The notes under the pieces are model-generated. The model saw only the letters and a program-made list of their open reading frames with translations, was not told where the DNA came from and searched no databases. Below are positions 1 through 64,000 of a stretch of 64,000 bases of DNA, one piece after another. Origin of the DNA: Siphonodentalium dalli. Taxonomy: Eukaryota; Mollusca; Scaphopoda; Gadilida; Siphonodentaliidae. The translations under genes and the position numbers were made by a program. How positions within the stretch are numbered: position 1 is the stretch's first letter; each line of letters opens with the position of its first letter. Location: NCBI GenBank assembly GCA_032622095.1, contig CP136066.1, forward strand, positions 42,111,835 through 42,175,834. Reading direction: 5' to 3'.

Positions 1-54
1 CCTTTTAGGGGATATGGCATCTACTGGACCTGGTTGGGCCTCACCAAATAGATG

Positions 55-490
55 CTTACAGGCAAGGCTGGTTACAGTGTGTCTGACATTTGCAGAATGA
101 GGTCCCCAGAGGGTGAATTTAGTGATGCTATCCCACCCAGTGGGCTAGCATCACCATATTCACCCTCTGGGAACCTCATTCTGCTTTGTCCTCAACTGCT
201 TATGGAGACCTAGTTCCCCAGTTGAAATTGGTGATGTTCACCCATTAGTCATCTTGATTATGCAACATATCTTTTGCAAATTAGGGGATATAGAAACTGA
301 ACAGAAGGGGAAAAGTAACTAAAACAATGTTAATTGGAGACTATAGATTATAGACTAGCAGAATGAGGTCCTCAGAGGGTGAAATTGGTGATGCTAGCCT
401 TCTATAAGGGTTAGTACATGTATAACTAAATTCACCCTCCGGGGACCCCATTCTGTAAATGTCAGGCACTCTATGTCCAGGCTTGCTTAC
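55..490. mobile_element. Foldback element A1 with hairpin ends
   Basis: The two ends are inverted copies of each other (CAGGCAAGGCTGG... at the left, ...CCAGGCTTGC at the right). Each end carries its own ~90-bp hairpin (about 91-180 and 358-456), with arms reading GAGGTCCCCAGAGGGTGAAT and its complement. The middle carries weaker inverted sequence and the motif GGGGATATAGAAACT. The same plan is seen at 35873-36100 and 59161-59617, and half of it at 4215-4327. It has no coding capacity, so it is presumably a non-autonomous DNA element. The transposase family is unknown, and target duplications were not resolved. Confidence 0.75.
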
Positions 491-504
491 ATATACATGT
501 TTAA

Positions 505-874
505 AGGTACTCAATCCGATCAGAGGGTCCCCATCTCAACAGATTTTATCAAAGGTCACTTTAGTTATCAGAATCGATTAATTATCCAAAAATAATGCTA
601 ACGACTGTGAACTATCGTATATATAATTGCCCAAAATGTGTTGTGTAGCAACATTTTATTCAATGGAATTTAGTATCGAGAGTATGTCGGTCGGCTTTTT
701 CGGTAAACTTCTGGGACAGAAAGTATTCCCGATAATGAAAAATAATAGATGTCTAAAATCGATATCTAATAAATCTGAGCTTTGATGGGTGGATTCCTCG
801 ACTCGAATCAAATATTTTTGACCCCCGAAGCCATTGAAAAAGTAATTGTTGGAGTTTTATCGGATTGAGTACCT
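505..874. mobile_element. MITE G1 (TTAA-flanked)
   Basis: A 370-bp element flanked by TTAA on both sides (501-504 and 875-878). It has terminal inverted repeats beginning AGGTACTCAATCCGAT. Internal motifs such as CTGAGCTTTGATGGGTGG recur in the copies at 15081, 46716, 60840 and ~3900. The TTAA target and lack of an ORF fit a piggyBac-type non-autonomous element; that assignment is inference from the target site only. Confidence 0.75.
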
Positions 875-919
875 TTAAATGAGTCCACTACTCCACTAGC
901 TACATATTCTATATTTAAA

Positions 920-1300
920 TTGATGTGAAGCACTCCGGTAGAGCGATCAAATAGTGGAGAATAATCTTGCTCAAAATAACCGTAGTTATTTTTACAAATA
1001 TTATATCCGAATTGACAACACAGACCATCATTCTTATATATTAATTAAATACAGTGACGCTCCATGGCGAAATCGTTTTCGTTAGTTTACCACCGATAGA
1101 TGCGTCCCGAATCGAGTAGTAAATATTTACAATTGAGCGCAGTTCAGATGATGTTTTCTATGGAGTGGTACGGTTTATTTGCTTCAAAAATTTTGGCGAC
1201 GTTAGTAGAATGTTACATTCCTCCAGTTGGCATAGCGCCTGAATACTAACACATCAGTATCACGCAGCCGAACAGGTACATAATATGTCTTTAATTATTC
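920..1300. repeat. Dispersed repeat J, copy 1
   Basis: About 380 bp that recurs at 33925-34305 in the same orientation and at 16920-17235 inverted. Shared landmarks are GATGCGTCCCGAATCGAGTA, AGTAAATATTTACAATT and GTTTTCTATGGAGTGGTA, together with TGTTACATTCCTCC. There is no ORF and no clear terminal repeat. Its right edge runs up to the small ORFs at 1305-1546, so it could supply upstream sequence to them. Confidence 0.6.
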
Positions 1301-1304
1301 AGAT

Positions 1305-1388
1305 ATGAGGAAGGCGTTATCACACGATGTAGATAAGAAGTCAATTATTCCGCTACCACACCCTGTACGTCCAGAGGAGTTGGACTAA
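1305..1388 (+). CDS. Candidate 27-residue small ORF or exon 3' end
   Basis: ATG at 1305 opens a 27-codon frame ending at TAA (1386-1388). The peptide is charged, with a proline-rich C-terminus containing PLPHPVRPEELD. Immediately upstream is a pyrimidine-rich tract ending in TTCAG (to 1302), which resembles a splice acceptor, so this could be the tail of a longer spliced protein rather than a free peptide. It lies 29 bp upstream of the membrane peptide ORF, in a different frame. It is short enough to be chance. Confidence 0.25.
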   Translation: MRKALSHDVDKKSIIPLPHPVRPEELD

Positions 1389-1417
1389 CACGGGCTCAGG
1401 TTCTTTACGGAGATAAC

Positions 1418-1546
1418 ATGACGTTCTATCTCAACCTACTGGTTATTGTTCTTACAACACTGATTGCTGTTGTCATCACATTTATTATACTGACGGCCAG
1501 ATCATCGAAGAAATACCACATCCATGTTCCTGACAGAGAACTATAG
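1418..1546 (+). CDS. Candidate 42-residue single-pass membrane microprotein
   Basis: ATG at 1418 to TAG at 1544-1546 encodes 42 residues. Residues 4-26 form one continuous hydrophobic stretch (FYLNLLVIVLTTLIAVV and on to FIIL). It is followed by the basic stretch ARSSKKYH and a polar tail ending PDREL. A short lumenal N-terminus, one membrane helix and a positive cytosolic anchor would suit a type of regulatory membrane microprotein, or the membrane exon of a receptor. The frame is open upstream to about 1331 without another ATG. I recognise no family. The palindromic element D1 begins 6 bp after the stop. Confidence 0.35.
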   Translation: MTFYLNLLVIVLTTLIAVVITFIILTARSSKKYHIHVPDREL

Positions 1547-1552
1547 TTTGTA

Positions 1553-1762
1553 CAGAATGTCCTAAATAATCGACTATTAACCACAGCAGAATTATGGGTA
1601 ATTTTTCAGGACTTAGTCGGAAATATGGCTTGTTGCCATTTATCGGAAAACTCTCAGTGAGAGCTTTCCAATGAATGGCAAGAAGCCATATTTCCGACTA
1701 AATCCTGAAAAATACCCATAATTCTGCCGTAGTTAAGGAGTCGATTATTTAGGGCATTACTG
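1553..1762. mobile_element. Palindromic MITE D1
   Basis: A 210-bp, nearly complete palindrome. The left arm contains TTCAGGACTTAGTCGGAAAT and the right arm its near-complement, with the centre close to 1655. A cleaner copy lies at 46459-46671. The ends read CAGAATGTCC and GGGCATTACTG, flanked by TA on the left and CA on the right, consistent with a TA target in the ancestral insertion. Non-coding. Confidence 0.75.
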
Positions 1763-1926
1763 CAGTCCAAGTTTCCTGCTACGTAATCCAGCTTGTGATA
1801 TCGGTAATGCTAGATGTTGGTTTTTTTCACATTATATTGCCATTTTAAGTTGACGACTCAATGTGGAGTTTAGAACAAATATGTATTTTATGGAATAAGC
1901 CAGTTACTTTCACAATTTTTAATTTT
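1763..1926. other. No feature seen
   Basis: AT-rich unique sequence between the D1 palindrome and a 33-bp tandem array. I see no coding signal, RNA gene or repeat edge here. Confidence 0.4.
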
Positions 1927-2083
1927 TAACCCATATTAAAGATATCAGCAGGTGTTTTGTTATACCCATGATATATTAGCAGTGGTTATGTTATACCCAT
2001 GATATATTAGCAGCGATTTTTAATACCCATAATATATTAGCAGGGGTTTTTGTAATACCCATAATATATTATATTAGCAGGGC
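1927..2083. repeat. 33-bp tandem repeat, short array
   Basis: About four copies of a unit of the form TAATACCCATAATATATTAG plus CAGGGGTTTTG. The same unit makes a longer array 2.6 kb downstream at 4718-5043, so the two are related satellites. Confidence 0.85.
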
Positions 2084-2392
2084 CCCGTACATGCATAAAA
2101 GTAGATATATGTCTAAAATTCTATAAAATGTATTTTGTGCATATTATCGGGAATTCCAATTCCCCCATACATGCATGCAAGTACATGTACATGTGTGTCT
2201 GTGTAAACCTATAATAATTAAAATAACATCACGCCTTTAAAATCATTTTCACAAAATTCACAATTGCGGCCTGTTATTACCATTATTGGTGATTTTAGAT
2301 GAGAGGGGGTAAAGTAATGCTTAAAGACTGGTAGAGGAGTATGGGATATGGGTCTTCAACTTAAAACAGCTCTATCAATAAAACAAGCTGTT
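2084..2392. other. No feature seen
   Basis: AT-rich, with short low-complexity CATGTA runs near 2155-2200. No coding, RNA or repeat feature was recognised. Confidence 0.4.
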
Positions 2393-2396
2393 TTAA

Positions 2397-2849
2397 AGGC
2401 GCACTTAATTTTCGAACCCCCAGATCACGTATATAAAATATTGAACATTTTATATACCATTTGAAAGATGAAGCTCCAAAACATTGAATTATTAACTTAT
2501 TCAATGTAATAAACTGAACTGTTTTTGTGCTTAAGATTCAGCTGAATTGTAGTGCTAAGGGTATTATTTTCAGTGGAGGGGGAATAACTCTGTCTTGAAG
2601 ATAAGAGTTATTCCCCTTCCATTGAAAATACATTTTTAGTTTGAATACTGTTGCATTCTGGGAGCCATAACAGGGGAAATCTTTCAGCTGTTTTTTTATT
2701 TCTCTATGGGCATCTTCTGAGACACAGACGTTTAAAATGGTGAATAAATTATAGTATTTTAATCATATTTTATTGCATAGATTGTTATTAAAACCATATA
2801 TCAAGGCATTATAAAAAAATAATCGGTGACTCGAAAATTAAGTTGGCCT
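2397..2849. mobile_element. MITE O1 (TTAA-flanked)
   Basis: TTAA at 2393-2396 and 2850-2853 flank a ~453-bp element. Its ends read AGGCGCACTTAATTTTCGA and the complement of AGGCCAACTTAATTTTCGA. An internal near-palindrome (GGAGGGGGAATAACTCTG...GAGTTATTCCCCTTCC, about 2573-2625) adds a hairpin. The second copy is at 41721-42174. It has no ORF and is probably a piggyBac-type non-autonomous element, judged by the target site. Confidence 0.7.
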
Positions 2850-2859
2850 TTAAGTCAGG

Positions 2860-3895
2860 AAACTTGTGGTTTGACCAGTTACAGCTATATTAGCATATCT
2901 TAATTTAAAGTCACCCAAAGTGTTCAAGCTTATTTTATATACAATAAAGGTGACTTTAAGCATTATAAAGATTTTAAAGTCAATCTGTTGACAAAGAATT
3001 TCTGGAATAAAAATATTTTCATTGCACATCCATTGGCTTAATGTTTGCAAAATACAGAAGATTTCTAATCGTACAAGAAAAAATCTACCTAGTCCTCGGA
3101 TAACATCGTTACGTTGACAACATTCCTGATGACAATGTCAACTTTAATAGAAACGTTCTTCAGTGTTTAAGTGGCATACTCAGTCTGTCCAAAGGACTTA
3201 TTTGTTCAATTAAATAAGGAAGCCAACATATTTTAGTATTTAGTATTCTGCAAGCGCCAGTCTCTGTGGTGTGCAATAAACATAGAATGTAAGAATGACG
3301 CAGTGCTGTTAACTGATTAACTTCTTACCACACTCGTTCAAACGCCTCGCAACAAACTTGTATGGTAACGTTGAAGATGCACAATCCAATTATATTGTCC
3401 CCGTACCATCCAGTTACCGGTACTACAACAGTGGAATTTCATCAAAATCCTCTTGAGTTATCCAAATTAATTTATTGCCAATAAATACTCACAACAACAC
3501 CAAGCACGATATTATAGTTGCCAAAAAAAGTCCTGTATAAATAATATTTTTTCTTGGCAGTTTTGGCCAACTGAAATTCCCCAACACGTGTCATCACAAA
3601 TGTAAACAAACATCAATTGCCAATTTGCCATGTGTAATCAGTTTGTTGTACAAGATGTCTATTTGCATGAATAAAATATGATTACCAATTCGCAAATAAG
3701 TATATGTATGAATCCGCACGCCAACTATCACAAGATATCTTAATTTTTGTTGCTGCAATTCTTTTCATTGTCTTATATTCTGAAAATAATCTGCGATCAC
3801 CATGCAAAGCCACAGTGAACCATGACCTTGTGTGACCTCTTAAAATCTTGTGACGCCTCTGCACATGTCCGTATATTTCTAGAAGAAGTCAATGG
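2860..3895. other. Unassigned non-coding stretch
   Basis: About 1 kb, AT-rich, with only short stop-bounded frames and no motif I recognise. No repeat family found elsewhere in the window has a clear copy here. Confidence 0.4.
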
Positions 3896-3899
3896 AATT

Positions 3900-4065
3900 T
3901 TTGCTAGGCTGACAAAAATTTGAGGGGGATAAAATTAACAGATTTCAAAAATCAAAGTCTTATAACTCTGAGCTTTGACGGGTGGGTTGCTCAACAGAAA
4001 TAAATTAAATATTATTACCTGCCAAAGAAATAGTAATTTTGGGGCATTAATAGGATTATGCATCT
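3900..4065. mobile_element. MITE G5, one end only
   Basis: The 3' portion of family G: CTCTGAGCTTTGACGGGTGG, then AAGAAATAGTAATTT and ATTATGCATC immediately before TTAA (4066-4069). The other terminus is not visible, so this copy is truncated at its left. Confidence 0.6.
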
Positions 4066-4214
4066 TTAATTTATAATACATCATGAATTTATTGCTTATT
4101 TGTCAATGACACTCAATGTATTGACTAAAGATGCCCCATCGATTTGACATCTTCAAACCATTATTTGTACATTTTCTATATCCAAATATAATTAGATCAA
4201 ACTGATGCCATTTA

Positions 4215-4327
4215 TGGGCAAGCCTGATTTTAGCATGTCTGTCATTTGCAGAATGAAGTCCCCAGAGGGTGAATTTAGTGACGCTATCAAGCATAGCAGG
4301 CTAGCATCACTAAATATTCACCCTCTT
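4215..4327. mobile_element. Foldback element A2, single end
   Basis: One terminal arm plus hairpin of family A. CTGTCATTTGCAGAATGAAG leads into the GTCCCCAGAGGGTGAATTTA arm, with the complementary arm ending near 4327. The second end and the middle are missing. Confidence 0.65.
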
Positions 4328-4397
4328 AAGAACGAAAGGGTTGATTTGGTGTCAAATCAGATGGGGTGGGGCATCTTATTGAGAGTATGTATGCATT

Positions 4398-4594
4398 ACC
4401 CTTTCATGGTGGGAGCTTCAATGGTGCAGCATTAAAAATCCTGTGCCAGTGCAATAAGGAGCCTTCCATATATAAGAGAATGCACTGCCTTGCAAGGCCA
4501 AGGTAAATATCATTAGGACAATGTATTATCTTATATAATGTGAGGCTCTCTATGGGGTTTCGCAAAATTTCCTGAGGCTCCAGTCATGGAAGGG
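4398..4594. mobile_element. MITE X2 (CCCTTTCATGG ends)
   Basis: The left end is CCCTTTCATGGTGGGAGCTTC and the right end is GAGGCTCCAGTCATGGAAGGG, forming inverted ends. It contains decayed halves of the ATATATAAGAGAATGCA hairpin found in families B and C, and a copy of CCTGTGCCA. Related to X1 at 34742-35123. Confidence 0.55.
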
Positions 4595-4717
4595 TTTGTG
4601 CATTGTTTATGTGAACGTGAATCTTGACTCCATAAAGTACCTGAGCGACTTTTGTTTTGTGTTTATTAAAGAGTGATATCAGTGAATGCATTGTTTCTCT
4701 CTACAACCCTTCATTTA

Positions 4718-5043
4718 ATACCCATAATATATAAGCAGGGGTTTTGTAATACCCATAATATATGAGCAGGGGTTTTGTAATTCCCATAATATATTAGTAG
4801 GTGTTTTGTAATGCCCATAATATATTAGTAGGTGTTTTGTAATACCCATAATATATGAGCAGGGGTTTTGTAATTCCCATAATATATGAGCAGGGATTTT
4901 TTAATACCCATAATATATGAGCAGGGATTTTTTAATACCCATAATATATTAGTAGGTGTTTTTGTAATACCCGTAATATATTAGTAGGGATTTTTTGTAA
5001 TACCCATAATATATAAGCAGGGATTTGTAATACCCATAACATA
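4718..5043. repeat. 33-bp tandem repeat, main array
   Basis: About ten units of the form TAATACCCATAATATATGAG plus CAGGGGTTTTG. Unit length is roughly 32-35 bp owing to variable T-runs. TTAG and TGAG variants alternate, suggesting repeated local duplication. Related to the array at 1927-2083. Confidence 0.9.
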
Positions 5044-5287
5044 TCAAATGTTGCATTGGTGTCTCGCATACCACAGTTGTCGTGGATGACTCGCGCGTCA
5101 AACGAGTACCCAGTCAGGGGTCAATGGATATTGTCAGTATGCTAATCCTGATATTCTCATTAGATGCTCGGATTGCTTTCTCCTAAAAGAGGATGGGTAA
5201 TAAATAACCTATTACAGGAGTAATACTCATTCAAAGTGCATTTCAATTAAGTTGCCTTGGAATGTGGTATATAAATGCATCAGTCAT

Positions 5288-6110
5288 TATTATACCCCCT
5301 TTTGGTATACTGTTTTGCACCTGTCCGTGCGTGTGTACGTCCGTCCGATGTCTGTTCATGTCATATTACTTGAACAGTAATGCTCAGATCCCAATGAAAT
5401 TAGGTATGGATGTTCACTACTATGAGTACATTAAATAGAGGGTTCCATCATTTCTTTCGGATTCTCCATTCTAGAGTTATTCATCTTTGTTTATCTGGAA
5501 ATGTTGTCTTTTTGGTCTGTCTGGTGTCTGTTCATGTCGTAACTTCAATAGTTGTGCTGGGATCTCAATGAAATTTGGTATGGATGTTCACTACTATGAG
5601 AACATTAAAAAGAGGGTTCCATCGTTTTGTTCAGATTTTCCATTCTAGAGTTATACATCTTTGTTTATCTGGAAATGTTGTCTTTTTGGTCCGTCTGGTG
5701 TCTGTTCATGTCGTAACTTCAACAGTTGTACTGGGATCTAAATGAAATTTGGTACGGATGTTCACTACTATGATGACATTCAATAGAGGGTTCCATTGTT
5801 CTGTTCTGCTTTTCCATTATAGAGTTATTCATCTTTGTTTATCTGGAAATGTTGGCTGTTTAGTCCTTCTGATGTCTGTTCAGCTCATAACTTGAACAGT
5901 AATGCTCGGATCTCAATGAAATTTTGTATGGATGTTCACCACTATGAGGACATTTAATGGCACATTCAACTGTTTTGTTTTGGTTTTTTGTCCTATAGTT
6001 ATTCATCTTTGTTTATATGAAAATGCTGAATTTTGGGTCCATCTGAGTATAGCAGTCATAAGTTATAGATATGCCCACACTAGGCGGTATGCCACAAGGG
6101 GTATGCACCG
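5288..6110 (+). repeat. ~178-bp tandem repeat with TCCGTCCG leader
   Basis: A lead-in with TATACCCCCTTTTGGTATAC and CGTCCGTCCG is followed by four units starting near 5345, 5526, 5706 and 5881. Each contains GTCTGTTCATGTC, AATGAAATT, GGTATGGATGTTCACTACTA, GAGGGTTCCA and GAGTTATTCATCTTTGTTTA. Single decayed units occur at about 11860-12010, 12280-12430, 18300-18440 and 18920-19160. Non-coding; the kind of element that propagates it is unknown. Confidence 0.8.
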
Positions 6111-6223
6111 GACGACAGTCCATCTCTTGTTATTTTTAATTCGCCAAAAAAGTGGGGTCTTAGTGGAAATGCCAATTTATTTCAAGGAATCGGAATGGTT
6201 TTTTACCTCCAGATGAACACAAA

Positions 6224-6674
6224 TGTGACCCGCCATATAAAATCCTGTCGTAAGTCGGGATTTTTTTACCCTGTGCCAATGCATTCTCTTATATATGCGA
6301 GTCGACCATAGGTCGCCTCGCATATATAGGAGAATGCATTGGCCTAACAATTTTTTACAATTTTAATAATTTTTCTTGTATTCTTTAACAATTTTATAAT
6401 TTTACCCATACAGAGCCCCAGACAAACATGAGCAGACGACACTCTTCTATATGCTTCTATATATGTGTGGGGCTCCCTGTAGGGTAATGGATGTTTTTTA
6501 TTTTATGTCCTAAAAATTGTAAGAAACATAAAAAAATGATAAAAAATTGTAAGGCCAATGCATTCTCTTATATATGCGAGACGACCTATGGTCGACTCGC
6601 ATATATAAGAGAATGCATTGGCACAGGGTAAATAAAATCCGGACTTGCGACTGGATTTGATATGGTGGGTCACA
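6224..6674. mobile_element. MITE B1 with paired hairpins
   Basis: Ends TGTGACCCGCC and GGTGGGTCACA, extending ~45 bp as inverted repeats (GTCGTAAGTCGGGA and complement). Two ~69-bp hairpins lie at 6275-6343 and 6554-6622, each with GCCAATGCATTCTC arms. Their loop sequences are reverse complements of each other (GTCGACCATAGGTCGCC against GGCGACCTATGGTCGAC form). A third central stem has GAGCCCC...GGGGCTC ends around 6413-6473. The right flank is TA; the left flank is AA. Confidence 0.85.
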
Positions 6675-6679
6675 TATAT

Positions 6680-7245
6680 TCTTCAATTTGACTGAATTAT
6701 GAGGATGTCGCCTCCCTACGCCTGAATCCTGAATACCAGCTGGGATACCTGGCGTTGCACGGGTAAAGAATGAGTAAATTGTTAGTGCCCAACAATCTGG
6801 AGACACTCTGGATAAATTTACCTCTATATCTCTTATGTTGAAAATTAATGCTCTGTTGCCAATTATCAGTGTCTATGTCACCTGATGTCAAAAAGGCAAC
6901 TATCCCATTATGCTTCCCTTGTCAAATTACTCTTGTGTGCCAATTTACACATATCTTCACTGATTTGATAATAAATGCTCATTGATCATCTATGTCAATA
7001 TAATTTATTTGTCACCATTTAAGTCATCTGAGGTCAAAGGCTCCTAGTCCATGATATTTCCATGGCCAGGTGACCTCTGTGTACCAATTTTCCTACATAT
7101 CGTCTCAGCTGATGCCCCTTTAAAGGCATAGGCGGCCTTCGTTGCAGACATATTCATATTTGTTCAAATCGCCATCAACAGAAGGAATATTAAAATATAT
7201 ATAGTTTTGTTCATATGCCAAACATAATCAGCGCGTCAATAGTAT
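6680..7245. other. No feature seen
   Basis: Non-coding sequence with a few loosely similar GTCA-rich phrases (ACCTCTGTGTACCAATTTTC) that recur as degenerate copies near 8690-8960. No gene or complete element recognised. Confidence 0.35.
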
Positions 7246-7249
7246 ATTG

Positions 7250-7680
7250 TCGTCAAGACGTACAATGCTGTACGTAAACAAGAGCCTGCTCATGTTACAC
7301 AAGTTTTGCTTCTGTTTACATAACACAGCTCAGTTCTATTGGTTAATCACACACAAATGGTATAAACGCTCTTTATTATTTCCATATCAGGAAAACAGTA
7401 ACAAACTAGAATGCACTCACTGGAGCTGCCTATACTTGCGCCCATCACACATTTTGGCATGTTGTGTGGTGTCTTGCCAACAACAGTTTGAACCACGGTG
7501 CTGGCCCCTCGTTTGAGAGATCGATAACAAAAATCTAGATATCAAATCTCTGTTCATCCATCGCTGAAATAGTTGTGTGTACGGACATAATATCCCTGTT
7601 ATGATGATATGGACCCCAGTTGGCTGCATATTAGGAACGATAACTCTATCCGATCTAATTAACAGGTGAGACATATTGGT
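7250..7680. repeat. Dispersed repeat, inverted copy at 37.6 kb
   Basis: The stretch AATGCACTC...GAGCTGCCTATACTTGCGCC then ATCACACATTTTGGCATGTT and GAGAGATCGATAACAAAAA matches the complement of 37690-37840. The shared block is at least 150 bp with moderate divergence. It has no ORF of its own, and the family is not recognised. Confidence 0.55.
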
Positions 7681-7785
7681 AGTGTTTTTTACCTGTTAAC
7701 CAACTATCAGATTTAGGCCACTCCTATGCATGGTGTATTATCTACATGTATATTACGTGAGGACCTTGGTGGGGTTAGCTTCAGT

Positions 7786-8056
7786 CTTGAATGTTAAAGT
7801 GACACACTGCGCTCGCTGAACGAAGTCTCTCCATGTGAACGATGTATTATCTACATGTATATCACGTGATGACCTCGCTGAACGATGGGCAGCTTCCGCC
7901 CTGAATATTAAAGGGACAAAATGCACTCAGTATTTGAATATTAAAGGGACAATAGGCTCTCACGGGGGATGATTGTTAAAGTGACACAAGGCACTCACTA
8001 TGGATGAATGTTAAAGTAACACTAGGCACTCACTGTGGGATAATGTTAAAGTGACA
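7786..8056. repeat. Degenerate ~34-bp repeats related to element T ends
   Basis: About seven imperfect units of the form GAATGTTAAAGTGACACAAG plus GCACTCACTATGG. The unit resembles the termini of the 44-46 kb elements T1/T2 (TTAAAGGGAC...GCACTCGCAG), so this may be a small array grown from an element end. Confidence 0.6.
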
Positions 8057-8199
8057 TTTGCATTGAAAACTTCAAACGCGTTGACGTGCGCGTTACTAGG
8101 ACTGACCCGCAGTTTATAAGGGTATACGTCTTGGATGGTAATTTGGCGCCTATAACAATTACTAAGTTTTTTGAAGTTTTTGAAAGTTTTGAAATTTTT

Positions 8200-8445
8200 T
8201 TAATTTTTCAATATTGTTCATTTATGAACGATTTATTACCAAAATAAAACCAGATGACGATGCAAGTTAAGTATATATGTGGATTTAAATTACAATTGAT
8301 GCAACCATTTCATATTTTGCGTGTCCATTATTTACAGTATGTACTTCCGGTATGACGTAACATGTTCGCGGAAGGACAGACAGACAAAGATCCGAACCGA
8401 AAACATTACTTGCGTCCAGCATGGACTGGCGCAAGTAATTAACGC
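8200..8445. repeat. Dispersed repeat N, copy 1
   Basis: About 240 bp present inverted at 36662-36900. Shared landmarks are ATTTATGAACGATTTATTA, AACCAGATGACGATGCAA, TACTTCCGGTATGACGTAAC and an imperfect palindrome ACTTGCGTCCAGCATGGACT. No ORF. Confidence 0.6.
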
Positions 8446-8499
8446 TCTTTATGTTTACCATATCCGGATCTAAACAAAAGCCAGGGTCTGTAACGTGTT

Positions 8500-9060
8500 T
8501 TGCTTTTGTTTACATAACAAAGGAAAAGCATTTGACAATAACATACTGTTTATGCCATATTTCTGATTGATATAAGAACAAGGTCTGTCTATATTTTACT
8601 ATTCTTTCTGTTTATGGCGGTTTTTGACGGAGGTGAATATAACAGCATATTTGTACCCACCGCCAACGCCGCCCGTATCTTTAAGTCGTGTGGTGTCAAT
8701 GGTACCTATCCCATGACACTCTGGTCAATTACCCATGTGAACCAATTTTCAAAGACCAGATACCAACCGTTTTGGGTTATTTAATTAAAGTTGTTATTAA
8801 GTACTCTTTTAAGGTGTGTGAGGTAAATGGCACCTATTCCATGACACTCATCGGGTCAATATGCCCCAGTGAATCAATTTTCAACGACCAGATTCCAACC
8901 ATTTTGGTTATATAATTACATTTGATGTCGACGGCACCTATATCCCATGACGCTCTCCTGGTCAATTGGCCTTGTGTATAAATCGTCATCTCCGAGGATC
9001 CAGTCGTTTGGTCGCATAGCCCCATAGACAAACACACGAACTTGAGTTTTATTAGTGTAT
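8500..9060. repeat. Loose ~140-bp repeated phrase, non-coding
   Basis: Two to three diverged copies of GTGTCAATGGTACCTATCCC with ATGACACTC and CAATTTTCAAAGACCAGAT (about 8690, 8818 and 8925). The open frame 8688-8915 is only a by-product of this repetition. Function unknown. Confidence 0.4.
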
Positions 9061-9062
9061 AC

Positions 9063-9625
9063 TAGAGTATGACAGAGTATAGATCATGCCATGAATCTCT
9101 ACTCTGACAAACGCCCGTAGAGATCATATTCCACCAGTACAAAACCTTGGAACTTTTTGGAATTTTGATAGGGAACTTTATAAAGTCGGAAAAAAAACGT
9201 GGGGAATATATTTCTTAATTATTTTATATTCCTTAATAATGTACTTTACTGTAGGTGAAGGTCCCAACTCGAAATTTCACGATTTAAGTGAATCTGTGAG
9301 CGATTTTGCGCCGCTCACAATTACAATTATGGCATTTATCCTGCGTAATTAATTCAATGTTTATTGCGATATCGGCCAGTATCGGCTCACAAAAAAGTCA
9401 CATAAAAGGATGCAATTTTGAGTTGAGACATTCACCTACAGTGAAGTACAGTACTGAGGAACGTGAATTATAACTAAGAAATATATTCTCTGTGTTATTT
9501 TTTCGATGTTATAAGGTTCCCTGTCAAAACTTCAAAAAGTTCCAAGGATTTGTACTGGTGGAATATTATCGCTTCGGGCGTTAGCCAAAGTAGATATTCA
9601 TGGCATGATCTAGGTAGTATAGAGT
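9063..9625. mobile_element. 560-bp long inverted repeat (element Q)
   Basis: Two arms of about 210 bp face each other. AGATCATGCCATGAATCTCT, AACGCCCGTAGAGATCATAT and CCACCAGTACAAAACCTTGG at the left correspond to their complements at 9530-9620. The centre contains GATTTTGCGCCGCTCAC. The near-symmetry suggests a foldback DNA element. No other copy was found in the window. Confidence 0.7.
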
Positions 9626-9802
9626 TCTCCCTCTTGCCACGCTGGTAAAATCACTTTCCCCTCCACAAACCATTTCGGTGCTTCATTTGGAATCAGGGAG
9701 CTAAATGTGTTCCAGAGTCGGGGAACGAGTACACCGTGGAATTGCTAAAGGTGAGGGTAACTTAAGAACGACCTTCACCTGATACATGCGACACGTTATT
9801 AA

Positions 9803-11190
9803 AGGCGCGTACACATGAAGCTGCAAGAAAATATCTGCAAGAAAATATCAGGTACAATTGTACTCTGATATTTTCTTGCTGCAAAGATTACGCCCGTGAG
9901 AAAGCGGCGGGTTAGTTGACGTTGATTGAGCTCAATGTGACTAGTGTTAGTCGTGTTTGTTGAAGTGAATTACTGCGGACAAACAACCTATAGTCCATAT
10001 CGAATATTCATAGAGTTATAAAGTGTTATGGAAAATTTAAAATGCCACCTATTTTAACGAGAAAGGAACGCGCCCTCTATGCATACATAAAGTCCAAATT
10101 AAAGTAAAACAACTAAATCAAGGCATGTGAGGTACCAAATTATAAAGCATCCCCATACACGCAGAGGGTTTCCGTTCGGGGGTGTCCACCTTGGGAAATT
10201 CTAACTGCACCCCCCCCCCCCCCCCTTGAATCAGAATCAGACCAAACACAAGTTTTCCATAATTCCATTAGCACCCCCCTTGCACCTCAGTGCTCTTAGT
10301 CCTAATATTAGACCATGGTTCCGCCCGGTGTGCGAAAATTTTGAAATCTGAACAAGAAAATCGCAAAATCCTACCATCTAGACTAGCCTCAATCATTCAT
10401 AGAGTTGGAAATTTCAAACCTGACACCTCACTTAGGTTGGAAAATTTACATCTGATGACAATTCCAATGACAATGTTGACCAAATGTATGACAATATTGT
10501 TTTCTTAAATTAACTAGCAGTTTTTGACTTTTGACTGGCCACGGGGGAGGGACCAGGACACAAGCTTTCAAAGTGTTGGAAATTTCCAACCTGTCATCCC
10601 ACTGAGGTTGGAAAGTTTCCAACTGATGACCATTTCAGACCAAAATTTTTACCAAAAATAGGAAAATATGCAAATATTGGTCAAAAAACAATTAATTCCC
10701 CCAAGAATTTTTTGGAAAATCAAACTACAAGAATATTTTCAACATATTGTTGGTGTGAAATTTCCAACTAATGTTTTGGCAGGTACATGTATGAAATGTC
10801 CAACTGTTGAAAATATTGACCAAAGTTGGGGGGTGAGACACACCCCAAGCCCCTCTGTCGCCACGTCTCTGTACACACGTATATACATGTATATATAATA
10901 CATCAGCGGTTCTGACAACCAATGTAAAATGGAAATACGTAGTATGTTGAAACAGACGATACTATTGATGGATCATAACTCGAGTGCTTGAATTGTTACG
11001 ATCATATCCCTGCGAGATTAGTTAACGGATACCGATGGCCACCTATCAAGGTGAACACACATCACCAATTGGCGATAAAATATCAGCGCGCTGCCTTCGT
11101 CGGATATTTTCCGGTATTATTTATTTCATTGGTCAAGTAAGTCACATGGGGCATACCTGATATTTTCTTGCTGGCCATGTGTACGCGCCA
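9803..11190. mobile_element. 1.4-kb element with GGCGCGTACACATG ends
   Basis: The left end AGGCGCGTACACATG is followed by GCAAGAAAATATCAGG. The right end is the inverted copy (GATATTTTCTTGCTGGC, CATGTGTACGCGCC). TTAA flanks the left; the right flank is ATAAA, perhaps mutated TTAA. The interior has repeated GGAAATTTCCAACCTG phrases (about 10405-10640 and 10760) and a C17 run near 10208. I see no transposase, so it is non-autonomous or decayed. Confidence 0.65.
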
Positions 11191-11354
11191 TAAAGGATGA
11201 CATCGCGTTTATTTGATTTGTACATCATATCTAAATAATTTAAACTGGTGAATTAATGGGGGAATGTATGTTTGTGAGCGGGAAATATTTTTAACTAGCT
11301 GCTGTAGTTCTGTTTTTTTTCCAGATCAAATTTGGCTGTGGGATAGCCCTGTCG

Positions 11355-11711
11355 TACACATGGCCCTGATTGGCCAATAGCACTATGTGTTTTTGCATTA
11401 AAAAAATCATCGCACCTCTTCCCTGTGATTTCCCAAAGGTAAAATAGCCATTGGCTCAGGAATTAACCCTTTGTAGTGAATTTAGATTTTTGTGGTGTGG
11501 TCTAAAATATGACATTATTTTTAGTGCGGTTCTGACACTAGATACGAAAACACAATAATTAAAGGCGAATTTCCTACTAGACGGACATGATTTCCGCAAA
11601 TTTCAATCTTTCAGATTTGAAGAAAATTTTGGACCTTGGATTTATATTGTAAACAGTATACGATAAAACGTATGCACTGAGGCCTATGGAAACATTTACA
11701 CCAGTATAACC
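11355..11711 (-). mobile_element. MITE K4 (inverted, one end missing)
   Basis: Reverse-orientation copy of family K: it ends TTTACACCAGTATAACC and contains CACCTCTTCCCTGTGATTTC, GGAATTAACCCTTTGTAGTG and GCGGTTCTGACACTAGATAC. The opposite terminus is truncated near a unit containing CCCTGATTGGCCAATAG. Confidence 0.65.
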
Positions 11712-11719
11712 TTGGTTAT

Positions 11720-12456
11720 AATTACGATTCTGATCTTATATAGAGAGAGGATTGCAGAATCTTGCATCATCATTTATACCCTCACCCATTTCTCGAAGAA
11801 ACATGGGATATACTTGATTGACCATGGACAGTAACACAACTCAGTTGTCGATCTGAATACAATTTGCTATGGAAGTTCGTCGTCAGGACTGCTTTCAAAA
11901 GAAACACAATGACGTTATTATCGTGTTCCAAACTTCCATTCTAGAGTTTATCTGGAAAAAAGAGTTTTCTGTCCGTCCACGTACTGATCTCAGACATTGT
12001 TATCAAATTCCAGGGAATGCCATATATATGCAAGGAGCGGTTTACAAAACATCGAATATTTTCCTACTTCTGATCAATTATTTGGACTGAAGTGAATCAG
12101 AAGACATTTCTAACTACAGGGGGTTTCCAACAATTGAAAACATTTGGGAAATTCGACACAACCGGCCAAATGGAATCCCACCGGAAGCCCTCTAGCAATA
12201 TGTGTTTGTATGGTGGTCTACCATCAGTAGTTCTTTGAAATGGGGGCACATTGCGTTGTTCTTATAGTGCTATCATTCTGTGTTGGTCTGGAAATTATGT
12301 TTTTCTGTCCGTCAGTCCATTTATCTCAGACATGGGTTATTGGACCTCAATGAAATTTGATAAGATCAGCATCGGGAGTGCTTTAGAAAGAGTGCCAAAA
12401 TAACGTTGTTTGCATTTTCTGTTCTGAAATTAATATTTGACAATTCGTTTTAGTAT
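11720..12456. other. Non-coding, decayed TCCGTCC-type repeat units
   Basis: Two isolated decayed units of the 178-bp family (ATTCTAGAGTTTATCTGGAA near 11938; GACCTCAATGAAATTTGATA near 12345). The frame 11869-12090 overlaps the first and is not credible as a gene. Confidence 0.45.
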
Positions 12457-12575
12457 TTAACCCTTTCAGTGCCAGGGGCCGATCTCATCGGCCCTAATTT
12501 ACGGTCTGTAAAATCGGCCCTAAAAATGTTTTATTTTCTTTGAAAGTTTTTGGAAAAAAATTTGGGTATGCTTAA

Positions 12576-13158
12576 AGGGGTACTGTACGCCATTTTCATT
12601 AAATTTCCGGTGACAACAACGATCTAATATCGATAATATATAGAAACACAATTAATTTGAGTCGAAGATGTATTCTGTAAACGCTCAAGTTAATAGGCTA
12701 TCTTAAAATTTAATAATTTAAAAGTTAATAATTTGATATAAATTGAATTTATGACTGGAGCCATAAAATGGCGTCAATTAAATTACGAATTACCGTAATC
12801 AAAAACAGTAATTGAGGGATACTGGATTGTTAAACCGATCGCACACACGATCGCTTAAAATATTATGATGATACGGGGAGAACACTCAAGCCACTCACTG
12901 ACTAGCGACGATACAATAACTAAAATGATTATATGGGACTAGTATGCATATAATATAACTTTTATTTGATTCATTTGGTTGAAAACTTTACAAAAATTAC
13001 TCGACAATGACAATTTGTATTTTTGCATTCCGGTAAATTTGTCATCCGTAACATGACTTCGTACTCAACAGACTTTCAAATAATGGAAAAATTGTTACCT
13101 TATTCTCCGACTCGGAGACTATAGAAACCAACAACAACATTTGGCGTACAGTACCCCT
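12576..13158. mobile_element. MITE H1 (TTAA, AGGGGTACTGTACGCCA ends)
   Basis: 583 bp between TTAA at 12572-12575 and 13159-13162. Its ends are perfect inverted repeats of AGGGGTACTGTACGCCA. H2 (45597-46179) has the same length and differs at few positions, so the family moved recently. Internal GACAACAACGATCTAATATC is the seed of the satellite at 61718-62066. Confidence 0.9.
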
Positions 13159-13308
13159 TTAAGCATTCTATAGCGAATTTAAAAACAAACTGGATAAAAC
13201 CTTAGGGGCATGTTATAACTCAAAACTATCACCAAGTATTCATAGTAATAATTTTGATGCCCATGAAAAACGTGAGATTCCCTGGCACTAAACCTACAAA
13301 ATAAGTCT

Positions 13309-13467
13309 GTTAAAGAATATAAGAAAAAATTATTAAAATTGTAAAAAATTGTAAAAAAAATAATAACAAATGATGAAAAATTGTAAAGGCCAATGCATTC
13401 TCTTATATATGCGAGGTGACGTATGGTCGACTCGCATATATAAGAGAATGCATTGGCACAGGGTATA
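13309..13467. mobile_element. Half MITE of the B/C hairpin group
   Basis: Only the right part is present: the AT-rich spacer (TTAAAGAATATAAGAAAAAA), one hairpin (about 13390-13457) and GCACAGGGTA. The outer terminus is missing, so B and C cannot be told apart. Lies in element L. Confidence 0.7.
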
Positions 13468-13509
13468 TTGGTTGATACAAAAATCGGACCTGGCACTCAA
13501 AGGGTTAAA

Positions 13510-14198
13510 GATATTCCCTGTCCGATTGACACCAAATTAGTCAAAATTAATTTAAATTAAATTTTCAGCTTACAGGCAAAAGAAACACGAAAAAATAGTT
13601 GCAATCACCATCATTCACAGGCATAGCGAAAATCCACAAATGCATCCATCAGAATGCTCTTTTCGTGTACCTCTTTTGGGCGACGAAAGCATGGACGCTC
13701 TTTATAAGAGATAAGAGACGGTCATTGGAAATATTGTTATAGGCTGACAAAAATTGTGTTAAATATGCCTCTTTTTAAACCCATCAATACATCCTATTAA
13801 TTGGTTCATTTGGCCGATCTAATTATATAGAATACGTTCAATTGACGGTTTTATAGTGTTAGTTCGGACTGAGTACCTCAACCATGTTGAAATATGGCGA
13901 GATATGGTATACAGAGGATCTCCAACGAGTTATATTGGGATATAAGATTTTATGAAACGAGTTTAATAAATTTGATTTTGCATTGTCTGGTGTTGTTGTC
14001 ATGTGCGGCTTTACGAAATAGTATTAATCTGACGGATTCAATGTAGAGTCATTTTGTTGGGGCGATGCCAAGTTGGCGGGAAGCACACGCCTATTCGTCA
14101 CTAGTGTGAGATAAGGACATAAGTAATGTTTTTTTAATGATATAATATGGGTTTCGTGTGATATATGAATATTCACCATCACCACGCAGGGCTTTCAA
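13510..14198. other. Non-coding, one shared dispersed phrase
   Basis: Around 13670-13790 it carries CATGGACGCTCTTTATAAGA followed by GGCTGACAAAAATT. This recurs near 18145-18215 and 47995-48040, so it is a short dispersed repeat. Nothing else recognised. Confidence 0.4.
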
Positions 14199-14202
14199 TT
14201 AA

Positions 14203-14330
14203 CCCTTTCTATACTAAATGGATTAGCGCTCTCAGTTATAAAAGTATACATTGGAATGGTCTATTATTCATCGGGCGGGTTCATGTAATAAAAGCAGACG
14301 ACAGACAGAAAAAACAGACAGAATTCGATC
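14203..14330. mobile_element. MITE I1, left end
   Basis: After TTAA (14199-14202) comes CCCTTTCTATACTAAATGG, then GTATACATTGGAATGGTCTA and GCAGACGACAGACAG, the left end of family I. The right end is not found next to it, so the copy is truncated. Confidence 0.6.
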
Positions 14331-14418
14331 ACGATCGGTAGATCGATGTTTAACCCATACCTTGGCGATAGTGATTAGCTATTTTCAGCTTGTACGCTAA
14401 AATCCATAACATTCCCTG

Positions 14419-14739
14419 TTAATCTTCAAAGCACTCTGTGGCCCCTAAAATTAAATCAACCATGGCAGTATGAACAAATTGGAAACTAGGGAATAATCCA
14501 CACCAAGTATTAACAACATCTGCCATCTTGGAGGTAAAGATTTTTGAAGACATTAATTGATTTAATTGTACCTGACCCTTTTGTTGCCTCCTGTCTAGGA
14601 CCTGAAGGCTGAAGCCCCTAACATGATAAGCCGATAACAGGTCTAAATGCTCAGAAGATTTGTTCATACATAGAACGGTGGTTGGTGTGTCCGTTGAAGT
14701 TCTTTGAAAGGAGACTTCCGCTCTGTAAGGTAGCTCCAA
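14419..14739 (-). CDS. Unassigned ORF fragment, 106 residues
   Basis: An open frame that reads on upstream to a stop near 14774 and ends at TAA (14419-14421). The first possible listed start is TTG, not ATG, so it would be an internal or 3' exon. A possible acceptor, GACTAAAG, sits just upstream. It is richer in G+C than its surroundings and has balanced amino-acid use, with blocks such as SEHLDLLSAYHVRGFSLQVL, KGQVQLNQLM and VVNTWCGLFPSFQFVHTAMV. No family is recognised; it could be a host exon or a transposon-protein fragment. Confidence 0.35.
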   Translation of the reverse strand: MELPYRAEVSFQRTSTDTPTTVLCMNKSSEHLDLLSAYHVRGFSLQVLDRRQQKGQVQLNQLMSSKIFTSKMADVVNTWCGLFPSFQFVHTAMVDLILGATECFED

Positions 14740-14774
14740 GGTCGCTGGTGCAATTATGCCCTCAATGCTTTAGT

Positions 14775-15076
14775 CCACTTTAGTGCTGTTCTCAGTTGCA
14801 AGAGTGTGTGACGTCAGATGGTGCTGTAAAATGAACAGTTCCATTAAGTGAATGAAGCTATAGCATTTATTTCTGTTCTCGATATGAAATCCATGAAAAC
14901 CCATAGCCATCAATGTTAATGTTCTGACCCCTCGGTGCCCTCTTCACTCAACCATGACCCTATGAACAAATTACAACTATGTATTATAACAATGCATAAT
15001 AGAAAGTATAGTACATGGTATATAGCAATATAGTACATGATAGCTAACTAGAAATTTGTTGTTGAATTATTTACTG
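14775..15076. other. No feature seen
   Basis: AT-rich non-coding sequence between the unassigned ORF and MITE G2, with a small ATAGTACATG repetition near 15005-15045. Confidence 0.4.
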
Positions 15077-15080
15077 TTAA

Positions 15081-15560
15081 AGGTACTCAACCCGATAAAA
15101 CTCCTCTCAATTACTATTTCAATGGCTTCGGGGGTCAAAAATATTTGATTCGAGTCGAGGAAGTCACCCATCAAAGCTCAGATTTGTTAGATATCGGTTT
15201 TAGAAATCTATTATTTTTCATTATCGGGAATTCTTTCTGGCCCAGAAGAATGTCAAAAATTCGTTATTTTTACCCACTTGATTATAGAGTTATCCATCCT
15301 TGTCTGTTTGAATATAATTTTGGCGTAATATCTCGAGCAGGTTACCAAATTGACGGCAGTTATTGGTACTCATCTCGAGAACATAAGAATTTTCAAAAAT
15401 CAATATCTAATAACTCTGAGCTTTGTTTGATGGGTTCCTCGACTCGAATCAAATATTTTTTACCCCCAAAGCCAAAGAAATAGTAATATAGGACCCTCTG
15501 ATCGGATTGTTGTTGTTGGAATCTGTTGAGATGGGGACCCTCTTTACGGGTTGAGTACCT
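15081..15560 (-). mobile_element. MITE G2 (TTAA-flanked)
   Basis: 480 bp between TTAA at 15077-15080 and 15561-15564. The ends AGGTACTCAACCCGATAA and GGGTTGAGTACCT are inverted. It is longer than G1 and carries two copies of the CTCTGAGCTTTG/TCGACTCGAATCAAATATTT block in opposite orientation. The open frame 15145-15483 is repeat sequence, not a gene. Confidence 0.75.
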
Positions 15561-15699
15561 TTAAGTACTAAAGTGGTATTCACTCAACCATGAACAAACA
15601 ATAAACTGTCTTATGGCAAACTACCCATTGAGACTGCAGAAGATTGTTTTATTATTTAAAATACTGCTTCTAAATGGGGTTCTCTCTGCTCAAATTCTG

Positions 15700-16200
15700 A
15701 GAACATCCCTACAAATGATTGAAATGAACAATAGACTATTCCAATTTATACTTTTATAACTTAATGAGAATCGTGAGTGGGTTAGAGATTAAACTGCTGT
15801 GGTGAATTCTATTATTTTCTCTGAGTTATGGCAGCATGCGTGAAGTCAAAAAGGGCCAAAACTCAGTTTAAAACAATCGATTCAAACCCATATTCGAACT
15901 CGATCTGTATTTTGGGCTGAGAAACTCATATACAAAATTTGGTTCTGATCGGACAGAAAATATTTTTCGCACTATGCGTAAAGTGTCTACGTACAGACGG
16001 AGGGACGAACGTCGACACTATGTGTACCATACTATGGTGCGGGTACACATAAAACAGATAACACAAGAGCAGAATGATTTATATTCATTGGCGGGAAATG
16101 TTCAGATAATAAGTTCAACATTTATTGAACTTATTATCTCAACATTTCCTAAGGGAACTACTCGTCAATGAGTATTTAATAGAGTCTCCTGTTGAAAGGG
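15700..16200. mobile_element. MITE I4, decayed
   Basis: Right end: ACTACTCGTCAATGAGTATT then GAAAGGG before TTAA (16201-16204). The left part has the inverted ATAGACTATTCCAATTTATA. Internally, AATGTTCAGATAATAAGTTC faces GAACTTATTATCTCAACATT as a hairpin (about 16095-16150). Family I, diverged. Confidence 0.55.
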
Positions 16201-16204
16201 TTAA

Positions 16205-16915
16205 ATTTTGATGCGGTTCGAATTTTTCCCTTTTAAAAGTATTATCCTTTGTTTGCAAGTATTTTTCTCATTTCTGTTGCCTGATATAAGATGTGAATTA
16301 ACTAGGAAAGTGACTAATTTTGTGTCAAATTGGACTTTGGATCTTTAAGTTACCAATGCAGGTGTAAACAAATGTCTGTACTTTGGCTTCAATTATATGT
16401 CACTGGGTTATGCCCCATGGTTTGCAAACACAAAACGCACAAATGTTCCTCATTTTTAAACTAAAATTGACCAACCAAAAAGCAGACGATGACAGAGCGA
16501 ATGTCAGTAAATATACTTCTTCTAACTGATAGAACTATGGCAGAGCAGATAAATATTTGAAATAGAAAAAAGGTATAGTAGCGATTGCAAAATATTGTCT
16601 TGCAAGCGGCCAAGCGCAGATGACAAAATTCAGGGGAAAGAAATCGGGTTATTTTCCTATAACCAAATATACGGAGTTGGCCTATATACACTAAATACGA
16701 AAATCATGTTACGCAACCAAGTTTGTTCTCTTCTCTTTTTTTTCTTCTTTTTTTTGTGAACTGTCAGATATTGTAAATAATCAAACCATCAAACCAGTGA
16801 CGTCACATTTAACACAGGCTACACTTGCAGTTATGCATATACTTACTTTTCTATTTTTCAGAGCCCCATACAACCATTGAGATAGTGTTATGCTATCATA
16901 GTCATTTTACAACCA
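16205..16915. other. No feature seen
   Basis: AT-rich sequence with a T-rich run at 16730-16755 and a small direct repeat ACAACCATTGAGAT (16870 and 16910). No gene supported. Confidence 0.4.
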
Positions 16916-16919
16916 TTGA

Positions 16920-17235
16920 GATCGTGTACTGATAAGTTACGCCAACTGGAGGAATGGAGCGTTTCACTAACATCCACTCCATAGAAAACATAGTCCGAAC
17001 TACACTCAATTGTAAATATTTACTTCTCGATTCGGGACGCAACTATTGGATAAAAACAAACTTAAGAAAACGATTTCGACATCAAGAGTCACTGAATTTA
17101 ATTAATAAATAAGAATTAAGGCGTGTGGTGTCAATTTGGATATAATATTTGAAAAAATAACAACTTTGAGCACGATTATTCTCTATTTCAATTTGACCAC
17201 CCTACAGCGGAGTGTTTCTCGTCACTTTAATTTTA
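16920..17235 (-). repeat. Dispersed repeat J, inverted copy
   Basis: Complement of the J family: GCCAACTGGAGGAATG, CCACTCCATAGAAAACAT, AATTGTAAATATTTACT and TCGATTCGGGACGCA, in the reverse order to 920-1300. Confidence 0.6.
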
Positions 17236-17239
17236 AAAT

Positions 17240-17730
17240 GTTGTATAAAGTTACAAAAAAAATAGTAAGTTTCCTGTCCAGTTCATGAAAGAAAGTGTGG
17301 AAAATATTTCCTTTTGACACTAGATTATTTTGAATTGACTCAAGGACATAAAAGTTACTATTTAATACTTATATGAGAGAAATTTCTTCGCGTCTTGTAT
17401 ATACTATATCATGCACAAAACAAGAATAGGTGCATCATTTCTACGGTTTTGTTTCCATTAAGTTCCGTGATGGAGGCAGTACATAAATTCTTCCTTTATT
17501 TTGAAGCTTATAATCGTCAATAAATCATCATTCGTTAAACAATCTCAGGCATATCACATCAGGTTTATATCGCCTAATTATTCTACTTCACAACCATCCC
17601 GAATTAAATCTCTTTTAATACCGTCTAACCGCCCCATGTTCCATAGCATTAGTCATTTCTCGTAAGCATGATGGGACATTTATAAGCCCATCAAGAACGC
17701 AACCTCGACGTATGGGCCACAGTTAAAATA
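17240..17730. other. No feature seen
   Basis: AT-rich non-coding sequence; no motif, RNA gene or repeat recognised. Confidence 0.4.
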
Positions 17731-17734
17731 TAAT

Positions 17735-17826
17735 CGTTATCCTTGTATACCCTGCATGTTATCCTTGTATACCCTGCATGTTATCCTTGTATACCCTACA
17801 TGTTATCTTGTATACCCTGCATGCAT
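17735..17826 (+). repeat. 23-bp tandem repeat, four copies
   Basis: Four near-identical units of TTATCCTTGTATACCCTGCA plus TG. The fourth unit has lost two bases. Confidence 0.9.
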
Positions 17827-17937
17827 GGATTCCAAGATTTGATAACAAATAATCCAGAATCTCCTGAGTTAATTTTCCGCTTATACCTGGAAAATAAAAT
17901 GGAAAATACTTGCAGTTATCGCCACACGTTCACAGAA

Positions 17938-18034
17938 CAAAAATTGACCCCACCCCAATAAAAATACTTAATCCTATATATATATATATTATTAATCCAT
18001 AGGATTATGTATTGTTGGGATGGGGTCAATCGCG
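17938..18034. repeat. ~95-bp imperfect palindrome around TATA run
   Basis: AATTGACCCCACCCCAATAA at the left is answered by TTGTTGGGATGGGGTCAAT at the right, with AATCCTATATATA and CCATAGGATT inside. It is a hairpin-forming sequence of unknown origin; no second full copy was noticed. Confidence 0.6.
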
Positions 18035-18129
18035 AAAATCAACAAAATTGTCCATCGCTAATACGTCGAAAACGACCATAAAAAATTCATATTTGAGTAT
18101 TTATACTGTTGTTTTTTTGTTGTTGTTTT

Positions 18130-18445
18130 TTATGCGCTACAGAGGCATGGACGCTCTTTATAAGAGGCGATAATTTGAGTTTTGACTTTGCTGATAAAAA
18201 TTCAAAACGTGTTAAAACGTCCTCTTCTAAAAGTTGGTACCTGATCAAAAACCTCATATTAATGAGTTCATGGATGCGATCGAATATATATACCCCAGCT
18301 GTGAGTTATCTGCTTGAAGTTTGGTATACATGTATACAGCATAGGGACTACTTTCAAAAGACGGGCAAATGGCATTGTTCACGTTTTCCGTTCTAGAGTT
18401 ATTCATCTTTGATCATCTTGACATAGTGGGTTTCTGTCCGCCCGG
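18130..18445. repeat. Dispersed CATGGACGCTC repeat plus 178-bp-type unit
   Basis: CATGGACGCTCTTTATAAGA and CAAAACGTGTTAAAACGTCC recur at 13680 and 48000. Then CCGTTCTAGAGTTATTCATC belongs to the 178-bp family. The frame 18109-18396 is not a supported gene. Confidence 0.45.
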
Positions 18446-18450
18446 AAATA

Positions 18451-18910
18451 TGTGACCCGCCATGTCAAATCCAGTCGTAAGTCGGGATTTTTTTACCCTG
18501 TGCCAATGCATTCTCTTATATATGCGAGTCGACCATAGGTCGCCTCGCATATATAAGAGAATGCATTGGCCTAACAATTGTTTACAATTTTAATAATTTT
18601 TTCTTGTATTCTTTAACAATTTTATAATTTCACCCATACAGAGCCCCAGACAAACATGACCAGACGACACTCTTCTATATGCTTCTATATATGTGTGGGG
18701 CTCCCTGCAGGGTAATGGATGTTTATTATTTTATGTCCATAAAAATTGTAAGAAACATTTATTTAAAAAAAATGATAAAAACTTGTTAGGCCAATGCATT
18801 CTCTTATATATGCGAGGCGACCTATGGTCGACTCGCATATATAAGAGAATGCATTGGCACAGGGTAAAAAAAATCCCGACTTACGACTGGATTTGATATG
18901 GCGGGTCACA
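18451..18910. mobile_element. MITE B2, complete, TA-flanked
   Basis: 460 bp, TGTGACCCGCC to GGCGGGTCACA, with TA at 18449-18450 and 18911-18912. Hairpins lie near 18503-18571 and 18789-18857. A central GAGCCCCAGACAAACATGA...GGGGCTCCCTGCAGGGTAA stem lies between them. Confidence 0.9.
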
Positions 18911-18914
18911 TATA

Positions 18915-19185
18915 TCTCAGCCATGTGTTATCGGATCGCCATCATGAATGCCTTCAAAAGAGGTGTCCGTGACGTTCCCGTTTTCCATTATAGATTTATC
19001 CTTCTTTGATTATCTGGAAATCTTGGAGGGGGTTTTGTCCCCCGCGCAGTTATCTCATCTATACATGGTTTTGCATTTTCATTCTAGGGTTCTCCTTCTT
19101 TGTTTAGTTGAATTATTGTTTTGTGTCCGTTCACTTGAGTGTCTCGGCCATGGGTTATCCGATCTCAATACTCTAAATCGCGTTG
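18915..19185. repeat. Decayed 178-bp-type repeat units
   Basis: Two degraded units with TCTCAGCCATG, TTATAGATTTATCCTTCTTTG and TCTTTGTTTAGTTGAATTATT, followed by TCTCGGCCATGGGTTATC. Non-coding. Confidence 0.45.
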
Positions 19186-19189
19186 GGTA

Positions 19190-19666
19190 AAATTTTTAAA
19201 GATTTCCTGCTTGTTTTTTTAGTGTTTTGGCAATGAGTTGGGCTTCAAAACCACTTTGAATGAGAGAAATAATGTAATTCTAACTGGTAAACTGACTGCA
19301 AGCAGTTATCGTGTTGTATTTTGTTGCAAATTTTGAAATCCAAGATGGCCGCTGGCAGCCATGTTTTTTTGGCCGAATGACCTCAAAATGACTCATTCCT
19401 ATTTACATGTCCATGTTAACATCCATGATAAATAGTATGCACAGCAATTCATATACAGCTGTTTACAGTGAATTTCCCCCCGCAAATCTCTGTTTTATTG
19501 TTAAAAGGGGGTGGGTGTCAAAAAATGGTCGGAAAAAACTGCCGAAAACGGAAAAAAATTTGGCGGTAGGGGTGGGTGGGTACAAAAACTGATCGAAAGG
19601 GAAAAAATGCCATATGTATACGTTCCTGAATTTTTTTTCCGACCCCCCCCCCCCTGAACACCATGG
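19190..19666 (+). mobile_element. Element M2, left end truncated, C-run at right
   Basis: Matches M1 from TAGTGTTTTGGCAATGAG through AATCCAAGATGGCCGCTGGC and TTAACATCCATGATAAATAG to a terminal TTTTTTCCGAC plus about 13 C. The G-rich left end is missing. Confidence 0.75.
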
Positions 19667-19737
19667 TGCATAATAGCGCTACGCGAACGTTTGGTAAATT
19701 TTACCCAATAGTGGGCAATGGTTTTACTCAACGCAGG

Positions 19738-19837
19738 ATAACAATTTACCCAATATTAATTCCCCTTTTGCGAAATTAGGCGATTTTTTTGTGTCCGTAA
19801 ATAACGGTAAATTAATATTGGGTAAATTGTTACCATG
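19738..19837. repeat. 100-bp imperfect palindrome
   Basis: TAACAATTTACCCAATATTA at the left is complementary to TAATATTGGGTAAATTGTTA at the right, with a ~45-bp loop. The motif also appears at 19695 (AAATTTTACCCAATAGTGGG). Confidence 0.7.
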
Positions 19838-19839
19838 AA

Positions 19840-20328
19840 ATAATAAATACGATTCGAAGACCCCTGCCCGGAAACACGTCTATCAATTAATATTGATCTT
19901 ATTTAAAATGTTTTTCGTATAAAATAACTCTGTCCCGTTCAATAATGGTCCCTAATATTAACGACCATCTTTTTTATTTGCGTTTGTTTATTATTTTTAG
20001 TTATTTGAATCATTGAAAATAAGCATATGGTACACTCTGAATCTTATCTACTTAATTCGCACTTAATATTACACTAGATACAATCAATCGGAAGCCATTA
20101 TTTTCTTAACCAGTAAAGAATCGAAACAGCCCCGGCCATAACCCCATCATTAGTGACATATTTATTATAAGCCTATGAATACAACCAATACATATGTATT
20201 AACACATACAGATGCATCCCATAAGTGGTTTGGATACTTTATTTGTCTATTATGAACTACATTCTATCCTTTCCATTATCATTTCACTTCATTAGTTGCC
20301 ACTTCATGTTTGTATACGTTGGGGCGAC
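19840..20328. other. No feature seen
   Basis: AT-rich sequence with no recognised gene or repeat edge. Confidence 0.4.
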
Positions 20329-20585
20329 AGGGAGCCACACACATATATAGAAGCACCTAGAAGAGTGTCGTCTGCTCATGTTTGTCTGGGGCTCTGGATG
20401 GGTGAAATGATAAAATTGTTAAAGAATACAAGAACAAATTATTAAAATTGTAAAAAATTGTTAGGCCAATGCATTCTCTTATATATGCGAGGCGACATAT
20501 GGTCGACTCGCATATATAAGAGAATGCATTGGCACAGGGTAAAAAAAATCCCGACTTCCGACTGGATTTGATATGGCGGGTCACA
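20329..20585. mobile_element. MITE B6, right half only
   Basis: Begins in the central stem (GGAGCCACACACATATATAG), then has the spacer, one hairpin (about 20463-20531) and the complete right end ...GATATGGCGGGTCACA. The left half is absent. Confidence 0.8.
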
Positions 20586-20639
20586 AATAAACAATCATCA
20601 TCAGTTGGAGACATTTTGCGACTTGCACTCGTTAGGAGC

Positions 20640-20865
20640 ACCACACTGGAGGCCTCTAGAGCTATCTAAAAGATTTATTTATAGAATAAAGAAGTGTGAC
20701 TTAGTGTGTCCCATTAATTGAATAAAATATCGAAACAAAATCAATATTAATTGATATAACGTTTCCGGGAGGGATTTCCAACTCATACGTATTATATAGT
20801 ACCCAGGAAACTATCTAAAATTTGTTATTTAAAGAGATAATCCATCTTTAAGCCAACACCCGATA
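20640..20865. repeat. Diverged copy of the U-type repeat
   Basis: AATCAATATTAATTGATATAACGTTTCCG and AAAGAGATAATCCATCTTTAA resemble the right part of 44885-45238 at low similarity. Boundaries are uncertain. Confidence 0.35.
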
Positions 20866-20875
20866 TGATGTATAT

Positions 20876-21119
20876 AAACATGGACACATGTCACTCCATA
20901 AAACATGTACACCTGTCACTCCATAAAACATGTACACATGTTACTCCATAAAACATGTACACCTGTCACTCCATAAAACATGTACACCTGTCACTCCATA
21001 AAACATGTACACCTGTCACTCCATAAAACATGTACACATGTCACTCCATAAAACATGTACACCTGTCACTCCATAAAACATGTACACATGTTACTCCATA
21101 AAACATGTACACCTGTCAC
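20876..21119 (+). repeat. 25-bp tandem repeat, about ten copies
   Basis: Unit CCATAAAACATGTACACCTG plus TCACT, with CACATG/CACCTG and TCACT/TTACT variants distributed through the array. High identity between units indicates recent expansion. Confidence 0.95.
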
Positions 21120-21248
21120 TGTAGTTTGAATAAATTCAATGCATGGGTGATCACCCCTACCCCTAATGGGTCAGGCGCCATGAATCCTTAATACCGGTTA
21201 ATAGAGCGGAGTACCTGTAGATTCTGCGTACCCGTTAAAAAGACTTAA

Positions 21249-21643
21249 CCCTTTACCCAACAAACCGGCCAAAACCGGCCAAATAAAGCTGCAACAGCCT
21301 AAATTAACTTGGGTCTGTCTCAATAAAACCATACAAATATGGATATCATTGGAACCGGCTCATTGCCCACATTGTGATAGTTACAGTTATACCCTGTGCC
21401 AATGCATTCTCTTATATATGCGAGTCGACCATAGGTCGCCTCGCATATATAAGAGAATGCATTGGCCTAAAAAAAAAACTTTTTTTAACACTTTTTACCA
21501 TTTTTTCTTACATTCTTTAACAATTTTATATTTTAATGTGTTAAGCCAATGCATTCTCTTATATATGCGAGGCGACCTATGGTCGACTCGCATATATAAG
21601 AGAATGCATTGGCACAGGGCCGTTCTGTTGGGTAAAGGGTTGG
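21249..21643 (+). mobile_element. MITE C1 with the B-type paired hairpins
   Basis: Left end TTAA plus CCCTTTACCCAACA, with CCGGCCAAAACCGGCC just inside. The right end is TGTTGGGTAAAGGG. Two hairpins (about 21398-21466 and 21546-21614) use the same arms as family B and the same reverse-complement relation. The right flank is TTGG, so one TTAA has mutated. Confidence 0.85.
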
Positions 21644-21649
21644 CACGCG

Positions 21650-22645
21650 CGGTGGGTAAATGTCAAAAATCGAAAAGGTTTGTAAAACCATCATCATCAC
21701 TAAAAATAGATAGACTTTGTTCTTATTTTTAGTATTGATAAATTTTCAGTGATGAGATTTCACATGTTGAAACAATTGATATGCAAACATTACTGTTACA
21801 GTGAATTAAAATTATTTTATCACTAAATATCGCCATATGTATTTGCAAACGAAATGCTTAATCTGAAAATCTGTGTTATCTGGAATATTTTCAATGCTTT
21901 TATAATGTGGCCTCCATGATATGATCAGAACTATGAGTTGATAAACTGGAACTGTAACAGTAACGTTTTGGTGTTTTCCATTTGGTTAACTGAACTACAG
22001 GTCATGGGAAACAATGTATAGTCTTACTGAGGCCTTGTGAGATATCGTTCGTAAATCACACGTGATGGCATCGACAATTTATGGATGAACGTAAGTATTT
22101 ATATAACACACGTGCCGATCATTTTCCTAATTTTCTCTTACACGTGACCACCCTTTGAGTTTTTGGGTGGCCCAGTGGAAGCGATTACATATCTATATGG
22201 GAAATCATTGCTGTGATGACAAATGAAATAGATTACTAACATGACGCGCATAGTGGCCATTATTAGTGAGTCTCCGTCTGATGTGAGTGGTGTCTATTGA
22301 CGTATAGACATCAATCGCAACTTCTCGGATTATCGTTCTTGCAGAAATAGTTCGTACGGAAATCACCGAGGTTTGCCGATTGGTATAGACATGTTCAGGT
22401 TACTACTAATCAGGCAGTTGGTTCGATTTGGGCAAGGACCAGTTTATAATGCGCGAAATTCGATAACAGCAGACTGCTGTCTAGATTTCTACTTCGTGGA
22501 AGTAACAGTATACATGTTAATACCAGAATTTCGCTCATGCAGTGTTGATATAATTGTTATGTGAATGAAAATTGTTATATATCTGTCGTCTGTCGCATCG
22601 TTCCTGCGACTCTCATGTTTATTTGCGCGCATGCAATTTCTCTTG
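21650..22645. other. No gene recognised
   Basis: AT-rich sequence. The part near 21780-21980 (GGAATATTTTCAATGCTTTT, AACTGTAACAGTAACG) is weakly like the interior of T1/T2 at 44.6 kb and 46.2 kb, so C1 may be inserted in a third T-type copy. The open frame 22373-22564 shows no domain. Confidence 0.35.
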
Positions 22646-22647
22646 TT

Positions 22648-22735
22648 GAATACACTGTTAGAAAAAAGACCGTCGCTTTAACGGTCTGAGAATGCGCAAC
22701 ATCGCTGCCAACCTTTGACCGTTAAACATACGGTC
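22648..22735. repeat. Left end of a CACTGTTAGAAA-type element
   Basis: CACTGTTAGAAAAAAGACCG is followed by self-complementary GACCGTCGCTTTAACGGTC and GACCGTTAAACATACGGTC. No matching right end was found within 1 kb, so it is a fragment. Confidence 0.4.
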
Positions 22736-22849
22736 AGGCCGTAGCATTAACTCTAAAAGAAATTCGTGAAAACACAAAGACTGATGAAACGTCACAAATG
22801 TTAAAAAATGTGATTCATCATGGATGGCCTGAGAATAAGAAGGACTTAC

Positions 22850-22867
22850 CTGGTCAAACTCAGCCAT
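22850..22867 (-). CDS. Candidate first coding exon (six codons) with splice donor
   Basis: On the minus strand AATATGGCTGAG gives a start with A at -3 and G at +4. It is followed by six codons (M-A-E-F-D-Q) ending in CAG and the strong donor GTAAGT (22849-22844). About 25 bp upstream is CATATAAG, a possible TATA box, and MITE K1 begins 51 bp upstream of the start. No downstream exon was identified, so it could be a chance match. Confidence 0.25.
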
Positions 22868-22917
22868 ATTGGACGTTCAGAGACGACTTATATGTGCACG
22901 ATGATGTGATATATATA

Positions 22918-23372
22918 GGTTACACTGGTGTAAATGTTTTCCGTAGGCCTCAGTGCTAAAGTTTTAGCGTATAGTGTTAGCAATATAAATGTTGGGTCCA
23001 AAATTTTCATTAAATCTGAAAAAATTGACATTTTGGGGAACTTTTTACACCAAAAAATCATGTCTGTCTAGCAGGGAATTCGCCTTTAAATCTTATGTTT
23101 TCGTAACTAGTGTCAGAACCGCATAAAAATAATACTGTCATATTTTAGACCACACCAAAAAATTCAAACTTCATTACAAAGGGTTAATTCCTGTGCCAAT
23201 GGTTTTTTTACCTATGGGAAATCATAGGGAAGAGGTGTGATGATTTTTTTATGCAAAAAGCACACAAGGCTATTGACCAACCAGGGCCCAGTGTCTATTT
23301 TATTCTCTCCTATATATTCCTCCCGCATCCGCTAGATGTCACTCCGAACCCTATTTACACCAGTGTGTAACC
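22918..23372 (+). mobile_element. MITE K1
   Basis: 455 bp with ends GGTTACACTGGTGTAAAT and TTTACACCAGTGTGTAACC, flanked by TA. The interior has GGCCTCAGTGCTAAAG, GTGTCAGAACCGCATAAAAA and GCATCCGCTAGATGTCACTC. K2 at 24273 is a very similar copy. Confidence 0.85.
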
Positions 23373-23375
23373 TAA

Positions 23376-24270
23376 ACGATAGCCCGCTTTTTCATGGAAT
23401 AATTGTAACTCCCTACATTTCTTCAGAATTACCCATCAATGAAAAAAATGTGTTAAAAAACAATATCACTTCTGTTGTTCTTTATTTATCACACACAATT
23501 TAACCCCACCCCCTTTAACAAATTATTCATCAAAAAAGCACAATTTTCCACCACCAGTCATGTTCAGGCCCCATTTCACTCAGTTTTAGGGGTCTGGTGT
23601 TGCAAACTTGGATCAGCTATGGACGACTGTACAAGATTCTTTCCATGAGAGAACTTCTGGTGATGTGAGGTCATAGAGTCCAGATCTGATCAACTGAGCA
23701 TCAACCGCATGACTTTATCAGCACATTGAAGACTAAAATATGACATTTTCAGGTCTGCAAGGGTGATCCAAGATAACTGGATGTGGATGTATATTGAATT
23801 AGTTGAATAAAGATATGCTCTCTTTGAATTGATGAAGCATTTTTTTAAATGTGTCCAAGTTTTAGTGCTATTAACCTTCAAATGGCCATACCCACCAGTG
23901 GAAATGACACACTTTTATGATATATATCTGTATATCACTGGCTATAAAATCCAAAATACTTGTTAGATTAGCTTCTTATAACAATTGATATATGTGTCGT
24001 TGACATGCTCATGTTATGGGTCATTTGCATTATCATGTGACTATTACCACCTTGAAAAAATTTGAAATTACCTTGAAAAATTGGCATTTTTTATGAAAAA
24101 TCTTATTATTTTTTTGGCCGATGTAAGTGAAAGAAGACATCAGCAGCAAGAATAGCCACACCATACATGAGATATTCATCGGACTGAAAGACCAGGCTCT
24201 GTAAAATGCATTAAAATGCTTTAAAGTGACTCACAGGAATCAAAAATGCCAAAAAGCTATTTTTTCCCTT
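23376..24270. other. No gene recognised
   Basis: About 900 bp between two K elements. Short frames only, AT-rich, with no reverse-transcriptase motif. It therefore does not look like the missing 5' part of the retroelement that follows. Confidence 0.4.
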
Positions 24271-24272
24271 TA

Positions 24273-24724
24273 GGTTACACTGGTGTAAATGTCTTCCATA
24301 GGCCTCAGTGCTAACGTTTTAGCATATAGTGTTGGCAATATAAATGTTGGGTCCAAAATTTTCTTTAAATCTGAAAACTTGACATTTTGGGAAACTTTTT
24401 ACACAAAAAAATCATGTCTGTCTAGCAGGGAATTCGCCTTTAAATCTTATGTTTTCATAACTAGTGTCAGAACCGCATAAAAAAATACTGTCATATCTTA
24501 GACCACACCAAACAATTCAAACTTCAATACAAAGGGTTAATTCCTGTGCCAATGGTTTTGTTTACCTATGGGAAATCATAGGGAAGAGGTGTGATGATTT
24601 TTTTATGTGAAAAGCACACAAGGCTATTGACCAATCAGGGCCCAGTGTCTATTTTATTCTCTCCTATATATTCCTCCCGCATCCGCTAGATGTCACTCCG
24701 AACCCTATTTACACCAGTGTAACA
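24273..24724 (+). mobile_element. MITE K2, abutting the Gypsy remnant
   Basis: Starts TA plus GGTTACACTGGTGTAAAT and ends TTTACACCAGTGTAAC. Its right end joins directly to retroelement coding sequence (KGDRVVIP...), which is where that element's preserved part begins. Confidence 0.85.
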
Positions 24725-25777
24725 TAAAGGGGACAGAGTTGTGATTCCTACAAACTGTGTAACTCGAATCATACAATTGCTACATATTTCACATTTTGGC
24801 ATGGAAAAGACCAAAAACAATGCGAGGCAAACAGTGTATTGGCCAAACATGACGACGGACACTGAGAGCTACATTTCGAAATGTAATACTTGTTTAAAGC
24901 ATATACATGCAAATCAGAAGGAACCACTGCAACCCCATGACATTCCTGAACTCCCATGAAAAAACAAAGTTGGAATAGACATATTTCACTATAAATCAGA
25001 GGATTATCTGATGATTGTGGACTATCACTCGAAATTTCCAGAGACATGTTTATTATCATCCTTGAAGACGTGCAGTGTCATAAATAGTCTAAAATCAGTG
25101 TTCAGTAGACTAGGAATACCGATGACAATAGTCTGTGACAATGCACCAAATCTGACCAGTGAGGAGATGCACATGTTCGCCAAACAATGGGGCATCACAA
25201 TAACAACATCGTCACCACAAAATGTGAAGACACAGGTGAGGATCCACACCTGGCAATATTGGATTTTCGCCATACACCTATTGAAAATGGAATACCATCA
25301 CCTGCTGAGATTATATTCGGTAGAAAGCTGAGAACACGCACACCAGTGAGCAATAAAGTTCTCAAACCTAAAACAACACCAGATGTGATTAATAAAGTTC
25401 GAGAGAGACAGCAGAAGCAGAAATCTGTCCATGATCGATCAGCTAAGAAACTAACACCTGTAACAAAAGGACAAATCGTTAGAATGAGGAATGTGAAAAC
25501 CAATCAGTGGACACCGGCAAAGGTGAAGGACATTTCTGATGCGCCGAACTCATACATCATAGAAACTAAATTTGGTGGAATATATCGAAGGAATAGACGA
25601 GACATTTTGGCAACAAATGAGAAGGAGTATATAAACTTTAAATATGATGATTACGATCAAGACATAACTCCAAATTCTATTACAATCATAAGTAGACCAA
25701 ATCAAAGTTCACAAACCAGAAGTGGCAGAATATCAAAAACACAACTGAGATTTGAAAATGAATACAACTGGAGATGA
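24725..25777 (+). pseudogene. Ty3/Gypsy-type integrase remnant, broken
   Basis: The frame opens with KGDRVVIPTN, then a zinc-binding H-H-C-C region (H in LLHISHFG, C-x2-C in KCNTC). The catalytic core follows, with D in VGIDIF and D in IVCDNAP. Three breaks are visible: an in-frame TGA at 24957-24959 just before the core, a deletion plus frameshift near 25220-25240, and consequent loss of the segment that should carry the catalytic Glu. After the shift, TGEDPHLAILDFRHTPIENG and FGRKLRTRTPV mark the integrase C-terminal part, which ends at 25777. Protease and reverse transcriptase are absent. It would have inserted retroelement cDNA when intact; it cannot be functional now. Confidence 0.85.
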
Positions 25778-25837
25778 ACAATGACTCATTATGACTGTAA
25801 ATAATATTGGGACTTAAGTAGAGCTTTAATGTTTGTG

Positions 25838-25849
25838 GAAAAAGGGGGA
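25838..25849 (+). other. Polypurine tract of the Gypsy remnant
   Basis: GGAAAAAGGGGGA immediately precedes the LTR start TG. This is the expected position of the plus-strand primer in LTR retroelements. Confidence 0.75.
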
Positions 25850-25983
25850 TGTTATATATAGAGAGTTCATATTCCCACGAACTCAATTTTATAGAAGTTA
25901 GTACCTTATACAAATGTCGTACTCAATTATAGATAAGCATCACATACTTTGTATATATCATTCTGCACTCTCTATATATAACA
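25850..25983 (+). repeat. 134-bp 3' LTR of the Gypsy remnant
   Basis: Runs from TGTTATATATAGAGAG to CTCTCTATATATAACA. It therefore starts TG, ends CA, and its last 16 bases are an exact inverted copy of the first 16. It sits directly after the polypurine tract. 134 bp is short for a Gypsy-type LTR. No 5' LTR is seen in the window. Confidence 0.75.
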
Positions 25984-25989
25984 AATACT

Positions 25990-26812
25990 AATTTCGACCA
26001 TTCTAAAACATGAATCGGCCATTTTAAGCCATACAAAGAACAAAGCTACACGTTTCACAGTTAAAACTAGTCCTATTATACTACCATTAACGTGAAGCAG
26101 GCGCGTATATAGAAGCGGCGTATATGGGCAGCGCAAAAGGGGGCGGACAGCGGAGCGCGTTACATGTCCCTGTGGTGTACCTCAAGCATTTCCAACTATT
26201 GGAAATATCAAACCCAACACCCGAATGGTGCTCATGGGAATGCGACGCTTGGAATCTCTCCCCTGATGTTGAGACATTCTGGACTCCTCGACCTTTGACC
26301 TATTATGCAGTATACGCATTCTGTGCTGTCCGCCCTTTGACCTCTTATGCAGTATACGACACGGAGAATGACGAGGTTTGCCGAATGGATGATGGGAATG
26401 CGACACTCGGATTCTCTCCCTTGTTTATGAGAGTGCGACATCAAACTCCATACAGCGCCCTCTATACGCTATCGCTGCGATATAGCACTGCCACAATGAT
26501 GGTGCTTTGCAGACGATAAATCTATTTTACATATCGTCGCGGAACTGTATTTAGTCATCTATTATTTTTTTATTTTTTTAGTTTGCAATAATGGTAATTC
26601 TTTCGGTATTGATAAGAACAATATGAACTGAGCCAGACATAGACAATTTTAATCCTAAAACGTACGAACTAAAACACGTAAGAATTCCTTACCAATTAAT
26701 GTCATTATGGCAGTGGTATCTCAGCGGAGCGATGGGAGATAACTTTGCCTGGAGTTTGGTGCGACATGTGCACTCGGGTTCTCTCCCCTGATGACGAGAG
26801 AGCGACACACGT
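25990..26812. other. Non-coding, repeated CGACACTCGGATTCTCTCCC phrase
   Basis: Two related copies of GACCT(A/C)TTATGCAGTATACG near 26297-26360 and three of the GAATGCGACACTCGGATTCT type (26236, 26396, 26770) show local duplication. The overlapping open frames on both strands arise from this. Confidence 0.4.
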
Positions 26813-26815
26813 ATT

Positions 26816-27265
26816 GGTTACAGTGAAGTAATTATTTCCCATAGGCCTCAGTGTTAACATATAATGGCCTGCAGCCCTGACTATCCACGAATTGTGATAA
26901 ATGAGTACATGGTCACCAGGATTGACATCTGCGCAAAGTTTCTGCATGAAAAAAATGATATCGTCGAGCATGGAATGTACCTTTAAATTTGGGATTTATA
27001 ATCGAGAGTCAGAATTGCATGAAAAAAATATTGACATTTTTTACCTCAAACCAAAAAAAATTAATCTAGGAACCACGTGCTTTACAATGTGCCAATGTTT
27101 TGTTTGGAGTCTGAAATTTCAAGAGGAGTGATTGCATGTATTTTATATGTTTAAATATCGAAACTACTATTAACCAACCAGAGCTCAGAATTTTTTTAAT
27201 TCTCTCCTGCATCTTGGTCCAAAATCCGTTGGAGGGCGCTACCGATCGAATTACTTCACTGTAAC
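26816..27265 (+). mobile_element. MITE K3 with altered, matching ends
   Basis: Ends GGTTACAGTGAAGTAATTA and AATTACTTCACTGTAAC. They differ from the K1/K2 ends but remain complementary to each other. The interior retains GGCCTCAGTGTTAACA, CATGTA, CAACCAGAGCTCAG and TCTCTCCTGCATC of the family. Confidence 0.75.
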
Positions 27266-27269
27266 ATAT

Positions 27270-28330
27270 TCTCTCACATGATCATGGGAATGCACATATT
27301 CCAACCAAAAAGCAATCCTCACTAAAGCTGGAGTTCAATCGATCAAACTTAAGTGTCTTTTAGGTTGCTTATCCCCAAAATTGAATGCAATTGCGGTTTA
27401 ATGAAACCTCGCGAGTGAGTGGATCCATTTGTGATTGTTATATTGATCTCGGCTGATAGTGTGACGAGGAGTGGATCCTAATTATGGACTTAAGAACGTC
27501 TGCCAGCAATCTTAACTGTCGTCTGCTCTGCTGGAAAGAAATTGGTCTCCGTGGATCGGATCTGATTCATTCTGGGCCACTGAGCTAGCTCATAGGCGAC
27601 GGAACAGGGTTGAGCACACACACATGGTCTCCATACAACTTGCCGGCGACAGACATATGTAAAATGCTCATATTTTAATGGGGGAAAAGTTCCCTTGAAG
27701 CTGCACGAAGGTTTGCCCTCTCGACCGTCAAACTTGTTCAGCCTCTCTAACTGCATGACATTGGCTCGGAATAGGTATATAATTTCGGCCGCGATTTAAA
27801 GGGTAATGTGGTGCGGTGTCTCCATAGACCTCATTTGATTCATTGTACCCCCGTGACGAAGTTATGGGGTATTTTTAGGAGTCAGCTTGTCCGTCCGTCT
27901 GTCGGGGCGTGGACGCAACTGTGTCCTACATTTTTCAGTCAACATTTGTTTAACTTGGCACATACATTTAGTAACAGTGGAACCTGTGAATCTGCGATTA
28001 TGATGTCCTTCTGACACAGCTAGTGGGGTTATCTCCGTTTTGGGATTTTCGATTTTTCGTAACACCCTGTAACATCTATAATTTTATCCGAACTTGTGTT
28101 CCTTGTGGGGGTTTTTTTTTCTTCGAAAAACAGATATGTTAATATGGATACATTTAGTGAGCCCGAATGCACTGCGGGATATAGTTATTCCCACTGGATC
28201 AGTCCTGCTTCTATAGTTGAGCCCGGGCCATTGAGCTTTGGCCGACCTCTTCTGATCGTATATGTAAGCCGAATCAATTCATGGGGTATTTTGTTTATTG
28301 AGATTTGCCGTCGTTTTGGTTGCTATATAG
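27270..28330. other. Non-coding; TCCGTCCGTCTGTC repeat
   Basis: At 27855-28050, GGGGTATTTTTAGGAGTCAG plus TTGTCCGTCCGTCTGTCG and TTAACTTGGCACATACATTT form a dispersed repeat of the kind common in invertebrate introns. No gene is supported; the frame 27490-27756 (minus) shows no domain. Confidence 0.35.
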
Positions 28331-28335
28331 GCAAT

Positions 28336-28432
28336 GCCATGACGTTGATGGTCGTGCCAATGTGTTATTTCCTGGCGTTGATAGTCGTACCAATGTGCTT
28401 TTGCCCGGCGTTGATAATCGTACCAATGTGTG
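28336..28432 (+). repeat. ~33-bp tandem repeat, three copies
   Basis: Three imperfect units of GGCGTTGATAGTCGTACCAA plus TGTGTTATTTCCT. Confidence 0.75.
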
Positions 28433-28434
28433 GA

Positions 28435-29245
28435 CGAGAGGCCGCACACAGTGTTAACTTCATGCACCGAACTCAACTGCACGCAGAGTCCAACCGGTAA
28501 TCACTTAGAAACCACCGATAATCTCCTAGAAACCACCCGGTAAGGACATACATGTAGTAACCTCGGGAAACTGACACACATGCGCAGACACACGAACAAG
28601 GATAGCTTCACTTTTTACCATAAATCAGCGCCTATCTGGAATAGATCCATTCTGCTTCGGCATGGCTGCATGACGGCTAGCTGTGTGTGTTGTAGGTATA
28701 CATCCTTCCTAACGGACTGAGCCAACCGGCTACGTGGGATGGCTTGGAATTGTTCTGGGTGGCTTGAGCCCGGGATGTTCGAAAGGTCCTCTCCTTCACC
28801 CATCATATTACGCCTGTATTAATAAAATCATAACATAACAATACATTAATGAATTTTTCTTTCTTTATTGTTCTATTCTTTGGTAGGTCTTCTTTTGGTG
28901 GTGGAGAGGTACACGAGGCTCTTAATGAAGTTGTTTGGTCAAGATAGCTTGCGCTATGCTAGCAGTACACGATTTCGGGTGTTGTTGGGGGGTAAACAAT
29001 AAACAAAGTTGTTTCTGCGGGCATAACTGCCAGTGTAGCCTGTTTTATATTATGACATTTATGCATGGTTTGATGGTTTAACTATTTTACAAAACTGGGG
29101 GGGGGGGTGAACAATTGCATGGGTTGCATGCGTAACATGATTTGCGTATAAACCGTGTGTTTGTTTAAAGGAAAATATCCCGAATGCTCTCCCCTGAATT
29201 GATCTGCTCTTGCAAGACAACATTTTGAAATTGCTACCATAACAT
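28435..29245. other. Non-coding region beyond the LINE 3' end
   Basis: On the minus strand, 28720-28690 contains GTTGGCTCAGTCCGTTAG, which resembles a Pol III A box, but no B box follows at the right distance. There is also a G11 run at 29097-29108. The LINE's 3' untranslated region may lie here; its end is not defined. Confidence 0.3.
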
Positions 29246-29399
29246 TTGTCTATGTCAAATATTTCTCAGCTCTAACATAGCTCTATCAGGTATACATAAT
29301 TTAAGAAATTTATTTGCTGACATTCGAGTGCATATGGCATCGACAAATTTGTTATTGAAATAGGATTTGGAAAGTAGAATTTCCATGTGAGTATAGGAG

Positions 29400-30212
29400 T
29401 CAACTTCTCTGAGAAAGGAGGACCCAAAATGCCCATGATCTTGCACCTTTATAGGCTTCTTGTTTTGATTCATTGAAAACCATTATGACGGATTTGGATG
29501 AAATATAACCGAAGCGCCACTTATTACTGTGTTTAATGCATAACTCATATAAGCCAATAAGACCTGGTCCGGATAGAGAGAGAAGCGCTATGTCATCGGC
29601 TTGGGTAGGAGATGAACAATTCAATGAGTGGATACGAATGCCTAATTTTGATTTATGAATAATATGGAGAGGTCGTCTGCGTATATTGTGTACCACAGAG
29701 GTGATAGTATGGACCCCTGTCTGGTTCCTTGCGACAAGGAAAACCAGTCGGAATATGCTCCGTCGCTGCGGATACAACATTTTATGTCAGACAATAATTC
29801 TCGTATGATATGCCATGCAAGTTTTGCCTTTTAATCATCTGTGAAATAATTTAAACAAGAGGCCATTGGGCCACACACAATCGAAAGCTTTACCCACATC
29901 CAATAGCCATGAGTAAAGCTTATTGTGGTGTTCCCTGACGTAACTGATACATTCTTGCACAAAACAGGATGTCATGGTGCAACTGATCCCTTTTTCAAAA
30001 CCGTGTTGTAACGGATGGACGGCGACTAAAGACGGTGTGTACGTTTCCAATCGAAGTGATACCACTCTCTCAAATATCGTATAAATGGTAGGTAATATGG
30101 TAATTGCTCGGTAGCTATCAAAGCTGTCTTTAAGTTTTCGTCCTCCCTTGTAAAGAGACACCACGACGCCCCGTTTCGCTATACAAGAGGTACATCTGAG
30201 TATTCAAACATA
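29400..30212 (-). pseudogene. LINE reverse transcriptase, main portion
   Basis: Contains finger motif SYRAITILPT (about 30110-30080), palm motif A LLDVGKAFDCVW (about 29900-29860) and motif C QADDIALLS (about 29600-29570). At 29473 the frame shifts, and SYTHMEILLSKSYFNN continues in the next frame to ~29255. Confidence 0.8.
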
Positions 30213-30276
30213 TGTGACCCGCCATATCAAATCCAGTCGTAAGTCGGTATTGTTTTACCCTGTGCCAATGCAGTCT

Positions 30277-30318
<42 letters not shown>

Positions 30319-30669
30319 AGAATGCATTGGCCTAACAATTTTTTATCATTTTTTTTAAATAAATGTTTCTTACAATTTTTAGGACATAAAATAAAAAACA
30401 TCCATTACCCTGCAGGGAGCCCCACACATATATAGAATCATATAGAAGAGTGTCGTCTGCTCATGTTTGTCTGGGGCTCTGTATGGGTGAAATTATAAAA
30501 TTGTTAAAGAATACAAGAACAAATTATTAAAATTGTAAAAAATTGTTAGGCCAATGCATTCTCTTATATATGCGAGGCGACCTATGGTCGACTCGCATAT
30601 ATAAAAGAATGCATTGGCACAGGGTAAAAAAATCCCGACTTACGACTGGATTTGATATGGCGGGTCACA
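30213..30669. mobile_element. MITE B3 inserted in the LINE; one hairpin replaced by TA repeat
   Basis: TGTGACCCGCC to GGCGGGTCACA with TA on both flanks (30211-30212, 30670-30671). The left hairpin has lost its CGAGTCGACC core and is now a (TA) run of about 40 bp at 30276-30316 between GTCTCT and AGAGAATGC. The right hairpin (about 30549-30617) is intact. It interrupts the LINE between LFSH and the KRGVVVSLY motif. Confidence 0.9.
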
Positions 30670-31479
30670 TATGTGAGAATAAATGTGCGAAGCAACTGAG
30701 CAACGCTTCACCACCGTAAAGTATGTGCTCATAGAAACTGAGTCGTATCCATGTGCTTTGTTCCTATATATCTAGTCTGTTGAGTAAGTTACTGAGTTCA
30801 TATGCGGTTACAGGATGTGTAATAAGTACATCACATCAGCTTGATGATGAGTGACTGGTGGTGTTAATGATGAAATTATTTACAAAGTTATATATAGTTG
30901 TCTACATCATATACTGGATCAGTTGACTCAGTGAAGATTGATTTATAATATTCAGCCCATGCGCTGACTATCTCCGTTCTACCTCTGAGAATGGTGTCGT
31001 TATGTTTGAAGAAAGGGAGAGAAGAGTTGTGACTTTTTCTGTCACTTTTCAGTAAGCGGTAGAACGTTGCTAGGTCCAGTTCAAGCTCGAAATGCTTATC
31101 GCGCAAAACAATTTACTGGATTTTCTACGTTGACAGATCGGAAGTTACGTTTTGCATCTTTATAGTTTGCATATATGAAGGAAATAAGTTGCCTCTTGGT
31201 CGGCCATCTTGAATCCAGAAAGGCTTCATCGGGTGCCTTTGAAATTTTGATATGGGAATGACTTCTCTGGATGAACGCAGAAGCGCGTTTACTATATCGT
31301 TATCTATATTGATCCAACGAGAATATATCGGTAATTTGAAATTGAGGAAGGTACGATTCCAGTTTTGACTGGTAATCTTCCAGAAGATCGGTGTTGTTAT
31401 TTAAAAGCTTCCATCTGAATTTCTCTGGAGCCTGGCTGTCGAAGAACAGTCGAGATCAAATTCTTTAGACATTTCGATA

Positions 31480-31935
31480 TATAGGCTTATATGATTAGAA
31501 ACATTAAGGGAAGCGTCGTAAAATATTTGAGCATTGACCGGATTAGAAAATGGTCGATATTAGACCCGACTGAAGAATCATCTGCAAGTACGAAGGTTGT
31601 TATATTTGAGTCGGCGCTTGGGACTTCAATGACATATTTTAAAGAGAAGTGTGCGAGCAATTCTTGAAATCGCTTATTACGATTATCACTTCTCGCCAAC
31701 ATCCCATTGAAGTCACCGATCAGGATCGGAGTACCTAGAGGTATGAATAATTCTAAGATATCGTACAATGACTTGATATACGTGTCGTATAGTTCGGCGG
31801 GAGAGGTTGAGGAAGGTAAGTATACTTAAAATATGTACATGAAGGAATTTGGAGTAATTTCGAGTTGTATATAGCTGCTATGCGGTCATCTTCAAGGTCG
31901 ACGACTGAAATTTTAGAATCGTGACGGTCGTGGCA
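31480..31935 (-). pseudogene. LINE endonuclease, 3' portion
   Basis: Apurinic-type endonuclease sequence: GTPILIGDFNGM contains the G-D-x-N motif and SNIDHFLI the S-x-I-D-H motif near the end of the fold. These are the DNA-nicking residues of non-LTR retrotransposons. The N-terminal piece lies beyond M1 at 32511-32693. Confidence 0.8.
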
Positions 31936-31956
31936 TATAAGATACTGACGCCACCA

Positions 31957-32511
31957 GGGGGGGGGGGGGGTGAAAAAATTTCTTCCGGCACGTATGCCGG
32001 GGTGGGTGGGTGGTCAAAGCCACCAACAAGCAATTTTTTCCGCAACTAAAAAAAAATTTACCGCTTGTTTTTAGTGTTTTGGCAATGAGCTGGGCTTCAA
32101 AACCACTTTGAATCAGTTTGAATGAGAGAAATAATGTAATTCTAACTGGTAAACTGACTGCAGGCAGGCAGGCAGGCAGTTTTGAAATCCAAGATGGCCG
32201 CTGGCAGCCATGTTTTTTTGGCCGAATGACCTCAAAATTACTTATTCCTATTTACATGTCCATGTTAACATCCATGATAAATAGTATGCACATAAATTCA
32301 TATACAGCTGTTTACAGTGAATTTCCCCCCGCAAATCTCTGTTTTAGTGTTAAAAGGGGGGGTGGGTGTCAAAAAATGGTCGGAAAAAACTGCCGAAAAC
32401 GGAAAAAAATTTGGCGGTGGGGGTGGGTGGGTACAAAAAATGATCGAAAGGGGAAAAAATGCCATACGTGCCTGAAATTTTTTTCCGACCCCCCCCCCCC
32501 CCCCCCCCCCC
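31957..32511 (+). mobile_element. Element M1 with G-run and C-run ends, 11-13 bp duplication
   Basis: About 555 bp, beginning with 12 G and ending with ~22 C. Inner terminal repeats are GAAAAAATTTC plus GGCACGTATG and their complements. It sits in the LINE endonuclease, and CTGACGCCACCAG is present on both sides (about 31945-31957 and 32511-32523). It contains AATCCAAGATGGCCGCTGGC, GGTGGGTGGGT and a four-fold GGCA run (CAGGCAGGCAGGCAGGCAG). No ORF. The long duplication hints at a Mutator-like or other 9-11-bp-target family, which is inference. Confidence 0.8.
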
Positions 32512-32821
32512 TGACGCCACCAGCGGTTCTGCCTCTCTGATTTGGCTGTCGTTGCCTTTGCTCATATATAGACTGTGTGTGCGCGGTATAGTTGGGAGAC
32601 AGGGTGTCCATGAAGCTTGCATTCGCACTGCACAGCCAGTGTTCACTCACGCCACAAATGTCGATTGAATTATCCGATAAAATTAACTAGATAAGAAGGG
32701 AGCTGAAAATACCATGCAGTCACATTCTAATTGAGAAGTTTAAACATGATTAGATATGGTGCACGAAATATACGTTATGCATTTGTTACCGGGTTACAGA
32801 GGTTACAAGTCAATAAACACG

Positions 32822-33153
32822 TGTAACATAAAACACCTCGGATTTTTGAAACGACTTCCAAATGTAACTTTGTATAAACCCTCTTTATACAAGGATGGGT
32901 GAAATACATTCATTTTCCTAGTTGGAGAAATTCTCTGATAGTCATTTGTATCTATATAACAAAAAACACGTCGCATTTTTAAACGACTTCCAAATGTAAC
33001 TTTGTAACCCTTTTTAAACAAGGACGGGTGAAATGTTTTCATTTTCCTAGTTGGAGTTATTCTCTGATAAGCATTTGTAACTTTGTGACAAAAAACACGT
33101 CGCATTTTTAAACGACTTCCAAATGTAACTTTGTAACCCTTTTTTAACAAGTA
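32822..33153 (-). repeat. ~120-bp tandem repeat, about 2.7 copies
   Basis: Units contain AACGACTTCCAAATGTAACT, TTTGTAACCC, GGATGGGTGAAAT and TTTTCCTAGTTGGAG with AATTCTCTGATA. The long frame on the minus strand (32803-33183) reads through all copies only because the unit is a multiple of three without stops. Confidence 0.85.
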
Positions 33154-33159
33154 ACTGAT

Positions 33160-33920
33160 TACAAATCTGCCATATATGAACATGATGGGTTGATGTTTGA
33201 GTTTGAGCCATGCCCGTAATGAACTACAATTTCATGGTCCGGGATATTCCGTTTGAACCCATTGTTGCAATTTTGTATCTGGTATCTATACAGCTTTCCC
33301 AATGGTGAAAAGTTCCGATATCATTCAGGCATGTTTGAAATTGTTGGCCAACACCATGCATCCACTCCCGCCGCAACCCACACATGTACATCCTGTGTGC
33401 TTGGATACACCCACTGCTTAGTGTGTTATCCACATTAATTCACCAGAATACCAAACAAGGTTACACCTTTTCCCCTTTTGACCCGTGTAAATTAACCTGG
33501 ATTATCAGGATTAGCCCCCTCTTGTTACGTTAATTAACAGAATTTCCATTCCGCGACAAGCCTTTTAAAATGTATACATTCTCAATATTAATGAATATGT
33601 TAGAATAGAACGGTAGAATCTCACAGGTAAATCGCAGGTAAACACAGCTGTTTCTGTCCCATTGTAAACATCGCACGGTGTTTATATAAATTTCCTATGT
33701 TTGAGAAGGTGTAAGGCGGGGATTAAATTTAGACAAGTTCATATTTTGTGTGCAAATCATTTCATGAAGTCAAATATGTGAGAGCGACATTCCGCGAGTA
33801 CATGGGAACTGCTTGAGAGTTGAGACGGTATCCAATTAACAAGTGAAAACTGTAAATCATTTCTGACTCCAGCAGCAACAGACGCATTAAGAGGGAGGGA
33901 AAGTGGCAACAAATAAATGG
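33160..33920. other. No feature seen
   Basis: Non-coding; short frames on both strands at 33224-33438 overlap each other and show no domain. Confidence 0.4.
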
Positions 33921-33924
33921 GGAA

Positions 33925-34305
33925 TTCAGTATTAAAGTGATGTGAAACATTACAGCATGGTGATCGATTAGAAATAGAGAATAATCTTGTTCAAAGTAGT
34001 AATTTTTACAAATGTATACACACCGTCATTCTTATACATGTATATTAATTAATTGCAGTAACTCTTGATGGGAAATCGTTTTCGTTAGTTTATTGCAGAT
34101 AGATGCGTCCCGAATCGAGTAGTAAATATTTACAATTCAGCCTAGTTCAGACGATGTTTTCTATGGAGTGGTAGGGTCGTTTAGCTTCAGATTTTCGGCG
34201 ATGTTAGCAGAATGTTACATTCCTCCGGTTGGCATAGTGCCTGAATACTAACTTATCAGTTTTACGCACCCGAACAAGTACCCGGTACATAACATGTCTT
34301 TAATT
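33925..34305 (+). repeat. Dispersed repeat J, copy 2
   Basis: Same order as 920-1300: GAGAATAATCTTG, ATGCGTCCCGAATCGAGTAG, TTTTCTATGGAGTGGTA, ATGTTACATTCCTCC and ACATGTCTTTAATTTTCAAG. It diverges from copy 1 just where the small ORFs of copy 1 begin, so those ORFs are not part of the repeat. Confidence 0.65.
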
Positions 34306-34309
34306 TTCA

Positions 34310-34737
34310 AGACAAGATTATTCAATATTTACAAACCGTAGAATAATACTTCATGTCTTGTTGGAATGTCTGAGCATATATGTAGTGACAACGCAAAGCA
34401 TATTTTTCATTTTATGTTTTGTTTTGTGACATTTGATGGAAATATTATAAACAATGATAAACAATGGTGACCTGCGTTTTAATGATGTCCAATAATATCC
34501 AACCTAGGATGAAAATCAAGATTCCGCTTCGCGTTGTCACTAGATAAGTCTTCAAACTTTCCAAAAAGGTATGCTATGGTCACCTGCGCTTTGTAAGGTT
34601 TGATCAATCTTTTCTTAAAAATTAACACTGAATTCCCCATTCAAATGTTGCCACTTTACCTCCCTCTTAACAGCCATACATTCAGTGTTCAACGCTCAGT
34701 CCATGCGACCACATCATACATTCGTGAACACTATCAC
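34310..34737. other. No feature seen
   Basis: AT-rich, non-coding; the frame 34600-34806 runs into MITE X1. Confidence 0.4.
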
Positions 34738-34741
34738 TTAA

Positions 34742-35123
34742 CCCTTCCATGGCTGGAGCTTCCTGTAGGGAGCCCCATACAGGTGGCAGCTGCATGGTAT
34801 TGCTGAGTGTCGTCTGCTCACGTCTGTGAGGGGCTCCATAAGGGTAGTTTAACACTTCCATGACTGGAGCTTCCCTGAAATTTGGCGGAAAACCTGTGCC
34901 AATTCATCATCTTATATATGCGAGTCTCCCATAGGGAGTCTCGCATATATATAAGAGAATAAATTGGCCTTTTCAATAATTACATTGACCTGATCGTAAG
35001 CCATTGTATTATATTATATATGCTAGGCTCCCTATGGCAACTCGGATATATAAGAGAATACACTATAGCACAGGATCTTTAATCTGCACCATCGCAGCTC
35101 CCACCACGAACCCCATGAAAGGG
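34742..35123. mobile_element. MITE X1 (TTAA, CCCTTCCATGG end) with B-like modules
   Basis: After TTAA (34738-34741) comes CCCTTCCATGGCTGGAGCTT. The right end is CCATGAAAGGG followed by TAAA. It contains a hairpin at about 34897-34968 (CCTGTGCCAATTC, TATATGCGAG...CTCGCATATATA) and a second decayed one to 35078. It also has GGAGCCCC...GTGTCGTCTGCTCA...GGGGCTCC, the same central stem as family B. It is therefore built from the same parts with different outer ends. Confidence 0.7.
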
Positions 35124-35211
35124 TAAAAGAGACACATAATATATTCAATTGTCGAATTAAAGATGCACTGTCCGATTTGGAAACATAAACCCATCATCTT
35201 TGATTCTTTAT

Positions 35212-35480
35212 AGGGGAGACCCGGGCAAAGTGGGACACCAACGGTTTTCATGAAATTTTAGATAGGGTTTTCACCGGAAAAACTGGAACGCCGTTGATTG
35301 GTATGCAAATCCCCATCGGCGCATATAACCAAGTGGTCATTGATAACAAACAACATCTCGGTATGTCCCTTTTTGAACATCATGTTTTGTCCCACTTTGC
35401 CCGTGGCTTTGGGCAAAGTGGGACATCGCATTGTGCAAGGTGGGACAATAAGCCAGGCTATCCGGGCAAAGTGGGACAGC
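35212..35480. repeat. GGGCAAAGTGGGAC repeat cluster
   Basis: GGGCAAAGTGGGAC occurs directly at 35223, 35414 and 35464, and inverted (GTCCCACTTTGCCC) at 35389. One variant, GTGCAAGGTGGGAC, lies at 35433. The inverted pair could be ends of a small element. Confidence 0.6.
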
Positions 35481-35554
35481 AAAATCAAAGAAACAGTGCA
35501 AGTTGCCCTTGCTCAGGTCTACTCTACGTATTCTTTACCGATGTAGTACGTCTA

Positions 35555-35670
35555 TATATGATCGACGTAGCTACGCCACTGTATATGCGTGCAAGTACGC
35601 CGAAGTAGGGCGTATAATTTCGACGATGTAGGGCGTAGCTTCCCCGATGTAGGGCGTAGCTTCGCCGATC
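35555..35670 (+). repeat. ~20-bp degenerate tandem repeat
   Basis: Several imperfect units of CGATGTAGGGCGTAGCTTC. Confidence 0.7.
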
Positions 35671-35872
35671 TATAGGCGTGAATGTTTTTTTTGTAAGTGA
35701 CTGCTCCATGATTCCCTATTAGACTGCATACTGTTTTCAGTAAAATGTACAGGTCCTGAAAAAAATCTGTAATATTGACATAATAAAATGTATATCAAGT
35801 GTGCTCCTTCTGGAACGGAATAGTCGACGGGGTATCTTCATCCAATGTCTCAGTCGAATAGATGCATAGCAC

Positions 35873-36100
35873 GTCTGAGTTTAGTGTGTAGACATGTCAT
35901 TTGCAGAATGGGGTCCCCAGAGGGTGAATTTAGTGACACTGTCGCGCATAGCATCACTAAATTCACCCTCTGGGGACCTCATTCTACATAGGCCTCATCT
36001 TCTCTGGAAAGTTTCTTTATTATCAAATTTCTATAGAAACTTCTTCACGTAGATTCTATTTCTTTCTTAGCTTAGTTTCTCTATATCCCCAAATTGGCAG
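35873..36100. mobile_element. Foldback element A3, left half, fused to B fragment
   Basis: The terminal arm (TGTCATTTGCAGAATGGGG) and hairpin (about 35906-35986) are followed by the inner sequence of A4 in inverse order (CTCATCTTCTCTGGAAAG, AATTTCTATAGAAACTTC). It stops at CCCCAAATTGGCAG, next to a B/C-type fragment beginning ACCATAGGTCGCC. Confidence 0.7.
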
Positions 36101-36250
36101 ACCATAGGTCGCCTCGCATATATAATTTTATCTTACATTCTATAACAATTTTTATCATTTTGTCTTATATTCTTTAACAATTTTATCATTTTTATCGTTT
36201 TTTTCTTACATTCATAAACTATTTTATAATTTTTTGAATAATGTTTTCTT
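36101..36250. mobile_element. Fragment of a B/C-type hairpin and spacer
   Basis: Begins inside the hairpin loop (ACCATAGGTCGCCTCGCATA) and continues into the spacer with ATTCTTTAACAATTTTA repeated about three times. No termini. Confidence 0.65.
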
Positions 36251-36254
36251 ACAA

Positions 36255-36600
36255 TCTTCAGGGGAGGGAGTCAGAAAAAAAATTCCGGACACTAGGCGCT
36301 TTTTTATTTTTTCCGCCCTCTGGGTACCCACCACCCCCTAATTTTTATTTTTTCCGATTCTGGAATAGGGACCCACCCCCTCCAAACTGCTTCACGTGAC
36401 TATTTTACTCAGTTTTCCTGATCTTATCCGATCAATGTTCCATATCGATGATTATAGAAGCATTCCTACTTTTTATTTACCAACAAGACAGTAAAGTTTC
36501 AAAACAATTATCCAATAAAATGTGGGCATGTAGGGTATGCTGATTTGAAATCCAAGATGGCTGCTGGTGGTCATGTTTGTTTTAAGCAAATTATTATGGT
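36255..36600. mobile_element. Decayed M-type fragments
   Basis: TTCCGGACACTAGG, ACCCACCACCCCC and AATTTTTATTTTTTCCGA look like M ends. GAAATCCAAGATGGCTGCTG near 36548 is the M core. Strongly diverged. Confidence 0.45.
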
Positions 36601-36661
36601 TTTTTGAATGGTCTCTTTTTATTTGAAGAATTCAGTGAAGTGTTTACATTTATTTGAAGAA

Positions 36662-36900
36662 TCTATTATTACTTGCGCCAGTCCATGCTGGACGCAAGTA
36701 ATGTTTTCGATCCGGATCTTTGTCTGTTTATTTGTCCTTCCGCGAATATGTTACGTCATACCGGAAGTACATACTGTAAATAATGCACACGCTAATATGA
36801 GATGATTGCATCAATTGTAATTTAAGTCCACATATATTCTTAATTTGCATCGTTATCTGGTTTTATTTTGATAATAAATCGTTCATAAATGAACAATTTT
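36662..36900 (-). repeat. Dispersed repeat N, inverted copy
   Basis: Complement of 8200-8445: CGCCAGTCCATGCTGGACGC, GTTACGTCATACCGGAAGTA, GATAATAAATCGTTCATAAA. Confidence 0.6.
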
Positions 36901-36904
36901 GAAT

Positions 36905-37685
36905 GATTTCTTCCTGGAAACCGATCAAGACGCCATGACGTCACGACGCACATAAGGACGTCACGAGCTACATGGTCGCGCAAAACACCAGACATGACTG
37001 CGTCGATGTCCAGACAGCTTAGACTCGTATTACACGGACTGGCTAAACCATTCCATCTGCCAACAACTTCGTGTTTTATTATTATAAATATATATATATT
37101 GCATGGAAACAAAAGTGGGCAATAGTACTGCCCATTAGAAGTCTATTTTATGTAACTTGAAACTCGAAGAAATGAGTTAAGATCAAGTATAAAAAAAGCG
37201 TGCGGAATCGTGCTTTTTTTTTCTCGCAGAGACAGTGAGGTGCCAACTGCCAACATATTTCTTGAAAGTTCAAAACATTTTCGAAAGATCCTGGTGCATA
37301 TAAATCGTGTCCGGCCAAACAGTCGAGCGCGTGGTTCAATTGAAAAACAATTGCACTGAAAAATGTGAATGTGCACAGAAACATGGATTATTAAAATGCC
37401 TTATTAATTAACTGGGGAAACAAGCTTTCTCATTCTCAACGCAATATATAGGCATTTTGATGGTATGTTCCCGAAGATTGTAGATCAGTTGCTAATGAGG
37501 GAACGTTCCCATTGACACAATGTTAATCAAAGACTAGCCAATGGTCGCGTGTCTTTTATTTAATTGTGTCGGTATTTGTAATTATGTGATTCAACCAATC
37601 ATTTTCACACCCTTTCTATAAATATGTCGAACAACTCGTACGTATCACTGTCCGCACACACAACTATTTCTGCGATGGGTGAACT
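36905..37685. other. No gene recognised
   Basis: Non-coding; paired minus-strand frames at 37143-37384 overlap and show no domain. Confidence 0.4.
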
Positions 37686-37689
37686 GAGA

Positions 37690-37840
37690 TTTGATATCTA
37701 GAGTCTTGTTATCGATCTCTCAAACGAGAGGCCAGCACCCGTGGTTCAAACGGTTGTTGGTAAGACGCCACAAAACATGCCAAATGTGTGATGGGCGCAA
37801 GTATAGGCAGCTCCAGAGAGTGCATTCTAGTTGTGTTATG
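37690..37840 (-). repeat. Inverted copy of the 7.25-7.68 kb repeat
   Basis: GTTATCGATCTCTCAAACGA, GGTTGTTGGTAAGACGCCAC and TGGGCGCAAGTATAGGCAGC mirror 7409-7540. Confidence 0.55.
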
Positions 37841-37969
37841 TTTTCGTTTATATCAGGTTGAATAAATGATTTTTAATCTGAGCCTTTCCATGTCAATGTG
37901 CATTGATAGATCCTTGAACATTTAGCAAGCTGGCATTTTTATTACCCATTGCTGTCATCCCTCATTAAC

Positions 37970-38351
37970 CCTTTACCCAACAGAAGGGCCCTGTGCCAAT
38001 GCATTCTCTTATATGTGCGAGTCGACCATAGGTCGCCTCGCATATATAAGAGAATTCAATGGCTTAAAACATTAAAAATTATAAAATTGTTAAAGAATGT
38101 AAGAAAAAATGGTAAAAAAAAAAAAAAATTTAGGCCAATGCATTCTCTTATATATGCGAGGCGACCTATGGTCGACTCGCATATATAAGAGAATGCATTG
38201 GCACAGGGCATAACTGTAACCATCACAATGTGGTCAATGAGCCGGTTCCAATGATATCCATATTTGTATGGTTTTATTGAGACAGACCCAATATAATTTA
38301 GGCTGTTGCAGCTTTATTTGGCCGTTTTTGGCCGGTTTGTTGGGTAAAGGG
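37970..38351 (-). mobile_element. MITE C2, TTAA-flanked
   Basis: TTAA at 37966-37969 and 38352-38355. Left end CCCTTTACCCAACAGA, right end TTTGTTGGGTAAAGGG. Hairpins at about 37994-38062 and 38133-38203, with the CCGGCC unit near the right end, so it is reversed relative to C1. Confidence 0.9.
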
Positions 38352-38514
38352 TTAATAACTGATGGTGAACCCAAACCCCCATACCAAGAGTTAAGTGCAT
38401 GCCTATTACATAATAGAAGCATTCTTAAAACCTTTTGTCCCATTAATTTGAAGAAAAATGACTGTAGGAAAATATTTACAGGGCAAGGAAAAAATGTGAA
38501 GCCGGGCTGCTGAA

Positions 38515-39135
38515 CCACCCACCCACCCCCGCCTAGTGTTCGGAAAACAAGTGCAGACCCCCCCCCCCCCCCCACTGCTTTCTTGATCTATTATTATAAA
38601 AAAATTCTAACATTCTTGAACAATTGATATCTTGGGACCAACAAATTTGTTTTTCCGCAACTCAAAATTTGTTTTCCTGCAAGTGTTTTAACGAATTGAC
38701 TGTTGAGTTTGGCTTAAAACACCTTAGAATATCAATATTAACATAAATGAAAAAATTTCATGATGATCAGACAAACAGTATAGCCTGTAGCCCATGCTAA
38801 TGGATTGCATTTTGAAATCCAAGATGGCCGCTGGCAGCCATGTTTTTTGGCCGAAATGACTGGTTCCTATTTACATGTCAATGTTAACATCCATGACAAA
38901 TAGTATATGCACAGAAATTCATATACAGCTGTTTACAGTGAATCCCCCCCCGCAAATCTCTGTTTTAGTGTTAAAAGGGGGGTGGGTGTCCAAAAATGGT
39001 CGGGAAAAAACTGCCGAAAACGGAAACAAATTTGGACGCCGCGGGGGTGGGTGGGTCCCAACAAGGGTCGAAAGGAACAAATCAGCATACGTGCCTGAAA
39101 TTTTGTCCGACCCACCAGCGACCCCCCCCCCCCCG
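38515..39135 (+). mobile_element. Element M3
   Basis: Family M core (GGGACCAACAAATTTG, AATCCAAGATGGCCGCTGGC, TTAACATCCATGACAAATAG) ending in AATTTTGTCCGAC and a C-run at 39120-39133. The left edge is confused: it begins with a C16 run near 38558 and extra sequence, perhaps part of another M end. The right flank is CGAGTATATACCAGTTAACA. Confidence 0.6.
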
Positions 39136-39436
39136 AGTATATACCAGTTAACAGAGGGGTACATGTATGAATCCCGACTGAAAATATGGAATACATATAT
39201 ATATATAAGTTAGTGTCAAATGATCACACATATATAGTGTCCACACATTTGCTAAAGTGGTACCCACAACTTCAATATATCAAGGGATATTACACTGAAT
39301 TTCATCAAAATATGTCATTTGGGCTTGAAAATAATAAACAGTATTGTGTAATTTTGTGCTATAAAAGCTGCGTGCCGGCCTTTATTTTGAATCCAGAACG
39401 GAATACCGGTTAAATTGGGCATATGAATCCCGAGTA

Positions 39437-39985
39437 TATCGGGGGGGGGGGGGGTTCCGGGCACGTATGCCGGGGTGGGTGGGAATGCCCATCCATGGGA
39501 CCAACAAAATTTGTTTTCCGCAACTCAAAATTTGTTTTCCTTCAAGTATTTTAACGAATTGACTGTTTTTGTAATGAGTTTGGCTTAAGACACCTTAGAA
39601 TATCAATATTAACATAAATGAAAAATTTCATGATGATTAGACAAACGGGATAGCCTGTAGCCCATGCTAATGGATTGAATTTTAAAATCCAAGATGGCCG
39701 CTGGCAGCCATGTTTTTTTTGCCGAAATGACTCGTTCCTATTTACATGTCAATGTTAACATCCATGACAAATAGCACATGCACAGAAATTCACATACATC
39801 TGTTTACAGTGACCCCCCCCCCCGCAAATCTCTGTTTTAGTGTTAAAAGGGGGTGGGTGTCCAAAAACGGCCGGGAAAAAACTGCCGAAAAAGGAAAAAA
39901 ATTGGACGCCGCGGGGGTGGGTGGGTCCCAACAAGGGTCGAAAGGAAAAAGTCAGCATACGTGCCTGAAACTCCCCCCCCCCCCC
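39437..39985 (+). mobile_element. Element M4 with G-run and C-run ends
   Basis: Begins with ~13 G then TTCCGGGCACGTATGCCGG, and ends CGTGCCTGAAACT plus ~13 C. CGAGTATAT is present at both edges (39430-39438 and 39985-39993), a 9-11-bp duplication. Similar to M3 over nearly its whole length. Confidence 0.75.
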
Positions 39986-40012
39986 GAGTATATACCAGTT
40001 AACAGAGGGGTA

Positions 40013-40535
40013 CACTCTTAGAACAAAAGTGTATAAATACTACACAATATGTGTTACATTTGATCTGAAACAAAATTGTGTAGAAATGCAACATGACATA
40101 AATGTGTCGGTGGAATTTTCTCAACATTGAATATGAGTGAATATGTGAGTATATTATATTTAATAGATGAGATATTTTCTATTTGAGACATAAACCTCGT
40201 AAAAGCTGCCATAATAAAATATTGGCAGCTGCTTTAAAACTTTGTGCTACACAATTATGTGTTGTTCAGTTTTTACACAAACATAGTGTATAACAAAGTT
40301 TAAAGCTGCTGCCAATTGTTTGTTCTGTGGTAGCCTTTATGAGTTTTGTGTCTCCAATATAACACATTTCATCTAATAACTATGATACACTCACATATTC
40401 AATCATATTCAACGTTGATGATATTCCACCGACATATTTAATAATGATATGTCATGTGTCATTTCTACACAATTTTGTTTAAGATCAAATGTAACAAATT
40501 TTGTGTAGTATTTATACACATTTGTTCTAAGAGTG
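40013..40535. mobile_element. MITE F1 (CACTCTTAGAAC ends)
   Basis: 523 bp, TA on both flanks (40011-40012 and 40536-40537). It is almost a complete inverted repeat: TGTGTATAAATACTACACAA and ATTGTGTAGAAATG at the left are mirrored at the right, and GGCAGCTGCTTTAAA faces TTTAAAGCTGCTGCC in the centre. F2 has exactly the same length. Confidence 0.9.
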
Positions 40536-40539
40536 TAAA

Positions 40540-41716
40540 TGTATTAATCCCGCCTGGAAATGTCCTGAATCCAGTGTACCAAAAGAGGGGGGCGACAGTG
40601 ACAATGATCTGTCGCCCACGGCTGGAAAACAATCTTTTGTTGGCCTTTTGGTGGGTTGGTATTTGCTAAGGCGTATATAGAGCGTCTCACCGACCGGTAC
40701 ACATTGCAGTGCATATTTATTCTATATTTATTCTATAAATCGCCCTTTATTGTAAATCAAAATATTTGTCCGCCCATGCAGTCTTTTCGCGACTGATCAT
40801 CAGAATAACGTCTGATATATCACACTATTATCCCACGTACTCTGTCGGGTCCACCAAACGGCCACGGGCGAGGTAGCCCATATACATGTATTTGCATGAT
40901 TATGTTGATTCAGACGGGATATATTCAACTACGACGAAAACCCATCTGGTCTGACCACCAATGCACGTTTTTAGTATACAGTTGGTTTGGAGACAGAATC
41001 TGGTCGACTAAGGTCCACTTCTGAAGAATCCACCGGTTGATCCGCCATCAGCCTTGACTGATTTGAGAAATCAGGCCAAAACAAAGATGGTGGTCAAAAT
41101 GGCCTAAATTGTCACTTGACAACGGCTTATACCACCACAGAGTTGTAAAAAATACATAAATACAGAGATTAGACAATGGCTATGTTTTCTGGACCAAACT
41201 AAATATCTGTTAGCTTAATAATTAAAAAATTGTTTCAACGATGGCTACCAAGATGGCGGCTTAAACACGCGAAAATTTTAGTTTTCATAAATTCCCATAA
41301 ATGACTATCAGTATATGGAATGTGAAGCAGCTGTGTGAAGCTACATTTAATTTACTAACATATTTAACTAATTATTTATCCATTTCGACATGAATAGAGG
41401 AGACAAATCTGAAGCAGGAAGAAGAATTTAGGAAACCATTTAAGGATCCAAACCATGACTGTGCACAACATCTCAATATTTATTGATTTATTGACTTTTA
41501 ATATCTTGCACCCCAATAAATTTGTCCCGCACCCCACTAATTCCTGGACAGGACCGTTGCAACCATCAACGGATTGTCTGCAGCGCACACGTACGTGTTC
41601 ACACACGTGTGTGTGGTGGGGGGTAACACCGTCCGTCCGTGTGTCCGTCGCACAGTATGGCCACTGGGCTTGCGAAATCCTTCAGATGAGATCAGTTAAG
41701 TCACTCCGCTGTGTCT
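40540..41716. other. No gene recognised
   Basis: Non-coding. It includes dispersed AAGATGGCGGCTTAAA/AAGATGGTGGTC phrases (41080, 41250) and GTCCGTCCGTGTGTCCG (41630). The frame 41455-41844 crosses into MITE O2 and is not supported. Confidence 0.4.
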
Positions 41717-41720
41717 TTAA

Positions 41721-42174
41721 AGGCCCACTTAATTTTCGAATGCCCAGATTACATTATACACAACATATTCCATATTATATACCATGTGGAAGAGGCACCA
41801 ACAATATATATGTTCCACCGGAATACGGAACAGCTGTCGCCTAGGAGTATCCACCAAGTGATAAGAGATTCTCAGTTTCATTCCAAGACTTCCCCAGCTG
41901 TCAACCCATAATACATCATAATTCAAACTAAGAGATAGGGTTATTCCCCTTCCATTGAGAAAAATATTAGACTTTACATTCCGTATCAAAATTAAGCACA
42001 GAACACACCTCGGTACCTCGACAAAAACAACATGATCCCAGTTTATTCGAACCAATCAGTTGATAATACAATGTTTTGGAGCTTCCTCTTTCAAATGGTA
42101 TAATTTATAATATGGAATATGTTGTATATAATGTGTTCTGGTAATTCCAAAATTAAGTGGGCCTTTAACCTTTT
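41721..42174. mobile_element. MITE O2, sharing TTAA with I2
   Basis: TTAA at 41717-41720 and 42175-42178. Ends AGGCCCACTTAATTTTCGA and AAAATTAAGTGGGCCT. It contains GTTATTCCCCTTCCATTGA as in O1. The right TTAA is also the left TTAA of I2. Confidence 0.8.
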
Positions 42175-42178
42175 CTAT

Positions 42179-42645
42179 ACTAAATACATTTTCTCCGCTT
42201 AATTAAGAAAGTATACATTGGAATGGTTTATTGTTCATCTGGAGGAATTTCCATGAAATTTAAGTAGACGACAGATAATACAAGTACAGAAGGTGTCCTA
42301 TTTATTGGAAATGTTCAGATCATAACTACATGTTGTATAACAAACGACCATTTGTTGAACTTATTATATGAACATTTCCTAATTTTCGTCAATGAGTATT
42401 TAGTAAAGAAACGGCTAATACGTTCTTTGCTCTTTTCTCATTGGTGAATATTCCCCTTAGGAATGTTTCGGATAATAAGTTCAGCAAATTATTTGAAAAT
42501 TATCAACTAATAAATAGAAATCCCTTCTGCAATTGTGTTGTCTGTCGTCTGCTTATAATTCCCGAACACCCCTTCAGATAAATAATAGACCATTCCCATG
42601 TATACTTGTATAACTTGTGGGAGAATCCATTTAGTAAAGAAGGGG
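42179..42645. mobile_element. MITE I2, complete
   Basis: TTAA at 42175-42178 and 42646-42649. The left end CCTTTTCTATACTAAATAC is mirrored at the right by TTTAGTAAAGAAGGGG. GTAGACGACAGATAATACAA at the left is mirrored by GTGTTGTCTGTCGTCTGC at the right, and internal AATGTTCAGAT...CATTTCC blocks form further stems. Confidence 0.8.
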
Positions 42646-42793
42646 TTAACGAGCACATTACAGTACCACATAACACCTTGAAATATATTGTGACTGAGAT
42701 GAGCGATTTTGAGAATCTATGAGGAATATTGGAGATGGTGTGTTTTTTCCCCCAAAATCGGACTTGTGAACCTTGTCACTGGTATAGTATATA

Positions 42794-43252
42794 TGTGACC
42801 CGCCATATCAAATCCAGTCGTAAGTCGGGATTTTTTTACCCTGTGCCAATGCATTCTCTTATATATGCGAGTCGACCATAGGTCGCCTCGCATATATAAG
42901 AGAATGCATTGGCCTAACAATTTTTTACAATTTTAAGAATTTTTCTTGTATTCTTTAACAATTTTATAATTTCACCCATACAGAGCCCCAAACAAACATG
43001 AGCAGACGACACTCTTATATATGCTTCTATATATATGTGGGGCTCCCTGCAGGGTAATGGGTGTTTTTTTATTTTATGTCCTAAAACTTGAAAGAAACAT
43101 TTATTTAAAAAAAATGATAAAAAATTGTTAGGCCAATGCATTCTCTTATATATGCGAGGCGACCTATGGTCGACTCGCATATATAAGAGAATGCATTGGC
43201 ACAGGGTAAACAAAATCCCGACTTACGACTGGATTTGATATGGCGGGTCACA
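42794..43252. mobile_element. MITE B4, complete, TA-flanked
   Basis: TGTGACCCGCC to GGCGGGTCACA; TA at 42792-42793 and 43253-43254. Hairpins near 42846-42914 and 43131-43200, with the central GAGCCCC/GGGGCTC stem between. Confidence 0.9.
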
Positions 43253-43359
43253 TATTGGTATATCTTGTAGTTTTTTCCCAGGGGCCTGTGTGATAAACTA
43301 CAATAGAGAGGCGAGAATAATTAATAATGACTAATACTATCGATATCAAAAGTCGTTCA

Positions 43360-44035
43360 AACAGCGATTATCGCACCTAATACGCACACGCTTGACTATC
43401 AAAAGATAACTAATCGGGGTTCACGATTGGATGGCTATTGGCATACAATCGCGACCACGGGAGGCACGCGTGCTTTCGATTGACTATAATATTTAATCTG
43501 AAGGGTAATAACTCTATACAGAATGTACCTTTACGAAATAACGGTGATTTGTATGAGAAATTACAACACCACAATAGATCAACTCTGGTTAAATATAAGT
43601 CAAATTCTTCTATAGGCTGGTTGGGCTTCGCGGAGGTTTGGGTTACGCTCTTTAAAACACTTATTCAAATATTTCCGCTCTTTAAAACACTTCTTCAAAT
43701 GTTTCCGTTATTTCGTTAATAAAAATAATTTCCTACTTCTATATTTCGCTCTATTCGCCATTTCGCTGCATTTTTTATTCCGCTATTTCGCTGTATTTTC
43801 CTATTTCGCTTTTTCGTTGTATTTCATATTTCGATAATTCGCTATATTTGACATATTATGGGATATGGGATTATATGATACCCTACATTCTGATATTCAA
43901 TCGAACATCACGTGCCACCCGTGCTCGCGATTAGATGCCACTAGCCATCCAATCGTGAACACCGATTACATATTGTTTGCTATCAAACCCTTGGCGTATT
44001 GGCTGATTATCGACACATAAGGCTCATTGCTGCAG
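43360..44035. mobile_element. Element R, ~130-bp inverted arms around TATTTCGC repeats
   Basis: Left: GATTATCGCACCTAATACGC, GACTATCAAAAG, GGTTCACGATTGGATGGCTA. Right: their complements in reverse order (TAGCCATCCAATCGTGAAC, CTATCAAACCC, GGCGTATTGGCTGATTATCG). No ORF of note. Confidence 0.6.
43676..43850 (+). repeat. Degenerate TATTTCGCT repeats
   Basis: About twelve imperfect copies of TATTTCGCT with short spacers, inside element R. Confidence 0.7.
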
Positions 44036-44130
44036 AAACTCATAGCTTTTGGCAATTTCTAAAAGAATTTGGCAAAAACTATCAAATGTAAATATCGGCC
44101 AGAGCGGACCCCGATTACTACTCGATTTAA

Positions 44131-44849
44131 AGGCACACAAGACACTCGCAGTGGGTTAAGGGGGCGCTCCATAATGGGCAAACAATATATATCTCAGTAA
44201 AAGATCACAACTATGAATAACATTACTTATGTCATTGTTTTACTCGTGCGTTTTTGTGCTCTTTACCCAACAAACCGGCCAAAACCGGCCAAAACCGGCC
44301 AAATAAAGATTCAACAGCCTAAAATATCTTCGGTCTGTCTCAATAGAACCATACAAATATGGATATCATTGGAACCGACTCCTTGACCACATTGTGATAG
44401 TTACAGTTATGCCCTGTGCCAATGCATTCTCTTATATATGCGAGTCGACCATAGGTCGCCTCGCATATATAAGAGAATGCATTGGCACAGGGCCGTCCAG
44501 AAATAGATAAGCTATGTGCTTATATTTATTATTGATACTTCTCCAATAACAGTTTTGCGCGTGTTGAAACCATTGAAGATGTAATCAAAACTGTTACAGT
44601 GATTTGTCAATAAACGTCGCTAATCGTGAAGTAAGTTCAACTAATGTTAGTCTCAATATGAATTAAGAATATTTTTCAATGCTCTGACATTTTTGAATGT
44701 TTCCCGTCATATTTTTATTAAACTTATCTTATGGTACTAATTGGATTTCTATCTGTAATTCCACTGTAACAGTAATATTTACATAATAATGGTTTTGACA
44801 AAACCTTTTTAATGTTTCACATTACCAACTGTGTGTGCCTTCTGTCCCT
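44131..44849. mobile_element. Element T1 (TTAA), containing truncated C4
   Basis: TTAA at 44127-44130 and 44850-44853. Ends AGGCACACAAGACACTCGCA and TGTGTGCCTTCTGTCCCT. The interior aligns loosely with T2 but lacks the H2 and D2 insertions, giving empty-site comparisons. Confidence 0.6.
44261..44496 (+). mobile_element. MITE C4, truncated to one hairpin
   Basis: Starts CTTTACCCAACAAA (outer CC lost), has three CCGGCCAAAA units instead of two, then the shared internal block (CATACAAATATGGATATCAT) and a single hairpin (about 44418-44486) that ends in GCACAGGGCCG. The spacer and second hairpin are missing. Confidence 0.8.
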
Positions 44850-44884
44850 TTAAATTGAAGCTTGAATATTGTGTGCAGCTTTAA

Positions 44885-45238
44885 AGGTGGTCTATCTCTT
44901 CCTAAACATTTGTTATATAGTTGCCGGGGTGTAAATTAATAGATATGAATCGATTTTACATCGATATTTTCATAGAAATGCGATAATCAACTGGGACATA
45001 TTTTCGTTGCTATTTTTAGAATTTTAGATAGAGTTATCTCGCACTGTACGCACCGAACGAATGCGAGCCATCAATTGTCCCACATTGATTGTACAGACAT
45101 ATGTATATTATACCAGAGAATTCGAAATAAAATTAATATTAATTGAAAGAAGCGTTTCCGCACAGGGTTGATTCATGGTTATTAGTTTATACATAGGAAA
45201 CATTATAAAACTTGGTATAGGAAGAGAGAGACCATCTG
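44885..45238. mobile_element. Element U, TTAA at one side
   Basis: Left TTAA (44881-44884) plus AGGTGGTCTATCTCTTCCTA; the right end is TAGGAAGAGAGAGACCATCT then TTAG. Inverted ends of about 22 bp. Confidence 0.55.
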
Positions 45239-45596
45239 TTAGGCAAGCTGTTGGACAAAAATAACAATTATTTATGTGAATAGGTACGTAGTGGATTGTA
45301 TTGTAGATGTATATAGCACTCACATATACACAGAATAAATAAATACATTCATGTACAGCTAACACATTACATTATCAGACACATTTGAATAAGGTATAAC
45401 AATAAAATGTGTACCCTGCATGGAGATGGCGCGATCACATGGTTCATAATAATTTAGTTTCTGTTAAAGGGACCCAATGCACTCGCAGGGGTAAATCATA
45501 AATATATAAACTTTAATCTTAAATTCATTATTGATAGGACCCCAATTACAGTGATTTGCCAAAACAAAAACATCGCTATTCGTGTAGTAAGCTTAA

Positions 45597-46179
45597 AGGG
45601 GTACTGTACGCCATTTGCATTAAATTTCCGGTGACAACAACGATCTAATATCGATAATATATAGAAACATAAGTAATTTGAGTCGAAGATGTATTCTGTA
45701 AACGCTCAGGTTAATATGCTATCTTAAAATTTAATAATTTAAAAGTTAATAATTTGATATAAATTGAATTTATGACTGGAGCCATAAAATGGCGTCAATT
45801 AAATTACGAATTTCCGTAATCAAAATAAAGTAATTGAGGGATACTGGATGTTAAACCGATCGCACACACGATTGCTTAAAATATTATAATGATACGGGGA
45901 GAACACTCAAGTCACTCACTGACTAGCGACGATACAATAACTTAAATGATTATATTGGACTAGTATGCCTATAATATAACTTTTATTTGATTCATTTGGT
46001 TGAAAACTGTACAAAAATTACTCGACAACGACAATTTGTATTTTTGCATTCCGGTAAATTTGTCATCCGTAACACTAGTTCGTACTCAACAGACTTTCAA
46101 ATAATGAAAAAATTGTTACCTTATTCTCTGACTCGGAGACTATGGAAACCAACAACAACATTTGGCGTACAGTACCCCT
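45597..46179. mobile_element. MITE H2, complete
   Basis: 583 bp between TTAA at 45593-45596 and 46180-46183; very similar to H1. It sits inside T2, and the matching uninterrupted sequence is visible near 44632-44640 (GAAGTAAGTTC) in T1. Confidence 0.9.
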
Positions 46180-46458
46180 TTAAGTAGTTTAGTTTGAATA
46201 TTATTTTCAGAATATTTTTCAATGCTTTGACCTTTTCCAATGTCTGTCGTCAAGTTTTGATTAAAATTTGGTATCTTATTGGACTAATTGGACTGTTGTC
46301 GGTAAGTCCACCCTAACAATACTGTTTGCTTTATAACAATGTTTTTTACATATGCAATCTCATTATTTTGAAATTATTAACAATGAGAATAAGACAAAAG
46401 TAAATCTATTTTTTCTCGCAATTTTATGGTGGTGATGTTTTTACAGACTTCTATCATA

Positions 46459-46671
46459 CAGTAATGCCCTAAGTAATCGACCTCTTAACCAAAGCAGAAT
46501 TATGGGTAACTTTTCAGGATTTAGTCGGAAATATGGCTTGTTGCCATTCATCGGAAAGCTCTCGCCGAGAGCTTTCCGATGAATGGCAACAAGCCATATT
46601 TCCGACTAAATCCTGAAAAGTTACCCATAATTCTGTTTTGGTTAAGAGGTCGATTACTTAGGGCATTACTG
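46459..46671. mobile_element. Palindromic MITE D2, TA-flanked
   Basis: A 213-bp near-perfect palindrome centred near 46565 (AGCTCTCGCCGAGAGCT). The ends CAGTAATGCCCTAAGTAATC and complement are flanked by TA on both sides. Arms of ~100 bp would extrude as one long hairpin. Confidence 0.9.
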
Positions 46672-46715
46672 TATTTACACATTTACCCACTGCGAGTGCC
46701 TTTATATCACTTTAA

Positions 46716-46990
46716 AGATGCATAATCCGAATTAACGCTCCCAAATTACTTATTATTATTTAGTTGGCTTCGGGGGTAAAAAAAAAATTTGATTCCGGTC
46801 GAGGAACCCACCCATCAAAGCTCAGACTCCTCAGAGTGATCAGATATCGATTTTTGAAATTTCTTATTTGCCGAGACATGTAATTTTTGGCGGCCTAGGA
46901 AATATTCGTCATGGCGACGGTCTCATACCAAATTGCGGATGAAGATGGATAACTCTAAAATCAAGTGGCTCTGGATGTTAGATATTTGAC
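46716..46990. mobile_element. MITE G3, right end unclear
   Basis: Follows TTAA at 46712-46715 with AGATGCATAATCCG, then GGCTTCGGGGGTAAAAAAAA, ACCCACCCATCAAAGCTCAG and CAGATATCGATTTTTGAAAT. The second terminus was not located. Confidence 0.55.
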
Positions 46991-46999
46991 AATCCGGCC

Positions 47000-48278
47000 A
47001 GATTTCGTTGATAAATAAAACGTTTTTGGGCAATTATGTCACACATATGTTATTGAATGTATAGCAAATACTCGATATTGTCTGGATGAATATGGCATCC
47101 TCCAAATGTAAATTTGCAACGATACCGATGTTGTTGTTTTTTTTTGGAGTGATGTGCCAGCATGCATGTAAGTTTGTGGTTATCTGAGATTTTGTGTGGA
47201 ACACGAAACCACCCATATATACATTGTCAGGCAATAATGTGTCATACTTATTGGAACACCATAAAATCAAAAACATTTTTGTTTATATTTACATATTCAT
47301 ATTCAAACAGTAAACTTGGGAGAAAAATTCCAGCTACACACAATTAAAGGTAGCCCGTCTGATTTGACGCTAAATTTGACCCAGAATTTCCTGAGCCAAT
47401 CTTCCGCTTATATATTAGATAAAATATACGGGACAATATTTTTAATCACTATTATTCGTATCAAACAGGCATCGAGAAAGTCCACACAATCGTCCATAAG
47501 TATATAAGTCCATAAGTCCATAAGTAATACGTCAAATCGATCAGAAAAGCACATAATTGATTATTATGCCCTATGGGTGTATACTGCCCGGCTGATCTGG
47601 CCGTGTCAATTGAGCTATGGGGATATTTCGCAGAACAACACATTTCGGGTTTCGCACGATGCGAGTTAATTTAGGAAACATGCTTTCAAATGTACTAGTT
47701 ATATTGCGTACCGGTTAGACTTTTTGCAGGATGTATGTATTCGCGGATGTCCCATTGTTGCAGTATGTAACTTTTATGACTGCGTTAATTGCTTGCGATA
47801 TTTAGATGTGAACAAGGCTGGACCACTCTTGAAGAATTTATTGCGGGAACACAATGCTTAATATAACAGCTAACATTGCTGATGAAGTATGTCTCAGTTG
47901 GAATATAGACTAAAGGTCGTATTGCGTATCGCATGTGTATTTAATCCGATTAGTAGATTTTTGGTCCGTATTTAGAGGCTTTCTGGTGTGGAATTTTTTT
48001 CTGGGCTGACAAAAATTCAAAACGTGTTAAAACTTCCTCTTTTGAAAGTCGATGTCAGGACATCAAGACCTAATATAAATGGGTTCATGGGTCCGATATA
48101 ATTATTCTCGGGAATAGAACACGAACAGATGGTGGTTTTATTGTGCAAATCAGACACGGCATCTTTAAAACATTAACTGGAGCATTCAATTGTTGTAACA
48201 AACTTCACACCACTAAACTGTTAGAAAACGAGCCACATTATGGTCCAACTTTGATATTGGTTGGGGAAAAATATCTCA
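47000..48278. other. No gene recognised
   Basis: Non-coding. The part near 47990-48090 is the dispersed GGCTGACAAAAATTCAAAAC repeat also seen at 13740 and 18190. 47370-47420 weakly resembles 17850-17890. The minus-strand GATAGCTCAATTG-like stretch near 47615 has no matching B box. Confidence 0.35.
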
Positions 48279-48283
48279 CATAA

Positions 48284-48533
48284 CCCTTTCTATACTAAAT
48301 GGGTTCTCGGTTTTAGTTATAAACGATACATTGGAACAGTCTAATTCATTTGGAGGGGTGTTCGGATAACAAAAGCAGACGACAGACAGAAAAACTGCTA
48401 ATACAAGAGCATCATAATTCAAATTCATTGGTGGGAAATGTTCCAGATAATAAGTTCAACAAACGACCTGAACTTATTATCTGAACATTTCCTACGGGAA
48501 CTACTCGTCAATGAGTATTTAGTATAGACAGGG
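48284..48533. mobile_element. MITE I3
   Basis: CCCTTTCTATACTAAATGGG to GTATAGACAGGG with TTAA at the right (48534-48537) and ATAA at the left. GGGAAATGTTCCAGATAATA faces TTATTATCTGAACATTTCC as an internal hairpin. Confidence 0.75.
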
Positions 48534-48539
48534 TTAACA

Positions 48540-49695
48540 TTATTTTCAGTCTCAAATTCCTAACTTCCATCGTTTCCGTCGTGAAATGTCCATTGTGTGA
48601 CAATCATAGAAACCATAGAACCATAGAAAACATAGAAATTATCTCCGACAAAGGCGATTATTCAAGCATATAAGTTTTATATACTACCCATTTTATATAC
48701 AATCGTATGCCATGTATTTACACCAAAGGTATATACAACTGGATATATAACCTATCTTTATACACCTGGATATATAACATATCTTTTAAAGTACTATTAC
48801 AGTTTGGTGCCTATGGTTGGAAAATGTCCAAGTGATGGTCATTTCATTTTTTTTTAAATTGACAAAAAGTTGGAAATATTCGACTTTCTTATCTAAAAAC
48901 AAAACAATTCACAATAAAAGGTATACTGTATCAATAATCAAACTATCACAACAATTTCAACCTATTCTTTTGTCTGAAACTTCCCTGTCGCCATTTCGTC
49001 CATGAAACAATGGAATCCAGATGCACGAGCTATACACTGCAATTCCAAGCTGCAAAACAGAGTTCAGTCCCCTCGCTACGCGATATCTGACCGCTGCCGG
49101 CATGTGTATTTTCTTAATTAAATCTAACATTTTTATTGCAGCGTTTTGTCAGTTACAATTCATTTTGGCTTGATCTTGACAATTTTCAAATGAATCTGGA
49201 CAGTTCAGTTTCTCAATATAGTAGTCATGGTAGCGACTCAGTGATCTCACTTATATATTCATGATTTTAGGGAGATAAAAAAGTTACCCTCACAACCAAC
49301 CGTCAAATAATATCTTTTCAGTCGTCGAAAATAAAATCAAAATCAAAATAACGGCGTCTGGCAAATTTCTATTCGCCAAAACAATGACCACAGAATTGCA
49401 CTGATGCTTATTCTGAATTGCGCAAACTTGAAAGACACTTCTCTGTGGGTGCATACTTATTTGGCGAAGTTATACGTTTTCAATCTTAACTCCTACAATA
49501 TCTCTGGATTTCAATACGGAATAACAACCTAAAACATACGAAGTCACTGAAACTGCGCGTCATGATCATTATATCCTGTAACAAGACTATTTGATCGAGT
49601 GTTAGAATGTATATTTGCCTCATGCAGTTCACTGTGTAGGCAATTGTATGGGTGCCATTTCCTTGTGACTTCATAATTCAACAGTTCATGCGTGC
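48540..49695. other. No gene recognised
   Basis: AT-rich non-coding sequence with a minor AACTGGATATATAACCTATC-type duplication near 48735-48785. It lies downstream of the follistatin gene's last exon and could include distal 3' untranslated sequence. Confidence 0.4.
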
Positions 49696-49698
49696 ATA

Positions 49699-50159
49699 TG
49701 TGACCCGCCATATCAAATCCAGTCGTAAGTCGGGATTTTTTTACCCTGTGCCAATGCATTCTCTTATATATGCGAGTCGACCATATGTCGCCTCGCATAT
49801 ATAAGAGAATGCATTGGCCTAACAATTTTTTATCATTTTTTTTAAATAAATGTTTCTTACAATTTTTAGGACATAAAATAAAAGACATCCATTACCCTGC
49901 AGGGAGCCCCACACATATATAGAAGCATATAGACGAGTGTCGTCTGCTCATGTTTGTCTGGGGCTCTGTATGGGTGGAAATTTTAAAATTGTTAAAGAAT
50001 ACAAGAAAAAATTATTAAAATTGTAAAAAAAATTGTAGGCCAATGCATTCTCTTATATATGCGAGGCGACCTATGGTCGACTCGCATATATAAGATAATG
50101 CATTGGCACAGGGTAAACAAAATCCCGACTTACGACTGAATTTGATATGGCGGGTCACA
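49699..50159. mobile_element. MITE B5, 30 bp past the follistatin stop codon
   Basis: TGTGACCCGCC to GGCGGGTCACA; TA at 49697-49698 and 50160-50161. Hairpins about 49751-49819 and 50039-50107. Since the gene at 50190-50611 reads leftward, this element starts 28-30 bp after its stop and so is probably transcribed in the 3' untranslated region. Confidence 0.9.
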
Positions 50160-50189
50160 TATGTTCACGCCACCCGATGATCAGCGACA

Positions 50190-50611
50190 CTAGAAAGGTA
50201 TCGGGATATTGTTTTTACTAGAATATCTCTTCCGATAGTATTTTCTGAAGTATCGCAACCTCCGCTTTGATCTTGATTTATGAAACTTCTTCTTGTTTCG
50301 CTTCTTTCTGCGCTTCTTTTTCTGTTTCCTTTTGTGCAGCCACCGCTTCTTGTTGTATTTGTCGTCTGCTTTCGAGAGCATTATCGCCTCATCATGAGGG
50401 CACATACCCCTCGAGGTTACTTTGATCCTCTTCCCGAGCTTACACGCCTCCACTCTCATGTGGCACCGCGATCTGTATGTGGCGCCATTGTTTCCACACA
50501 CCTCCTTCTTGCGACGCCGACATATGTATTCCGTGGGACAAATACACAGCGGTAGCCCCTGCTCGTTAACTCTGCATACTTTGTACTTTGGGCACGACAC
50601 CTTCTGGCACG
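50190..50611 (-). CDS. Last exon of a secreted follistatin/Kazal-domain protein with basic tail
   Basis: The acceptor TATTTTCAG ends at 50612 and the exon opens at 50611, leaving a phase-1 join. The ~140 residues begin with one complete follistatin-type domain of ten cysteines: CQKVSCPKYKVC forms the small N-terminal lobe, and VCGNNGATYRSRCHMRVEAC is the Kazal core with the usual C-G-x-x-G-x-T-Y pattern. After the last Cys (GMCPHDEA) comes a ~45-residue stretch that is mostly Lys/Arg (KRKQKKKRRKKRNKKK is part of it), then a short end IPIPF and TAG. Known family members bind proteases, TGF-beta-type ligands or matrix; the basic tail suggests heparan-sulphate or other polyanion binding, which is inference. 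Signal peptide and other domains would lie in upstream exons at higher coordinates, not found here. The in-frame extension past 50612 (Met/Ile-rich) is satellite sequence, not protein. Confidence 0.8.
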
Positions 50612-50961
50612 CTGAAAATAGAGAGAAAGGCAATGATTCACAATCATCATCAGCATTATTATTACGATCCTCAATAATTATCACTACCATCATTATTATA
50701 ATCATCATTATCACTATCATCATTATTATTATCATCATTATTAATATCTTCATTATCACGATCATCAACATCCCAATCAGCGCGTTATTCTCTCGTCTAA
50801 GTTATTACAGAAAAGTATATTGTCGTCACCATCATCATCACCACCATCTTTACCAACAACACCATCATCATCATCACCAGAATCATCATCAGCACCACTC
50901 CATCCCAATTAATGCTTGTTCCTAGAAGTACAGTGTTATTGCTGTTCCATATTAACAAATC

Positions 50962-50985
50962 CGTATGGAACGTACGTTCCATACG
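50962..50985. repeat. 24-bp perfect palindrome
   Basis: Centred on ACGTACGT (CGTATGGAACGT followed by its exact complement). Lies in a non-CAY interruption (50930-51150) of the satellite. Confidence 0.85.
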
Positions 50986-51149
50986 CATCTCGTTGACGTA
51001 AAATGACGTACATGACGTTCGCTTCAACCATGAAACTGGAACTATTTAAATAAAAGAATCATCACACATGACAAACATGCCATGTGTGAGCCTAAATAAA
51101 CATTCTGATCCTGTATTTTTAATGCACGGATTCTAGGACACGAAGCGTG

Positions 51150-51321
51150 TAATAAACACAGAACGACACGATGTGTAAATGGGTTTGTCGATACAGCACT
51201 CGTTCTGTCGCGGAAGGATAGAACTCGAGGCGCAAGCGCCTCTCGTTCTATCCTTCCGCGACAGCACTCGTGCCGTATCGACAAACCCATTTACACATCG
51301 TGTCGTTCTGTGTATTTATTA
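51150..51321. repeat. 172-bp palindrome interrupting the satellite
   Basis: Arms of ~80 bp: AATAAACACAGAACGACACG, AATGGGTTTGTCGATAC and TCGCGGAAGGATAGAAC face their complements. The centre is GAGGCGCAAGCGCCTC at about 51228-51243. It is GC-richer than its surroundings, with few mismatches (one is ACAGCACTCGTTC against ACAGCACTCGTGC). Likely an inserted foldback element; no other copy in the window. Confidence 0.85.
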
Positions 51322-54300
51322 GCTCTTCCAAGTTGCTACAGAAAGGTCTATTGTCATCACCATCACCATTCATCACCACCATCACCAACAACATCATCAT
51401 CACAATTATCACCAGCAATCTCGATCAATGCTTTATTCGATCATCTAAGTTATTAGATAACGGATATTTTCGTCGTCGCCATCACCATCATCATCACCAT
51501 CAACATCACCACTACCAACAACATAATCACAATCACCATCCCATCCTAATCACCAGTAAATGCTTTATTCGCTCAGCTAAGATATTACATAAAATGATAT
51601 CGTCATCACCAACATCATCACCATCACCACCACCACCAACAACAACAACAACAACAACATAATCACCATTACCACCATCATCATCACTACCACCATCGTC
51701 ATCACCATTCCATCCTAATCACCAAGCAATGCTTTATTCGCTTATCTAAGATATTACATAAAAGGATATTTTCATCACCAACATCATCACCATCACCACC
51801 ACCAACAACAACAACAACATAATCACCATTATCACAATCATCATCACTACCACCATCGTCATCACCATTCCATCCCAATCACCAAGCAATGCTTTATTCG
51901 CTTATCTAAGATATTACATAAAATGATTTGTCATCACCAACATCATCACCATCATCATTACCACCACCATCATCAACAACATCATCACCACTACCATCAT
52001 CATCATCAGCACCACCATCATCAACAACAACATCACCACCACCATCACCATAATCAGCACCACCCCATCACAATCAATGCTTTATTCGCTCATCTAAGTT
52101 ATCACATAAAATTATATTGTCACCAGCATCACCATCAACAACACTTATTACATAATAGGATATGGCATATGCATCATCATCATCATCATCACCACATCAT
52201 CATCATCACCACCACATCATCATCACCACCTCATCCCGATCAATGCATTATTCGCTCATCTAAGTTATTACGAAAAATGATATTGTCATCAGCATCACCA
52301 TCACCGTCACCATCAACAACACTTATTACATAATAGGATATGGTATATGCATCATCATCATCATCATCATCACCACATCATCATCATCACCACCACCACA
52401 TCATCAGCACCACCTCATCGCGATCAAAGCATTATTCGCTCATCTACGTTATTAGGAAAAAATGATATTGTCATCAGCATCACCATCACCGCCACCATCA
52501 ACAACACTTATTACATAATAGGATATGGCATATGCATCATCATCATCATCATCACATCATCATCATCACCACCACCACATCATCAGCACCACCTCATCGC
52601 GATCAATGCATTATTCGCTCATCTACGTTATTACGAAAAATGATATTGTCATCAGCATCACCATCACCGCCACCATCAACAACACTTATTACATAATAGG
52701 ATATGGCATATGCATCATCATCACCACCACCATCATCATCACCACATCATCAGCACCATCACCACATCATCACCACCACCACCACATCATCAGCACCACC
52801 ACCACATCATCATCATCACCATCTCATCCCGATCAATGCATTATTCGCTCATCTAAGGTATTACGAAAAATGATATTGTCATCAGCATCACCATCACCGC
52901 CACCATCAACAACATTTATTACATAATAGGATATGGCATATGCATCATCATCACCACCAACACCACATCATCATCATCACCACCACCACCATCACCACCA
53001 CATCATCATCACCACCACCACATCATCAGCACCACCTCATCCCGATCAATTCATATTCGCTCATCTACGTTATTACGAAAAAGGATATTGTCATCAGCAT
53101 CACCATCACCGTCACCATCAACAACACTTATTACATAATAGGATATGGCATATGCATCATCGTCACCACCACCACCATCACCACCACATCATCATTACCA
53201 CCACCACATCATCAGCACCATCTCATCCCGATCAATGCATTATTCGCTCATCTGAGTTATTACGAAAAAGGATATTGTAATCAGCATCACCAACATCATC
53301 AGCAACAACATAATCACCACCACTATCATCAGCACCATCACCACCATCATCATCACCACCATCATCATTACCATCACCACCACTATCATCACCACCATCA
53401 TCACCACCATCATCACCACCATCATCATCACCACTATCATCAGCACCATCACCACCATCATCACCACCACCATCATCACCATCAGCATCACCATCATCAG
53501 CACCATCTCATCCCGATCAATGCATTATTCGCTCATATAATTTATTACGAAAAATTATATTGTCATCACCATCACCATCACCATCATCAACAACATCATC
53601 AATATCACCATCAGCACCATCACTACCATCACCGCCATCATCAACACCATCATCATCATCACCACTACCATCATCACCATCATCATCATCATCATCACTA
53701 CCATCACCACCATCACCACTACCATCATCACCACCATCAACAACATCATCACCATCACAACTACCATCATTAGCACCACTCCATCCCGATCAATGTTTTA
53801 TTGCAAAATAGGATATTGTCATCATCATCGTCGTCAGCATCATCATCGTCGTCGTCATCATCATCATCATCACCATCTCATCCAATCCTTTATTCGCTCA
53901 TCTAAGTTACTACATTAAGGATATTGTCATCACCATCACCATCACCATCATCAACAACAACAACATCATCAATATCACCATCAGCACCATCACCACCATC
54001 AGCACCATCATCACCATCAACAACATCATCACCATCAACAACATCATCACCATCAACAACATCATCACCATCACCACTACCATCAGCACCATCAACAACA
54101 TCATCACCATCAACAACATCATCACCATCACCACCATCAGCACCATCATCACCACCATCAACAACATCATCACCACTACCATCAACAACATCATCACCAT
54201 CAACAACATCATCACCATCACCACTACCATCATCATCACTACCACCATCGTCATCACCATTCCATCCTAATCACAAAGCAATGCTTTATTCGCTTATCTA

Positions 54301-55269
54301 AGATATTACATAAAAGGATATTGTCATCACCAACATCATCACCATCATCATTACCACCACCATCATCAACAACATCATCACAACTACCATCATCATCATC
54401 AGCACCACCATCATCAACAACAACATCACCACCACCATCACCATAATCAGCACCACCCCATCACAATCAATGCTTTATTCGCTCATCTAAGTTATTACAT
54501 AAAATGATATTGTCACCAGCATCACCATCAACAACACTTATTACATAATAGGATATGGCATATGCATCATCATCACCACCACCATAACCACCACATCGTC
54601 ATCACCACCACCACATCATCAACACCACCTCATCGCGATCAAAGCATTATTCGCTCATCTACGTTATTAGGAAAAAGGATATTGTCATCAGCATCACCAA
54701 CATCATCAGCAGCAACATAATCACCACCACCATCATCACCACCATCATCATCACCACCATCATCAGCACCATCTCATCCAATCCTTTATTCGCTCATCTA
54801 AGTTACTACATTAAGAATATTGTCATCACCATCACCATCATCAACAACATCATCAATATCACCATCACCACCATCATCACCATCAACAACATCATTACCA
54901 TCATCACCACCATCATCACCATCAACAACATCATTACCATCACCACTACCATCATCAGCACCACTCCATCCCGATCAATGTTTTATTGCATAATAGGATA
55001 TTGTCATCATCGTCGTCATCATCATCATCACCACCACCATCAGAAATATCACATCCCATCCCATCACAATCAAGGCTTTATTCGCTCGTCCAACATAAAA
55101 GGATTTTGGCATCTGCATCATCATCATCATCATCACCACCACCACCACCACGTCATCATCATCATCATCGTCGGCATTACCATCAAGAATAAGAAGAATA
55201 ACAACAACAACTTCATCGGCAGTCATCATCGCCATCGTCGTAGTCATCATCGCCATCATAAACGATGAC

Positions 55270-55730
55270 TCAGTTCGCTAATATACTGCTAAGAAAACAC
55301 ATCGTACGCACATTAATAAGAGGACCCGCGGTCTATTAATGAGTGCAGTGGCACCCTTGGGAACATGCTGGTAATAACACATATTTCACACATAACCATT
55401 TTGCAATCACGCCACAGAATATACACTTTTGCAGTCAATTGTTGCAAAATTGAGCATGTTAGTGACATTATCACCTTTTAATCTCTTCCACGATGCACAT
55501 GATTCATACTCCCTTGTGTTTGTACCCGATGGCTTCGGGTAACCGATTGCGTAACAAGAAACACCTGCTGAGAATGAGGGGTTCGTTTTAGACGGTTGAT
55601 GATTTCTACAGCATGAAGAATGTTGAAACATGCATTACGGTATTTCCATCAACATTATACCAGTCATCATTAATTCGCTCGAGAACTTAGTCAGAATCTT
55701 ATCACAATTCCCGGGGGGGGGGCCTGTTTT
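55270..55730. other. No feature seen
   Basis: Non-coding sequence between the satellite and a SINE. No follistatin-gene exon with a Cys-rich or signal-peptide pattern was found here. Confidence 0.4.
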
Positions 55731-55732
55731 TC

Positions 55733-56010
55733 AGTCGGTAATGTCCAATGTGCATCCGGCCGTCGTGAGCCGCCCATGCATCGCTGGAGAAGTTGGTTCC
55801 AATCCCGAAAGGCGCAGTATGTACTGGGGTAACAAGATTCATGTATCTGGGCAAGAAGTATAAGTTGCTTTCCGGGGGTCCGTGGTTTCTACGTGCAGTG
55901 ATTTCCTGGTAAAATTAACCCTCTGGTGGGTTTTCCTCCTACCGTATAACTGAGAACGTCGTGAAACGTCGCTGAAACAACGATAAACTCCAATAAACCA
56001 ACACCAGCAT
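55733..56010 (+). mobile_element. tRNA-derived SINE
   Basis: A Pol III B-box match GGTTCCAATCC (55795-55805) is followed about 40 bp later by TCTGGGCAAGAAGTATAAG, then by GGTGGGTTTTCCTCCTACCG and a tail AACTCCAATAAACCAACACC. These body phrases are typical of SINEs widespread in invertebrates. The A box is not clear, so the 5' end is decayed. A fragment CTTCCAATCCCGAAAG also occurs at 56226. Confidence 0.6.
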
Positions 56011-56059
56011 AATTCCCTCCGCCTCAGGACATCACTACACGTAGTAACCACGACCACCC

Positions 56060-56136
56060 TATGTGAGACTCGCATATATAAGAGAATGCATTGGCACAGT
56101 GTTTTCGAAAAATTTCAGGAAGCTCCAGTCATGGAA
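56060..56136. mobile_element. MITE X3, right end fragment
   Basis: GACTCGCATATATAAGAGAA, GCATTGGCACAG, then GAAGCTCCAGTCATGGAAGGG before TTAA. Right half-hairpin and terminus of family X. Confidence 0.65.
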
Positions 56137-56139
56137 GGG

Positions 56140-57340
56140 TTAAAGATGTGTTCAAGGGTCCAGGCTGATGTTACGAACCTGTTTTACATTTTATTTATAT
56201 GATAAATATAAATAACGTGTTTTTGCTTCCAATCCCGAAAGAAGTACTGTAAAAAAGATGATGTTTTTTCTGTGCATTTATTTCATATCATATCGTTTCG
56301 ACGCTTTAGAGGGACTCGGATACACTCAAATTATATTGTAAAAGTGCACGGATGGCCTCCGTTATAGGTTATATATTTGGAAATAACATTTACCAAATTA
56401 TGAACATGTCCTCAAGAATACGCTACTATATAGTATAGTATAATGATGGTATGAAAGGATATTATCCACAAAACACACTTTGTGTGAGCCGAGCATTTGT
56501 TTATAAACAGCACGTAAATAGTGAGCGATAAGCAAAACACACCGTGGTGGGTTTTTTTAGGAGCGTGATTCACGGTGACACATTCAAAACCGAAATCTTC
56601 AAGTTGAGGGGCAAGGTGCATAATAGCTACAGGAATGGACGTGCCATCTCCCCATCACTCAGGGTCGTAGATAGCTGGTTATCTCCTCACTACCACTCAG
56701 AGGCGTATATAGCTGGAGGAATCGACGTACCATCTCCCCACCATTCAGGGGCGTGGCTAGAGGAATCGACGTACCATCTCCCCATCACGCAGGGGGCGTG
56801 GCTAGAGGGTCGTCACCCCATCGATCAGGTACGTAACTGGCGGGTCTTTGTCTTTGGGTGTCCAACTTAGAACTTGGCCGAAAATTCAAACTCTTGGAAT
56901 TTTCAATTACACCCCTTCTGTGTCGTAAGTTTCCAACTGATACCCTACACTTAACATTCTACTGACGGTGTTTTTTCCGATGGAATGGTTGCACGGCCAC
57001 TAAGTGGTTTACCGACCTGCCACCTGATGCTACAGACATTGTGATTTCTCCTACACCTGTCGTATACCGTGATAACGATTCTAACAGCACACATCGGCTA
57101 GTGTGATTATTCGTGTAAGTACAATATTTGGATAGTGTGATTGCTTAATTGCCAGACTGGAGGTTTTCATGTGATTGAAGACCACCAAGAATAATAAGCG
57201 TGGCTGGAATGCATGTTGTATGTGTTGGTTTATATAAGAAGGATCGGTTGGTTTGGCCAAGAGTTTGCATTACAATAACCTGTAAATTGTGTTGTTTACT
57301 TTATCGGGAATATGGTTCGCGCTGCCGGTGCAAAATGTAC
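56140..57340. other. Non-coding; short duplicated GGAATCGACGTACCATCTCC
   Basis: Three to four related phrases (GGAATGGACGTGCCATCTCC, GGAATCGACGTACCATCTCC twice) at 56632, 56716 and 56762 with CGTGGCTAGAGG form a small degenerate tandem repeat of ~45-70 bp. No gene supported. Confidence 0.5.
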
Positions 57341-57342
57341 CA

Positions 57343-57478
57343 ATGGCAAAACATATTTCCATTTGGCAAAAAATATTTTCATTTCGCAAAACAATATTTT
57401 AATTTGGCAAAAAATATTTTAATTCGGCAAAATATATTTTCATTTGGCAATCAATATTTTCATTTGGCAAAACATTTG
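57343..57478 (+). repeat. ~20-bp tandem repeat ATTTGGCAAAAAATATTTT
   Basis: About seven units of ATTTGGCAAAAAATATTTTA with single-base variants; ends in GGCAAAACATTTGGCAAAT. Confidence 0.9.
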
Positions 57479-57489
57479 GCAAATGGATT

Positions 57490-58070
57490 TTTAATAATTT
57501 GGTGTGAACTATCTAGTCATTTAACACAAACGAAAGTAGATTATCCGTTACGCGTGTGCCGACAATATGACAAATATAAGCAAGGTGAAACCTGATCAAC
57601 AAATATATCAGCCTGGCGGTCAGCAATGATATGTCGATAGCGATATGTAATCTTCTTAATTTTCACAAACAGAAATACTTTCTTTCTGTTATATCAAACT
57701 TTCATCAAATAGTTGAACAACCGTAGTTAGATATGAGTCAGAACAAAAACAAATTCTGTAAAGTTTTCATTGAAGCTGGTGTATGAGTGACTTGGAGGCC
57801 ATCAATGTATATTTCATCCCGATTCGGGAATAGACCCACAAGGATCATTGAGCATGGTGTATTTTTAGTGACAGAAAACAAAAAATATACACAATATCTT
57901 CTAAATCCATCGACACCAAGGATAGCCAAGTCCTTATGCAGATTTATTAAAGTGGCATACGAGCTTAGTGTGACATTGGAATAACTATAGAAATATGATG
58001 CCATATGATATAGTGTCAGTTTACGACACAGCCATATATATAATAATATGTATAAACACTCTCCTATATG
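57490..58070. other. Unassigned; open frames on both strands at 57738-58004
   Basis: A minus-strand frame of 88 codons ends with DEIYIDGLQVTHTPASMK, and a plus-strand frame of 65 codons overlaps it. Neither shows a recognised domain. Low confidence that either is coding. Confidence 0.25.
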
Positions 58071-58072
58071 TA

Positions 58073-58583
58073 CACTGTAAAGAACCCACCGTAATTTTTA
58101 CGGTAGAGTACCGGCAGCTCAGTTGCCAGTAGTCTATGGTATAATTTACAGTATACCGTATATTCTACTACCGTGTAATTATACCATAATACCGTCAAAT
58201 ATACAGTACACCGTATATTCCACTACCGTATAATTATAAAATTATACCGTCAAATATACAGTACACCGTATATTCCACTACCGTATAAGCATACAAACAT
58301 GCTCAATGGTTGATTGAAATTTGGCCGTAAATGGCGTAATGGCTAAAATTATACAAAACCTTGACAAACACACTAAGAACAACCCAACAACTGTTTTTTT
58401 CGCAACGATTGACTAACACACGACTTCACAATCCGAGAAAATGGCGTCGGCGATCAGACTCTTCCCAAAATACATAGCGCGTGCACGCGCCATTAACAGT
58501 ATTACCGTAAATATAGATATTACCGTACATACCGTTAAATTAACGGTATTCTACCGTTGAAAATACGGCTGTTTAATACAGTG
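58073..58583. mobile_element. MITE W (CACTG ends, ACCGTA-rich)
   Basis: CACTGTAAAG... to ...TAATACAGTG with TA on both flanks (58071-58072, 58584-58585). The arms are rich in ACCGTA/TACGGT, and a ~65-bp unit (ACAGTACACCGTATATTCCA) is tandemly repeated near 58150-58290. Termini of this kind occur in many animal non-autonomous DNA elements; the superfamily is not settled here. Confidence 0.75.
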
Positions 58584-58589
58584 TATATG

Positions 58590-59155
58590 TACACCCCAAT
58601 TCCCTGTACTATTCCGTACTCAAAGTCCCCAAATGTTTTCTTTTTTCGTATATATTATACAATTTGTAATTAAAGTTTATTTATTTACTTATTTATAATT
58701 TAATTATTATTTGTATCACATTATGTTATTACGTTTTATATTTAGATCACACTGAATGGTTGGCCATTATCCAATAAACAATTGAATTGTATATCATCTG
58801 TGGTTGACTCACTTTGAGTGAGTATTTTCACTATATAACTATGATTTATCCCAATAATACCAATGGTAAACGCAATGTAAATGCAATGTCACGATTTCGA
58901 TTTGTTTCGTTCCGTTGATTTGCATATATCCGCTTATTTTTGTGACACCATCCCCTACCTGTCGCGTTTAATCAGTATATTAGTATACGCACGAGAGAAG
59001 AGCACATGGTTTAATCAGTGTATAAGTACACGCACGGAAGAAAAGCATATGGTTTTGCGGCACTTCCAACTCGGTGCGAAACATTGCGGATATATTGGTC
59101 ACATAAATAATCACAGTTTGTTTCAGCGCGCGATGTTTGATAATAAAGCCTCGTA
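58590..59155. other. No feature seen
   Basis: AT-rich non-coding sequence; the two ~96-codon frames at 58881-59237 lie on opposite strands over the same DNA and show no domain. Confidence 0.4.
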
Positions 59156-59160
59156 TAAAC

Positions 59161-59617
59161 ATCAAGCCTGAGTTTAGTGTGCCTGTCATTTGCAGAATGA
59201 GGTCCACAGAGGGTGAATTAGTGACGCTATTCCGCATAGCCGGCTAGCGTCACCTTATGTGGACCTCATTATGCATGGCCTAATCTGCTTGTGAGACATA
59301 GACTAAGATTAAAGTTTCCAAATGGTGAATATTGTGATGTACACCCATTGGGAACCTCGATTATGCAATGTGTGTCGTCTGCCAATTTGGGGATATAGAG
59401 AAACTAAACTTACAAAGAAATATAATCCATGTGAAGAAGTTTCTATAGAAATTTGATAATAAAGAAACTTTCCAGAGAAGATGAGGCCTAAGCGGAATGA
59501 GGTCCCCAGAGGGTGAATTTAGTGATGCTAGCCCTCTATGCGGGATAGCGTCAATAAATTCACCCTCTGGGGACCTCATTTTGCAAATGACAGGCTCACT
59601 AAACTCAGGCCTGCATC
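59161..59617. mobile_element. Foldback element A4, complete
   Basis: Ends CATCAAGCCTGAGTTTAGTG and CACTAAACTCAGGCCTG are inverted. Each carries a hairpin (about 59195-59274 and 59494-59585) built on GAGGTCCCCAGAGGGTGAAT. The middle holds GGGGATATAGAGAAACTAAA. The best-preserved member of the family. Confidence 0.8.
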
Positions 59618-59715
59618 TTGCCCATATCGGAAGTTCACACTTTAATTGAATTTCCATTCTGTGTAAAACGTATAGCTTTATAATTATGGGTTACGCACAC
59701 CGGGATATAACCTTA

Positions 59716-60070
59716 AGCTAGCCACACATGCTTGCGTATGCGTATGGTGCGCTGCGTTATTTTTATCGCATGCGATTGTCGGACGGAAAATAAAAAAGAA
59801 ATGCACGGGCACCCACACATGCATGCGGTTCCGATGCGAAACTATTCTGACGCTCCGAATGCCTCCGATTTTTATCGGACCGAAAATACTCGTATTTTCC
59901 ATCCGATAGAAATCGTCGCTCCGTTTGGGTTCGCATGTAAATCCATGGTGAAGTGACTGAAACGATCACTATCGGACAACGTTCGCATGACCCCAACGGC
60001 ACGATGAACGGATCCGACGAACGGGTCCGATTATTTTCGCTTACGCATATGCAAGCATGTGTGGCTAGCT
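59716..60070. mobile_element. Element P (AGCTAGCCACACATGC ends)
   Basis: Left AGCTAGCCACACATGCTTGC and right GCAAGCATGTGTGGCTAGCT are inverted copies. Inside, GCATGCGATTGTCGGACGG and TTCGGTCCGATAAAAATCGG-type sequence give further stems. GC-richer than its surroundings. A single copy in this window. Confidence 0.8.
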
Positions 60071-60074
60071 AGCT

Positions 60075-60358
60075 TTGTGTGACCCACATTATGTGAGTAG
60101 AGGGGGGGTGCCCTATAGCAGAAGAGTCCACAAAAGAGGTACCATGTCTTACCCACCGGAAGCTGACATACGCTAATGATAGGTAGAGCACTCTGCTGTA
60201 TAGGCAGTTTCTGATATAGTCATAAAGAATAGGAAAATAAAAGATAGCAGAAACCCAAAGAATACATACAGATTTTGTGTTATGATTTATGTTTCATAAT
60301 AAGAATCTAGTCCAATACTTGGACGTAAAGCATGCAGCTAGTGGAATTCCCTAGCTGC
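60075..60358. other. No feature seen
   Basis: Short AT-rich spacer between element P and MITE C3 with no recognised feature. Confidence 0.4.
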
Positions 60359-60363
60359 TTTAA

Positions 60364-60755
60364 CCCTTTACCCAACAGAACGGCCCTGTGCCAATGCATT
60401 CTCTTATATATGCGAGTCGACCATAGGTCGCCTCGCATATATAAGAGAATGCATTGGCTTAACACATTAAAAATTATAAAATTGTTAAAGAATGTAAGAA
60501 AAAATGGTAAAAAGTGTTAAAAAAAGATTTTTTTTAGGCCAATGCATTCTCTTATATATGCGAGGCGACCTATGGTCGACTCGCATATATAAGAGAATGC
60601 ATTGGCACAGGGCATAACTGTAACTATCACAATGTGATCAAGGAGCCGGTTCCAATGATATCCATATTTGTATGGTTCTATTGAGACAGACCGAAGATAT
60701 TTTAGGCTGTTGAAGCTTTATTTGGCCGGTTTTGGCCGGTTTGTTGGGTAAAGGG
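60364..60755 (-). mobile_element. MITE C3, complete, sharing TTAA with H3
   Basis: TTAA at 60360-60363 and 60756-60759. Ends CCCTTTACCCAACAGAACG and TTTGTTGGGTAAAGGG. Hairpins at about 60388-60456 and 60538-60606. The right TTAA directly starts element H3. Confidence 0.9.
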
Positions 60756-60839
60756 TTAAAGGGGGACTGTACTAACATTTCATGCATGTATTTGAGGGAT
60801 TTGTTTAGCCTGAAGTAATTACAAGAACAAGAACCTTAA

Positions 60840-61312
60840 AGGTACCCAATCCGATCAGACGGTCCCCATATCATCAAGTTACAACAACAACAACAACAAC
60901 AACATTTCTTCAAAATACGCTTTAGTTATCAGAATCGATTAATTGCAACAAAATAATCCTAACCACTGTCAACTATGGTACATGTATCAAATTTCCAAAA
61001 ACGTGTTATTTATTAACATGTTGTTCAACGAAATATGGCCGTATTACCACTTGAGTATCACGAAATTTTGACGTATTACCATTTGATTTTAGAGTTATCC
61101 ATCTTCATCCGCAATTTTGTCCGAGACCGACCGTTTGACAACGTTTTCCGGCCAAAAATAATTGCATGTCTCGAGAAATAACAAACTTCAAAAATCGATA
61201 TCTGATCACTCTGAGCTTTGATGGGTGGGTTCCTCGACTAGAATCAAATATTTTTACACCCGATGCCAAAGAAATAGTAATTTAGGAGCGCGTTAATTCA
61301 GATAATGCACCT
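60840..61312. mobile_element. MITE G4, complete
   Basis: TTAA at 60836-60839 and 61313-61316. AGGTACCCAATCCGATCAGA at the left and CAGATAATGCACCT at the right. It contains (CAA)7 at 60884-60904 and the family block CTCTGAGCTTTGATGGGTGG. Confidence 0.75.
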
Positions 61313-61717
61313 TTAACCCTAGTGTGAGTACGGGAATACAAATATATTACGGATGGCAGCAAAACCGGAATGCAATTAATAGAACGCTCGTTATCGAGAT
61401 ATTCCCGTTAAATTTTCAGGCAACTTTCTCAAATAAAATGTTACATTATATGCATGCTTGTCCCAGAAATGTATTAGTTTCATTGTATAGTCAGCGGGTG
61501 TCTTGAGTCGAGGCCTCGTATCGACACAAAGTTTTACCCGATGTGGGCCAAATGTTTTTGAATCCACTCCAATTAATTACACGGAACTTCGTAACTTAGT
61601 TTATGGGTTACGTCGTAAACTACATTTAAATTAATTTATTAAAATTATTAAAATTGATTTTATGATAATCTGTTAACCTGAACATTTACAGAAAACTCAA
61701 GTTAATTATTTGTCTAT

Positions 61718-62066
61718 TAATTATCGATATTAGATCGTTGTTGTTATCGATATTATATCGTTGTTGTTATCGATATTAGATCGTTGTTATTATCGATATT
61801 AGATCGTTGTTGTTATCGATATTATATCGTTGTTGTTATCGATATTAGATCGTTGTTATTATCGATATTAGATCGTTGTTGTTATCGATATTATATCGTT
61901 GTTGTTATCGATATTAGATCGTTGTTATTATCGATATTAGATCGTTGTTATTATCGATATTAGATCGTTGTTATTATCGATATTAGATCGTTGTTATTAT
62001 CGATATTAGATCGTTGTTATTATCGATATTAGATCGTTGTTATTATCGATATTAGATCGTTGTCGT
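61718..62066. repeat. 23-bp tandem array with a trimeric pattern
   Basis: About 15 units of TTATCGATATTAGATCGTTG plus TTG. At the left, three variants alternate in a fixed order of three (AGATCG..TTG, ATATCG..TTG, AGATCG..TTA), giving ~69-bp higher-order units repeated three times. The right part is a run of the last variant. The unit equals the complement of the subterminal sequence of H1/H2. Confidence 0.95.
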
Positions 62067-62171
62067 TACCTTTGAATTTATTGAAATTGGCGTACAGTCT
62101 CCCTTTAAGTCGAGTAAACTTTGACTAGATAGAACCCCGAATACATCTGTAAAACGTCAAGGCTCATTTAA

Positions 62172-62939
62172 CCATTTCTATACTAAATGGACTCTCCCAT
62201 TCGGTTATAAAGGTATACATTGGAACGATCTATTATCATTTTGAGGGGTGTTCATGTAATTAAAGCAGACGACATACATACGAAAGAAAAGATAATACAA
62301 GTGCAGAAGGATTAATATGTGCATTGGATGGAATATGGTCGTTTGTTAAACTTATAATCTGAACATTCCATAATGGCTACTCGTCAATGAGTATTTAGTA
62401 CACCACACTCTTAGAACAAATGTGTATAAATACTACACAATATGTGTTACATTTGATCTTAAACAAAATTGTGTAGAAATGCAACATGACATAAATGTGT
62501 CGGTGGAATTTTCTCAACATTGAATATGAGTGAATATCTGAGTATATTATATTTAATAGATGAGATATGTTCTATTTGAGATATAAACCTCGTAAAAGCT
62601 GCCATAATAAAAAATTGGCAGCTGCTTTAAAACATTGAGCTACACAATTATGTGTTGTTCAGTATTTACACAAACATAGTGTAAAACAAAGTTTAAAGCT
62701 GCTGCCAATTGTTTGTTCTGTGGTAGCCATTACGAGTTTTGTGTCTCCAATAGGACACATTTCATCTAATAACTATGATACACTCACATATTCAATCATA
62801 TTCAACATTGATGATATTCCACCGACACATTTAATAATTATATGTCATATGTCATTTCTACACAATTTTGTTTAAGATCAAATGTAACACATTTTGTGTA
62901 GTATTTATACACATTTGTTCTAAGAGTGCATGCGTACGG
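62172..62939. mobile_element. MITE I5, interrupted by F2
   Basis: TTAA at 62168-62171 and 62940-62943. The left end CCATTTCTATACTAAATGG, internal GCAGACGAC and CTACTCGTCAATGAGTATTT are followed by F2, then a short remainder ending GTACGG. Confidence 0.65.
62406..62928. mobile_element. MITE F2, complete
   Basis: 523 bp with CACTCTTAGAAC and GTTCTAAGAGTG ends, the same length as F1 and few differences. CA is present on both flanks (62404-62405, 62929-62930), so the target duplication is two bases. Confidence 0.9.
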
Positions 62940-62944
62940 TTAAA

Positions 62945-63685
62945 CGGATATGGGTCGTAAAAACCTGAAAGGTCATTATGTACATATCCCATTGCAAATT
63001 ATACCTAGCAATTCTCACTTGTCTCATTTTTGTGGATCAGGGGGTTAGCAGACACGAGATGTGCCCGTATAGGGTACGTTCATACACTCGCAAGTTTACA
63101 CGGTATGTTGTGAAGGCATTTCGTCGTAGAAAATGAAAGAATATGAAAGGAAACATCCATAAAAAATAACGACATGAGAAGTAAATATATATTCGGTGGT
63201 ATTCCTTAAAAATGTGTTCAAATACCTGTATGATTGATTCTTGCGAGATAATTGCATGCTATTTACAGGTTAATTTCGATAGCATCATTACAGGTGGAAC
63301 TACAGATAGGTTTTACATCTTAGCTGCCGTACAGTTTCGTGCATTGTATATGCATGTTTCCGTTCATATTCTGACACCATATGGTTTCCTACGATGAAAT
63401 TGAATGCCTGCAAACATATCGTGCAAACTTGATAGTGTGTGTACGAACCCTTATACGGACTTTTAAAGATGGCCTGTCCTACTTTAAACCATATATAGAA
63501 CCACAATATATAGGTGTTCTACACCCCCCCCCCCCCCCCGAAATGATTCGATCGACCCCATGATCCAATTAATACGGGGTATTGATGTCCATATATCGAA
63601 TTTCACAAGAGGAAGCTTTAACAAGTTTTACACTTTATAACTACTGGCCAGCAAGTATTAATTTTAGTCGTCAAAATTAATGGTT
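62945..63685. other. No feature seen
   Basis: Non-coding, with a C18 run near 63522-63539. No repeat family or gene recognised. Confidence 0.4.
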
Positions 63686-63687
63686 AA

Positions 63688-64000
63688 CCCTGTTTATATT
63701 AAAGCATCATTGATGAGTAGCTATCCCATAGAACATGTTCAGATAATAAGTTTAACCCTCTCTATACTAAAGCATCATTGGTGAGTAGTTATCCCATAGG
63801 AAATGTTCAGATAATAAGTTTAACCATCTCTATACTAAAGCATCAGTGATGAATAGTTATCACAGGAAATGTTCAGATAATAAGTTTAACCCTTTCTATA
63901 GTAAAGCATCATTGGTGAGTAGTTATCCCATAGGAAATGTTCAGATAATAAGTTTAACCTTCTCTATACTAAAGCATCATTGATGGGTAGTTACCCCATA
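63688..64000 (+). repeat. ~68-bp tandem array derived from family I ends, runs off the window
   Basis: At least 4.5 units of TTTAACCCTTTCTATACTAA, GCATCATTGATGAGTAGTTA, TCCCATAGGAAATGTTCAGA and TAATAAG. Each unit combines the I-family terminus with its AATGTTCAGATAATAAG block. The array continues beyond base 64000. Confidence 0.9.

Follow-up and report, generated by a model that had tools for sequence, protein, structure and literature searches.

What does it mean that one palindromic sequence lies near the ends of short mobile elements whose tips and target sites differ? The question is raised by a window of 64,000 nucleotides (the whole stretch of DNA that was analysed), in which the sequence-only reading had recognised one hairpin in three element families, B, C and X, and had proposed either that a hairpin cassette moved between element types or that an inner foldback element captured new outer ends more than once.

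The hairpin is a 69-bp palindrome comprising 27-bp arms, a T·C mismatch, a 5-bp upper stem and an ATA loop. What had been described as its loop is mostly stem: the top reads T-CGACC-ATA-GGTCG-C, giving 32 bp of stem in all with a single T·C mismatch, and the strand folds into this 32-bp stem when treated as DNA. The shared sequence extends past the hairpin, with CCCTGT on the outer side and CCTAAC plus a T-rich spacer on the inner side; we refer to the whole as the module. Palindromy outlasts base changes through double changes. Out of 43 distinct near-full hairpins, 36 were aligned (a hairpin partly replaced by (TA)n was among those left out). Doubly changed cells numbered 28, compared to 8.7 in shuffles (none of 500 as high), and doubly changed pairs seven, compared to 4.0 (8 of 500 as high).

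Table 1. Elements and fragments carrying the module, or parts related to it, in the window.
Element	Position	Strand	Features	Remark
B	6224..6674	+	two mirror hairpins, 6275-6343 and 6554-6622; left TA lost	
B	18451..18910	+	full; TA both sides; hairpins 18502-18570 and 18790-18858, both identical to consensus	
B	20328..20585	-	partial (half) element; one hairpin, 20465-20533	absent from earlier list
B	30213..30669	-	TA both sides; upper part of left hairpin replaced by (TA)n (30279-30316)	
B	42794..43252	+	full; TA both sides	
B	49699..50159	-	full; TA both sides	
C	21249..21639	-	TTAA, CCCTTTACCCAACA tips; hairpins 21398-21466 and 21545-21613; right flank TTGG instead of TTAA	
C	37969..38351	+	TTAA both sides; hairpins 37995-38063 and 38134-38202	
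C	44259..44498	-	single hairpin, 44418-44486, CCCTGT both sides; tip past CCGTCC lost	absent from earlier list
C	60364..60755	+	TTAA both sides; hairpins 60390-60458 and 60538-60606	
D, left part	12461..12526	+	TTAA, CCCTTTCAGTGCCAGG tip	
D, right part	13159..13504	+	single hairpin, 13389-13457; tip CCTGGCACTCAAAGGG, then TTAA	
X	34849..35123	-	old; two decayed hairpins (34898-34968; within 34996-35075)	
X-like	34742..34848	+	second X-like tip after TTAA; GAGCCCC...GTGTCGTCTGCTCA...GGGGCTC stem common to B centre	
X	4399..4594	+	strongly decayed	
X end	56057..56142	+	half hairpin, then TTAA	absent from earlier list
Fragment	36100..36234	+	half hairpin and tandem T-rich spacer units	absent from earlier list

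All copies of B, C and X named by the sequence-only reading are present, although one C and one X element begin one base from where they had been placed (37969 and 4399). The ends of B and C and their mirror-oriented hairpin pairs are as it described them. An X element had been set at 34742; an X-like tip does follow TTAA there, but X proper begins near 34849, and its first hairpin has the upper stem CTCCC-ATA-GGGAG. The central GAGCCCC...GGGGCTC stem of B does recur in the intervening stretch. A fourth family, D, had been missed. Its two parts in the window are probably the same element, separated by 632 bp, of which some 46 would be D's own.

Four non-autonomous families thus carry the module. 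Family B has TGTGACC tips and, in seven of eight listed copies, TA on both sides (one copy, L011, being read past its listed end), the target-site duplication of Tc1/mariner-type MITEs. Copies of C have CCCTTTACCCAACA tips and their complement. Nine of ten listed copies have TTAA on both sides, counting L009 and L024, which were read one base beyond the border listed; only the right side of the element at 21249 departs from this. Family D has CCCTTTSAGTGCCAGG tips with their complement, a hairpin near one end only, and TTAA on both sides in L011, L003, L012 and the window copy (in L017 the left flank is TTGA). Tips of X read CCCTTYCATG and complement; TTAA stands on the left in three of six rows and the right side is mostly decayed. 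The CC[C/T]T terminal motif is present, in a terminal inverted repeat, in all three TTAA families. Since C, D and X share TTAA and CCCTT, three of the four families have piggyBac-type ends and only B needs another transposase. The earlier claim of different transposases accordingly holds for B against the rest, but not among the rest. The ends differ as claimed; the families number four, and X resembles C in TTAA and CCCTT.

In all four families the hairpin lies just inside CCCTGT and close to the element tips, and in the rows read the CCCTGT side faces outward. B, C and D have the outer boundary CCCTGTGCC, as does X on its left; on its right X reads TCCTGTGCC. The distance from tip to module is 46-47 in 19 of 21 cases for B, 40-42 in 17 of 17 for D and 38-41 in 12 of 14 for X; for C it is 21 in 16 of 25 and 144 in 5 of 25. 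Four families with non-alignable tips carry the module at a near-identical outer boundary and in the same orientation.

The host genome (2.23 Gb in nine contigs) contains the exact 14-base hairpin arm 337,586 times (168,925 + 168,661); the reversed control pattern occurs 0 + 0 times, which excludes chance. Exact arms beside CCCTGT, here termed module arms, number 152,002. Genome-wide boundary counts for B (22,428) and D (13,655) account for only 36,083 of the 152,002, so that the remainder is assigned from samples alone. Among 93 sampled module arms, 91 fall within B, C, D or X elements (14 assigned by eye) and the other two belong to a single segmentally duplicated locus. No solo module was recognised among the 93, and with 91 of them inside the four families, solo or paired hairpins lacking outer ends, the pattern of REPINs and RAYTs, were not found. 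Nor did the window and 20 blind regions reveal any B or C element that lacked the hairpin.

Several features of the sample bear on these counts. Loci L001-L008, L029-L048 and L063-L080 were chosen for holding an exact arm and are a biased sample; in one set of copies they supply five of the 13 from C, ten of the 14 from D and three of the 13 from B. The 20 blind regions were set beforehand at round coordinates without a random draw, and subsets from the window and blind regions are quoted where they exist. Five loci sharing a locus or array with another (L004-L007 and L031) were excluded from several counts, including those of tip distance and of the 93 arms. Common flanks make L048/L073/L074, L076/L077, L046/L066 and L036/L078 non-independent. 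The pair L036/L078 is one locus in two segmental copies and a candidate fifth family. Candidate different outer ends at L046/L066 were rejected: the two share one unique flank on C1, so that they are probably segmental duplicates of a B element whose tips had been lost. A Helitron origin was also considered; at L044 one hairpin fragment abuts a Helitron Rep-like stretch. The hairpin had no match in viral contigs, a search from which records near this genome may have been left out, and a search of the literature for the sequences gave one unrelated match, to the 11-mer TGTGACCCGCC.

Over an 80-base stretch, p-distances are.0211 within B,.0230 within D and.0346 within C, and.0206 (B-D),.0308 (B-C) and.0316 (C-D) between families. 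Between-family distance exceeds within-family distance by just.00185 (permutation p.25; 35 hairpins from copies sampled blind): the hairpins of B, C and D are drawn from one pool. Their modules are about 97-98% alike, while tips or outer parts gave no alignment across families (best E.057). The module of X is homologous and about 16% different. The non-aligning tips, together with the differing targets, rule out the artefact of a single family mistaken for several. Copies do not fall in one family, nor are the C and X ends secondary insertions beside B ends, outcomes that the sequence-only reading had named as telling against its proposal.

These data make it very improbable that all families descend from one two-hairpin ancestor and that their tips have merely diverged. 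CCCTT following TTAA begins C, D and X alike, and the X hairpins are older relatives, which would fit such descent; B, however, has TA and TGTGACC tips, and modules so alike beside unalignable tips would require strong constraint on the hairpin alone.

Variation among copies bears on what the hairpin may do. In C, columns with shared variants number 0 of 138 in the hairpin and 17 of 254 elsewhere (p.001); among eight blind-sampled copies the figures are 0 of 138 and 13 of 254 (p.005). C copies thus share variants outside the hairpin but not inside it, suggesting that the hairpin may act during transposition. The contrast is weak in D (0 of 69 and 16 of 322, p.087), and B has 4 of 138 at the hairpin and 5 of 321 elsewhere. 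Private changes in B are equally frequent at the hairpin (.0199) and elsewhere (.0205), giving no sign in this family of selection or conversion maintaining the hairpin after insertion. They are fewer at the hairpins of C (.0144 and.0217, p.088) and D (.0126 and.0309, p.001; four blind copies, p.057), which could reflect a degree of maintenance in inserted copies, or merely that copies were picked by an exact arm. For the earlier suggestion that the hairpin itself does something, B gives no sign after insertion, but the hairpin may act during transposition.

The reading we tentatively prefer is that the module (CCCTGT, 69-bp palindrome, CCTAAC and T-rich spacer) acts in non-autonomous DNA transposons (MITEs) as a portable cis element: a subterminal palindrome, working like the one that piggyBac transposase binds, which moved between MITE families, including one with TA targets. 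The source elements would have kept it as a candidate subterminal palindromic binding site, and it may have passed from MITE to MITE as a unit, through recombination or template switching at the palindromes. On this reading the enzymes that mobilise the elements probably use the hairpin as a common handle. As for B, its module may have stayed functional, or it may have become a hitchhiker that a TA transposase mobilises. The sharing of a module among unrelated tips thus stands; repeated capture is less secure, as captures that crossed superfamilies may number one.

In favour of this reading, the host genome has at least 128 piggyBac-domain matches, many without stops. Of 12 loci examined none contained the hairpin, and one (L053) showed ends in the stretch examined; no autonomous transposon with the hairpin was found among them. 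The ends of L053 are perfect (TTAA followed by CCCTTTATCTGCTATA), have only CCCTTT in common with the MITE ends and lie near no long palindrome. Against the portable cis element we count the lack of hairpins in these 12 loci, the single-ended D, the undiminished change at B hairpins, and the length of the palindrome, 69 bp being much longer than the 19-bp CRD site.

A bolder form, in which this one module serves as a mobility passport across transposase superfamilies, recognised in both TTAA and TA transposition by transposase domains or a host factor, and in which every high-copy family arose when the module was transferred to new tips, strikes us as unlikely.

A possible, if doubtful, alternative is that the module is a functionless hitchhiker in mosaic elements. 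Because replication stalls at palindromes and switches template there, elements would swap inner parts and ends; good tips would decide which mosaics amplify, and arm-to-arm copying would restore palindromy. Inner parts are indeed mosaic, for the GAGCCCC stem has different neighbours in each of its settings (B, the X-like stretch at 34742, and L036); B copies change evenly at the hairpin and elsewhere; and single-hairpin C elements with CCCTGT on both sides (44418 in the window, and L079) look like collapses between two palindromes. However, hitchhiking sits poorly with the nearly constant spacing and orientation of the module relative to the tips of four families, the want of shared variants in C hairpins, a T·C mismatch that arm correction should have erased, and the failure to recognise hairpin-free B or C elements in the window and blind regions.

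Alternatively, the module may once have been a mobile element in its own right (ends CCCTGTGCC...GGCACAGGG, with a spacer between two hairpins) that inserted near the ends of several MITEs, which then spread. The sharp outer boundary at CCCTGT would fit, as would the TA flanking the inner unit on both sides in B (TTTA/CCCTGT...ACAGGG/TAAA). Yet no solo copy was recognised among the 93 arms, D has only one hairpin, and by eye C and X have no duplicated target at both unit borders; we consider such an origin distinctly improbable. Least credible is that the hairpin is kept for making small RNA or for escape from silencing: the module strand forms its long stem, and an entire B element, taken as RNA, is strongly folded, but the window has no Rfam match at gathering scores.

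A bacterial parallel is found in REPINs and REPs moved by RAYTs, which likewise form mirror hairpins about a spacer in very many copies; they differ in being bacterial, in lacking outer terminal repeats and TTAA or TA duplications, and in using a single-strand transposase. Relevant to the portable cis element are the ends of piggyBac, which also has TTAA targets. It carries identical subterminal palindromes, one set farther from its tip than the other, and a C-terminal domain (CRD) dimer binds them (PMC7351741, PMC11707139); that site is 19 bp in an autonomous element, and ours a 69-bp candidate site in MITEs. The Microuli and Wuneng MITEs of mosquitoes, as described in PMC2872659, have TTAA targets and share a short motif among elements with different end structures, but the motif is only 7 bp.

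The CMITEs of Acropora (Wang et al. 2010, PMC2872659) come closest. They too comprise several TTAA families with different CC[C/T]T... tips, a shared inner region (75 bases) more conserved than the tips, as in C and D, piggyBac elements in the same genome, and tandem arrays; their authors suggest that the internal region helps transposition and may allow cross-mobilization. CMITEs differ in being about 100 bp long and present in about 1,600 copies in A. millepora (PMC2872659), compared to 152,002 exact CCCTGT arms here. The text consulted on them mentions no palindrome, compared to one or two 69-bp palindromes per element here, and our module extends to a TA-target family. The general pattern has one precedent, in coral; what appears to be new is the hairpin, together with its occurrence in another type of element. 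The usual account of MITEs makes them deletion derivatives that retain the tips of an autonomous parent. Here, as in the coral elements, the inner module is shared and the tips differ, and one of the families with the module uses a different target site. The abundance of exact arms in one genome makes these elements well suited as a natural test of whether MITE amplification is decided by subterminal palindromes and not by terminal repeats alone.

The hairpin is a 69-bp palindrome of the form GCCAATGCATTCTCTTATATATGCGAG-T-CGACC-ATA-GGTCG-C-CTCGCATATATAAGAGAATGCATTGGC, which pairs over 27 bp, a single T·C mismatch and a further 5 bp, closes with a three-base loop, and folds as DNA at -36.1 kcal/mol (z -13.4). 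The sequence-only reading had described a 'loop'; given this fold, that 'loop' is mainly stem. The T·C mismatch renders the palindrome directional, and in the copies read the outward, tip-facing side is that of CCCTGT. CCCTGT, the hairpin, CCTAAC and a T-rich spacer together make up a module carried by non-autonomous (MITE) families. The B, C and X copies named by the earlier reading, together with their ends, are confirmed in the window; the set of three was incomplete, and a fourth family, D, is newly recognised here.

Hairpin families, and other features of the window and of one further locus
Feature	Location	Target and tip	Length	Remarks
Family B		TA + TGTGACCCGCC	~460 bp	a hairpin module 46-47 bp in from each tip
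B copy with microsatellite within palindrome	window 30258-30336			exact (TA)19 run in place of upper hairpin
Family C		TTAA + CCCTTTACCCAACA	~390 bp	modules 21 bp from one tip, ~144 bp from other
Family D		TTAA + CCCTTTSAGTGCCAGG	454 bp (locus L011)	single module, at one end, 40-42 bp in from tip
Family D, window copy	window 12461-12526 and 13159-13504
Family X (old)		TTAA + CCCTTYCATGACTGGAGC	~250 bp	two modules, mostly 38-41 bp from tips
Tandem T-rich spacer units, then hairpin fragment	L044:44-600			adjoins Helitron Rep-like coding stretch (PF14214, E 5e-14)
Separate foldback family	window 40011-40537 and 62406-62928			nested inverted repeats, 347 nt between outer arms in each
Near-perfect inverted repeat	window 46456-46674			arms 109 nt, one base in between
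Kazal-domain open frame	window 50190-50801 (-)			PF07648, E 5e-11
CAT/CAC-type repeats	window 50677-55169		several kb	overlap Kazal-domain frame, then continue past it
Strong GC skew	window 52001-56000			-0.556, accompanies CAT/CAC-type repeats

Module arms, with up to two mismatches allowed, were collected from the loci examined, L004-L007 and L031 excluded. By tip, 77 of 93 could be assigned, 21 to B, 25 to C, 17 to D and 14 to X. Adjoining sequence, judged by eye, placed a further 14: six in C, four in B, three in X and one in D. The last two (L036, L078) represent a single unassigned locus that has been segmentally duplicated. Among the B and C elements recognisable in the window and in the blind regions, 20 regions of 10 kb fixed beforehand at round coordinates, no tip without the module was found. 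Two weak C-tip matches there lacked a module, and their appearance was not that of C.

The window occupies C6:42111835-42175834 within a nine-contig genome totalling 2,226,750,531 bases. Across this genome the exact 14-base arm occurs 168,925 + 168,661 times; its reversed control pattern gave zero matches genome-wide. CCCTGT followed by the arm occurs 76,182 + 75,820 times. The boundaries of B (TTTTA + CCCTGT + arm; 22,428) and D (CATATA + CCCTGT + arm; 13,655) together account for 36,083 of these 152,002 sites, and the family share of the other 115,919 comes from samples only. Among 100 CCCTGT-arm matches listed on contig C1 (66 kb to 5.2 Mb), 15 were also among the B-boundary matches listed and 28 among the D-boundary matches listed; inspection of 21 of the remaining 57 gave 12 C, 6 X, 1 B and 2 unassigned. 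Within C1 up to 5.2 Mb, several of the places examined have common flanks. At C1:742,000-926,000 arms recur at periods of ~14.6 kb and ~11.2 kb, and large tandem arrays therefore contain hairpin elements. The blind sample held 18 elements, in 10 of the 20 regions across nine contigs; the window, with 14 elements in 64 kb, is therefore rich in them.

Modules were compared over an 80-base stretch including flanks, using 45 modules from the window and blind regions. Mean differences within families (B-B.0211, D-D.0230, C-C.0346) resemble those between families (B-D.0206, B-C.0308, C-D.0316), and the B, C or D label did not predict module sequence (permutation p.25). Outer parts of different families gave a best alignment of E.057. 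On both grounds the earlier claim that one hairpin is common to families with different ends holds, and the B, C and D hairpins come from one recent source, which the tips do not share. X modules lie.16-.17 from all others and.17 from one another.

The palindrome has been kept through change. The X upper stem reads CTCCC-ATA-GGGAG, as against CGACC-ATA-GGTCG, and at arm position 5 several right-hand X hairpins have replaced A-T by G-C (CCAGTGC...GCACTGG). In an alignment of 36 hairpins, pairing holds in 94.5% of cells and falls to 29-51% when the partner is shifted by one to three bases. Doubly changed cells number 28, where 8.7 are expected and none of 500 shuffles reaches that count; doubly changed pairs number 7 against 4.0, a count reached in 8 of 500 shuffles. 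The copies being related, these are not independent events. One locus (L072:1-201) combines X-type tips with a hairpin whose upper stem is of the B/C/D type, a hint either of exchange between the two lineages of hairpin or of an old polymorphism.

Inserted B copies seem to decay freely, because hairpin changes are as frequent as those elsewhere: private changes run at.0199 in hairpins and.0205 elsewhere, and columns with variants common to several copies are no rarer in the hairpin (4/138) than outside (5/321). In C such columns number 0/138 in the hairpin and 17/254 elsewhere (p.001; 0/138 and 13/254 in eight blind-sampled copies, p.005), with private changes at.0144 and.0217 (p.088). D gives 0/69 and 16/322 (p.087), with private changes at.0126 and.0309 (p.001; p.057 in four blind copies), 10 of the 14 D copies having been picked for an exact arm. 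C and D may have some upkeep of the hairpin after insertion. The pattern of change better fits constraint acting on the source elements, or a module that is resupplied repeatedly, than a role in place for each copy.

By sequence, the C, D and X tips fit those of piggyBac-type MITEs, and the piggyBac transposase domain has at least 128 matches in the genome, many without stops. Of 12 piggyBac loci inspected, perfect ends (TTAA + CCCTTTATCTGCTATA) were present in one, the 3,411-bp L053, which contains neither the hairpin nor a comparable palindrome; none of the 12 yielded a hairpin-bearing partner transposase. At another piggyBac locus, L055 on contig C4, the transposase frame contains, from ~2266, an inverted duplication that is nearly perfect and has 68-bp arms; the domain is split into two pieces in this fashion at 12 places among the matches, the sequence having been read in L055 only. 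For piggyBac itself, PMC7351741 and PMC11707139 describe a 19-bp palindrome that occurs as an internal repeat in two copies, one lying farther from its tip than the other; the C-terminal domain binds it as a dimer. The module is a candidate subterminal site of this kind, which a transposase would bind, because its spacing is near-fixed, its orientation outward, its spacing in C unequal and its dyad symmetry kept. In B it may act as such a site or simply be carried along.

Queries of the literature by sequence did not return the hairpin, and topic queries returned nothing recognised as it. The coral CMITEs are a precedent for a module common to different-tipped families: according to the part of PMC2872659 consulted, six TTAA families with different tips have in common a 75-base inner region, conserved above the tips, for which its authors propose a role in transposition and cross-mobilization. 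The palindrome, the mirror-oriented pairs, the TA family and such copy numbers belong to the families described here and, in that part of the source, are not mentioned for CMITEs. The hairpin module is a variant on this known pattern; the hairpin itself looks new.
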